From assembly GCA_034620365.1 (NCBI GenBank), contig JAQGEQ010000339.1, positions 620,001 through 684,000 of the forward strand: a stretch of DNA of 64,000 nt. Direction: 5' to 3'. Below the pieces are notes generated by a model, which saw nothing but the letters and a program-made list of their open reading frames with translations, had not been told where the DNA came from and did no database searches. This document shows, piece after piece, positions 1 to 64,000 of this stretch. A program made the position numbers and the translations under genes. Position 1 is the stretch's first letter; each line of letters opens with the position of its first letter. The stretch is from Pegea sp. RAD2-039. Its lineage: Eukaryota; Chordata; Thaliacea; Salpida; Salpidae.

Positions 1-163
1 TAGAAACTTGTTAACTAGCAATTAAAAGAATAAATAAAGATCTTTTATTTGTAAAAATTATTTTTTGTTTTTTAATCAGTTAAGCAAACCAACATAAGAT
101 GTTTCAAAACATAAAAAATGTAAATTATCATTTTTGGTTTTAAAGTAAAGTTTTTTTTCATAG

Positions 164-688
164 AATTTCCGAAATGCTTTACGGCCGAGCACCAACATCC
201 ATGAACGATTAGAGATTGCCAAATCTGCTCTTACTAGCTCTTCTAGATCAAGATTAGAAGATCAAAGACTTCGTGATAGTAAACGAAGAACCTCTTCAGC
301 AAACAATTCCATAAGAGATGAAAACAGACAAAAAAGAAAAACACAAAAAAAGTAAGAGTCAGGTTAACTTAGGTTATACTTCTAGGGTTTTGATCACATC
401 AACAATTTTTGAGCAGACTCTCTTTTGAAGACGAGATTTCTGAAAATGGAAGATCATATGAAGACTCAGATGAAGAGGTATCTGTTGTTCCGTTTTCTTC
501 CAAGTTTTGAATTCTATTTTTAATCGATTTTACAAATATGTTCATTAAAAATTATTTTGATAGTTTAGTTTTTTATTATCTATTTTAACATATCTTTTAA
601 ACCTTTTCAGGATGATAGTGAAGATTACACTGAAAGTTCAGAATCAGAAAAAGATGTAACCTCTATCAAACCTAGAAAGCCGTGGTAA
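164..688 (+). CDS. C-terminal exons of an unidentified acidic/basic nuclear-type protein (partial, gene starts left of the window)
   Basis: Three exons join in frame: 164-351 (after a T-rich tract ending in tag), 417-477 (acceptor gagcag) and 611-688 (acceptor ttttcag), ending in TAA at 686-688. Donors are gtaaga and gtatct. Phases are consistent: exon 1 leaves 2 nt, exon 2 supplies 1 and ends in phase 0. The 108 visible residues are rich in Arg/Lys/Ser first (ERLEIAK, SRSRLEDQR, RQKRKTQKK). They then turn strongly acidic (EDSDEEDDSEDYTESSESE) and end in KPRKPW. Such basic and acidic low-complexity tails are common in chromatin or RNA-binding proteins, but I do not recognise the family. That the frame survives two short introns is good evidence for a real gene. 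Exons 2 and 3 are duplicated, with a stop codon, at 26350-26620 on the other strand. Confidence 0.75.
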
Positions 689-1180
689 TATTTTCTTTTC
701 GGTGTAATAAGCTGATATCTACACATATGATGTATCTTGTGATAATTAAGATAAACTTTCACACAATTTGCTTACAACCTTTACTTACACAAATTTGTGA
801 ATCGTTTTCATTATCGCTACTGTGTTTTATTATTTGAAACGGAACAATTTTCTTAAATAAGTTTTTACCTAAAAGCTTGCAACTATTTTTATTTGCAACA
901 AATTTTTAGCTGTTCTTATAGATTATGTTGATTTTAAATTTCCAGCTACAAAACATTTGTCTGTCTTGTAGTCCTTTTCTAGAAGTTGTACATAATAATG
1001 TCTTTTTTAAAAGTAATTTTTACAATTTAGGAGTTTATATTTGATTTAATCATGTTTCTAATCCATTTATTTAGATGAATTTTTTTATATGTTTTGTGGA
1101 TGACCGAAATCTTTACGTTTAAAATAGCTTAGTATAAATTATTTATTTCAAAGTATTTTAAACTTATAATCTGTCTAAAA
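355..1180 (+). repeat. Outer block A of the large inverted duplication (left copy)
   Basis: This block reads as the reverse complement of 25862-26675 with few differences over about 820 bp. It includes the last two exons of the gene at 164-688, its intron and about 500 bp of 3' flank. Similarity starts inside the intron after the exon ending at 351, so the first visible exon is not in the right copy. It ends near 1180. From 689 on it shows nothing coding. Confidence 0.9.
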
Positions 1181-2160
1181 TGACCAACAAATTCTTTGGT
1201 TTCTAAGTTTTTTGCATGATTTACTGTTTAAGACTCATCTCTTATTTAAAGTATGTAAGAGTGTACAGATAAATTGATGTGTGATTTATGATAAACAATC
1301 CAACAGAGACATCTTGTTCCATTTTTATCAGGATAGAATAGTTCAAAATATTCCTAAAAATGAGCCATAGTGAAAAAGATAACTAATTCTGTATTGCAAG
1401 AAGCTTATCTGCAACTGCATCCTTGGAATTGAAATGTTTTTAATCAAATAAAAACTTTTTAAAGAAATTAAAATACTACAAAAGTGACTGTTTTACAATT
1501 AGCTAAGTGCTTACCACAAATTCAATAAGTTTTTTGTATAAATATAATTTCCAACAATTTTAATCAGTTATTAACAGAAGTAAATAATTCATTTAAAAAA
1601 GCACCTCATTCTTACAAATTCTAATTTTTTGTTCTTGAACTGGATTTAAGCTTGTCAGAGAAATCAGTAACATCCAATATTTGGTACAACTTGCTTCTAG
1701 GACTTTTTGACCTGGCATCTAACAATATTGATTGACCTAATGCTTTATTTTTCAAATTCATCTTATCATTTTTAAGTCTATTATCTGAGCTTTCAGTTGT
1801 TGACAACAGTTTGTTTCTTTAATTATTTAAAAGATGCGTCTATTAAGTACAGCCGAAACTGCACCTTTAAATTGCTTGCTAACCCAATAATTTTGTTTAG
1901 AAGTACTAACTTATTTATATCAATTTAAGTTCGATTGATAAACATAGAGGTTGTTGTGTTTAATTCATAAAGTTTTATCTTTGAAAAATTTGAAGTTTAT
2001 TCAAAAAGCACTAGCAAAAGCAACTGTGGTAAAAACTTAGTCTTCTGTAGAATCAATTGAATCTTCCAATTTATGATTAACGAACGCTAGATCAGCTTAT
2101 AAGTAATTTAGTTAACATTAAGTAGTAACTACAGAGATCTTGTTGTTGAAATATGTACAA
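1181..2160. other. No recognisable gene (start of the left-arm insert)
   Basis: A+T-rich DNA with no supported exon. The 61-codon open frame at 1621-1806 (-) has no homology I recognise and no splice or promoter context, so I treat it as chance. This DNA has no counterpart in the right arm. Confidence 0.6.
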
Positions 2161-2176
2161 ATAATTCTATTAGTAT

Positions 2177-2449
2177 GGTTTATTTTGTTGCAATTGCGGA
2201 AAACGTTCGTATTGTAGTGGTTGTCACGCCCGCTTTGAGTGAGGGCGGGCACATATTTGCAATAAGGGAAAGTCCTTAAAAGACCCCGAGCAAAAGTGCC
2301 TCGTTAATCTAGTTGATGACAAAGTGTTTGGCAGACGCAAGACTCCGAATTTAAAGCCGGGGTTAGAGACTCGTAGGAAGTTTTATCACTGTACTCAGTG
2401 TCATCCTGGCATCAGTCCATATATCCCGCTGTATAATTTGTTAGCGTAG
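2177..2449 (+). pseudogene. Possible Cys-rich (zinc-binding-like) relic with one in-frame stop
   Basis: A locally G+C-richer stretch stands out from its surroundings. Read in the frame starting at 2177 it gives about 90 codons ending in TAG at 2447-2449, broken by a single TGA near 2240. The conceptual product has closely spaced cysteines (CCNCGK, YCSGCHARF, a lone Cys after the stop, then YHCTQCHPG), resembling a metal-binding treble or C-terminal transposase zinc module. I cannot name the family. It lies only in the left arm, a few hundred bases from retroelement relics, so a decayed transposon fragment is the most economical reading. Confidence 0.35.
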
Positions 2450-3404
2450 AGAGTATTGTTGTATAGGCAACAACCGGATTTCCACAATTTCTTCCCTGAC
2501 TTACTGCAAATAATAAATAACTTACTTTAATAAAAGATAAACCCTAAAATGACTGATACAAAGTGGTTGATACATTTTTACAGTTTTCTTTTAAAGTTTC
2601 TCCAGCTGTAATATTGCATATTCAAATGCAATTGAAAGATTTTCTTTATAAGCCCTAACAATCAAATCTTTTTAATTAAATGAGAACAGTTTGATTTTTA
2701 GAATAACAAGAAATATACTTTTTAAGTTTGTAAATATACATAATAAATGAGATTTTACTATTTTAATGCAAATATAAAACTTATAAGATATTTTTTAAGA
2801 TTCATTTTTTAAAGGTGTTTAAGCGGCGAAAGGGATTCAGGATTTAAGTCATTTGGCTAAACTCTATTCACTTTGAAAGCTTTGTTTTTAAATTTTTAGA
2901 CTTTTGCTGAAAGTTTACTTAATGTAAAATAACATACAAATTAAATTAAAAATTTTATTATATTTCTTAAATGGGTTGACTTTTTCTCCAAGCATAACTA
3001 CTGAAATCAAAAATTACACATAAAGGTAGATTGAAGAAAATAAGATAAATGCCTAATACAATTATTCTTTTCGTCAATTTGCGACTTTTTGGTTACAAAC
3101 TCATGTTGAGCAAGTCAAATGTTCAGTTAAATCAATTTGCTTTGTGTCCAAGCTAAAAATTATCGTTGTTGTTAGTCGGCTTAATAATTTGACTAAAGCT
3201 CGATAAAAATTTTCATTGTTATTACAATTTATTAAAATGTATTTCCTTGACGATTGGTTACCAGTTGTTTTGGTTTTATTCTAGCTTAGTGCTGTAAAAG
3301 CTTAGCAACGGTTAAAATAGTTTCTTTTTGCTATACCTAATATCGATTTAAATAAGATTCTGTTTGAATATGTGAATTTAGTTTTTTTTTTTTTTAAATG
3401 AACA
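2450..3404. other. No recognisable gene
   Basis: A+T-rich DNA. I see no exon, RNA gene or repeat that I can support. Confidence 0.6.
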
Positions 3405-3410
3405 CACTAT

Positions 3411-3590
3411 TTTTTTTTATATGTAAAGGAGTGTGCCTAAAGAGAGCACATCTCGCTAACATACATTCTCACGAGTTTTTTGGTTTTTCTCAGGAGTTTT
3501 ATAAATATGTGTCCACCTGGGGTCGAACCCGGTACTTCCTAGCTAGAAGATAGGTGTAGTAACGGCTTCGCCACCAAGCAAAGCAAAAAA
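3411..3590 (-). mobile_element. tRNA-derived SINE with a LINE-like 3' tail
   Basis: On the minus strand a tRNA-like head runs from about 3581 to 3509. It has an A-box (3573-3562, TGGCGAAGCCGT), an exact B-box (3529-3519, GGTTCGACCCC), a T-arm with four of five pairs, and an anticodon-like arm whose loop CTTCTAG would present TCU (Arg). The acceptor stem does not pair, so this is not a functional tRNA. About 35 nt downstream, 3472-3424 matches the conserved tail found at the 3' end of the LINE at 17393-19480 and of several other copies here. A tRNA head joined to the tail of a partner LINE is the classic SINE layout. An A-rich tract follows near 3411. Confidence 0.7.
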
Positions 3591-3601
3591 ATTTAAACCT
3601 A

Positions 3602-4320
3602 AAGTGCTGTCTATAGACCCGAATAGTGGCGTCACTAAAGAAAACTTTTACCAATTTTCTAAACAAGTTTATGTCAGATGGAAATGCTGAAGACAAGTAG
3701 ACTGCACTTGTTAATTTTTCAGCTCCAAACGTGTATGAATATTTTGAGAGCTGCCATACTTATGCAGAAACCCAGTGACGCTGGAACGGTTGTATGTAAG
3801 AAAACTAAATGAAATATTTGCGCGTCATCTACTGCGCACAGAGAAAGAGAAGCCAAGTCAATCTCTAGAAAAATTTTGGTTCACTTTGGTACATCTGACT
3901 AAGAATTGTGATTTTGAAGTACCACGGCAGCAGAACACAGGGATGGTATGATTAGGGATTCACTTATAAATGAATTATTCTCATCAGAATTCATTTATAA
4001 TAAGGAGGAAGCGGTGGCACATACATAAAATTGAACCATGCGATGGTAGATGTCTTTATTGTGAGCAAGGTAATTAAAGCTCTTATTAATATCCGATCAT
4101 CGAAGAGCTTTGAAAGTTGAAAAGTTGCTCGAAACTATAAATAAATAAATCTGTGAAGAAAACAGTACAGAAATATAAATGTGTTTGTCATGGGGCACCT
4201 CAGTGTAGAGGTGGTGTTTGGAAGGGACTTCCTTAAAGCTTATAAGAAGGTTGTGTTTGAGTTAGGAAATCCAAAAGAGGATTTAGTGGTTTTAGAGAAT
4301 TTTACACTAAAAATGTAACG
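3602..4320 (+). pseudogene. Degenerate gag-protease relic of a Ty3/gypsy-like LTR retroelement
   Basis: Reading across frameshifts and stops on the plus strand gives a capsid-like sequence between 3640 and 4010. It contains VYEYFESCHTYAE, then TLERLYVRKLNEIFARHLL and SLEKFWFTLVHLTKNCDF, which match the pattern of gypsy-type Gag capsids. Further on, about 4190-4318 resembles the C-terminal half of a retropepsin (VVFGRDFLKAYKKVVFEL). A possible decayed DTG/S-like segment lies before it, with its catalytic motif lost. At least two frameshifts and several stops rule out function. No LTRs, reverse transcriptase or integrase are visible. The SINE at 3411-3590 abuts its 5' side. Confidence 0.6.
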
Positions 4321-5369
4321 AAGAAACACACACATGACAGCTTCATAGAAAAATAAATAAGAAAAAAGGTGTGATGACAGCCAAGACCAGAACTGAGTCA
4401 TTCCAATAGGTAAAGTCACAAAGAATTATATGATGTTTGTGTTACAGTTAAAAGACATTCTTTTATTTCTGATTTAGCTTTTATGATTCTCTTATAAAAT
4501 AAAGAAAATCAATTTTTATCAGAATTTCTACTGGTACATTTACACCCTAATGTTAAGTAATGTTAATTAACAAACCAATTAATTATTTGAATAAAAATAT
4601 AGATGAAATATCAGAAATGTATCCATATCTCAGCTAGTAAATTATATTCAGGAAAATCATTAAAAAAAAACAACCCAAAAGTAAGTACACAAAAAAACCC
4701 ACATACAGAGCACATGTCGCCAGTACGAAATTTGAAATCAAGTTTATAAAATTAATTAAAATCTTTCAAACATACTACAAAAGCATATAAAATGATATTC
4801 TGCATTACAGTTCAAACATACCAAAGGGGTGACAACTGAAAATATTTTAAAACTATTATAAAGTTCTATAAATAATTTAGATTTATCATTTGATCCAACT
4901 ACAGTTTTAATTTCTTCCTAAAATTATTAGCACTGACCAAAACTACACAAATTTAGTTTTTTGCATAAGCTTTTTAGTATTCTTTATGATTAAATCTTAC
5001 AATTTTTTATCATTAAGAAGTAAACTCTTGCCAAGTGCTAAAAATAGCTAAATAAATAATCCTTTTATCCAATTGCAATCTTATTATAATTTTTTGTATC
5101 ATAAAAAAACTAAATAAAAATTAAACAATTGTTAAACATTTCAAAATGTTTTGAGAGGGTAAAATTTCTGACAATTTAGAAAAAAATTTTTAAGCAATAT
5201 TTTTTTTGATATATTAGGCCCTAAGAAAATTGCTTTTTGTTAAAGAAAATAGTATTATAGTCATAAGACTCATATAGTTTATTAAGTAATCAAAGAAAAA
5301 TCATAATCTAAATTTACTATTTCAAAGGTATATAGTGTTTCAATAGGCTTTTGCTAGAATTCTGTCTGC
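4321..5369. other. No recognisable gene (end of the left-arm insert)
   Basis: A+T-rich DNA with no supported feature. Unique to the left arm as far as I can see. Confidence 0.6.
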
Positions 5370-8300
5370 GTTGAGACTAAATCTTGTATTACTAGAATGG
5401 CCATTATCGAACCTTCCCTTTCTAAATTTTTCTTCTCTTAGCAGGGAGTGAGTTTTTCTAGCTAATTCTTATAATAAGTTTAAGTCTAAAATTGGTTTGT
5501 TTATAATATTCTAGAATGATTTTATTAAATGCTTTTATTTGGTATATGACAAACCTAATTACGAACAAGATTTATAAAAGCATTCAACATCTATAATATC
5601 TTAGTTATGTCTTTTATCTACATCTAATACGATTTTTTCCTGGATTTTATGGTCCTTAATGTTTTAAGCTAAAGTTGATATAATCTGAAACTATTTCCTT
5701 TTATTTTTCACTCTTTATATCATTAATATTCTCTGTAATTCACTGTTATCTATTTTAGGTGCTACCAAAATGCTAAGTTTTAAATATTTTTCTTTCTATA
5801 TTTCTAACTTTATTATAGATCATTGGTATTATTTGTGAGAATCTGTGTTAGTGAGAAGGACTTTCTTCTGGCACCCTCCTTCGCGTTTATTGTGATAAAT
5901 AAATATATTTCAATTCATGAAGATTGATTTGGTTGTTAGTTTATAATACTCTTAAAAATATTTCCATTCTTTGATTATTTTATAAACATACTTCTTTAAT
6001 TATATGAATTTTTATTATATGATTCTAGTTAGAATTAAATATCTATAAGTTAGTTCAGTTTTAGAATTTGATATCATGGTAATACTTTTTGATACTCTTA
6101 AGTTGCTTTCATGTATGGATTTTGATCTCTTTTAGATAAACATATTTAATTATAAATTAATTAGAAAGAATTTATGTTTGTTCAATTATACTTGATTGTA
6201 ATATAATTATTCATTTGTTTCTGTTTTTCGTTTAATTATATTTAAATAGTTTTTTAGGTTGACTAATGTATATTGCATATTAATTTATTAGTTTAATCTT
6301 TTATACTAGTACTTTGGATATATTTCCTTCTTATTTATACCAATAAAAGCAGGAAAACTTGTTTTAATGATAAAATTAATACTTTTGATAGTTTTTCACA
6401 TTTTTAAGAAAAATCTTATGTTAATTATCAAAGAAAATTTGTTGCTATTAATGATCATATTACCAATGATAAATATTATGGGAATAATTAAACTATAAAT
6501 AGCATATTTTTCTGATTTTTTTTTCAACTTCTTATGATCAGGTTTATAAGAAGACTTTTTTTTTGATTTTAACATTAAGACTAAAAGAAAATGACTGCAG
6601 CTGTTGTGATAAGACTAAGAAATCTCTCTAATGATGCTCATGCCCCACATATAAGAGATTTTTTCAAAGGATTATCTATTCCTGAAGGTGGTGTTCAAAT
6701 AATTGGAGGTGATGATGGAACAGCTTTTATAATATTTGGTTCTGATGAAGATGCCAGAAAAGCCATGATGCAAGATAACAAATATCTATGTGGCTCACCT
6801 GTAAAGCTAACTTTAAGTAGTCAAACTGAAATGAACAAGATTATAGAAGATAGTCAAAATGAGAATACAACATCTGGACAAACATCATCTGATGAATCAA
6901 CAAATCAGGCAGATTTGACTCCTACTAAGGTCCCAATCACCAAGCCAGCAGCTGCATTCAATGAAGATCTGCCAATAGAAAAAAATGGTGTTCAATTTAA
7001 GCAACAAGAAGAAACTTCAAACTGTGTAGAGATGACATTTCCTTGTGGACGAGTATCTGAGGCTGATTGTTATGTGTTCTTTGCTCCTCTAAATATTCAG
7101 TTTGTTAAGATTCATCCATCTATTGATGGATTATACCAAACTGCTGTGGTCAAGTTTTCTAATATTTATGAGAAAAGAGATGCTTTGAAAAAAGATGGAG
7201 CTATGCTTAGAAATATCCCGATAGCTGTATCAGCAGGTAGTGAGAGAGTGTGTGAGATAGGTCCACATAACCAAGCTTCAATTGCTGCTGCACCATTTAG
7301 GAACCAATTTGAGGTCTTTAATCAACATCCACCTGCTCCTGTTTCTTGGAGAATGAGAGAACCAATTATTAATCCAATGCCACCAAGAGATCTTTGTATT
7401 GAAATTTTTGGTCTTCCTCTCATAGCAACATATGATCTTGTTGGAAATTTTTTTGAGCTACCAAGGTATTTGAAGCAAGAAAAGCTGTTTATGGAAATGG
7501 GAGATAATGGTTGTAAAGGTTCTGCTTATATTGATTATGGTGGTGATATAATTGAGTTTGAAAGAGCTTTGTTAAAAGATAGAACACTTTTTACAAAAAA
7601 TGTGATTAGTGTACAACCAATAAGCCTACCAAGTATGGTTGAAGTTTTCCGATTGAATAAAGAATTTTATTTTAATCAGATCGATTATGAGAGAAAAGAA
7701 AAGGAAAAGATTAGTCGATTAGCTGGTACATCTCATAAGATTGAAAACTATCCACCAAGTCGAAAAGATTTTACTTCTAGCTCTTCACGAAAACATAAAG
7801 TTATAAACAAGTATAAAAGTGAATCTAAACAAGTTGAAAAAACAAATATTGAAACAGAACCATCAGTTTTGGTAAAAGCTTCAAATGAAGTTACAAAAGA
7901 AGTGAATACAGAGACAAATAAAATAGACATTAAAATAGATGAAGTTACAAAAAGTGATGAATTACCTAAAGTAAATGAAGATACAGCAGAGAAAGTTTCT
8001 GAGTCTGTTGAAGATACTAAAAGTCAAACAGAGATGGAAGCTAAGGTTGAGCAAACTTCTTCACCATCAACTGCTGTGTCTGATGAAGACAACCAAAAGA
8101 TCGAAACAAAATCAAGTCCAGAAGTTGCTCCTAAAACTGAAGAACCAAAAGCTGAAGTTCAAAAAACTCAACAAAATAGAAGAAAATTTTGTGTGAGATT
8201 AGCTAATGTTCCTTATCATGCATCTGAAGATGACATTCGAAATTTCTTTAGAGGAATTGCAATTCCACCTAATGGCATTACAATACTTAGCAAAGGTATT

Positions 8301-9165
8301 AAAAAGTCAGGACATGTATTTGTCAGATTCAACTGTGCTGAGGACGCTCATGAAGCAGAAAAGCATCATGAAGAAAATTTTATGGGAAGATCAGTTCTAG
8401 TTAAGACTAGTTATGTGCAGTATCTTAAAACAATTTGGGAACGAGTCATTGGCCCAGGATTCCCAGAAGATAAGTTTAATGAAGACGCTCATATTTCAAA
8501 TGTACCTTCTAGACCTCAAAGATCTATTATAGATGTTTTTTATGAGAAAATCAAACAGTATAAGATGACTTGTTTACATATACGAAATCTTCCTAGTTCT
8601 ACAGAAGAAGCTGATGTGTATGGAATGTTGAAGAAAGAGATGATAGGAGTGAGAAGAATTGATGTAATTAAAGATCATATCTATAGATGCTGCAAAGGAG
8701 AAGCTTTTGTCCAGCTTTATGAGGTTGAAGATTGTTATCGAGCAGTGGCACTTCATGAAAAATTACTTTTTCGAGGACATCCAATTCATTTTATTCCTAT
8801 CACTTTATTAGAGTTGAAGAAAGATCTAGAATCGATACTCCCTCCACCTAGAGCTGACACACTTTATAGAGATCAAGCTCATAGCTACCCTGTTCGTGCT
8901 GATGTTAAAACTGTCGATTATCCAAAAGAAACCAGTGCTTCAGTGTATGCCCCTGGCCCATATGGTTATTATGGCAAAAGACCACGTGTGGATCCTGGTT
9001 ACCCTCATTTAGATTATCAAGTTGAACCAAGACCAAATCCTATAGAACCTTATCCTGGTGTTGCAATCTCTGCTGATAGATTTAGGTCTTCTACTTCGCC
9101 TACTGAATCTACTTTATCAGCCACATCAAGAGCTGAAGCATTTGTTTCTCGTTCACCATCAAGTG
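5370..9165 (+). repeat. Inner block B of the inverted duplication (left copy), including most of the RBM12-like gene
   Basis: The block is inversely homologous to 20650-24220. The outer end (5370-5560) is recognisably similar but diverged. The 5900-6590 flank is nearly identical to its mirror. The gene body is mosaic, with near-identical and strongly diverged tracts. Similarity stops abruptly inside the coding sequence, after the RSPSS codons near 9165. Confidence 0.9.
5690..5915 (+). mobile_element. LINE 3'-end fragment (plus orientation)
   Basis: It matches the family 3' end: a TTTCTATATTTCTAACTT segment, then TTTGTGAGAATCTGTGTTAG, a hairpin-forming core and a terminal AATAAATA-type repeat. 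Its mirror copy lies at 23640-23880, so this insertion predates the inverted duplication. Confidence 0.75.
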
Positions 9166-9491
9166 AATATGCTCGAAAATATGCTTATCCTTATCCAGCA
9201 GTCACTGATTATCGTCAATCTTCTGAAGCGCTTCCTAAACACGTTTCCTCGACTATAAAAATGCTTAATTTAAGTTACAACGTCACACAAGAGGATATTA
9301 TGGAATTTTTCATGCATTATAATCCAATTCCCAAGTCTGTAAGGTTAGTTTATGATGGTCAAGGGTGTTTAACTGGCGAAGGTTTAATTACATTCACAAC
9401 TGCCGAAGCTGCTCAAGCTGCTGTAGAACATTTGGATGGTCAGATGTTTTTGCAACGAAAAATCAAATTAGAACTTGATCAAACTTGCTAA
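6591..9491 (+). CDS. RBM12: RBM12/SWAN-like RNA-binding protein, intact copy (966 aa, single exon)
   Basis: The first Met follows an in-frame TAA 9 nt upstream. The N-terminus (VIRLRNL, then a DIR-like helix, GLSIPEGGVQIIGGDDGTAFIIF, SSQTEMNKII) matches the divergent first RRM of RBM12. Six RRM-like modules are visible: about residues 5-80, 145-222, 269-345, 532-607, 658-738 and 886-965. A Lys/Glu/Ser/Thr-rich linker (about 385-525) and a Tyr/Pro-rich stretch (PYGYYGKRPRVDPGYP, about 785-830) separate them. Human RBM12 is of similar length and has its coding region in one exon. The product is presumed nuclear and RNA-binding; targets cannot be inferred. A poly(A) signal lies at 9575-9580. The paralogue at 20611-23088 points toward it across the spacer. 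This copy keeps the last RRM, so it is the likelier full-function one. Confidence 0.92.
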   Translation: MTAAVVIRLRNLSNDAHAPHIRDFFKGLSIPEGGVQIIGGDDGTAFIIFGSDEDARKAMMQDNKYLCGSPVKLTLSSQTEMNKIIEDSQNENTTSGQTSSDESTNQADLTPTKVPITKPAAAFNEDLPIEKNGVQFKQQEETSNCVEMTFPCGRVSEADCYVFFAPLNIQFVKIHPSIDGLYQTAVVKFSNIYEKRDALKKDGAMLRNIPIAVSAGSERVCEIGPHNQASIAAAPFRNQFEVFNQHPPAPVSWRMREPIINPMPPRDLCIEIFGLPLIATYDLVGNFFELPRYLKQEKLFMEMGDNGCKGSAYIDYGGDIIEFERALLKDRTLFTKNVISVQPISLPSMVEVFRLNKEFYFNQIDYERKEKEKISRLAGTSHKIENYPPSRKDFTSSSSRKHKVINKYKSESKQVEKTNIETEPSVLVKASNEVTKEVNTETNKIDIKIDEVTKSDELPKVNEDTAEKVSESVEDTKSQTEMEAKVEQTSSPSTAVSDEDNQKIETKSSPEVAPKTEEPKAEVQKTQQNRRKFCVRLANVPYHASEDDIRNFFRGIAIPPNGITILSKGIKKSGHVFVRFNCAEDAHEAEKHHEENFMGRSVLVKTSYVQYLKTIWERVIGPGFPEDKFNEDAHISNVPSRPQRSIIDVFYEKIKQYKMTCLHIRNLPSSTEEADVYGMLKKEMIGVRRIDVIKDHIYRCCKGEAFVQLYEVEDCYRAVALHEKLLFRGHPIHFIPITLLELKKDLESILPPPRADTLYRDQAHSYPVRADVKTVDYPKETSASVYAPGPYGYYGKRPRVDPGYPHLDYQVEPRPNPIEPYPGVAISADRFRSSTSPTESTLSATSRAEAFVSRSPSSEYARKYAYPYPAVTDYRQSSEALPKHVSSTIKMLNLSYNVTQEDIMEFFMHYNPIPKSVRLVYDGQGCLTGEGLITFTTAEAAQAAVEHLDGQMFLQRKIKLELDQTC

Positions 9492-9574
9492 TACTCCTTT
9501 TAACAACCTTGTTCTTTTTCAAATGATTTAAATTTTCATAAATGGTCTTTTTTCTAAAACTTTTATACTATTTG

Positions 9575-9580
9575 AATAAA
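9575..9580 (+). terminator. Poly(A) signal AATAAA of the left RBM12-like gene
   Basis: Canonical hexamer 84 nt after the stop codon at 9491. Confidence 0.55.
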
Positions 9581-12500
9581 ACTTCTGAGACAGATTACTG
9601 TTACATGTTAAATCAATTTTTTTTCTAAATTATCAAATCAACATCTTTTTAAGTTCCCAAATCTGAAAAATAATGTTCTGATTTTTCTCTTATTAAATCG
9701 TTTCATTAATTTTCCAATAAATTTGGGTTTGATTAAAAGTTATTATAAATATCTTATCGATTTTAAACATTCTTTAATATAATCGTGTAATTTGATTTTG
9801 TCAATTTGTTTTGTGTTTTGTAATGTTATTTTTCTTTTATTTTTTCTGTTCTTAATTTTTAACAATTAGGTATTTACTAATCATATCGTAGCTAAGATCT
9901 AGGTATTTTCTCAGTTACTATTCATCACAGGCAGACTTTTTTATCTTTTTGGTAACTTAATGAAAGTTTAATCAATATTTTGTAGACAAATTCAAGTGGA
10001 ATTCATTTTTGTTTCTTATTTTTCATTTACATTGATTTTGTTTAGTTAGAAGAATTAAGTTTTCTGAGAGTTCAAACAACTCCAGCTGTTTATTATAAAT
10101 TGTTTTCTTTTCACCTAAATGTGCTTTGTATATATTTCAGGAAAGTATATTATTGTATGGCTAATTCTGCGCTACTATCTGTATCAAAAAAGAATAGTTT
10201 TTAAGTTGCAGTTAGTCTGAGAATTCTTTTGTTTGCAAATTTTGTACATTAGTCAATTATTGATTTACGACATAAAAGTTTTAGAAACTTAATTTGATAT
10301 TCAGATCAATTGAAAATGATTCAAAAACAGTTACAGATGTTTGTACATTTTTAACAAAGTTTTTCTCGTTTTCTTTTTGTAAATTGAGTAAATTAGTCTG
10401 ACATCGTTTGTCATAGTTCAGAATTCTTTAAGGATTTTTTTCTTTATTTATGCTGATCACTTCAGAACCTAGCATCTCAATAAGCTGGATAACTGATGAA
10501 CGAAGCTAATTTTTTCAATTATTTTCATGTGTAAGACTTTTATGATGAAAATAAACTTTAGAGAAGTAAAAATGTTTTTTTATTGATCAATTTCAAGTAT
10601 TTAGTTTTATTCAGCTTTAAATTTATTCAACAAATTCAGTTCATCTATTTTCCACTTTTTTGGCTAGCATTGTAGAGGCTTTTTTATTTTATTAACAATT
10701 TCAAAACGATAACAGACTTATAACTAAGTTTTAGGTTAAAGTAAGTCTCAGTTTTAATAGTGTTAGTATGAAATCTATCTAGTTATTTTCGTATTGATTA
10801 TTTTAATTCAAAAAGCTTATCATCAAAAAGTTGCTTTTATTTTTTTCTAATGAATTTAAAATGAGAACATATCAACATTATGTTGAAAATAAATGTTAGT
10901 TACAAAATATTTTGATTAAAAACTGTAAATAATCAAAATTTGTAATAGCCAGGTTGACATAAATAATAGAAATATAGGTAATGTTAATATGGAAAATTAC
11001 ATTCAAAGCAAATTGAGCATCTATAGAAGACAATTAAAAGAGTTTAGATTAATTACTTTATAAATCTTTTTCAGTACCCAAACGTAACTATTTAGTTCTG
11101 TTTTTTTGTAGAATCAAAACTTGCTATCATTTTAAATACTACATATTTTTTTCTAAAAATTATTTTTTCACAAACAGCAGATTTTAACAAGATTCATACT
11201 AAATAGTGATTAAAAAATAGTCAAAATGAAATTATCAGGCTTAAAATGTTTGTCACACATTAGAAGATCATTAAAAGTTATTTTAATATTTGTTATTGAT
11301 GAATGACGGTTTTAACTAGGGCTTTCTTTTGCTATGGCTATCTAGATAAACAACCAAAATATAAAGAAAGGTGTATTGATAATGTTGATTAAAACTAAAC
11401 GATAATTAAAAAGATATTAGATATTCAATTGTTTTAGAATCAAGTCATCATAGACCAAACACTTAGAGATTTTGACTTAAATTTGCATGCTTATCAACAT
11501 TGTTTTAAGAATTAATAATCAATGAATACTGTAAAGTCTAATGACATGTAAGCTTAATACATTTTGAACTTTATTATTTTCAAATTTGATTTCTTTTACA
11601 ATACTATAGTAAAGATTTAAATGTAAAAAATGTTGTTTTCTTTTAATCGTAAACCTTTATCTTCATTCATATCAGTTAGTACAATTTTTTACACTTAAGC
11701 ATTTTTAACGTAACCATTTTCTTTATCTATAAACACGTGATTGTTTTATTCCTGAAAAAGTATCTTACATTATGATAATAACAGCAATGGCATGTTTACA
11801 CCGAGTTTAGGCATATCTTACAATATAGCTAATTACTTATTAAGATAATCTGCTATCTACCACTAATAAACTGTATTATACAACAAAGTATTGACCAAAA
11901 CAAAGTGTTAATGTTGTGAAATGCTACAAGCAAGCATTTTATAATTGCCAAAATAATAAGTGTTCAGATTAAAAAGTTTAGAATGTCTAGCAAATCTGTT
12001 ATTAATAAGAAAATAACTCCGATTAAAAAATAAAAAAATTGTATCATTAAAAACGTTATTCTAATAGTCAATTTAATTTTGTTTTCACGGTTTTCTAATG
12101 TTTGCGTGTTAGCGAGTATAACTAGAATGATGTAGAAATAATAATATTTTGTTTATGTTATTATAATTTACGTTACTCATAACATGTTTATATAACATTA
12201 TTAATAATCATACAGCATAAATAATTTTTATATACTATATATAGCGTATATACTAAGATATCTAACCATTATTTATATATGGTAATTAGCATTGTTTATA
12301 TAACCTCTATTTATGTATAGCTTACACCAGTACGTTATCTATTAACTATGATTAGCCGTATAGTAGGTTCTTTGCTGAGTTTCAGCCAGTAATTCAAGAA
12401 TTTTTTCATTCATAAAATTTGTTAGATATGAGCCTTATAGAGTACTGCTAGTAGCAAGCTTTTCCTGATCAAACTTAGCCAGCAAGTTCAAGGTTAACTG

Positions 12501-12777
12501 TATAAGTTTTTAAGACTTGGTCTTGTTGGTTGATGAGTTTTACAGGTTTTGGCATCATATCAACAACTAGCTTTTAATTTAGTTTTGCATTTTAAGCGAG
12601 ATTTTAACTAGCTTGGCTGACCGAGTAATAAAATATTTATTTAGTGAAAGAAATGCTATATTACAAAATATTTAACTGTTGCAAAGTATGAAAACTAAAA
12701 TATTCTGATAAAGAAATTAAGTAATGAGAAATGCTCCGTAGCTTATTATATCGGTAGCCGTCAGAGCTAGTATATAA
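9581..12777. other. Spacer of the inverted duplication, no recognisable gene
   Basis: A+T-rich DNA beyond the duplication breakpoint at about 9165. It holds short A/T runs (for example 12160-12330) but no supported exon, RNA gene or transposon. Confidence 0.6.
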
Positions 12778-12855
12778 TTTAGTTATTTATTACAATAAAT
12801 GCGAAGGAGGGTGCCTAAAGAGAGCACCTCCCGCTAACACACATTCTCACAAATA
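12778..12855 (-). mobile_element. Short LINE/SINE tail fragment (minus orientation)
   Basis: A clean copy of the conserved tail: in plus-strand reading, aataaatgcgaaggagg, the hairpin GGTGC...GCACC, then cgctaacacacattctcac. No tRNA head or ORF remnant precedes it on the minus strand, so it is a solo tail. Confidence 0.7.
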
Positions 12856-13764
12856 ATTAAGTTCATTTTGGAACACTTTTACTGATTGTATTTTTATATT
12901 AATATTTTTAATATTTAGTTTTAATTAAACATCAAAAATGTACAATTTGTTGTATAAGCAACAAAAGTTTTTTTTTTATTAGTTATGGTCATTATTTTAG
13001 ATAACAAATTAACTTTAGTATTATTTTTAATTACTTTTTTATAGAACGATTGAAGCAGAAAACTAATTTGCTTATATTTTCCAGATATTTGAACAATTAT
13101 CTTTATAATTTTATTGAATTATTATAATTAAATTTTTTTAATATAAGAAACATGTTTTGGTGATTATTCCTTCTACAACAACAAAAATAAATCCTTTTCT
13201 TGTTGAAAAGCATATAGCTTGAAAATTTTATGGTAAATATAATCAACAACTGTATTTCAACTTTATACTTTTTATTAAACTTGATGTAAAAACTAAATTT
13301 TAATCTACTGATTTTGTATAAGATATTAAAGTAGTAAGTTTCAGATTCCATAGATAAAGCAAAAGTTATGTCGACGGATCTAGACATAAATTTATAAAAA
13401 TAAATAACCTTGGTGGATATTTTAGGTGAGTGACATATTTAGTAAATAGTTTAAAACAATCTAAAAATACATTTAATATTTGTTTACTTTGTGATATAGC
13501 TGTTTAGATTAGAGAAAATCTTTTGAATTTAGCACATTAGTAGTTGCTAGAGATTTCAGAAATATAAGAATCAAATTTTGAATCTAAAGAGCTGCAGGTG
13601 TAAAATACAATTTAGTGATTAGAGTCAAGTACTGCTATATATTTGTTGGTTTTTCAGCTTGCATCTATTTCATAAATTATTTTGTATTATTCTATTGAAA
13701 TTAAGAGATTATGGAGATTAAGAAAGATTTTGCCTAAAACTTTTCTGATCGTAATTCATTCTTC
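12856..13764. other. No recognisable gene
   Basis: The 94-codon open frame at 13103-13387 (-) is Lys/Asn/Phe/Ile-rich, as expected by chance in A+T-rich DNA. Nothing else is seen. Confidence 0.55.
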
Positions 13765-13920
13765 GATAAACCAGTGGAGGAACCATATGGTGAGGTTCTG
13801 CACCACCAGTGGAGGAACCATATGGATGAGGCTTTGCACAACCAGTGATGAACCATATGGATGAGGCTTTGCACCACCAGTGGATGAACCATATGGATCA
13901 GAGCTTTTTTCAGTAGGATT
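13765..13920 (-). pseudogene. Degenerate block of DPYGSS repeats, probable second repeat-protein gene relic
   Basis: Read on the minus strand from about 13945, the sequence is open (FLNNPTEKSSDPYGSSTGGAKPHPYGSS) and then loses frame after about 1.5 units by small deletions. Four CCATATGGTTC cores remain, at about 36-bp spacing rather than the 33 bp of the main array. It lies just downstream, on the same strand, of a small signal-peptide ORF (14070-13981). The two may be exons of one decayed paralogue of the array gene. Confidence 0.5.
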
Positions 13921-13980
13921 GTTTAAAAAATTCATTTTGTTGAATCCATGGTAACGTGAACATTCATTTCTGTAAACGTT

Positions 13981-14070
13981 TCATTGAATAATAAATCTGA
14001 AACCTGGTGGTACTGCAAATACCATAATAAACCCAATGAATACTAAGGTTAAAAGGCCATGAGATATCAT
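13981..14070 (-). CDS. Small ORF encoding a signal peptide (29 aa), likely first exon of a secreted repeat-protein gene
   Basis: ATG at 14070 starts MISHGLLTLVFIGFIMVFA, then VPPGF. The pattern is a short polar start, a hydrophobic core of about 15 residues and an Ala at a plausible cleavage site. The frame runs to TGA at 13981. A donor within or just after it (for example at CCAG|gtttca) could join it to the DPYGSS units at 13765-13945 through an unusually short intron, but I could not find a junction that keeps the repeat frame. It sits between the main array and the degenerate block, both read on the same strand. Confidence 0.4.
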   Translation of the reverse strand: MISHGLLTLVFIGFIMVFAVPPGFRFIIQ

Positions 14071-14159
14071 CTTGTTTTGCTAATAATATTTTCATCAGAA
14101 TACAAAACAGCCCAGCTACAGAAAATCCCAAGTATAAAAGCCTTAAGAAGAAACAAATG

Positions 14160-16365
14160 GATCAGAGCAGAGCATGTACCAGCAGAAGGTCCGTATGGAT
14201 CAGACCCTATACCAGTGGATCAGACCCTGCGTCAGTAGAAGAACCATTTGGATTAGAATCTGCAGCAGAAGAGCCATACAGATCAGAACCTGTACCAGCA
14301 GAAGAACCATATGGATCAGAACCTGTACCAGCAGAAGAACCATATGGATCAGAACCTACACCAGCAGAAGAACTATATGGATCAGAACCTGTACCAGCAG
14401 AAGAACCATACGGATCAGAATAAGCACCAGCAGAAGAACCATATGGATCAGACCCTATACCAGTGGAAGAACCATATGGATCAGAGCCAGTACCAGCAGA
14501 AGAACCATATGGATCAGAACCAGTACCAGTAGAAGAACCATATGGATCGGAACCTGCACCAGCAGAAGAACCATATGGATCAGAACCTACACCAGCAGAA
14601 GAACCATATGGATCAGAACCTGTAGCAGCAGAAGAACCATACGGATCAGAATAAGCACCAGCAGAAGAACCATATGGATCAGACCCTATACCAGTGGAAG
14701 AACCATATGGATCAGAGCCTGTACCAGCAGAAGAACCATATGGATCAGAGCTTGCACCAGCAGAAGTACCATATGGATCAGAATAAATACCAGCAGAAGA
14801 ACCATATGGACCAGAACCTGCACCAGCAGAAGTACCATATGGATCAGATCCTGCACCAGCAGTAGAACCATATGGATAGGAGCCAGTACCAACAGAAGAT
14901 CCATATGGATCAGATCCTGCACCAGCAGAAGAACCATATGGATCAGATCCTGTACCAATGGAAGAACCATATGGATCAGAGCCTGCACCAACAGAAGAAC
15001 CATATGGATCAGAACCAGTACCAGCAGAAGAACCATATGGATAAGAGCCTGTACCAGCAGAAGAACCATATGGATCAGAACCAGTACCAGCAGAAGAACC
15101 ATACGGATCAGAGCCAGTACCACCAGAAGAACCATATGGACTTGATCCTGAACCAGTGGAAGAACCATATGGATAAGCGCCTGTACCAATGGAAGAACCA
15201 TACGGATCAGATCCTGCACCAGCAGAAGAACCATATGGATCAGAACCTGTACCAGCAGAAGAACCATATGGATCAGAGCCTGTACCAGCAGAAGAACCAT
15301 ATGGATCAGAACCTGTAGCAGCAGAAGAACCATATGGATCAGAATCAGTACCAGTAGAGGAACCATATGGATCAGAACCTGCACCAGCAGAAGAACCATA
15401 TGGATCAGAGCCTACACCAGCAGAAGAACCATATGGATCAGATCCCGCACCAGCAGTAGAACCATATGGATCAGAACCTGTACCAGCAGAAGAACCATAT
15501 GGATAGGAGTCAGTACCAGCAGAAGAACCATATGGATCAGATCCCGCACCAGCAGTAGAACCATATGGATAGGAGCCAGTACCAGCAGAAGAACCATATG
15601 GATCAGACCCTATACCAGTGGAAGAACCATACGGATCAGATCCCGCACCATCAGTAGAACCATATGGATAGGAGCCAGTGCCAGCAGAAGAACCATATGG
15701 ATCAGAACCTGCACTAGCAGAAGAACCATATGGATCAGAACCTGTGCCAGCAGAAGAACTGTATGGATAAGATCCTATACCAGCAGAAGAACCGTATGGA
15801 CTTGATCCTGTACCAGCAGAAGAACCATATGGACTTGATCCTGTACCAGCAGAAGAACCATATGGACTTGATCCTGTACTAGTGGAAGAACCATATGGAT
15901 CAGAGCCTGTACCAGTGGAAGAACCATATGGATCAGAACTTGTACCAGCAGAAGAACCATATGGATCAGCGCCTGTACCAGTGGAAGAACCATACGGATC
16001 AGAACTTGTACCAGCAGAAGAACCATATGGATTAGAGCCTGCACCAGTAGAAGAGCCATATGCATCAGAACCTGCACCAGTGGAAGAACCATATGGATCA
16101 GAGCCTGCACCAGCAGAAGAGCCATATGGATCAGAACCAGTACCAGCAGAAGAACCATATGGATTAGAACCTGCACTAGCAGAAGAACCATATGGATCAG
16201 AACCTGTACCAGCAGAAGAACCATATGGATCAGAATAAGCACCAGCAGAAGAACCATATGGATCAGAGCCTGTACCAGCAGAAGAACCATATGGATCAGA
16301 ACCTGTACAAGCAAACAACCATATGGATCAGAGCCTTTACTAGTGGAAGAACCATATGGATCATT
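14160..16365. repeat. 33-bp tandem array with higher-order structure
   Basis: About 66 units of 33 bp, each carrying ccatatggatcag or a near variant on the plus strand. Higher-order copies are visible. A variant run containing ggatcagaataagcacc recurs 231 bp apart (14421 and 14652, 7 units). Another (gatcccgcaccagcagtag) recurs at 15441, 15540 and 15639 with 99-bp (3-unit) spacing. This indicates recent multi-unit duplication by unequal exchange. Units at both edges are more degenerate. Confidence 0.9.
14207..16318 (-). CDS. Tandem-repeat protein of about 62 eleven-residue GSDPYGSSAGT units (703 codons, ends uncertain)
   Basis: Every 33 bp encodes one unit with an almost fixed PYGSS core and variable flanks (T/A/V/I before G/Y-S; D, Y, S or N before P). 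The minus frame has no stop in 703 codons. On the plus strand the D-to-Y change gives TAA (ggataag) or TAG, so only the minus frame has been kept open. The product is Gly/Ser/Tyr/Pro-rich with no Lys and Cys only near the N-terminus, like secreted structural or adhesive repeat proteins; function is inference. The true start is unknown: the frame opens at 16318 with no ATG, and two further units at 16321-16365 are one base out of frame unless an intron ends at the ttgtacag before the first full unit. The stop at 14207 comes from a small deletion in a unit, and one more out-of-frame unit follows. Confidence 0.6.
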   Translation of the reverse strand: MFACTGSDPYGSSAGTGSDPYGSSAGAYSDPYGSSAGTGSDPYGSSASAGSNPYGSSAGTGSDPYGSSAGAGSDPYGSSTGAGSDAYGSSTGAGSNPYGSSAGTSSDPYGSSTGTGADPYGSSAGTSSDPYGSSTGTGSDPYGSSTSTGSSPYGSSAGTGSSPYGSSAGTGSSPYGSSAGIGSYPYSSSAGTGSDPYGSSASAGSDPYGSSAGTGSYPYGSTDGAGSDPYGSSTGIGSDPYGSSAGTGSYPYGSTAGAGSDPYGSSAGTDSYPYGSSAGTGSDPYGSTAGAGSDPYGSSAGVGSDPYGSSAGAGSDPYGSSTGTDSDPYGSSAATGSDPYGSSAGTGSDPYGSSAGTGSDPYGSSAGAGSDPYGSSIGTGAYPYGSSTGSGSSPYGSSGGTGSDPYGSSAGTGSDPYGSSAGTGSYPYGSSAGTGSDPYGSSVGAGSDPYGSSIGTGSDPYGSSAGAGSDPYGSSVGTGSYPYGSTAGAGSDPYGTSAGAGSGPYGSSAGIYSDPYGTSAGASSDPYGSSAGTGSDPYGSSTGIGSDPYGSSAGAYSDPYGSSAATGSDPYGSSAGVGSDPYGSSAGAGSDPYGSSTGTGSDPYGSSAGTGSDPYGSSTGIGSDPYGSSAGAYSDPYGSSAGTGSDPYSSSAGVGSDPYGSSAGTGSDPYGSSAGTGSDLYGSSAADSNPNGSSTDAGSDPLV

Positions 16366-16384
16366 AGTTTTTGTTGGCTATAAA

Positions 16385-17392
16385 GAGTTGTTTTGTAACT
16401 TGGAGCCACACGTTAAACAAATTGATAAATACTGTTTGTTTTTTTACAGTATTACATACTATTTTTTAAGAAATGGAGTCTAAAGTAAACTGTTGATTCT
16501 AAAAACCTAAGAATTTTGTCTAAGATGTACAAAAACGAAAGTTCAAGTTCATATTTCAGTCACAAAAGTTTTTTTCAGTGGTTTATTTTCTATTTTTCAA
16601 CCTATTCAAGTATATCAAGTGTTATAGCTATAATTTGAGAGATTTATAATCTTGCCTAAATATTTGTACTAATGAGGCAATAAAACACTCACACACAATT
16701 TTTGATATTTTTTTATAAAGATAATTGCAATGATACTTTCATCAAAGTATTTAATTTTAAAGTTGCTTTCAAAATCAAAACTTGAACATAAGACCCTTAT
16801 CATACTTTTACATCAAAGATTTTATTATTTTGCCATTATTCAAAACAAATTTTAAGTAATACATTTCTATAGAATCAAAATACATACTTAACAAAGCCTA
16901 ATAACAGGTAGGAACACAAAAGGTGCTTAGACGATAAAAAATATGATATTACATAAAATAATACAATATGAAAATTACAATATTACAAAATAGACAAGGT
17001 CCATTAATTATAACATTAAGTAACTAGGTAGAAAAAGGTAATTGCCAACTTAATAATAGCATTTAATTACAGAGATTATTTTTATTTCACACTGTCAGTA
17101 ATTTTCGACAAATCGTAAAATAATTTTTTATATAGAGAAACAATAGAAACTATTTAATGCAAAACAATAATATAAATCATTCAAATTATTTATATATTTT
17201 ACTGATAAGTATCAATTAAAGATAATTCCCTAAACAAGAACAACAACAACTTTAATCTAGAAAAGTTTCCAAATTATATGATCCAAGTCTAATTTTCCAA
17301 CCACTTTCAGATGTATATTTCTATCTCTTGAGATTTGAAATGTAAATAAAAAGTCAACAGTAATATACAATTTAAGTGTTGTTGAACATCAT
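16385..17392. other. No recognisable gene; region upstream of the repeat ORF
   Basis: Lies 5' (minus strand) of the repeat-protein ORF. I looked for a signal-peptide exon like that at 14070 and found none. A+T-rich otherwise. Confidence 0.5.
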
Positions 17393-17522
17393 TATTATTT
17401 ATTTCAATAAATGCGAAGAAGAGTGTCTGAAAAGAGCACCTCCCGCTAACACACCTTCGCACAAATAATATTTATTAAGTTAGAAATATAGAAAGCAAAA
17501 GATGTAGAACATTGCACATCTT

Positions 17523-18489
17523 AAGGTTTACAAGATAATAGCTTAATATCATCTGCATACACAAACACACTGACATCATCTACTGCTACTAGTTTTCTGA
17601 TGAGGCGTTCAATGAAAATTAAAAAGAGAAGGGAACCCAGAACGGAAACCTGAGGAACACCACTGGTGATTTGACTAGAAGTAGATAAAGATCTTTCTAC
17701 ACGAGTTTATTAGGTTGTACCTGATAAGTAATCTTCAATCCACTGAAAGATAAAGCTGTTGATTTTTAAGTTTTTCAATACAGTAATGAGCTTGTTGTAT
17801 GGGACAGAATCAAACGCTGTAGCAAAATCGAGATATATGATATCACAAAGAGTATTACTATCATAATGGGCTGTAAGCTTATTAAGAAAAGTGAGATGTT
17901 GAGTCAGGGAAGATCTTCGTTTTACAAAGCTATGCTGGACATCAGATATTAGATGGTGCTCCATCAAATGACTGGTCATATGATTGTGAATGATATGCTC
18001 TTCAGTTCTACAGGTAACTGAAGCAAGTGAAATTGGTCTGTAGTTAAGTGCAGTGTTTCTGGAACCCTTTTTATGAATTGGAAACATAATAGCTTTCTTC
18101 CAAATTTTTGGAACTCTTCCTCGCCCCATGTGATGTTAAAGAGTAGCGATGAAGGTAATATAAAGTAATAAAGAGGAAGTAGTTTTTCTTAAACTAAAAG
18201 CTGGGATCTGATCTGGGGTATTGGAAACTGGTGATTTTAAAGAAGAAAAAGCCTTAAATAGCATATCGACCGTTATGTCAAGATATATCATCTCAGAGAC
18301 ATTTGTGAAAATATCGGAGTAGGAGAGAGAAAGAGTATTGCCATCATCGGTTGTAAAAACGCTATTAAATTGATTGTTTAGCAACTCAGCTTTATTCTCT
18401 GGTTTCATCACAAGCTGGTCGCTGTTATCAAGCAAGGGAAGTAATTGAGATCTCGCCTTAAGCTTGCGATTTATGAAACCAAAATACAT
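17523..18489 (-). pseudogene. LINE reverse-transcriptase fragment (frameshifted)
   Basis: The segment 18489-18136 (MYFGFINRKLKARSQL..., KAELLNNQFNSVFTTDD) is the usual pre-RT region. A frameshift near 18133 leads into 18129-17710. That part carries WKKAIMFPIHKKGSRNTALN, NYRPISLASVTC and the palm motif A region YLDFATAFDSVPYNKL. After stops near 17707 the frame resumes with SGVPQVSVLGSLLFLIFI. The catalytic YADD box follows at 17559-17548 and the frame ends at 17523. Known CR1/Jockey-type RTs share this order. At least one frameshift and two stops make it inactive. Confidence 0.85.
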
Positions 18490-18710
18490 TTTCTTGCTAG
18501 GTGAAAACCGCTCTTTCTCTTCCCAAATAGAAGTTAGAAATAGGTTTCTTGTAAACTATACAAAGATCTTTCTACAGAGATTTGATGGAAGGGCCTTTGA
18601 ATAGAGTTTGATGGAAGAGAGTTTGAAAAAAGAAGATGTGGGTCTAGTGGTTTTTTGCCACTTTCATTTTTGAAAAACCTTGACAATTCTCAAGGCCCAT
18701 GATGGACCTC

Positions 18711-18815
18711 GAACTTTGTATTTGAAATCAGTTGGTTTGTTCCTTCTGATTTCGGTTATACGCCTCTCTTAGAAGACGCTTATTTTCTAAGCGATCATCT
18801 TCACACATATCTCTA
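18711..18815. repeat. Direct repeat within the LINE (copy 1)
   Basis: About 105 bp nearly identical to 19371-19475, both spanning the end of ORF1 (aatcagttggtttgtt... through gcgatcatcttcac). Spacing is 660 bp in the same orientation. Confidence 0.8.
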
Positions 18816-19354
18816 ATGCGCTCAAATTTTTTGTCAAGCCTTAGCTTATACAGCTTGGCAAGAAACTTGCGTTTGTCCCAACTTTCCTGAAAGGACACTT
18901 CCAACGGTCTTTGATGGTCTGAGCTTTTTTCTCCAAGTCTAGTGATTAATACCTTTGAAACGGCCACAAAATCAAGGCTTTGAGAGCACATTTGATTGAA
19001 AAATTTACTGTCATCAGTCTCAGAGACATTAAAGATGATGATATTGCTTTCTCTGTCTTCACGGTCTAAAGTGAGTTTTTTGTGCGTGTCGGTGACCTTC
19101 TTCGCAAGAAGCTGCACCATGCTAACATTTTTGTCGGAACCGGAATCACCGACCACCGAAGCCCATGTGATTGGTTTCTTTGTAGAGGCATCCAGTTCGT
19201 CCATTGATTTAGACAAACTAGAAATTTTTTCGTTGATTTTGGCAACATCGTTGCCAATTTCAGATTTAAATTTGACGATTTCAGCGGATACAGATTTGCT
19301 GAGGTCGGATAATAGGTTTTGATTAAAATTAGATGAGGGAACTGTTGTGTCCAT
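18728..19354 (-). pseudogene. LINE ORF1-like protein (208 aa)
   Basis: Starts MDTTVPSSNFNQNLLSDLSK. It has a predicted coiled coil (about residues 20-55), then a Trp-Ala-Ser-Val linker and an RRM-like segment with RESNIIIFNVSE, typical of CR1/L2-type ORF1 proteins, and a basic helical C-terminal part. Past the stop, the sense sequence reads FKYKVRGPSWALRIVKV, the usual ORF1 end, in another frame. The protein is therefore probably cut short by a frameshift. ORF1 proteins bind element RNA and act as chaperones. Confidence 0.65.
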
Positions 19355-19370
19355 GGTTCTACATTTAATA

Positions 19371-19475
19371 ATGAACTTTGTAGTTGGAATCAGTTGGTTT
19401 GTTCTTTCTGATTTCGGTTATACGCCTCTTTTAGAAGACACTTATTTTCTAAGCGATCATCTTCACGCATATAAA
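19371..19475. repeat. Direct repeat within the LINE (copy 2)
   Basis: Second copy of the ORF1-end segment at 18711-18815. It lies immediately 5' (sense) of the ORF1 start, so the element is partly tandemly duplicated or two insertions are nested. Confidence 0.8.
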
Positions 19476-19480
19476 GTAAA

Positions 19481-20610
19481 ATATTCTATGAGCGGACGTA
19501 ATATAATTAATAAATTTGTTCAATGTTTTTATTGGAGAAAATAGTTAGAAAATTTATTGATTTAGATGAGTAGGAATTTCAACTTATATTTAACAAACTT
19601 ATAGAATATATATAATGAACTGAAGTCACATTTTTATCCACTACAATTGTGTCACTTATTAACTTCAGTGTCATATTCCATACATTTGTAATTTGCTTTA
19701 TGGGATCTTTCAACTTTTTATTTGTTGCATAGGAGATGTTTTTCATTCAACAAACGTTTAATGTGTGATGAACTATTAATTCAATCGGAAATGAAAGAGT
19801 GGCTAGTGGAAGAAATCTTTAAATAAATTACTGAGAATTTGGATAAAACTGACACAGGTACGAAAATTTAGTTAATCATGTTGACTTTAATAGCTTTTTC
19901 AGTTTAATTTTGCAACACTAAACTTTGTTTACTATATAACCCGTACCAAGCAAAAATCCCCTAACTTGATCAAACAGCCAAGCTTTTGAAAAATTTAATT
20001 CTAAATAAACACTACAGGATAAGAAAGAACTTGAATACTAAGTCGCCAAGCAGTCTAGGTGCCGAAGTTTTCCTTATTCAGATAGAATTATTATTTTCTG
20101 TCTCTAGCATTGATGAAAAGTAAAAAAATGATACTAATTCACACCAAACTTTTATTTAGAAAACGAAAAATACATAAAAATTAATAAAATATATCTGATC
20201 GGATAAAAGCATGAAAACGTAAATACTTCAAAAAACATAAATAAAGTTCCTCAAAATACAAGATCAAACAATAAACATCAAAATTTCGTTGCAAAGTGAT
20301 GTAACGATTAAAAAAGTAATTCTATTAAAAATGCTACTTCAAATTAGAAGCAGAAACTAGAAAGAATTTACACCAAAATGTTGTAAAAGCTTTTTGGTAA
20401 AAAGCAAATCATAATTCAGCAATTGTCGAGTGTAGAGAGAGCTAATCTTCTCAACAATTGATTGATTGAAAGATAGAAAAGTGATCAGATTGAATCAGAA
20501 ATGATATAAGCAAAACAAAGTTTTCACTTGTACGTAATTATAAAGTGAATAAAGAAAATTTTAGTTGAAATCAGTATTTTAAATATTAGTTTAGAAAGAA
20601 TTTAAGGTAA
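19481..20610. other. No recognisable gene
   Basis: A+T-rich spacer DNA between the LINE and the right RBM12-like copy. No homology to the sequence downstream of the left RBM12 copy was seen. Confidence 0.6.
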
Positions 20611-23088
20611 TCAGTTACTAGATACGGAGTTAAAATAATGGGGAACATTTTTACTTGATGGTGAACGAGAAACAAACCTTTCAGCTCTAGATGTGGCTGA
20701 TAAAGTAGGTTCAGTAGATCTAAATCGATGAACAGCACCAGAATAGGTTGGTCTTGGTTCAACTTGATAATCTAAATGAGGGTAACCAGGATCTACACGT
20801 GGTCTTTTGCCATAATAACCATATGGGCCAGGGGCATACACTGAAGCACTGGTTTCTTTTGGATAATCAACAGTTTTAACATCAGCACGAACAGGGTAGC
20901 TATGAGCTTGATCTCTATAAAGTGTGTCAGCTCTAGGTGGAGGGAGTATCGATTCTAGACCCTTCTTCAACTCTAATAAAGTGATAGGAATAAAATGAAT
21001 TGGATGTCCTCGAAAAAGTAATTTTTCATGAAGTGCCACTGCTCGATAACAATCTACAACCTCATAAAGCTGGACAAAAGCTTCTCCTTTGCAGCATCTA
21101 TAGATATTATCTTTAATTACATCAATTCTTCTCACTCCTATCATCTCTTTCTTCAACATTCCATACACATCAGCTTCTTCTGTAGATTTTGGAAGATTTC
21201 GTAAATGCAAACAAGTCATCTTATACTGTTTGATTTTCTCAAAAAACTTATATATAGAACTTTGAGATATGAAATCAACAGAGGCTTTATTAAACCGATC
21301 TTCAGGAAATCCACTCCCTACTACTCGGAACCATAATTTTCTAATGTTTGCATCATCATAGACTGCCACTCTTATCAAACGATCGTATAATTTGGTCCCA
21401 TCTTGTTTTGCTGCTTCTTCTGCGTCTTCGGTTGAAATAAACCTGACTATCACATACCCAGTACTTCGTTTGTTATTACAAAGTACGGTAATACCATTTT
21501 TGGGTATAAAGAACATACGAAATTTCAGTCGAATGTCATCTTCAGATGCATGATAAGGAACATTAGCTAATCTCACACAAAATGATTTGTTATTTCGTGG
21601 AGTTTTTTGAACGTCAGCTTTTGGTTTTTTAGTCTTAGAAACAAATTGTGGACTTGATTTTGTTTCAATCTTTTGGTTGCTCTTATTAGGCATAGCAGTT
21701 GATGATGAAGAAGTTTGAACAGCGTTAGATTTCTTCTTTGCTAGATTTTGATCAGTATCTACCTTCGCTCTATTTGTAATATCAAACAGAGGGTTTCCAC
21801 CAAATAATCGTTTTGTTTGAATATTTGTTTTCTCAATTTGTTTAGATTCACTTTTATACTTGTTTATAACTTTATGTTTTCCTGAAGAGCTAGAAGTAAA
21901 ATCTTTTCGACTTGGTGGATAGTTTTCAATCTTATGAGATGTACCAGCTAATCGACTAATCTTTTCCTTTTCTTTTCTCTCATAATCGATCTGATTAAAA
22001 TAAAATTCTTTATTCAATCGGAAAACTTCAACCATACTTGGTAGGCTTATTGGTTGTACACTAATCACATTTTTTGTAAAAACTGTTCTATCTTTTAACA
22101 AAGCTCTTTCAAACTCAATTATATCACCACCATAATCAATATAAGCAGAACCTTTACAACCATTATCTCCCATTTCCATAAACAGCTTTTCTTGCTTCAA
22201 ATACCTTGGTAGCTCAAAAAAATTTCCAACAAGATCATATGTTGCTATGAGAGGAAGACCAAAAATTTCAATACAAAGATCTCTTGGTGGCATGGGATTA
22301 ATAATTGGTTCTCTCATTCTCCAAGAAACAGGAGCAGGTGGATGTTGATTAAAGACTTTAAATTGCTTCCTAGATGGTGGAGCAGCAAAATAAGTTTGGT
22401 TATGTGGACCTATCCGACACACTCTCTCACTACCTGCTGATACAGCTATCGGGATATTTCTAAGCATAGCTCTATCTCTTTTCAAAGCATCCCTTTTCTC
22501 ATAAATGTTAGAAAACCTGACCACAGCAGTTTGGTATAATCCATCAATAGATGGATGAATCTTAACAAACTGAATATTTAGAGGAGCAAAGAACACATAA
22601 CAATCAGCCTCAGATACTTGTCCACAAGGAAATGTCATCTCTACACAGTTTGAAGTTTCTTCTTGTTGCTTAAATTGAATACCATTTTTTTCTATTGGCA
22701 GATCTTCATTGAATGCAGCTGCTGGCTTGGTGATTGGGACCTTAGTAGGAGTCAAATCTGTCTGATTTGACGATTCATCAGATGATGTTTCTCCAGATGA
22801 TGTGGATGATTCAGATGAACTCTCATATTGACTGTCTCTAATAATTTTGTTCATTTCAGTTTGACTACTTAAAGTTAGCTTTACAGGTGAGCCACATAGA
22901 TATTTGTTATCTTGCATAATGGCTTTTCTGGCATCTTCATCAGAACCAAATATTATAAAAGCTGTTCCATCATCACCTCCAATTATTTGAACACCACCTT
23001 CAGGAATAGATAATCCTTTGAAAAAATCTCTTATATGTGGGGAATGAGCATCATTAGAGAGATTTTGCAGTCTTATGACATCAGTCAT
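20611..23088 (-). CDS. RBM12: RBM12/SWAN-like RNA-binding protein, truncated paralogue (825 aa)
   Basis: ATG at 23088 with the same upstream in-frame TAA as the left copy. RRM1-3 and the RRM5 region are almost identical to 6591-9491, synonymous sites included. The acidic linker is shortened and replaced, and RRM4 is strongly diverged (RLKFRMFFIPKNGITVLCNN against RNFFRGIAIPPNGITILSKG). The last RRM is absent: after RSPSS the reading frame runs into unrelated sequence (KNVPHYFNSVSSN) and stops. The frame is otherwise open for 2.5 kb, so the copy may still be expressed. The switch between identical and diverged tracts suggests gene conversion with the left copy or recombination with a third relative. 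It could also be a young pseudogene whose frame happens to be intact. Confidence 0.88.
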   Translation of the reverse strand: MTDVIRLQNLSNDAHSPHIRDFFKGLSIPEGGVQIIGGDDGTAFIIFGSDEDARKAIMQDNKYLCGSPVKLTLSSQTEMNKIIRDSQYESSSESSTSSGETSSDESSNQTDLTPTKVPITKPAAAFNEDLPIEKNGIQFKQQEETSNCVEMTFPCGQVSEADCYVFFAPLNIQFVKIHPSIDGLYQTAVVRFSNIYEKRDALKRDRAMLRNIPIAVSAGSERVCRIGPHNQTYFAAPPSRKQFKVFNQHPPAPVSWRMREPIINPMPPRDLCIEIFGLPLIATYDLVGNFFELPRYLKQEKLFMEMGDNGCKGSAYIDYGGDIIEFERALLKDRTVFTKNVISVQPISLPSMVEVFRLNKEFYFNQIDYERKEKEKISRLAGTSHKIENYPPSRKDFTSSSSGKHKVINKYKSESKQIEKTNIQTKRLFGGNPLFDITNRAKVDTDQNLAKKKSNAVQTSSSSTAMPNKSNQKIETKSSPQFVSKTKKPKADVQKTPRNNKSFCVRLANVPYHASEDDIRLKFRMFFIPKNGITVLCNNKRSTGYVIVRFISTEDAEEAAKQDGTKLYDRLIRVAVYDDANIRKLWFRVVGSGFPEDRFNKASVDFISQSSIYKFFEKIKQYKMTCLHLRNLPKSTEEADVYGMLKKEMIGVRRIDVIKDNIYRCCKGEAFVQLYEVVDCYRAVALHEKLLFRGHPIHFIPITLLELKKGLESILPPPRADTLYRDQAHSYPVRADVKTVDYPKETSASVYAPGPYGYYGKRPRVDPGYPHLDYQVEPRPTYSGAVHRFRSTEPTLSATSRAERFVSRSPSSKNVPHYFNSVSSN

Positions 23089-24220
23089 TTTCTTTTAGTC
23101 TTAATGTTAAAATAAAACTAAAGTTATAAATTTTATAAACCTGATCATGAAAAATTGAAGAAAAAAGTCATAAAAATATGCTATTTATGAATTATTGCTA
23201 ATTAGTCCCATAATATTTATCATTGGTAATATGATCATTAATTGCAACAAATTTTCTTTAAAGATTAATCTAAGAGTTTTCTTAAAAATGTGAAAAATTA
23301 TCAAAAGTAGTTTTATAATAACAGTTATATAATAATTATATAACAATCAAGTATAATTGAACAAATATAAATTCTTTCCAATTAATTTATAATTAAATAT
23401 GTTTATTTAAAAGAGATCAGAATCCATACATGAAAGCAACTTAAGAGTATAAAAAAGTATTACCATGATATCAGATTTATAAAATTCTAAAACTGAACTA
23501 ACTTATAGATATTTAATTCTAACTAGAATCATATAATAAAAATTCATTTAATTAAAGAAGTATCTTTACAAAATAATCAAAGAATGAAAATATTTTTAAG
23601 AGTATTATAAACTGACAACCAAATCAATCTTCATGAATTGAAATATATTTATTTATTACAATAAACGCGAAGGAGGGTGCCGGAAGAGAGTCCTTCTCAC
23701 TAACACAGATTCTTACAAATAATACCAATGATCTATAATAAAGTTAGAAATATAGAAAGAAAAATATTTAAAACTTATCATTTTGGTAGCACCTAAAATA
23801 GATAACAGTGAATTACAGAGAATATTAATGATATAAAGAGTGAAAAATAAAAGGAAATAGTTTCAGATTATACCAACTTTAGCTTAAGACATTAAAGGAC
23901 CATAAAATACATAAAAAAATTATAAATGTTAATAAAAGACATAACTAAGATATTATAGATGTTGAATGCTTTTATAAATCTTGTTTGTAATTAAGTTCGC
24001 CATATACCAAATAAAAGCATTTAATAAAATAATTATAGAATATTATAAGCAAACCAATTAATATACTAATATTTTCTAATAATTAATAATGAATGTAATT
24101 AATAAAAATATATTCTTTTCTAATTAGTGAGAAAAACTGACTTACTGCTAAAGGAAAACTTTGAAAAGGGAGGCCATCCTAGTTCAAGGTATAGTCTCAA
24201 CGCATTTAGACTTAAATTAA
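20650..24220 (-). repeat. Inner block B of the inverted duplication (right copy)
   Basis: Mirror of 5370-9165: most of the RBM12-like coding region, the near-identical 5' flank (23089-23640), the shared LINE tail and a diverged outer end. The breakpoint at about 20650 is inside the coding sequence. Confidence 0.9.
23640..23880 (-). mobile_element. LINE 3'-end fragment (mirror of 5690-5915)
   Basis: Same insertion as at 5690-5915, duplicated with the arm: tail core at 23655-23710 and the upstream segment containing gttagaaatatagaaag in plus-strand reading. Confidence 0.75.
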
Positions 24221-24600
24221 ACATAGGAATCTGCAAAAAAGATTAAGCAAACAATTCTAAAATATAAGGAACGCAGTTTTATGCATAATAACAGACATCC
24301 TCTCAACCTAGTCAGATAGGTATATCGAATGATCATGAAACACTGTAGAAGATTATAATAGTAATTTTAAATTATACTGTTTTTATGTTTTTTTAAATTC
24401 GTTATTTAACCATATGAGACTTGTTACTAAAATATTAATTTATTTATTGAAAATATCTATAAACTATCGCTAAAATGCGCTTTTAATGAATCATTTGAAA
24501 ATATGAGCAATTTTAGTTAATAATTGTCGTGAAAATCCTGAACCGATTACTCGTTCCCTATTTGTTTTTTGTAAGTATAACCTAGCTTCTATATTTGTAT
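24221..24600. other. No recognisable gene (start of the right-arm insert)
   Basis: A+T-rich DNA with no counterpart in the left arm and no supported feature. Confidence 0.55.
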
Positions 24601-24639
24601 TTTTTACCAAATTTCTCAACTATCTTACATATTTTATTT

Positions 24640-25045
24640 TGTAGCACTTTGTAGCTCCTTTCCCAAGGATTGAAAAATAGAGGATAAGGCGTCGCAAGCA
24701 TTAAAATCGAAGAAGATTAAGAAATAGCGACAGAAAGATAAGTTATATTGCTGTAATTTCAAGACTTTCTGGGAAGTAATCTCGCCGCACAACTAGTACT
24801 TGGAACCATCTGTAATGTCATTTCTAAACTGTAATTTTTGTTTCTCTTTTTTATATTATTAGCATTCTATGTAATTTTTCATAGTTATATGTCTTGGAGA
24901 CTACTGAAATGCCATCTGTTACATCTTTTTTTTTCTATATTTCTAACTTAACAAATGTTATTTGTGAGAATGTGTGTTAACGAAAGGTATTATCTTCAGA
25001 CACCCTCGTTTGCGTCTATTGTAATAAATAAATAAATTTTGAAAA
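24640..25045 (+). mobile_element. LINE 3'-end fragment with ORF2 C-terminal remnant
   Basis: From 24811 it aligns with the minus-strand sequence at 37633-37410: TTTCTAAACTG, TCTATGTAATT, a GAAATGCCA segment, TGTTACATCTTTT, TTCTATATTTCTAACTTAA, then the hairpin tail and AATAAATAAATAAAT end. Upstream, about 24640-24810 can be read with stops as the end of a CR1-like ORF2 (SSFPKD, then NFKTFWEV). It lies only in the right arm, so it inserted after the duplication or was lost from the left. Confidence 0.7.
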
Positions 25046-25861
25046 TAATAATAAGTCAATGCGGAAGTTTGGAAAAATCAATGCTGGCTTCGATTAACAT
25101 AGTACATTTTAGTGTGAAAAATTAATCAGTAGACCGCCCATCAATTCAAAATTGAAGATACTTCACCCTGATCACACGGGATCACAGGAAGTCAACTTGA
25201 ATATCTTTCTTTTTTCGTCTACTTTCCGAACTTTACGTTTAAATTGTAGTTTTATCTTGCTACGTATAAGACGATGTTAGGCAACTCTTTTAACATGTCA
25301 TCACTATATAAGCTAATTGTAAACAGCCATTTTTGTAGAGTTTACTTTATTAATTCCAAACTTTTGAAATAGAAAATACAGCTGCTGATAAAGTTAGTAT
25401 ATCAGGGAACAGAGTTATGTTTCTTACAATGAATTTATTTCTTCAAATTGTATATCCTACCAGAAACAATAAAATGTATTACTTTCATATGTTATCAAAC
25501 CCACGCAGCAATCTTCTTTAGATTTTGATTGCCCTTAATAAAACATAATTTTATAAATTCTTTATCATTTGTAATTTATTTTGAAAAACTTGCTGTAGAA
25601 AAACTATATGGAATAAGCTGTTTTACACATTTGTTCACTTATGAAAAGAGATGTATCTTAAAATGTAGTTTATTCAAAAAATTCAGCAACTACGAAAAGC
25701 TTAGACTACCAAATACAGGTTCAGCTAAAGTTTTCAGTTGAATTTCCAAATTAATTGATAATGAACCTAAACATAAATGACCATAAAATTTGTTATTATT
25801 TACATAAAATTATTTCCCTTTTTTAAGTTAAAAGATTAAAAATATTATTAAACCATCTATT
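25046..25861. other. No recognisable gene (end of the right-arm insert)
   Basis: Nothing supported. The 70-codon open frame at 25529-25741 (+) has no recognisable homology. Confidence 0.55.
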
Positions 25862-26675
25862 AGACATGTTATAAGTTTAAAATACTTTGAAATAAATAAT
25901 TTATACTAAGCTATTTTAAACGTAAAGATTTCGGTCATCCATAAAACATATAAAAAAATTCATCTAAATAAATGGATTAGAAACATGATTAAATCAAATA
26001 TAAACTCCTAAATTGTAAAAATTACTTTTAAAAAAGACATTATTATGTACAACTTCTAGAAAAGGACTACAAGACAGACAAATGTTTTGTAGCTGGAAAT
26101 TTAAAATCAACATAATCTATAAGAACAGCTAAAAATTTGTTGCAAATAAAAATAGTTGCAAGCTTTTAGGTAAAAACTTATTTAAGAAAATTGTTCCGTT
26201 TCAAATAATAAAACACAGTAGCGATAATGAAAACGATTCACAAATTTGTGTAAGTAAAGGTTGTAAGCAAATTGTGTGAAAGTTTATCTTAATTATCACG
26301 AGATACATCATATGTGTAGATATCAGCTTATTAAACCGAAAAGAAAATATTACCACGGCTTTCTAGGTTTGATAGAGGTTACATCTTTTTCTGATTCTGA
26401 ACTTTCAGTGTAATCTTCACTAGCATCCTGAAAAGGTTTAAAAGATATGTTAAAATAGATAATAAAAAACTAAACTATCAAAATAATTTTTAATGAACAT
26501 ATTTATAAAATCGATTAAAAATAGAATTCAAAATTGGAAGAAAACGGAACAACAGATACCTCTACATCTGAGTCTTCCTATGATCTTCCATTTTCAGAAA
26601 TCTCGTCTTCAAAAGAGAGTCTGCTCAAAAAATGTTGATGTGATCAAAACCCTAGAAATATAACCTAAGGTAAGT
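25862..26675 (-). repeat. Outer block A of the inverted duplication (right copy)
   Basis: Near-identical reverse complement of 355-1180, including the intron between the last two exons of the gene tail. Confidence 0.9.
26350..26620 (-). pseudogene. Duplicated tail of the 164-688 gene, disabled
   Basis: Exon copies at 26620-26560 and 26427-26350 keep both splice-site sequences. The first has TAG at 26580-26578 where the left copy has a Tyr codon. The preceding exon (164-351 in the left copy) is not duplicated. The copy thus lacks upstream exons and has a stop, so it is a pseudogene. A GAT-to-GCT change (Asp to Ala) is also seen in the last exon. Confidence 0.8.
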
Positions 26676-27720
26676 CTCCTACTTAATTTTTATATTTTTA
26701 TTTTGTTACAATATTATTGACAATAGAAAATGCTTTGGAAACAATATCAATGCAAGAAAATAAACTATCTACATCAATATATAATTTTGGATTTCAAAAG
26801 ACTGTTAAAAATTAATGTAGACAGTTTAATTTTTTTCTTCCAGATTTTTGTGTATATGTTTACTTTTAAATTTCCCTAACTTAACTTCTATATATAGAAA
26901 AACTGGTTTGAAATTTTCTCTATTTTAAGATATCTCCAATTTAGTTGAATTAAGAAACTTTTAGCATCGTATTTTCGTGACACTAAAAATAGATAGTAGG
27001 TGTTGAAATCTTGTGATTTAATGTAATACCGAAAAATATCAAATAATATTTACTTAAGTTATATTTTGAAAATTATTATATTGCCTTGTCTTAAAATTTT
27101 GCAATGAACTGCTAATTTAAAGCAGCAAAATAAAAAATTTAATCCTAAAAAATTTATAAAATTCATTTGTTGGATGTTGAAATTAAGCTAAGTTTTATCA
27201 CTAATCAATTTCTTGTAATCTATAATTTTTAACTTGCTTGAAAATAAATGGCTGAATGAATTGATTAACTTTTGATTTAAAAAATACAGGGTTTCTTAAA
27301 TTTGTATTTTATGATAAGGAATAAGGATGTTTTTAGATAATCTATCAATTTTTGAGCATTTGAAAAATATATAATACAAAAGCAGCATATCGGAGAAAAA
27401 TTTTATAATGTTTTAAGTGTTTAGTACAAGTATGCTATTTTTAACACCTGTTGTCCGCTAGGCTGTAGTAAAGAGTTATTATAGCCTGAAGCAAGAGAAA
27501 AAATAAAGTGTCATATAAAAAAATCATTCGGCTCCATTTATTGTCTCTTGACACTTGTAGAAGTTATCAGTTTTAGGCAACTTAATTGTTTTCTTTATAT
27601 TTTTTAGTTTTATATCTAGTTTTCAAAGATAGCTAATAGTTATTTAACTTCATACTTTGTTTATAGATCTATTGGACTGCTTAGAATTAGTTCTAAACGG
27701 AACACTTTAGAATAGAAATT
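26676..27720. other. 5' region of the forkhead gene
   Basis: Unique sequence between the duplication's outer boundary and the forkhead start codon. No promoter element can be called with confidence. An acceptor-like tract near 27605 could belong to an untranslated first exon. Confidence 0.4.
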
Positions 27721-30718
27721 ATGCAAAGTAATCGAGCACCAAATGAATATGACTGCTTTCAAAACCATTGCTTTTTACCAAGTAAGTAAATCTGTTATTT
27801 GAAAAACATTTTGAAGTTATCATTAATCTTTATTTTTTTTTTTGTATATCTAAAGTTGCAACATTTGTAATTTAAATTCTTGGTGCTTTCCTATTTACAA
27901 AATGTGTCATTTTCGATTCAACAAATATTTTTGCATCTTGTTAATGCAGACTCAAATCTTTTAAATCTTATTCATTAGAAAAATTTCAATTTTGTAAAAA
28001 TGATGTGCTGATATAAAAATTTTACAAAATTCAAAATACCATCTTCATTAGGAATGTATTATGATACCAAAAAGCTTTTTTTTTTGTAAGAATACCGACT
28101 TCTTGATAGAAAGACTTCGAAAAGTTGGCGCTTAATCAAAACTTCAATCATTAAATATTATATTCTTTTGTTTAAAAACATTTTTAAGGGTTTCAAAACC
28201 ACTTTAACTCCTATTTCAAATAAGAAAGTTCTAAAATAGGAGTTCTTTCAACTTTTAACAAAACTTTTAGCATTTCAAGATTTGATCTTTTAAAAGAATT
28301 TAATTTTACTCTTCCAGTATTTATCAATTTAGATTGCATCAAAGTGTGACTATCACAACTTAGATCTAAACTTTCGTATATGCTTCTGTTTGAAACACTG
28401 TGGATTGTTACTGAATTCAAAATAGGGAAATTTAAAAATGCTAAAACTCCTATCAATTGTTTTATAACTCAAGAGTTATTTTATTTTACACCCTTTTGTT
28501 GATGGTGAATGTCCATCAAAATTTTTATTAAATAACTGATAAAACTATTTTTAAACTTTCACTTTAAAATGTTTTCACTTTTAATTTAATAGTTTTAGAC
28601 TTTCTCATAGCATTGGGCTTAGTTATATAAAATATTTTTTAGTTATCATATTTACATCATTACAAAACAGTTTTAACAATTTTTTTAGCCCGATGTCTTT
28701 TAAGTATTTTCATTATAATAATCCTTATTACCTTTAACTGCGCTTAGCATTACTTAGTAGAGGCCATTTTGTTTTTCAACCCCGGTTGTAATTTGCATGT
28801 GACAGAAATCGGTTGATTTTCTGAGTTTGCTAAAGTTATAATTTAACAAACTACACTTAATAAAAATAAACATCACATTGAGTTTAATTTTGTATTTTTT
28901 TCGCTATGCTTATAAGTTTCTATTACTTTTATAACAAAATATTTAACAATTTATTTACTTTGATTTGATTTTAACACAAGTTAGTGCTCTATGCTCATTA
29001 AAAAAACTAATCTTTAAATTTGTATACTTGAAAAATTAAATGTTTGAATAGTTGTGAAAATCATTAAAATATGACCTCAAACGAAATTTAACTTTTTATT
29101 TTTCCAAGATTCTCCAATCGCTGTAAACCAAGGAACTGAAAACCAGCACGTGAATAGCCAAATGTTCTATTCGGACTTATACTCAATTAATGGACGAACT
29201 GTTTACCAGCGAAGACGGGCATATGGTGCTTCTCCATACCAATCTTCTTACATGAACCATAATTCTGGACAAAACGGCGTTTTGGTTAAACCACCTTATT
29301 CATATATTGCTCTAATTGCAATGGCGATTGACAGTTCTCCAAGCAAAATGGTCAGTTATAATTCTGACTTCAATTATGTTCAGTTATTTCTAAAATCACT
29401 TTTACTAAAAACGCTAATAACTATTTGATAAATTTAATAATTATTGAATAAATTTTAATTTTCTTTTAATTTCCTTGTTTCTTTTATAGCTTGCTTTAGA
29501 TGAAATCTACAAATGGATTGAAGGAAATTTCGATTTTTACAAGATAAATAAGCAGGGCTGGCAGAATTCTATTCGACATAATCTCTCACTGAATGACTGC
29601 TTTATAAAAATAGAGAGGTAAGCTAGCTTCTTTGCATTCGTTTAACTTGGTCATTAATTTGAAAATATATGACCTGTAACATTGCAAAAAGTAATCATTC
29701 TTATGTGGCAGAGAAAAAAGAAGACCCGGAAAAGGAAATTATTGGGGTTTACTTCCAGAAGCTCGAACTATGTTTGAGAACGGCAGTTTTTTGAGAAGAC
29801 GCAAGCGGTTCAAAATCAATACAAAAAAATCTGAAGATGAGAAAGCCAACAAGGTAGAGAAATTGACTTTACAAGTGGATATGTAACTAATTTTCTACAC
29901 AGAAATCATTGACCAGTGATGACCAGCAAGAAATCCAGAAACGAAAACATTCCAAAACACCAAAAAAGCAAAATGGATTTAGAAATGAAAATGAACAATC
30001 ACAAACAATTCCAAAAACCACTTTGACTGAAACAAGCCCTGAAACGACAATAGCAGGATACGCTAACACCTCTCACCCACATACCCAGCAGCAACTTTAC
30101 CAGCAGTTGAATGTCGTAACTTCAACACAACAACCGCAACAATTACAGCTACAACCACAACAACAACATCATCAACAACCGTTACACTATTTAAATGATG
30201 CACATGGACCAAAAAGTATATATGCTAACAATATTGGCTTGCAACATACTAAACACAAACTTGAAAGATCATATTTCAATCCTCTCAACCAACCTCCACC
30301 AATTTACAATTACACTGGATCTTGGAATGGAACCAGCTACAAACCAAGCGCTACACCAAACCAACAAGCTGTAGAAACCAACCAAGCAGCTCCTTGTACT
30401 CCAACTTACAATTATTCAACTTCACCAGAAAACTCCTGCCAGGTACCAGTGGGTTACAACCAGATGGTTGACACAAGAGTTCCCTCTGTACCCTCATCAG
30501 CTATCTATTATCATCCTGACCAACCTCAATCTAATGTAGCAGCACCAGCAGCATCGCTTAGTCCAATTCAGCAGCAAGCAATCCCGCAGGTGAACTCATA
30601 TGGTTACCAGATTTACCCATCAACTTCGGATAACAGTGGGTATACTAATGTACCTAATTACTCTTACAATAACAATAGTAGCGACCAAACCCCATCATTT
30701 AATCACCAAGAATATTAG
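27721..30718 (+). CDS. Forkhead (Fox) transcription factor, FoxE/FoxD/FoxL1-like group (462 aa, 5 exons)
   Basis: Exons 27721-27781, 29109-29350, 29490-29617, 29712-29853 and 29903-30718 join in frame with GT-AG introns (1327, 139, 94 and 49 nt). An in-frame TAA lies at 27694-27696, supporting the ATG. The winged-helix domain spans about residues 81-175: [14 protein letters not shown], then the recognition helix [18 protein letters not shown] and the wing [32 protein letters not shown]. The PGKGNYW...[13 protein letters not shown] ending is closest by eye to FoxE, then FoxD and FoxL1, but the first half is divergent ([16 protein letters not shown]). The domain is split by introns after helix 1 and before the wing. 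The C-terminal exon encodes a Gln/Pro/Tyr/Asn-rich region of about 270 residues with poly-Gln runs, a likely transactivation domain. It should act in the nucleus as a DNA-binding regulator. Confidence 0.9.
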
Positions 30719-31205
30719 ATTAAATGTGTTTATAAGAAACTGTGCTTTATGAAATACTAAAAATGTTTTTCTTTGGTCCTTAACAGTCTTTTATTAGTCA
30801 TTGTTTTCAGTTGTTGTATGCAAATTTTCGTGTTTTTTCAAACTTGGAACTTAGAAACTGATTTATTGTGAAAAGCAAAATCGACCGTTTTATCATTTTA
30901 AGTTTTAAAACATTTTTACAAACTCTATTTCAAGGACAACCTCTCAGAACTTTCGCGACTTCTAGCAACTGAAAGTACATTTTTATACATTTTTACTTTT
31001 CACAAGTTCTCTCATCTAACACCTCTTTTGATCAAAGACCTTTAAAAAGATGATGACGCATTATGCTGTCAAAAGGTGTGGTACTTACATAGATTTTCAT
31101 AGAGTGTGTATACTGTGTATTTACTGTTTCAAAAATACACTGTGTAGCATCGTTAGCGTTTCATTAGTGTATCAAATTGATGAAATATCTTTAAGAAGAT
31201 GACTA

Positions 31206-31211
31206 AATAAA
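31206..31211 (+). terminator. Possible poly(A) signal of the forkhead gene
   Basis: AATAAA 488 nt after the stop codon. It is the first clear canonical hexamer I noted downstream. Confidence 0.35.
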
Positions 31212-34200
31212 ATTCTCAAAAAGATTTCTAATAAATGGACTGGTTAAAAGATATTTCTTTTGAATTTTAATTTAAACAGTAGTTTCCCAGTTTTTCTTGC
31301 TTTTGTTTTTACGTTTGTTCTATTTTATGAAGTTGTCATTAAAAATACCAAAACTCAAAAGCTCGCCTTTATTCATATACAACAGAAAAGATTTATTGCC
31401 ATACGCAAGGATCATGTGTTTACGAAAAGGTATCTTCTAAACGCGTGTGCCGCTTTCATGAAATGATCTGATATACTAATGATATCAAACAGATGGCCGG
31501 TTAGTGCTTGTTGATAAAGATCAGCCTTAAGTGAGAACCTTTAACCAGGTGTTTATCCAGTTTTGAAGCAAAGTAGCTAAAAACGTTTTTTTTTGACGCT
31601 ATTTAAGTTTTTTAAATTCGATTCGGTTTAATGCAAAATATTTAATTGGCTATTATGGAAGGCTGGGCTACTTCCTCTACAAACTCTAGTATATTCTTCG
31701 AACATTTTGTCTGATTCTTTAATTTTTATAAGCCACAAAGTATCTTTAGTTACAAACACTTATGTTATTTGATTAACTGAATGTCGAATTTGGGAAACCC
31801 AGCGAAAGATATAATGTTCTATTTGCTTATTTACTTTGCAAATAGCTTATACTACGTTTGGGAATAAAAATCAGAATTTACTAAAAAACTAAAACTGTAT
31901 GTAATATTTTCTGATTTGAAAAAAAGGGAAGTTGTTTTGAATGAAGTTGTTAACTTCTTTTCATTTTCAGAAGTTATTTGCATTAAACCTAAATTTATAA
32001 GAGATAAAGTGATAAATTAATAGTTTTAAGATTAGAAAAAGCTTATAAAAGATTCAAATAAGTTCATTGAGGTAGAAATTACATTAATGATTCACAAAAT
32101 AGACAATTTAAAATGAGTTTACTTATCACAAGTGATCTTGTCAGCTCTCTTACTATTTCTCAAGAGGCTTATGTTAGAAGAATTTATTTTTTCACGGTGC
32201 GATTTAAAATTGAGCGAAAAACTTCCATCTCTTTTCTTTATATTTTGGACAGGTTCTTTTGCTTAAAGTTAGAAGCTAAAATTTGTCAACTTTATCACCT
32301 AATGGCCCGGATGTTACTAGTTAAGCAAGTATACTTAAAACATTTCTAAATAAATTAATTGATATAATCACGAGTAAAAATGATAAAAAATGCTTAGCAT
32401 ATCAAATTCGGTTTTAGATAATTACCAACACTAATCTTCAATGGAAGAGCCGACGCCACAAGACTTATAAACCCTCAAGTAAAAGTTCTATTTTTATACC
32501 ACCTTTATATCCTTATAACTCAAACCAAAATTGAAATTTTGCTTTTTTATTTACTACTGGCTACTACGTTTCTACAATATAACTAAAAAGTCTTCTAAGC
32601 TCTTGTGGACTGCTTTCTTCAATTTCTACGAGATCTGTTTGACTCTCTACATTACTTCGGTACTGCTTCAGGCAACGTGTTTCATGTTTATCGGCATCAC
32701 CAAAGAATTTTTTTCTCAATTCATTACTGATCTAGTCACTTCAATAAAACTTGCTTCAATTACAAACTAATAACTAATCTAATAACTGTTTTCAAGTTTC
32801 ATTTTGGTTTTCTTATATGTTGTTCAAGAAAATTGTAACTTAAATTTAATTTGGCTGTTTTTACTTATCTTCACGCATATTTATTCAATTCTAACAGTTT
32901 TGTTTAACAGAAACAATTTATGTTCAGTTTAGTTATCTGTCAGCAAGACGACGCCAAATTTCGAGGTTTTTCGTTGCATGTAAACCAACTTTGATTCTAG
33001 CCGTTTCGAATTTCCTATTTACAAAACTTCAGTAAGTGTCAAGAAACACCTTTAATCCATTATTAATTGAAAATACATCAAAGTTTGAATCGAAAGATGT
33101 GATTAGTAGAATTTGTATGATAGAATTAAACGTGAAGGAACAACCTTTGCCGACCTCTTCTAACATACCGTTAACTTGATGTTGCTTTAGCAACGGCCAC
33201 ACGCGTAACCTTTCAGTAAAATCGAGCAAGTTGTATAAATTATTATTTTAAAGTTGATCTGATTTTGATAGCACATTGCTAAAGACTATCGTTTCTAGTT
33301 TACTCGTAGTCATTTCATTTATGATTAAATCTGTGATCAAAACATCACATATCAAAAATGGCTACTTTCAAATATGTTTCATTTTCTTTTTGTTTTATAG
33401 CTGTATTTCATTGTTAGAGTGTTTTAGTGAAACTTTTTATTAAACTCTGTTACCTTTGTTAAAAATAAAAAAGAAGATCACCAAAGAAGTGCTGACAGAT
33501 TAAACTTTGTAAAGTGATATACAATACAATTTCAACAATAAAAACCAATTGTGTTTCGCAACATTAATTAAAAATATATAACAAAATAACAGATAAAATC
33601 ATATAAAGTGAAAGTGAATCTAATCACATTTGAAAACAGTCACATAAACATGAAATAGTTTTGTTGAAACAGAGGCTTAATCGTCTTATTAAAATAGCAA
33701 ATTAGTGATATATATGTTTACAATAACTTGCTATTAAACTTAAGTTTTTGAAATTTTATGGCAATAGATACATGATACTTCTAGTTTATACACGTTTCTA
33801 TTTATCTGAAATTTTATCAAAAGTTATGAAAGAAAACTCATTAGTTTACAAGCTTCATGTTTTTTCACTTTTAGACTATTTCAATTTTTACTTGCGATAA
33901 AAGCTTTATCTCAAACACCAATCTTACTAAATAAACAAACATTGAATCTGTAATTAGGATAGGGAAATGTTTATTACACTAAAATCGTTTTTTATCATTA
34001 TTTTTTGAACAGAACAAGGGTTATCTATGTTTAAGCAGAATGATTTACTGTTTAATTATTCATGGCTTATGACAATTATAAGAAATAATGGGGTACTTTA
34101 AATATAAATTAATCAACAAATTATAATTATTATTCCAAGGATGAAATACTAGAATTCCAAGTTAAGATGAGAAACTATTTATCTTCATATAAATTTTGTG

Positions 34201-37200
34201 TGACATTTTTTTAGATATATGAAGGAGTGACAAGAAAAAAAGGGAATTAACAACTCTTGACCTAAACAAGAAACCTTTTCTACGATTGCATAGATCTTAG
34301 AATGCTTGTTGATCTGTATGTCAGATAGCGTCGTCAAATTAAATCAGAATAACTGAACGAGGTTCGTGTGAAGCGAGTAACACATAGCACAATGTTGGTG
34401 CTATTAAACAAGGAAAAAGGCGTAGCTCGCGGCTCTACTATAAAAAAAATCGTGTTGCCACTGTTATTTGCAGATGAAAGCTAGTCCACCGACTTCTATA
34501 GGCGACATGCTTACTCAAAAGAAAATTATAAATACCGTTATTAGTGTCATGAGAGGTATAAACATCAGAGCGTTTGAGATTTCTATATGATAAGCTTGGC
34601 AAAGCAGTAAAGTCACTGATATCTTGAGTTTTCTCGAAAAGCTGCGCCACCCAAAAACATCCTAACTCAAACTTTGCTATCAATCAAGAAATCATTTTAA
34701 ACATCGTGATCGTTTAACTTTGTTCTATTTCAAAGTATAGCGCTTAGATAGCAATAAATTACTTTCAGCCTTCATAATTAATCTTACTATAAATAAAGTA
34801 CTTCCAAAAAAGATGAGTTATGAATTTTATAATGTGAAAATAAAAACATTACTATCAATGTAACTCATAAATCTACAATCAAATGCTTTGAACAGATTTC
34901 ACAATAGATTACAAGACAAATTAGTCAGATAATCTACATGTAGTGTTTTAAGTGATTATTTTATGCAATAAATTTTGTATGCATCAGTTTAGCAAACTAA
35001 TGATTCATAACTTGAATGTGTAAATTTTATTTAGTTTTCTAAAACTTAACTTTATAAACCAAACTGGCAATCAAATTGAATTTCATTTTCAAATGAATTA
35101 TATCTTCTTTCAATGCAGAGATAATACTTACACTTCTAAATTGAAAATATTTAATCCGAATACTTGATGGAAACTAATCTAATCGAAAGTTAACAAAGAA
35201 TTGAAAGCGTAGATTAACGACACACGGAAAAGTAACTTGATACTCTAATAAGCAAGTCAGGATATAGGTTTCACTAATCAAGATGTGATGAAATCTTTTC
35301 AAAAGCTTTTGGTTTTCAGTTTTATATATTCATCAATTATCTATAAGCAACAAATGAATCATTCAAAAATGTTTCCGTAATAGAATTCCTATTAAATCAT
35401 TTATCAAAACCATAGTCTGTTGGCACGTAGGTGTGCTTTTAGCATTTTTTGTTTTCTTTATGATTCAACTTAACGACAAAATAACAAATCTTGTAACAAT
35501 ACCTGCCAGCTATTATTGTTTACTTTATTAAACTTGCTAAAATATACTTGCAGATGCCATCTTTTAAATTCATTAAAGGTTTGCTCAGACATATTTTGTC
35601 ATTTTTATCACCAACTTTCTACTTTCTAAATACTTTAAAACTTTAGAACTTTAAAGTATTGATCCGTAACCATTATAGGTTTGAAAAGAAAACAAACTTT
35701 GATTGAAGTGATTTTGAGCTGGTATATCATCTAAATAATTAGAATAGTTCATCTATAAGATTCAAGATCAATTGCTTCAGTACTCATTTGATTAATTACT
35801 GACTTGTACCGATTACTTTTTGAACTTGTCTCCATGGCTAACTCACGGTGGACAGTAAAGTTCTTTTTTTCTTATTTTTTTTTCTTATTTTTGTTGGATT
35901 AAGTTCAAATTGTTTCATGAAAAAGTTATACGAAAAAAATGAGCACTTTGTTACTTTATCACTGTGGTATTAATGTGAAATTTTCTGCTAACTTTTATAT
36001 TTATTTAGATTAAATCTATGGCATCTTAAAGCTATTCATACCTTTACTTAACTTTTTGTTGAGTGCATTTGTATTTAGAGTAATTGAATTTTCTTAAAAC
36101 CTAATTTTGCTTTAAACTTTTAGCATGTTGATAATTACAAATATTCTTTTAATTAATGCTTTTGCAAATTAAAATTGCATTTTTGAAAAAAATATTTTTT
36201 TCGGTAATTTAGAAAAGTTTTGTCTCAGTTTCAATTTGATTAATTGAAACTGCCTTAAGTATCAGATGACAATTGATAGCTTTATACAAGCGACATTCTA
36301 ACTACACAACAAATCGATTCTATTTTTATGACACCAGATTTTAACAGATTCTTATATGCAAATTGTTCTTATTGATGAAAAGTCTATGTCAAACTTTTTA
36401 AAGCTTCAACAAAATACTGATTTAATTTCTATATTTTATTCAGATTAGGAATTTTTTCAATAAAAGTTTCAACAGACTATCATTAAAGAACCCAAGATTA
36501 AGCATGGGTCTTTTACTTAATTATTTACATAGTTAAGCTGCAATAAGTCTCAGAGCTATAAGTTTATCAACATTTATTTAATATAAAACGTACATAAGCT
36601 GAAGCACAAGACTAACTGAAAGAAATAATAAATTTGATCTACTTTTTATAGTTTTGAAAAGAAATCATTTCACCAATTTATTTGTTTTCATTTTTTTCAG
36701 CTTCTTTTTCATATAAAGCTTTGTTTTTATTGCTAAAGAGGTCTGCTTTTCATTTAAATATGAAACTAAACATTGCAAATGTTTTCTTTTTTTTAAACAA
36801 ACACAATCAGTAGTTTTGTAGCTTAAATTTTCTTATTGTTCTTATCAACTAACGTAATGATTGTCAAAACAAATTAATCAAAATCTGTTCAATTATTTAT
36901 AATGAAACATTAAAATGTTTCAATGTTTGCAAGTTTATTTCTGGAAAGATTCTACCCAACATCTTTAGATTTATTATTTGTAGAAGCATATAAAAGGTTG
37001 GTCTTTTGCTGCACTTATTTCTTGATGTTTTATCTAAAAATTGAAAAAGATTTTCTTCATGACTTTGTATTACCGAGCAGTTCTTTCAGTTGCTAATTTT
37101 ACCAAACTAACTTTTTATTAAAATTTTGAACCAACTTTGAGGATATAATAAGTTAAAGATTTGATAAAACTAGCAGACTACCAGGTGCCAATATTTTTAA

Positions 37201-37404
37201 ATAACAAAATTCTTTTTATTACAGTCATTATTATACCTTTTTTATTACAAAAGAGAGATTTTTAAACTAAAATACTTTTAATAAATTATTGCGAAATTCA
37301 AATTACAGTCTTTGATTATTTACTTGTTTAATTTGAAGAGCATTTATTGACAGTCTTTTTGCTCTAATTTTGATTTCAAATCAAATTTTAGTAACGCAAT
37401 TAGT
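31212..37404. other. No recognisable gene
   Basis: Long A+T-rich intergenic DNA. Open frames of 66-81 codons (31260, 32113, 32531, 33029, 34438) have no recognisable domain, signal or splice context. The 33229-33029 (-) frame (FTERLRVWPLLKQHQVNGML) has the least biased composition and could be an exon, but I cannot support it. Confidence 0.5.
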
Positions 37405-37640
37405 TTTTATTTATTTACTACAATAAATGCAAAGGAGGGTGCCTGAAGAAAGCACCTCTCACAAACACACATTTTCATAAATAGTTTCTATTAAGTTAGA
37501 AATACAGAAAGTAAAAGATGTAACACGTGGCATTTCGAAAGTCCTCAAAGAATATAACAGTGAACAATTACATAGAATTATAGTAATATTAAAAAAAAGG
37601 AAAAATTCACAGTTTAGAAATGGCAATGTTAAGAATATTA
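37405..37640 (-). mobile_element. LINE 3'-end fragment with ORF2 C-terminal remnant (minus orientation)
   Basis: The minus strand aligns with 24811-25045 over about 230 bp, including RVTSFTFCISNL-coding sequence, the hairpin tail (37470-37425) and the terminal TTGTAGTAAATAAATA. It is the C-terminal end of a retrotransposon ORF, not a host gene. Confidence 0.75.
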
Positions 37641-40600
37641 TATCGGTTGAACTTTCCACTTTTTTAAAGCTAAGAAAAAGAAAAATTAAAACAAATACTT
37701 TGAAAATTTGCTTGAAAAATTGGTGAATTAGCTATATTAAGTAAGATCTAACCTATTTTTTAATCTTTTAAAGTTTATGGGTCAACTTTTGTATTTTATT
37801 ATTTGATGAGCAGCCAGAATTATAGATGAAGCAATCAATCAAACGATAAACCAAACTTGATGTAATTTTATCACATGCTTTTATAGGGTAAATTGCTAAG
37901 TGAAGTTCAACAAATATACGACAAAATTTTATGAGTCAATTAGCTAAGTTTAGTTGATTTTCAAAAATTTGCTGCAATTCAAATAAAAATACTTACTTTT
38001 GTCTGCGTGCTTATGTAGTATAAGATCTGTTTGTATAATGTAAAAAGAAATATTTGAAATATTTAAATTTTACTATTTAAAGGGTTTATTTTAATTTTCA
38101 TTCTAATATAGAACATTTTAGTTGTATGATAACAATAAAGTCCACTATTTCATAACATACCGCAAATTTCAAAATATTGTATCTTAATCAACCACATAAT
38201 TTAAAACCATAGAAACTTTACAAACTTTATAAAATTAAAAATTAAATATTTTCAATAAAAATAGTTCAAAGAAAGTTGAAAAAAACTTTGACAAATAACC
38301 TATTCATTTGTTAGCTTAAATAGCAGTTCATCTACAAAATAGTCAAAGAACAACTTATTATTTAGTTAAATTTCTTTAATAAAGTTTCAACGCTTTCAAC
38401 TTATACTTGAACTTAATTTATCATTTATCAAGATATTAACAACCTTCAAAATATACAAAAACAAAGTTTTGTTAGTTGTTTAGTTTGGATAGTTGTAACA
38501 AATTTAAAAATTTAATTTCGTACATTATTATTACAAATATGTAAAACATTCATTAGTAAGTATTTAACATCTAACTGAAGTTCGATTAGTTGAAGCTAAC
38601 TTTAGTAAAAAGGTTATAATGTTATCTGGTTAAGCTCTATAATCTTGTAGATATTTTCGATTTGCTATTTTGTGTTAATTTAAAGTGTTAGGGTAAAAGT
38701 AATTACTAATCATCACCTTAATGTAAAAATTGATTTTTGATAGTAGTATCATAATCAATCTTAACACAAAGCTATCAAAGAATATTTTAATCCAAAAGAT
38801 AATCTCTAGAACAAGTTGATTTTACCACATTATATATAATGTGTAAATATATATGCATGCTCTTAAATTATTTCTATATTTTTAGTTGTAAAAAGAATAG
38901 TTATAAAATGTGAAAAGCTTTTGCATTAAATTCTACTTTGCAAATACTAAAAAAAGATAAAAGTAGATAATTATACTTTCAACGAACAGTTAATTTTTTT
39001 GTGCACATATGATTTCAAAACTTACCATAAATTATCTTTATTTACTACCTATTTTGAACACTTCTTTTATAAGAATTAGATTAACAATACTTTAACATTT
39101 ATATTTTATATCTATTTGTGCGTATAATTTTGGTTGCCAATTTATTGTTATTAGACGGGTAACATATTTTAAATATGATTTTAGTATATTTTCTTACAAA
39201 TGAATAAAAACTTAACAACAACGTTCTTAGCACAATTAAGCAATTTGAATATTAAAAATATTTATAACTTAAACATGACTAAATATTTGAATTTTTAGTA
39301 TATTGTATTTATAAGTAAAAATATTACGACTTTTGAATAATTTTTTACTTCGTTAACATTACAACTTTGAAGTGAACTTTTTACAGCGCTTTAAACAAAC
39401 AATAAGTTTATTGTATAGTTTTACTTGTTAGAATTTTAACAGAAGAAGTAGCTTTATATTTAATTCATCTTTCTTACTAATCTGTTTTTGTTTTCTAACA
39501 CATTAAACTTTTTCCATATTTTTTTCTTCATTCACCACCACCTATAACGATTATTTAGCCCTTTCAGTTTCAGTATAGCGAAAAAGGACGGATACAAAGT
39601 AGAATAGAGATTTTAAAAAGGATACTTCATCTCACTACTAATCTTTCAACGGTTGAACAGTTAAGTGTTTTACTTGGACCATATACATATTTTAAACACA
39701 TTACAGAAATACCATGAGTCTTGATTATAGGTAGTTATTATTTTTTGTTTGAAAAAAGTTACTTACAAGAAAGACAACATATAAAGCATTTAGTTTCAAA
39801 CTTGGAAAACTATTTGAAATATATCCAATACATTCTATTCAAAGTCATTTGAATGCTTTTCGTTCTTTGTTATTCTCTTTTATATATCTACGACTCTAAA
39901 TAACTGCTTTAGAAAATGGCAAAAGTAACTTTTGCTGTAATTGTATTTTCATTTATTTAAGTTTTTATACATTTTGTGGTTTAATTTTGGTTTATCTGTT
40001 ATTCAAACTATTTTCACATAAAAGTGTTTAAAGACAAATAAATGCTTTCCATGAGTTCACCTATTAGGTTTGGCAATGAATCATTTAAAATCTATTTTTA
40101 AATTAGTTTAATAACTGTCATACAACATTTAATCATTCATTTATTCAAAAGTATCTTAGGAAAAACAAAACTATTAATAACTTAAAAAATGTTGCGGTTG
40201 CTTCGAACTAAAGTTAATTTTCCTGAGTAATATGAAACAATTTTGTAGCTAAACGATAAAATCGCTTTCTACTTAATAAGTAGCAAAGCGCAAACACTAA
40301 TGCTAGCACTATTTAAAACCCATCAATTTTAATTTAAGGAAAATAAAACGATAATATTTTTTTATATAAATGCTATTAAATCATAATATGGCTAAAAATA
40401 TCTTTATATTTTGTCATCGTTGTCTCAGAAGTCAATTGAAGCAAAGTTTAAATGAAATTATCTTAGAAGCCGCCGAAATATGTTTTTTCAACTTTGTTTC
40501 ATCTATATAGGTTTTATATTTTTGATAAAAGCTGAATACGAATATCAAAGATAAGGTTTTGAACTTGTCTTAACAATACCTTTTCTTAAACTGTTAAAAA

Positions 40601-41251
40601 GTTTGCTCAAATATCCTTCTATAAGCTTTGTTTCAATCAGTCAACGTTCTGTCTCTGAGTTTTTACGTCATTAAACGGTTCTTGGCGTGTTGATAAATTG
40701 TGATTTCTCATTGGCTCATACAAACTTACTCGATGACAGGTCTAACGGTTTGGTATTATTCACGATTTACTGCTCAGGTGAATTTCTAAAGAAGTGATAA
40801 AGATTTTCAACCAAACTCTCTTCCGAGGTAAGATAAAATCTTTCAAATCTCGCTAAAATATGAAGAAATGTAGCTTTTGAGGGGAAGAACGATTAACGAT
40901 CTACAGAAAGTGAAAACTGCTCGCTGAAAGCTGCTTCCACTGTTTCTACCAACAAATTTGAATGCTATTGGTTGAAGAACGGATCTTATCTACTTGTTCA
41001 TGACTTTAAATTTTTATTAAAACTCATATTTTGACGTAAATAGGAAAAGTTAATAAAATTTTTTTGAAAAAATCCCTGAGAAGTTTTCCTGGATTAAACC
41101 TCATAATTAGACTTTCTAAATATAAGACATTTCAAAGTGATTAAGAAATGGTTTATTAACCCACTGCAAAAGTTTTTTTTATCTTAAATAAAACTGTTTT
41201 AATCTACTAAGCAAATATATGAATACATCGAATGTAATTTAGAGTAATAAA
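37641..41251. other. No recognisable gene; 3' flank of FBF1
   Basis: A+T-rich DNA. From about 40620 to 41000 composition is less biased and includes a CCAAT-box-like cattggctcat near 40712. This could be a promoter or untranslated exon, but no coding sequence is visible. Confidence 0.45.
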
Positions 41252-44200
41252 TTATTGAGTTGTATTATGAGGGGAATGTTTTAATGACTCCAAATAAAAC
41301 TTTTCCTTGTCGAGAAAAAATCGATCCTTAAAACAAAAAAGACTCAAATTACAAGAGTCGTGAGATGTCACAAAACTAACTTTTTGAGCGACATGTTTCC
41401 ATAGAAACTGTGAAGCACCAGAAGATCTTAATTCAGAAAACTTAGGTTGAGGTGGATTTGAGGACTGCAGCAACTCAGATACTAGTATCTGGTCTGCTTC
41501 TCCCACCGGCAAACTATCTGTTGTGATTGGACGATTTGAAGGATCACGTGCTGCAAGTTGCTCAGCAGTAAATTTTCTTTCCTAAAAAAACTGATATTTT
41601 AAAACCAAATTTTCCGATAGAAACTCAATACAAGGCAAGATGTTTAGGTAGTGGAGTTTTTAGAGGTGATATTTTGCCAGACTGGCTTTGAAATATGACC
41701 TAGGTCGCGAACTAACATAAATATGAAAAGCTAACTTCACTACAGAAGCATCACAAAAAGTTCGATAAATTAGACCAACTAACCCGACAAAGATAAGAGC
41801 AACTAGAAAGCTACTCGTAGAGTGAAACAAATAAAGTTATCTGCAAAGTATCTGCAAGTGTACTTCCTTGTATTTTATCAAAGCATTTAAAGAAATATTT
41901 TTACAAGGTGATGAGGAAGTTGTGATAAAACTGAAAATATCTAAAGTCATCAATAAACGTGAGATTGTGAAGAACTTATCAAATTTCTCAGCTTTTGTAA
42001 ATTCTAAGATAGTAAGAGCAATAAAACAGGTTAGATATAATTTTCAAAGTTGATCTAGATGGATTAACCCACAATTTCCGCATCAGCTTTTGTTTCGATT
42101 AGGTTAGAGGTCACGAAGATGACAACCAAACCTCTGCTAACTTCCTCCTTTGCATCACTACATCTTCCGAGAGATCTCTTAGTGCTCTCATCCGAGAACT
42201 TTGCTGATTCTCTATTTCTTGAGCTTTTTGAAAAGCTCTTTCTGCTTCTTGGATTCTTGCATCTTCCTCCTAAACAGGGATTATATCGATATTTTCCTCA
42301 TTTGCATATTATCTTACCTGCTTCTTCTTCTGTAACTCTTTAAACTGATCATTAAGATCTTCAACCCGCCTTTTAATCATCTCTTCTTGCTCTTTTACTT
42401 GCTTCAAACGGCTCTCTACCTCTTGGGACTTCTTTGAGATCACATTTTCATCTCGATCCACTCTTTCACTTCTCTGATTCACCGCTGATCTTTCTCGAAT
42501 CAGCTCTTCATTTAACATCTTTAACTGCTCTTCTCTGCTCCCAATCCGATCCAGTTCTGAGCGAAGAGATTGAGATCGGATGCGGGACTCTTCGCGAAGC
42601 TCCTCTGCGATACGGTCTTGACGCTCACGATCGTGACGTAATTGTCGCTCGAACTTCTGCTGGAGCTCAATAGCGTCGGTCTGCGTTATGACGTCATTAC
42701 TCAAAAAATAGAAACCGGCTCTTCTGCGCCATCTAGCGGCGGGAAAATAAAGCTCACTTGTGTCTTACGGATTTGTTCCTTCTCTGCTGTGATTTGTTGA
42801 TTAAACATCTTCCGATCTTCATCCAGTAGAGTTTGAGCGGAAGACACGCGAGTCAGTTCTCCCTGTGATTAATTTAAATAATTAATGAATGAAGTGAAGA
42901 TTATTTTTTAGAAACTTCAATTTACTCTTAGAAGGAAAAGATGATCTTCAAACTTCCGGTTTATTTCACTGAAACGAGAATCAAATCTGAAATTGAAAAG
43001 AAATTAATCCAAGTAATCAACAAAAATGAGTGATTTGAACCTTGTAATCACTTCTTGATAATTTGAATTTGTTTCTTTCATCATTTTATCCATCTTATCC
43101 AACTGATCTTCAATTGCTGAAAAAGCAACAAAAATTATGAATTTTTAAAAGAAGAATTGATGAGGTGGCTGCTTACTGTTTAGAAATCGCTGATTGGATG
43201 ATGTAGTCACTTGATTTTGTTCTTCGATCTTCTGTAGAGTTGAATCGTGTCTTTCTGTCAACTTCTGTAAGTTAGATGTCGCCTTATCAACTTGTTCTAA
43301 CATCTTATCCAAATTCCTGCGCATATTTTCACTTCAACAAAATGCTGTTGACAAGTCACGTGTTACTTCGCATAGTAACCATATGAAGAAATTGTCTCGA
43401 CTTCCTTCTGATGACTACTTTTCAAAACTTCGATCTCGCGGCAATGATCTTTACGTAAATCTTCAATCAATGTCTCATGAATTTTTCGCATTCTAAAAAA
43501 ACATCACTTAGCAAATACGCGACCGTGTCAACAGCTGCTGTCGGCAACATCTGCTATTTCAGCGTTAAATCAATTTTCAAGTCCTACCTCATTACTTCCA
43601 TTGTTTCATCGTTTTCACGTTCTTCTAGCAACCGCAAATGATCACGTGACTGCTCGCGTACTGCGTCTGCATGGAGTGCATACGAATGACGAATGCTGGC
43701 TACTTCGCGGTCAGCACGTGACCTTACATCAGTCAGTGATCTTTGAAGAAGCTAAAAAGACTCAGTCAGGACCCAAAACTGAAAAGGTCCACTTTTACCT
43801 CGACTCGACTATCATGAGCTTGTTGTGCTAATTGCTGGTCGTTATGGTAACCGAGTTCGGTTTGGTGCAACAGCGCCGTCAAGCGGCTAACTTGTGTTTC
43901 TAGCGCTTGCATTTTGATAAGAGTCGAAATGTCTTGATCATTAGAAAGAGCTTGATCAGGGACTTTTGGTATAATCTTTGGATTTGCTGAGATCACTTGA
44001 TCTGCTAAATTTTTCATCGGAGTCGGGATTACGGATGTTGATCTCTGGGATGATTTTTGTGGATCTTGTAACGATCCTCCAGAAATAAGATCATCAATCA
44101 GCGCCGTCTCTACATCTTCTTTGCTCCGGAAACTCTTTGTTGCTGAGCTGAACATCGAGAAGCAATGATGACGTCAGCAGGATCACGTCATCAACTAACC

Positions 44201-45930
44201 TTTGAACTGGTTGTGGTGGCTTTTCAGTCAAAAGCGGTGATGACGTCAAAGGAGCAGCAGAAGATCTTCTTCGAGATCCTGGACCTACATCTGACTTGCG
44301 AGGAACCTGAAAATCGAAGCGATGACGTCATTAAATCTTTTTATACCGCTAGGTGTCGTATTTTACCTTTTCAGTTGATTGATGTTTCAAACTGCTGGAG
44401 CTTAATGGTCTTGGATGAAGATCAGAGTAAAAAGAAGTGATTTAAGATTAATAAGGAGGTAGGACTTACTTATCTTCGCTTAATATTGAAGCAATATCAA
44501 CTTCTTTGGGATTTGAATCGTAAATTTTCGGATTTTTCTGCAAGGGCTTTGATGATCGTGTTTCAGAGTTAACTGTAAAAAATCAACAAAAAAATCTTTG
44601 TGAAGCAATCACTAAAAAGATTTGAAAAGAATCTGGAAATTGAGGAAGAATTTATTTGAAAAGATTTTGATGAAGATTATCTTGTAAGAGTAAAATTAAA
44701 AGTAGTTTTCATTCGTAAATGAATTTGAAAATTAACCTGGTTTACTTCTGCGTGTGTCATTGTCTTCAAGAAGAAAATCAAAAAATTTGTCATTAGCAGC
44801 ATCTCCTGATGAAGCAGAAGGTCTTCGGCTAAAAAAATTACTTTTAAAGTAAAAAAAAGTAGAAGATGAAGAAATGTAAACCTTCCACTAGTACTTTTTC
44901 CTTTACTAGTTGTAATTGAGGGCTGGTACGTCCCAAAAGAAGTTTTCTCTCTCTCAATTTCATCTTTAGCTGTAAAAGTTAAACTTGATACAAAAAGATT
45001 GTTTATTGAGCATCAAAAAAATTCACTTTTGATAAAATTGCCGTCTTTGTCAAACCGCAAACTTCTCGTTGTACTACCACTTTCAGGTCTTGTTTTAACA
45101 GAGGATTTACCCAGAATATCATCCAATAGATTGGCAGGATTAGTTCTATGTTAATAAGCTGCTTAATTAAAGTTAACAGTTTTATGATTTATTACTTCAT
45201 TATAGATTTTTCTGGAATTCTGTCATCTTCTAGATCAAGTACATCAGCAAGATCATCATCATCAAATAAATCATCATCTAATTGTTCTTTTTTCACTTTT
45301 ATATTTATGAAAATATGATTAGTTTCTTAATAACTTTTCTATTTTATAAAATTTTTCAGATAAACTATATTTCATTAAAATTTTACATACAACAAAATAC
45401 CATTTAGAAATAATTTAGTCTAAAACCCATTTAATTAATAAAACTTATCAGAAATTGTTGACTCAGTCTCTATCACCTGGTTTAGACATCTTTACATCAG
45501 ATGGTTTTTTACTTGAGGTTTCCATATTTGGCTTATTTTTCACTTTAACTGGAGGTTCATCTTCTTCACTTGATAATAACCCTTCCAATGGGTCATCTAA
45601 ATTGATATCTACGAAACAAAAACTATGAAATATCCAGAAGGTTAGTTTATTGAATATATATATTAAATGAGTAATATGTTAATGCATACAACAATTTTTA
45701 GACACAAAGAATTCATTTTTATCACCTGAACCATCAAAACTAACTTTCTTTTGAGAAAAGGGTGACTGAACATCAACAGATTTCTAAAAACAGTTCAATA
45801 TCAAAACTTAGCTCAATTTTAATGAGAATTAATTTATATCATGATATATTTTATATGATAAAAATTGTTTAACACAAACCTTGTAGGTTTTAATGGATTT
45901 TCCAAATAATTCTTCATCAAAATCTTCCAT
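41252..45930 (-). CDS. FBF1: Fas-binding factor 1, ciliary transition-fibre protein (896 aa, 21 exons)
   Basis: ATG at 45930 (in-frame TAA 6 nt upstream) begins MEDFDEELFGK. Exons: 45930-45880, 45783-45726, 45608-45477, 45295-45196, 45145-45027, 44969-44882, 44828-44737, 44572-44470, 44409-44367, 44306-44200, 44147-43799, 43751-43588, 43492-43367, 43316-43177, 43116-43041, 42986-42926, 42862-42758, 42680-42318, 42269-42132, 41581-41381, 41326-41252. All phases match, giving 897 codons with stop. FBF1 landmarks in order: DDPLEGLLSSEED, LFDDDDLADVLDLED, NLLDDILGK...LRFDKDG, TSFGTYQPS, KMQALETQVSRL, a coiled coil of about 400 residues, and the C-terminal DRFFLDKEKFYLESLK. FBF1 anchors at distal appendages/transition fibres and gates ciliary entry. 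Human FBF1 is longer (about 1130 aa); this one has a shorter middle. The last intron is 54 nt and open in frame. Confidence 0.93.
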
Positions 45931-48900
45931 ACTTTAAAATATAGTTGGTTTATGAGCTATAAATATCTTTAAAACATTTTACAGTTAAACAAAACTAAAC
46001 TCATAGTATAAAAGACTTTATGAAAGATACAGATTATATGATTTACTCCTAATCCAAAGTTAATATTTATTTAAAAATATATTTTATAGCTTCAAAATTA
46101 AATGAATACAAAATCTAAAACCATAAAGAAAAGATTAAGATTAGTTTTATGAGAAAGAATATAAATAAAAACTGTGGATTAATAAATTATTAATTAGTTC
46201 TTCTAATAAATAATATAAAGATTTTATTTAGTAAATATTGCAACCAATTATACAAAGTTTAATATTTTTTTTAGCACTTCTTAAAATATAAGTTGTTTTG
46301 ATAAATTAGATGCTACAATTCATATTGAAAAGATTAAACTAGATTTATATAAATTATAAATCATAACTTAAGTAATCAAAGAAACTTAAATAAGAAGCAA
46401 AAGAACTTTAAATATTTAAAGTAATTCTAAAAAGAGATTTACAAACAAATTTTTCATATTATCCAAAGATAAACATGAATCCTTTTTTATAAAAAAATTC
46501 ATTCATTTTAAAAGGAAATTAATCTGTATCCAGAAAAAGTATAATTAAAATCTTTAAAGCTTCCAGTTTATTTCAATTTTAAAATGTTAATATCTGAAAT
46601 GAAAAATTATTTCTAAATAAATTAAGTTATACATATACAAAATATATTGCATGTATAATAAGTACTACAAAAATAATTAAAATAACTTTTGTTTTGATAA
46701 GTTTTTGTTTCAAATTTGGAGCTTTGTTTACTTTTTCATATCCCCACCTAATGGTAGTTACTATATATTTATTTGTGTTAAAAAAACGTTATATGGCAAC
46801 CGAACTTGGACTATTGTCAATTTTTTTAACGATAAATCCAATAAATGAGTATAACATTTGTTTATAAACCATGTGCTACCTACGTAATAAAAGTTTTAAT
46901 AATATTTTGATACTAGCAAAGCTGGTTGATTTTTATGTTGACACAACAGCTTTGATAGAAAATTAGTTGGCCCGATCAATCTTGGCTTGATCAGTTAAAC
47001 CACCAGAAAAAGTTGTATTACTGCACATGTTGTACTTGGTGGCATTGGAAGGGGTATTTAAGAACTAACCACTGTTGTCGCCGCGTAAGAAAGCTAATAC
47101 TTTAAAACTACTGCGCACTACAAAAAAAACAATAAAGAAAGTAGATTTCATAGTTATCAAGCTATAAATAATCATAAAATCTTGCCAATGTACAATAAAT
47201 GATCTTGCTGATGTACAATAAAGGATTTTGCTGATGAATTAGCCTAAAGTAAACTAAATTTAGAGCAAACTCAAAAAGTAAGAAATCACTTTTAAATCAT
47301 AAAAGTAGTTTCCAAACTTATGAGGTTGTCCTCAAACATGTTCTGAAATAGTTTCTGTAAGCGTCTAATTTACCTTACCAGTGCCACACCAATTCTTGAA
47401 CAAAAATGAATTGAAATTTATTGTCTTTATCTTCTATAATTACAACAAATTCTTCCAAAATTTGCGAAGAAGTCAATAAGTAGATTGAATTAAAAATGCA
47501 AAATACTTTGGACAGAACGGTAATAGAAGTATAATAGGTTTTATGTCAAGTTTAACAAAATTATAAAAATCATTTGAGTATGCAAATGATTACTGAAACG
47601 TCAAATCAAATTTTTACATTCACGAAAATTTTTCAATCATATTTATAATTATATTCATTAATATTTTATAAAGAAAATTACGCTTATATATAGAACAATT
47701 CTTATAACGCTAATAAATTATATTTTGTAATATATTATCATTAGTGCAACATGTAATGCATTGCTTAAGTAAATAAACAACAAATTAAATAGAAATATAA
47801 TACAATATTTTGCTCGATGTTTTAAAAGTTAAATTTCTTTTAAGTGCTTTGAAATAGACTTAGATCACAAATTGAAATATGTAATCTTTCAATTCTTTTT
47901 AAAACGTTTTTAATTTTTTTCTCAACTTTGTAATACTTTTTTTTAATGAAACAAGAAATTTTAGCTTACGACCTTTAAATTGTTTTTGTATTTTAACTTA
48001 TAAATCTACAATTACAATATTTATAAAACAATACTTATAAATCATACAACTAAATTGTTTAGAAAATTGGATATTAGGACAAGAGCATGGTGAATTTTTT
48101 TTAGATTGAACCAAGTTTTTCAGTTGTGGTATGCTACAAGACAGGCATGCAATACTTTAGTGGATTGCAAAAAAATTAATTATTTACGAAAATTAAAAAA
48201 AGCCAAAAAAGTCTGAAAATCAATTCTATAAAAGTTTTAGAGAAATTTTAACATAACTAATCATAAACAAAGCTCTATGTTAGGAACCAGTTCTTGGGAT
48301 GAAAAAATTTATATTTTCATTTGAATCACTTTATTAAATTTAAAATGTTAGATTTCAGAAAAAAAAAACTATAAAGTAGATTCTATATTTGGAACAATTA
48401 TAACATAAAATTCATTTTCACAATAATATATATTCAACATATTTTTCAAAATACAATTCTTTTGGAAGCCTTTTACTTTCAAGATTTCATCATTTAATAA
48501 ACAAAGTTTAAGAAGTCTGTATTTAAAATATGATAAGCAAAACTGATTAATAAGAATGAAGCTTACTACAAAGTTTATTGAGTATTTGTTTGATTGTTAA
48601 TAAACAGTTTGTCTTTTCTAATTTGCTTAAAGAAATCTATCAACAACAAAACAACCTATTTTACATGAACTTTATAATCATTTTTATAAGTTTGGTTAAA
48701 TACGTTGATAAATTCGTTTAAAATACGGTTTGTAGTATACTAAACAAAATTTGGTATTTTTAAAAGTGAAATTTTTGTTTTTTGCATTCAGTTGTTGATA
48801 AAATGAATTTCTTTCAAGATACTGACAGTATTGAATGCAAGATACCCCTTAGAGAGTATTTTGCAATCAAGAAAGAAAAACAAATGATAATTTTTTAAAG

Positions 48901-50607
48901 CATTGATGGAAATTGTTATAAAACTAGTCTTTTAATTATTTCTTTTCTGTAATTTAAATGGTTTAATATATTTACAAATGTAAACACAAACAGTTTTTTG
49001 ATAGTAAACATACCAATTAAACGTTTTTGCGAACAATTCGACACTTATTGAACTAAAATCATGAACTTATGCGTAATTTTGTTGCTACGTCAAATAAATG
49101 TTTTCCTCAAATATAGTTACACAAGTTTAGCGCATAAACCGACAAAACTCCTAACATGTCACAAAGTCATGGACTTAGTCATTGGAAATGATGAGTACTA
49201 GAATGATTTTTAAAAGATGCTGAAAAACATCTCTATGTAATATTACTGAAAAGTATTTATCAGTTATTGATTACTTTTTAGTGACTAATGCTAATTAGAT
49301 TTAAACATACTGTTTTTAATCTTAGCTTTCTTAATTGTTGAACCATCATTTTAGCGATTTTAAAGAATTCAATCTGTAATTTAGTAATTTATTTTTAGTC
49401 TTTTTTTTGTTTAACGTCAACCACTGAGCATGTGATAACTTAAGCTCTAGTAATTGGTAATTCTAACCTTTTAAGTAAAGCCACAGCTTTTTGAAAAAAA
49501 TATATATATGACTTATATAAGGAAAGGCCAGAAAGGAATTTTCCATGACAAAGATATATTTGCATTAACTTTAATTTATTACTATAAAAAAAATAGAGAA
49601 TATGAATCGTTCAACTGTAAATTATGCTGCTTTTTATTTATATAGTTTTTATTTCTTTTTTGAATAAACGTGAAACTATCAACATGAAAAATGATATATT
49701 TTTCTGCTATTTTGAACTGGTTTCCTTTAACTATTTCAATTTACTTCTTTCTTAACAAACAAGATTATACAAAGTCTAATTAGAGTTGGAACGCAAACAA
49801 TATTACGCCATGCAAAATCATTTTTTGGAGTAAGTAGCTGCAAACTTTGATTCAAATAATCTTAAAAAAGCTTTTTAAATAGTTTTATGGAAGCCATTCA
49901 AGGGATTATGGCTTCTTGAAAGCTTTTTCTAACACTTAACTAATTTATTTAATCATAAGAAGTTGAATCATTAGAAAAAATAGGTTAAATGCTAAGAAGC
50001 AATTTCCTCGAACATAGATACATATCTAATAGAGCAAACAGCCTGTACCTAAATTACATTTAATTTAATCTCTAATTGATACGTCAGAAGATATTTAAAA
50101 ATTAATTTCCTGGGTAGTTAAGAGTGTGTGATAAAAATATGATTCGTCTCTGTAGAATGAGTTGAATAGCTTGAGTAGAATTATAGAGCTAGTCTGTACA
50201 GGAAGTAAGATTAGAATATAAAGTAAAAGTCATTAAGTTTGCCTATTTGTTAGTTTTTTGGTTATTAAAAAATGTTACTCTTTTTAACATGGTTTTAAAA
50301 TATCTTTATCGAGAAATTTAATGAAATTTAGAAAAAAAACCGTTTAGTTTGGATATAAAATAAACAAAATTATTGAATTCGAAACCAGTATTTAGAGAAA
50401 AGTAAAGAATTTTTTTTTTACTTTCTATGCCTTTTACTTGCTTTGGTGCTACTTAAGTGAAGGCCGCGTTAGATTAAAATAGTAAAAACTTGTATTTTCA
50501 ACAAAAAAACGTATTTCAGGATATAAGCCAACTTATTTTTTCACTCTCTACCTTTCCTTTAACTGATTGAAGTTCCAAACAGTTTAAGCAACGCCGGTGA
50601 AACTAAC
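45931..50607. other. Intergenic region between FBF1 and the LDLa-GPCR
   Basis: The two genes are divergent, so promoters of both should lie here, but no core element can be called. A short direct repeat (ttgctgatgtacaataaa type) is at 47185-47240. A half X-box-like sequence (atggcaac) lies at 46794-46801. No exon or RNA gene is supported. Confidence 0.5.
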
Positions 50608-53600
50608 ATGTTTTGGATTACGCTTTGCTTTAGTATCATTCAATTTTCTCAAACTTTTGTGCACAGTAAGCAGTTTTATTTTTTATTTTTAAGTATTCTT
50701 AGTTTTGATTAATAGAAAGTTTATAGACTTACACTTTTTTATCATATAGAAATTTTTGAACACAGAAAATCGATTTGCCGTTTTTTAGTAGAAATTGAAA
50801 TTATTTGTTGTTTCATTTGCTGAAACTGTCAAAATGTATTTGTAACGAAATACAAGTATTATTTTGAAGTGATAGATATGTTATTAAATTATACTTAACT
50901 GTTAGAAAAACTGCGATGAATTATTAAAGAGTCTAATTTACAGCCTTAAACAGATCTTGCCAATTTAAGTAAAAATTCTATGCATCAAATAATTAATTTA
51001 TTTTAAACTTAAAACAGTTTATTTATTTTTGAATTGATTTTCAATATTTATAAATGTTTTTAGATATTTACTAATTTTTCTATTCATATATTAAAATCGT
51101 ATAGTAGTAGTTCTGAAATATTGTAAAAAGTATTCTAGTTTAAATTTAACAAATAACTAGAATCAACTTTAGTATTGTTTCGACTAACTTTTCATTATTG
51201 AATAATGAGTTAATAATTTAGTTATAGTAAATTATAATAATAATAGCTTTTTATAATACTCATAAACTTTATTTGATTTTTCTCAGATCACTATGGAGAA
51301 AAGTTTCTTTTGGACCCCAAAAAACCTTGTAGGCATGAGGACGGTTACCATGAGTGCGATGATGGTAATGGGACAGTTTGTGTATTGAGAGATCAAGCTC
51401 CTTTAGTGTGTACTTCATACAATTATTTTAATTGTACTGATGATGAAGCTCGTTGCATTAAGATGTGAGTTCTTTTTTATAAAATCATTCAAAGTTTTGT
51501 GGGTTGGAAACTATTATTTAAATTTCCAATTTGATTTCAAAGCTTGAACAATTAATCATCTGAAACTAATGTAAACTGATAACTAAAGTTTGGATTATAC
51601 TCCAAACATTGTTTTTAGACACATGATCAAGCATGTAATTTGTATATTTTTTGGCAAAAGCTTATTCCTGAAAAAAAACGACATTGAAAATGCTGTGGAT
51701 AATAGCAAGAGATAAAAACTTTCACGGAAGCATCTGTTACTCGCTATAAAATACATTATATTAAAAAAAGTTTTGAAATATTTCAAACCTCGAAAACAAT
51801 TTCTCAAATAAGATTAAAATTTAAACTCTGTTGACCAGGAACTGTTCTTCTCGTAAACACATCAACTCTCTTTGCATCAATATTCGTCTGATCTCTTGCC
51901 ATGAGGATGAGTTTAAATGCAAGCTGACAGGAAGATGTTTGCCGAGAAGCGATGTAATGAACAACAATTATGATTGCGATAGTCCTACCCAGGTAAATAT
52001 CAAATCTACAGTGTCAGTTGGTAAATGTTTTTTTGCAGAAAGATGATAGCGATGAATCGAAGCCATTAGCTTCGTGTCTTCCCAGAAAAGAGTTTCAATG
52101 TGTGACGTCATACCGATGTATCCCGCGTGAGTGGGTACATGATGACGTCATTGATTGTCAAGACGGTAGCGATGAGGATAGTAAATTGAAGTTGATTTGT
52201 GATGAAGAGTTAGAATTTGCGTGTGCGAGTGGATCCCGCTGTTTGCTTCGCCATCGTGTCAACGACGGATTTTCAGATTGTGACGACCAATCAGATGAAA
52301 GTAATGTCAATTTGGTTTGTGATATCAGAAGAGAGTTTGACTGCGGTGATGGCCGCTGTATACCGCGGGTTTGGATTGGAAATGGAATTGTCGAATGTGA
52401 ATCTGGACTGGATGAAGCGAAACCGATGACGTCATGCCGTGATGGCGAGTTTAGCTGCAATGATAGATCAAGATGTCTGCCACTGAAATACAAGTGTGAT
52501 GGAATCCGAAATTGTAAAGATGGAAGTGATGAAGTAGAACTATGTGATGAGCCTCATATGTTTACTTGCATCAATAGTCCTCAAATTAAGGTGCCTTGGT
52601 CGTGGACTTTTAATTCACACCTGTATGATTCTTGTCCTGACAAGTCTGAGGCATATACTCAGATGCTAATTGGCTTCAAATGTCGACCAAAGTTTGCAGA
52701 AGATAAGATGAGAAGGGTCTTGGTGCCCCAGATATATATTCACAATAACATTTCAGTTTGTGAAGATAACCTGGACGCTTGTTACGACTCAGAGAACCGT
52801 TTCACTTGCTACAAATGCTTAGACAATAAAACAATTATATCTAAAGATCAGATTTGTGATAACGTTGTTGATTGTCCGGATCTTTCTGATGAGTGTACCT
52901 GCTTAAGGTCATCAGCTGAGCCTCTTTGCAAGCGAGTGTTTGAAGATTCTGCTAAAAATTTCAGCTTATCAATTGTATGTGATGGTAGACAGGACACAAG
53001 TGATGGAATAGATGAAATGTTTTGCGATAATACATCATGGGGAACGGATGGTGCTACTTCATCAAGTAGTGATTACAAATGTAAGTTATTTGACCTTGAC
53101 GAGAAAGCTCGAAAATTCTATGAAAATAAAGTTGTAAAGTATTGTGATGGTAAAGTTGATTGTCCGTTAAAAGATGACGAATGCCAGCCAGATTGTATAT
53201 CAAAAAGCCTCTGGCCTGTGTGTCATGCCACGGAGTTAAAGTGTCATTGGGTCAACACAGGTTTCTTAATATCTGACAAAAAATTACTTAATTACATTCG
53301 TTGTAATGGCAAGCAAGAATGCGAAAATAATGAAGACGAAATGGATTGTCCTTGGCGATTTAATTGTATACCAAAAGGAGGTAATAATAGTGTCAGTTTT
53401 GAGGCAGAACGTTGGTGCGATCTTAATATTGATTGCAACGACGGTAGAGATGAAATAAACTGCTCTTCAAACACCCATTTTTATTGTGCAAATAAAGACC
53501 CTTTATTCATTCAGAAAAATTTGTATGTGGATGGTGCACAAGATTGCTCTGATAACTCTGACGAGTGTCTTTCAAATGATTTCTCATCAGCTAATGAATT

Positions 53601-54777
53601 GATTAAAAATCACTTCTTAAAAAACTTTGTTTGGTTTAGTTCAGCAATTACCTTAGTGGCTAATATCATCGTGATGACAAATAACATCAAAAAACTGCAA
53701 ACTATTCCCTACAAGCATTCAGTATCATACGTCAACACATTGCTTGTCACCCATCTTGCGTTTTCTGATATGCTAATGGGTATTGCTCTATTTCTATTGG
53801 CTGTTAATTCAAAGTCATTTGAGGGTCAGTATTGTATCAACGACCGAATATGGCGGTCAGGGTCAACTTGCAATCTGATAGGAGCTCTTACAGTTGTATC
53901 ATCACAGACGTCTTTAAATATTCTCGTAATACTAACAAGTTTTCGGGCTTATATAACAATAAAACCGTTTGCGACTGACACTCTTAACTTGGCTATTTGT
54001 AATGTGATGATAATGTTTGCATGGCTCCAACCTCTAGCTTTTGCAATTTTTCCTTTAGTTTGTTACGATATTTTTGCTGAAGCTTATATCATCGAGAAAA
54101 CACCTTTTTTTAAGGGTGAATACGCAAATAAATCCGATATCATGAAGTTTTATAATAGAACCTGGGAAACTTTGACTCGATTGAATACCAGCTACATTGA
54201 CATAGGATGGTATGATTGGTATCATAAAGAAGCTAGCAGCCGATATCCAAGTTTCTACATCAATATAAAAAGAGTATTTACATATTACGGGTCATTTGGG
54301 GTTTGTTTTCCAGACTTGTTTGCGAAATCTCTTCCAGCATTTGCGTTATCTTTTTCTATTATTTTGTACAATATTATGGCTTTGAGTTTTATTGCAGCCT
54401 GTTATATAATTATATATAAAAAGTCCACAGAAATAATGAAATCTTCAGTTGAATCGTATACTGACCAAACTAAAAAAGATGAAGAAACACTAAAAAGACG
54501 CATACTGTATGTAGTTTTAGCTGACAAGCTATGCTGGTTTCCTATTATTATCATGGCTATATTTAGTTATACAGACCACACTTTACCTGAGCTAGCACAT
54601 AGTGTATCTATCATCCTACTTCTACCTATCCAAAGCGCCGTAAACCCAATAATCTACTCAAGATTTGATCGATTTTTATTTGAGAAGGGAAAAAAGATAT
54701 TTGAAATGGTATACCCACTAACTCCAAGTAAAAAAAGAATCGAAACACTGGTAAAAGATAAAACGGATTTTGAGTAA
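50608..54777 (+). CDS. Class A GPCR with a multi-LDLa ectodomain and no leucine-rich repeats (1042 aa, 4 exons)
   Basis: Exons 50608-50665, 51287-51464, 51839-51992 and 52039-54777 join in frame (introns 621, 374 and 46 nt). Exon 1 encodes a signal peptide (MFWITLCFSIIQFSQTFV). Residues about 90-640 hold roughly ten LDL-receptor class A modules of varying quality. The best have CxxxEFxC...RCxP...DCxDGSDE spacing (exon 4 start, about residues 133-300); later ones are longer and divergent. The seven-helix part begins about residue 655: TM2 HLAFSD, a Cys before TM3 pairing with GVC in extracellular loop 2, SFRAY in place of DRY, CWFP in TM6 and NPIIYS in TM7. Extracellular loop 2 is very long (about 115 residues). 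Relaxin-receptor and GRL101-type receptors pair LDLa with LRRs; here LRRs are absent, as in other invertebrate LDLa-only receptors. Ligand unknown. Confidence 0.9.
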
Positions 54778-55041
54778 ATGAGATACAAAAATCTGTTTTT
54801 TTCTTGCGGTTTGACATTAGAATGCTACATTTCATTCAGCTCTGTGTATACATCTTTAGGATTTTTTGTTCTAATTTGACTTAGAACAATGTTACTTATT
54901 TTAAACTTATTTGATTGGGTTTCTGTGCAAAGTTAGGTTGCTTACATCTGTATATACTCACAATTGCCCTGTGCATATATTTCTCATCTTTGTGGTAGAC
55001 CGTATGTAGCATCTGTTCGGTGTTATGTTTGACAACATTCT

Positions 55042-55047
55042 AATAAA
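55042..55047 (+). terminator. Poly(A) signal of the LDLa-GPCR gene
   Basis: AATAAA 265 nt downstream of the stop codon. A second near-canonical site follows around 55140. Confidence 0.5.
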
Positions 55048-58000
55048 ATGTGTTACAATCATCGTTGTATGATCACATCATTTCCCATGCGCAAACTTCA
55101 GTTTCAAATTGTCATTCATCATGATAATTTGTACAAAAGAAAATAAAAGCTTATCTGAATTAAATTATTTTTCGAAGTCTTTGTTTGATGTTTTGTGTAA
55201 ATATCAGTTAATTGTCAGACTTTTATCTAGAACTAATTTATCATTTATAGATTTATTTGGAAATTTAAGCTTGTTTAAAAACTAAAGTTTAAAAAGTGTT
55301 CACTTTCTTAGCTATTGATAAAAATTTTAATAAAACATAAATATTTTTAGTTTAAAAGCAGACAGAAAGTGGAATATTTGAAAATACCTAAAGCATTAAT
55401 AGTTTAAATTATAACCATTCATAAATTTCAATGCAACAGAAAGAAGAGAAAAAATTCAGAAAAAGTAAGTTTTGATGAGATGGTTACAGAAAGTACCAAC
55501 TAAACTTATTTGTTACATTTTTTTTATCTTAAACAGGAAAGGAAACATTAGATATCATTTATATCTGACAATAATAGTTTCTCAATTTTGGCCTACCTTG
55601 TAAAATCTTTTGTTTAAAACTAACACTATCAACTCTAATTCTACTGAGCAGAAATACTCCATATCTTCAGCTAAGAGACCTTGAAAATAATTTTTCAATG
55701 AAATTCTAATCTATTAACAGAATCGTTCATATATTGGTTTTCATTTTGATAATTAAAGATTAATGTTTTTTTACCAAAATATTATGTTTATTATGAAAAT
55801 ATTTACCGATTTCTTTAGTTTGGATAAAATATAAATAAATAAATATAAAAACTAATTCTAAAAATAAACCAACAGTTTTTTTTGCAATTTTTTAAGCGAT
55901 TCTTAATGACAAATAATATCATAGAAATAAATTTTAGTTTAATATAATTTTAATTGAAATTATTTCAGCACTTTATTATAAATGTGATCATTGTGTTTGG
56001 TTAATGAAGACATTTAATTTTGTACAAGAATTAGAAATTTGCTGTTCGTAATTTTATTATCTGTAGTTTTATTTCATTATTTTCTGGAATATTTTACGTA
56101 AGATGTTTTTCATTTCATTCACTCATTGACTTAATTAGATAAGTAAATGAGGTGTACATTAGCAAACTGCTACTTATGTAACGATTCGTTTAATTTTTCA
56201 TCATTTTATGAGAAGAATTTGATTTAATTATATCGTTTGGTAACTGAAAAAGATAGTTTTGCAAAGGTTTCTAAATGTTAAAAAGTAAAATTTCTTTTGC
56301 AGCAGTGGTTTCAATTTGCTTTTAAAAGGCATATGTCTTTTCTACTAACCTTTAAATTAAAACATTTTGAAAAAAAGTCGTTTGCTAATCACCACTGGTT
56401 TATCCTAAATTGAAAATACTTGAATGAAAATGTGTTTACCAACTTTCTCAAGAAGACACCCATAATTCAGATTCATGCATTTAGCTCCTAAAGTTATGGA
56501 TCACTACATTTAGTAATAAGGTTTCTGATTACAATCATTCGGTATTAGTTCTCACGTTTGAGAACATATGAAGCACTCTTTTTTAACTCTTACTAAGATA
56601 TCGAAGTTTTTAGATGGCAGTCGTAGCCAGATTAACATACTGCTATTGAAATTTGGTGAAAAATATTACATAATGAAACTCATGACTTTTGAATAGCTTT
56701 TTATGAGGCTCTATAAGATGATTTTTACTTTATAAGTTCACTAAGGTTTTGTTAGGTCTTCAGTTCTATGAATTTTTTTTCCACTATAATATGAAAATAT
56801 AAAAGTAAATAAATTTAGGTAAAAATATTCAGCACAAAACTTAACCATGGGAATATTATATATATATTTTATTAGTGAACTCTATAAAATAATGATCACA
56901 ATATGATTTTGAATAAAAGTAATTTAAAACTAAATTTTAATTTAATTTATCCAACGTTTTTTCATTTTTGACAAGTTTTATTATATACTATTTTGTACAA
57001 ATTGTTTCAAGAGATCAAATAAAATTTTGACATTATTAAACTTTAACTTGGGTCAATTAATGATAAATATTTTTAATCAGTTTTGTTTCACTTTCTGTGA
57101 AACACGAGATGACCTTTTAGATTAAATATCGATTTTTTATCGCTTTCCTATTTCCCACTGCGTTTTACAATTTCAAACTTTTCAATTTAGTATCAATATA
57201 TTTCAAACACAACAAATAGTTGCTTTTTATAAAGTGGCATCGATTAGGTGCATTCAATTGACTTTTATTGTAAAATTATTTGCGTTTTTTATCGGCCAAA
57301 TTAAAAAAATTATTTTTTTGTAACACGATCCAATATTCTGCAAATTTTAAAACTATTTAATCTATTTTGAATAATTCAGTATTTTTGTGTTTTAATAAAA
57401 ATGCGAAAATTGTTTTGATAAAAGCAATGAAATAGAAGTGAATGATAATAGATAATAAACCACCTTAGATTATTTTATGCATACACATAGAAACTTGAAA
57501 TACTTAAATCCATTTTATTCAGAAGCCTTTTTAGGCACCGAATTTCGTACAACTCTTTACAATTTTACAGTTTTAAACTTCATAAAACTCCAATATCAAT
57601 GTTATATCAAGTTTGAATTTTATAAAAATAAATTTTAATGATGAATTATCTTTTATTTAAACTAATAGCTGATCAATAATATAGCGCATAGTTTTTATTT
57701 TTTGTTGTCAGTATAGATTACAAACCAAATATTGAAAATCATTTTCTACAATTTTAAAATATTATCTGATTGATTAGTTTATCTGACAATAATTTTTTTG
57801 TTTTGTTTATATTATAAATTGCAAAAATTTAGCTATGTAATTTCATTCTATCATTTTATTAACTAGTTAATAATGTTTGAAATTCCAAACGTTTTTTAAA
57901 CTGCTATTTCAAGTAAACAAACACAATTTTTAGGTTACTAGACATAAATTATAATCGAGAGATTTTCATAGTAATAATTTACTTGATAAATCAATGTTCA

Positions 58001-58598
58001 ACTTTAATGTTAAACTAGTGCTTAGAGCGGAAATACGTTTGTAGCTTTACAGTGTCAGAACTAGATCCAACTTTCAGTAGTAAATTACTTTTTTAAAAAA
58101 TTTTAAGGTTGCCATTTAAAGAATTAATATTAGTGTCATTAATTTCAGTTGATAAGTCAAGTATAAATATATATTTGTCTTAATCTTGCTTTTTATCTAC
58201 TCACTTTAAAAAACAAAGTGTTTGTTTATAAAGAATTTAAAGCAGTTGTTAAATAATTTTGTGACATTTTAACCTTAAAATTAAATTGTTTATTTTTTTA
58301 CAGTAAATTTAGATAAAATAAAAAGGTACCAGCTTCTGAATTACCAAGTAATTGTTTAAAGGCCTGAAAGACTTATTACTTTTTTTATGGACTTGACATC
58401 TAAATACTACTAACGCAAAACAATTTAATTCTTTCTTACTTTTGACTGAATAGCATTTTTAGTACTAAAATGTAGTGAAACCCAATAAATTCAATTTCTA
58501 TTTTTTATTCTTATACCAAAAACAACAACTTAACTCAAACTTATAAACTATTTAGCTAAGAAAAAGCTATACTCAAAATATTACATGATTAGATGAAA
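55048..58598. other. No recognisable gene
   Basis: A+T-rich intergenic DNA between the GPCR and the membrane-protein gene. No exon, RNA gene or repeat family recognised. Confidence 0.55.
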
Positions 58599-58604
58599 TT
58601 TATT
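58599..58604 (-). terminator. Possible poly(A) signal of the membrane-protein gene
   Basis: AATAAA on the minus strand, about 155 nt after the stop at 58758. Confidence 0.4.
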
Positions 58605-58757
58605 TAATCAAAGCATTTTTTCTCCTCCAACTGCTAATGAGATCAAACAAAGTTTGTCTTTTATTTGACCATATGTGTTTTTGCTGGGTCAGTATCCTTA
58701 TATCGGCTTTTAACTTTTAAAGTATTAGACTACTCCATATTATATTTGCTGATGAAA

Positions 58758-59801
58758 TCAAGAATTGATAATGACAGTCTTGCTTGTAATTTTCCTTTTT
58801 AAAATTATGTCATTTGTTTGATTTTCAGTTTTGTTTTCTGCTAATTTTTTATGCACAAAAAAGTTGTTTAAAGATAAAAATAGTTGAAATAATGTCATAA
58901 AATAGTGAAGGATTACCACAGCAATAAAAGTTCTTTTTTCTCCTAATTCTTGATTTGTAATTATCAGAGTCAAGCAAAAAAAACCTCCTGCGCCACCAGG
59001 TAGAGCCAATAAAAATATTTTAAACTGATAAAATGTACAAGTAAACTTTCTAACATCAGTAATTTCTGATTGGGATGATTTAGATAAACTTTCTTCACAT
59101 TTTTTATGCTGTTTTTCCAAATTTTTTCTTCCCAAGAAAACTTTTCCTGTGGCTCTAGCAAGATCATATAAGTGATGAAGAAATAGATTACCACTGAAAA
59201 CTAAAACGTATTTTTGGTGTTTATTCATGAGGTGATAATAAATAAGTTTCTGCCCTATAGGTACAAATTGATTTGTTGGTGTAAACTTTGTTATAAATGG
59301 TAATAAAAACGCTTCATAAGACTGCGATAAGCTCCAGTATGGAATGTATAAATAGTAAGCCAACATGAATACTCTAACAACATTTTTAACCAAGCGATAC
59401 TTGTCACCGCTTATAATTTTCCTGTTTAATCCTTTTAAGCGATAGTTTTTGCTTTGAAAACTTCTAAAAATTACAATCAAATAATAACTTAATGATAAAA
59501 GCCATAATTGTATATGAGAATGGATATCAAAAGTTGAAGAAATTAGCAAAAAAAAAGATACAAAGCAAAGAATAAAAGAATGAACTAAACTTGTTGTATT
59601 TGTGACAAGCTTGTTAATCTCATTATTAATTGAGCATCTAAGCAGCTCACAGCAATCTTTATTTTTATATAATTCTGTTAGAGATCCATATACAATCTTT
59701 TTTAAGCTATAGGTAAATAGCAAATAAAGAACTGGTATAGTTATAATCGCAAATAAAGTCCAAATTGAACTTTCACTCCAAAAAATTTCCATCACAACCA
59801 T
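58758..59801 (-). CDS. Multi-pass membrane protein of unrecognised family (347 aa, single exon)
   Basis: The first ATG of the frame is at 59801 (MVVMEIFWSESSIW). The open frame extends 39 nt further to a GTG that directly follows an in-frame TAA. About seven hydrophobic segments are visible: WTLFAIITIPVLYLLF, LVHSFILCFVSFFLLI, LWLLSLSYYLIVIF, VVRVFMLAYYLYIPYW, KYVLVFSGNLFLHHLY, FLLALPGGAGGFFCLTLI and FIAVVILHYFMTLFQLFL. The last two are joined by a short loop. A basic and Ser/Glu-rich loop (KNLEKQHKKCEESLSK) precedes them, and the tail is Lys-rich. The pattern (HS in an early helix, HHLYDLARATGK) faintly recalls TLC-domain proteins but not convincingly. A lineage-specific chemoreceptor-like protein is another option. 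Single-exon structure and a 1-kb open frame in A+T-rich DNA support a real gene. Confidence 0.6.
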   Translation of the reverse strand: MVVMEIFWSESSIWTLFAIITIPVLYLLFTYSLKKIVYGSLTELYKNKDCCELLRCSINNEINKLVTNTTSLVHSFILCFVSFFLLISSTFDIHSHIQLWLLSLSYYLIVIFRSFQSKNYRLKGLNRKIISGDKYRLVKNVVRVFMLAYYLYIPYWSLSQSYEAFLLPFITKFTPTNQFVPIGQKLIYYHLMNKHQKYVLVFSGNLFLHHLYDLARATGKVFLGRKNLEKQHKKCEESLSKSSQSEITDVRKFTCTFYQFKIFLLALPGGAGGFFCLTLIITNQELGEKRTFIAVVILHYFMTLFQLFLSLNNFFVHKKLAENKTENQTNDIILKRKITSKTVIINS

Positions 59802-59840
59802 GGTTTTGAAAATCTGTGAATTGTAAACTTTTTCAATCAC

Positions 59841-62800
59841 AAATTATCTGTTGCATCAACAATTATGACATCATAATATATATTTTTCAAATCGTTAAAA
59901 CTGGAAACTTTCCTATCAGCTACTTCACTGAACTACTAAATACGATAGAAAAATGAATTAAGAATATAGTTTAGAATTTAGAATATTAGTTTTAGTTACT
60001 TCATTCAGTTTCTAAGAGTTAATTTTTTGATGAAAATAATAAAAAACTAAAGAAATATTGTAATTTAAAAATATAGATCAGTAAGTTTCATACTACAAGC
60101 AAATTAAGTATGCAAAAAAAGCATTTAATCAAGTTATACAAATATTCTGCAGAATTTCCGCTAGAAGAACCTCTTTATCACAACACTTTGTAAATTAAGC
60201 TGGTTATATCAACCACACTTGATTATTCTAGAGATATTTGATTTAGAAAGATTTTAAAATCAACTTTTCTGACAAAATATTTTTTAAGCTTGTTTTGCGA
60301 TTATAAGTGCCACCTAAAGTATTTTTTCAATCTTTTTTACACATCTCATAAATGTTTGTAAATATTTTGCAAAATATATAAAAGAAATTGCAAGTTTTTG
60401 TATCAAATTATTGATTCACATTTTACTTATGCCTCTGCATTGCTTCTATCTTTTCTAAATGATACTTAGGACATTTTTATTGTCTTTTCTCTCGTGTTGT
60501 TTTATTTTATTTAAGTCGAATATGTTTTAATTATACTTGATAGATGATTGGTCGGCTTTAAAAACTTAATCTTGAAATTTTGGTCTTTTAGAAATCTTTT
60601 TTACATAAAAAAGTATTCCATCTTTTGATAAATGTACTATAAAATTAAAATCAACCAACCTAAATTGAAGATTCGACTTTCCTCTTTGAACTTTTTACTG
60701 TTTTACTAAAATTCTAAAAAGTTTATTAAGTTTATCTTATTGTCAAATAAGATTGTTTTAAACCAAGCTATCTCAATTTATAGATTATAGAAAATTCATC
60801 GTTTAATTTTTTGCTTTTTATTTTGAGCAATAGCCAATATAAAATACTTGAAAAATCAACCTAAAAAAGTTTAAATTATTAGTTTGTAAATTACTAAGCT
60901 TAGCTAAATACGATTTAACTTTTATTTTATAAAAATAAATAACCAGGCAACCTTATTTCAGTTAAACTTTTAAAATTTGTCTATAAGAAATGGAAATAAT
61001 ATCGAAAATATGTTTTAATTATAAACAGCAATTAATCACTATTATTCCAGTATATAGTCATCTTATCAAAAGTATTTGGTTCAAAATTTTTTAACTGCTT
61101 TCAAGATGTAGGCCATAAATTCCACATACATATAGTTTAAAGTAGATAATAAAAACAAACTTGCAAGTTTTAATCAACAAAAAAATCATATTACTTCAAG
61201 TTAGTATTTTCGATAAAGAAAACTAATCTTCATTATGAAACTTAATTCATTTAGAAGATTTTCAAAAATGATTTTCTTATAATATGGCTGGTTTATTTAA
61301 AAATTTTACTTCAATGCTGAATTTCAATGCAATTAATTTTATATATCAATCATTACACAGTTTACAATTTAACATTTAATTACGTAAAAATACGAACACT
61401 AATCGATATAATCAATCATTGATCATTATCAAAATATGAACAAAATATTTTTCTTTTATGACTCTTCAAATAAAGCCTTTTACATTACTTTCAAAAATTC
61501 AAACTAATTGTAACTGATGGTTTTATTTAAAACGGCCAAAACTGTTGTACATTTGAAAAACAGATAAACCTTAAAAATTTCATTTTGTATTAAGTGATAT
61601 TGATGGCTTAGTATAACTATTTATAAAATATTTCATCATCAATTGTATTGAAATTACTTCTTAAAATGTTTTTTATCTAAATTTTTCTCTTTATAGAGAT
61701 TTACAACTTATGGCTTTGAAGTAATTCTAATAATAAATTATAGAATTAAACTTTTATTTTTGGGTTTCTAAAGCTTCTAAATGAAATTTCAATCATTCAA
61801 TTTTTCGGTGACAGCTTCAGTTTAATCTTTACAATATAAACTCATTGATCAATCAAACTCTATAAAGTATTAAAGTTTCTCTAAAGCATTTACTCATAAC
61901 TTAAACATCTTTTCAAACTGAACAAAAGTTATTAAGCACTTAAAATTTCTTGTATTTTAAGAATTTTAAATGTATTTAAAGAGAGCTTAGATAATGTATA
62001 CTGTTTCTATGTATTTCATCCTTTTTTAAAGTTTAATTAAACCTTTTCAGAACATCATTTTGTAAAGTTATTCATGTCAAACAGTTTAAATAACAGATAC
62101 AATTCAATAGAAGTAGATAAAGCAAAACAAATGATAAAGTCAGTTGTTTAAAGCAAATGCTGGAAGTTCAGAATAAGAAAGCATTTGGAAAAAATGAGTA
62201 GAAATACAAAGTTTCATATGTTCCTGACATTTCACAAATTGTTTATATTATTTATTTTACTGAAGCACAATTAGGATGAAAATATCAAATAAATATTATA
62301 TTTAGCTTTTCTACATCGGAGGTATATTTAATTAAAAATATTGTTTAACATAAACTTTACTTACTAAATAAAATTGAATAAAAACTTTAACAAATTTTTA
62401 TTAAAATGTAATTTATGTTCAATTAACCTAAAAACAACTAAATTGTTTTCCTATAAAGACATTCTAAAACATTTTTTGTTGTATTCAAGGTTAATAATAC
62501 TTTAGATATGTTTTAAGATCGAATTTTCTATAATGGTATAACTAAAATTCTTTTTAACCAAGTAAAGTCTATCTTTAAACTTTATACTTATATTTTTTTA
62601 TTATTTTCGTAAGCTACTTTTAAGTAAAGTAGTTAAAATCATTGCATTGTTTTTTTTTATCTTATAAACTAACAAATCTTTTAATAACCGTAGAATTTGA
62701 AAAAAACCTTCATGAGAACTAATAAAAAATAATAAAATATTTAAAAATCAGTTCCAAAAACTTAAGTTTAATGCATCAAAATTATATTACAATTTACTTT

Positions 62801-64000
62801 AAACTCTTAAAATTGAATTTCATGAATATCTTATTCTTTAAGAGCTTGAATTATTTTACAATTTAAAAGACTGCTTTTTTATTAAAGCTGTAACTGTAAA
62901 ACTAAATAGTAAGCAATCAAATTGAAAATTTAAATGGAAAAAAACATCTAAATTTTATTCTTATATATTTAAAATTTACTTTAAAATTTTTTCACTAATA
63001 TTACAATGACGGTAACATTAAAAATATTTCAAAAAAAGCTTTTTTATTTATAGACCTTTTCAATGTGGCAGTTTTTATGAGTAAAGTAATTTAAAATTTT
63101 TCTGTTTACTTTTTACTTAACTGTTTAAAGAAAAATTGAACATTTTCAGTAGAAAAAAAGTTTAAAAATCAAAATATTTCTTTACTGTCACGCAAAATAG
63201 TTTAACGTTTTAATAAATTTATGAGTATGATTGAAATATTAGTTTTAATTCGTTTGGAAAACATGTTTTCTGAGTTTATGATAAAAATATCAGCGGAAGA
63301 TAAAACAGCAATCACAAAAAATAAATTTTATAATTTAATTAAATTTTAAACATTAAGCTCAAGTTAGAAATTCTGCTTAGATTTTAATTTATAATTATTT
63401 TATATAAATTAATTAAAGTAATAAAATTATCTCATACTTAAAAAAATATTAATTTACAAAAATGTACCATGCTTTATTTACAAACTTTGAAAATCTGTTG
63501 GTAAAACTGTAATTTATCTAGTAAATATTTTTATTAACAATTTTTGATGCAAAACTTTTAAGTTTAGTGGTTTTCAATGCTTAAGCTAAAAGTAGCAGCA
63601 TCAAAACAATTTAAAGAATTTGGTTTCTAGCAGCACCAGGTACAAAAAGAAACAACAAGTTGTTAACTACTTTTAAGATAAATCTGAATTATTGCAAAAA
63701 TTTCAACAATTTGGGTTTACTCAATGTATATCATTCATCTATCATAATACTGAAAATAAAAATTTCTAATAATAGTTAATGAAAAGCATAAAATGATTGA
63801 TAATTAAATCGTCTAAATCGTTGTACAAGTGTACAACGGAATCTTATTACTATTTCATAAACATGTTACAACATATCAGACGAAATCACTAATGTTAAAG
63901 CTAAACTATTTTAATTTTAACAAGTCATCACCTTAGGTACTTTGGTTCAAGTTATTTTCCTATAATGTATGTTTTTTGTTAACCAGTGATTTTCTATTAT
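59841..64000. other. No recognisable gene
   Basis: Very A+T-rich to the window end. Only a short perfect palindrome at 63819-63838 stands out. Confidence 0.6.
63819..63838. repeat. Perfect short inverted repeat
   Basis: Nine-base arms CGTTGTACA and TGTACAACG separated by AG. It is G+C-richer than its surroundings. Could be a protein-binding site or chance. Confidence 0.5.

Follow-up and report, generated by a model that had tools for sequence, protein, structure and literature searches.

A convergent pair of RBM12-like genes in Pegea sp. with patchy identity: a probable old inverted duplication overwritten by gene conversion

Closest described systems

Duplicated genes kept alike by gene conversion are known from the human L and M opsins, which lie about 24 kb apart and show a peak of divergence in exon 5 (PMC3924837). 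The inverted pair BMP8A/BMP8B is described as having high-identity stretches that are ascribed to gene conversion and concerted evolution (PMC2720389), and mammalian X-chromosome palindromes as having arms that are >99% identical and homogenised from arm to arm around a spacer (PMC8981503). Here, we describe a locus of the salp Pegea sp. RAD2-039 which, as a conversion-homogenised pair, is a clear new example of the process already known from the human L/M opsins. Like those opsins as described, its duplicates appear homogenised by conversion and contain one highly divergent, possibly functional stretch. Unlike the opsins, for which function is proven, the copies here lie in inverted orientation, much coding sequence falls within the low-divergence tracts, and the divergent island is near silent saturation, its function being putative. 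While BMP8A and BMP8B are about 235 kb apart and are both full-length genes of seven exons, the present copies are separated by 11.4 kb and one of them is truncated. The locus shares with the X palindromes its inverted arms around a spacer and an apparent arm-to-arm homogenisation, but its identity is patchy: whereas the arms of sex-chromosome palindromes are near-identical throughout, those described here range from 52 to 100% in block 2 and are interrupted by unrelated inserts. Our search for literature on RBM12 duplication in invertebrates and on rotifer genome palindromes found none, and we do not on that account claim that the locus is unpublished.

Layout of the arms and their genes

The window, by which we mean the whole stretch of 64,000 nucleotides that was analysed, corresponds to positions 620001-684000 of a contig that bears no chromosome assignment, within a 105.7-Mb assembly of 387 contigs, and has a GC content of 28.9%. 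The locus is an inverted partial duplication. The mirror-order inverted blocks proposed by the first-pass annotation were recovered by self-BLAST of the window as four inverted pairs. Block 1 (A332-1178 / B26704-25860, where A and B denote the two arms) is 97.3% identical over 849 columns, with 17 mismatches in 843 aligned bases. Block 2, inverted and extending overall over A5490-9219 / B24059-20600, consists of matches at 5490-6211 / 24059-23331 (94.0%), 6380-7873 / 23309-21799 (93.4%) and 8020-9219 / 21749-20600 (80.5%); A6212-6379 is almost without a counterpart in arm B. The spacer (9220-20599) contains a 33-bp array (14216-16363), retroelement fragments (17523-19417) and other repeats, and its length of 11.4 kb makes a cruciform seem unlikely. 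No structured RNA or tRNA of a known kind was reported in the window, ARAGORN having been run with the bacterial code.

Each arm has its own insert, as annotated, at 1179-5489 in arm A and at 24060-25859 in arm B, with dispersed repeats in each; the final 250 bp of the former are faintly collinear with arm B. Beyond block 2, the arms are collinear at 68-69% over A5241-5342 / B24446-24336 and A5367-5467 / B24204-24122, the latter a faint match (69%) that agrees with an annotated block start near 5370. When A4990-5489 was used as query against 164 kb around the locus, these two short matches (111 and 101 columns) came top among the non-self matches listed, with E 8.7e-7 each and the next at 0.005. 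With the whole insert of arm A as query, they took sixth and seventh place among 82 hits; of the five that ranked higher, four hit a single dispersed repeat, and the fifth was A2349-2413. A self-comparison of these 164 kb (contig positions 560001-724000) revealed no more mirrored blocks among the matches listed, which were of at least 150 bp with E<=1e-10, dust on and rows internal to the minisatellite dropped. Four of the 23 are the present inverted repeat; the other 19 involve what appears to be a single dispersed retroelement/repeat family.

Upstream of block 1, six open stretches (L022:7225-9686) match positions 13-224 of the Pfam FAM92 profile in order; three pass the family cut-off, and the remaining three have E-values of 0.004 to 0.026. 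Another open stretch, at window positions 164-351, is followed by a donor-like site at 352; no Pfam match was found for 164-355. Block 1 of arm A (332-1178, plus strand) holds the last two FAM92/CIBAR exons (about 416-477 and 611-688), the intron and the 3' flank, as judged from its likeness to arm B, splice-like sites and the reading frame. The stretch at 164-351, its donor-like site and these two exons, ending at 688, would probably complete the FAM92 gene. In arm B, block 1 (25860-26704, minus strand) contains the FAM92 tail alone, i.e., the final two exons with a premature stop, together with the 3' flank. The duplicated neighbours of the first-pass annotation are therefore present, but they amount to just the last two exons and the 3' flank of a single gene. 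That block 1 might be a transposon was rejected, as it has two matches among the best candidates scored in the whole assembly. Further gene types recognised, some of them multi-exon, were gelsolin-repeat, forkhead, and LDLa plus seven-transmembrane genes; together with FAM92, these indicate an animal genome.

Gene A (6591-9491, plus strand) is a single open frame of 966 codons preceded by its 5' flank at 5490-6590, and gene B (20611-23088, minus strand) has 825 codons and a stop, with a 5' flank at 23089-24059 that matches 5490-6590; the two genes are convergent, as annotated. Gene A has three RRM_1 stretches, whose solved relatives are domains of hnRNP H/F and of RBM12 (2cqp, 2ek1 and 2cpy), so that domains of both families are matched; the best solved match is hnRNP H overall and RBM12 for the last RRM of gene A. 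Gene A can thus be called RBM12-like in the sense that its predicted protein carries several RRMs related to RBM12 domains. The frame of gene B stops before the counterpart of the last RRM, which gene B therefore lacks. A remnant of this RRM was sought between gene A and the stop of gene B; tblastn gave a single match (E 0.52), which lies on the minus strand around 18830-19114 within the retroelement stretch and was taken as chance. Because arm A holds complete genes at both ends, while copy B is truncated at both, gene A is likely the parent and gene B its truncated inverted paralogue.

Mosaic divergence between the arms

The near-identity that had been annotated for the arms reaches 100% in places but is not uniform: within block 2, identity per 100 columns changes in abrupt steps between 100% and 52%. 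In this block, 351 of 3425 aligned columns differ, and identity is unbroken over as many as 210 columns in a row, whereas no run exceeded 130 when the mismatches were permuted 5000 times; chance is excluded for this pattern. Segmentation by a three-state HMM gave stretches of 97.0 to 99.5% identity at A5679-6211, 6643-6838, 6910-7152, 7314-7850 and 8598-9049, and a low-identity stretch of 54% at A8241-8537.

Silent sites follow the same pattern. Pooled silent changes are 14.0/264.5 (5%) in A6591-7850 and 4.0/98.0 (4%) in A8598-9049, and rise to 45.5/60.3 (75%) in the island at A8241-8537 (plus strand), which corresponds to one RRM and appears to have escaped homogenisation, as judged from its silent divergence from gene B and the HMM; 40% of its replacement sites are changed. 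Several windows of 30 codons have no silent difference at all, beside windows at 65-90%, and silent divergence over 30 codons peaks at 0.96, whereas none of 5000 permutations exceeded 0.69. Of the fourfold sites, 11/17 differ in 8226-8507 versus 6/206 in the tracts, the 45 of 268 such sites outside both classes having 3 differences; the Fisher value of 1e-10 for island against tracts is descriptive only, because the site classes were drawn after the profile was seen. Non-coding sequence behaves similarly: an old interspersed repeat of 210 bp in the 5' flank of gene A, common to both arms, is 97.6% identical between them, whereas it shares 75-77% with two further copies within the window. The signature of gene conversion is thus present, with sharp, near-identical tracts that include silent and non-coding sites lying beside old divergence.

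Before the island lies a linker (A7850-8240), partly gapped and poorly aligned, at which silent change is intermediate. The net charge of aa 421-533 is -10 in A and +12 in B. In the ungapped part (aa 489-533), where third-position GC is 19-21%, 12 of 24 changes, read in the A to B direction, are G>A or C>T. This share and the low third-position GC mean that AT-biased mutation could inflate the linker replacements; selection for a basic linker in B is possible.

The 94 aligned codons of B's island have remained free of stops despite near saturation of their silent sites, and the stretch is recognised as an RRM (E 1.2e-8, compared with 1.7e-5 for A); both points argue that gene B is probably still functional.

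Proposed old duplication and patchwise conversion

Based on these findings, we propose, at a probability of about 85%, that an old inverted duplication was overwritten patchwise by arm-to-arm gene conversion, from which one RRM and the outer flanks escaped. A segment from a FAM92/CIBAR intron to near the end of the RBM12-like gene would have been copied downstream in inverted orientation, long enough ago for untouched silent sites to approach saturation. Conversion between the arms would then have replaced, in several tracts, the sequence of the outer block, of the 5' flank and of most of the coding region, through several events that probably differ in date. The outer flanks, the 3' end and a single RRM would have escaped and would show the true age, the linker being intermediate. 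We infer conversion as the copying process, the several events and the age of the duplication from the pattern of divergence. The identity of the outer flank (68-69%) suits an old duplication. Counting against the proposal, the tracts are not all equally recent, as their pooled silent divergence of 5% and 4% shows, and the flank matches are short and, with the whole insert as query, modestly ranked. Of the two origins offered by the first-pass annotation, recent or homogenised, the patchwork identity speaks for the second; a recent duplication alone is not supported as the source of the identity, given the near-saturated silent sites of one RRM and the divergence of the outer flank.

A recent inverted duplication in which B afterwards acquired its divergent RRM from a more distant third paralogue, now lost or unassembled, would likewise give near-identity around a saturated island, and a donor outside the assembly is conceivable; own-genome searches score best candidates only. 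Among the best candidates scored in the 105.7-Mb assembly, no third paralogue was found: gene A as query returned itself, gene B split into two matches, and a single weak match to contig C32 (34% over aa 4-94, E 1.8e-11). B's island returned itself, the RRM of A (E 9.2e-28) and then weak matches at 0.108, 0.35 and 0.587, of which the third is to the first RRM of B itself, so that these 5 matches at E<=1 include no better relative, and no better donor, than A's RRM. Most of the island moreover forms a gap-free alignment with A's RRM, and a single import into the gene fails to explain why the flank has diverged too. We consider such an import improbable. That a recent duplication was followed by rapid adaptive evolution of a single RRM of B is more improbable still. 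Replacements in the linker do far exceed silent changes (56.5/226.2 vs 7.5/64.8), but in the RRM the silent sites have changed more than the replacement sites, and positive selection on a protein does not saturate silent sites. B's RRM is also further from the solved hnRNP H domains (best E 1e-6) than A's (2.9e-11), which may reflect faster drift and counts against a clear adaptive story.

The head-to-head joining of two haplotypes of a single locus has an equally small chance of being correct, as the first-pass annotation had already judged. Silent divergence is saturated in one RRM, B is truncated at both ends with its FAM92 tail broken, and the longest exact match between the arms, 357 bp at A739-1095, would be easily resolved by long reads. 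In addition, a 2.4-kb stretch of the flank has a single match among the best candidates scored in the assembly, so no second haplotype is seen there. The same 357-bp tract bears on whether the duplication is old and its identical tracts have been kept by extreme purifying selection at the nucleotide level. Some of the tracts are indeed coding, but this longest one lies downstream of the stop codon of FAM92, a gene of which B has only a broken fragment; protein selection therefore does not explain its identity. The old repeat, so much closer between the arms than to its other copies, speaks against such selection as well, and we regard it as the least probable of these explanations.

Under patchwise conversion of an old duplication, the escape of the RRM island may have more than one cause. 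Conversion requires local similarity, and a diverged stretch therefore tends to stay excluded. Selection for difference would keep the island out of conversion just as low similarity does. For the human opsins, it has been argued that selection for difference keeps a stretch out of conversion (PMC3924837). That selection shields B's diverged RRM while conversion from gene A renews the remaining protein is a tentative suggestion, which we hold to be rather unlikely on the present data.

This one gene pair shows that conversion can disguise an old duplicate as a recent one, and that a whole-gene average distance would misdate it. The sharp island also singles out the domain whose difference may matter, and lets the divergence-peak idea be tested directly on an RNA-binding protein. 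If selection does shield the RRM, gene B would be a natural modular paralogue, its scaffold borrowed and its new specificity conferred by one RNA-binding domain together with a more basic linker.

A repeat array with an open frame in the spacer

In the spacer between arms A and B of the inverted repeat, a 33-bp unit forms an array of 65 copies on the minus strand (window 14207-16363). Read on that strand, the array stays open for 706 aa, a frame that would encode 11-residue repeats of the type SDPYGSSAGTG. Variability at codon positions 1, 2 and 3 of this frame is 0.133, 0.074 and 0.151, respectively, a pattern that fits coding sequence, as expected for coding although not proof of it. A related array, at most 91% alike, lies in the opposite orientation at C39:844011-846495 of the same contig (L041:11-2495 in the numbering of the stretch beyond the window that holds it).

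Linker divergence between the RBM12-like paralogues

In the linker of the RBM12-like genes (window 7850-8240), replacement differences between gene A and gene B far outnumber silent ones; the linker is acidic in A and basic in B.

Dispersed elements

Fragments of a non-LTR-type retroelement, including a reverse transcriptase domain, occupy window 17523-19417 on the minus strand and match at least 39 other genomic places (40 scored; 4046 first-look candidates). A 210-bp interspersed repeat occurs at 5700-5910, 23641-23851, 24835-25039 and 37406-37606; its copies in arms A and B are common to both arms and 97.6% alike. The genome search for this repeat was made with insert B, the stretch between the repeat blocks of arm B, and 40 of 2129 first-look candidates were scored.

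Other genes in the window

The 361-aa open frame at 58758-59843 (minus strand) looks membrane-like by eye; a Pfam search with it returned no match. The coiled-coil gene at 42309-45678 (minus strand) may resemble the ciliary protein FBF1. On the plus strand, a forkhead-type gene (29075-30718), its domain divided among open stretches, has one match in the whole assembly, and a 926-aa open frame (51997-54777) joins LDL-receptor class A repeats to a seven-transmembrane receptor domain.
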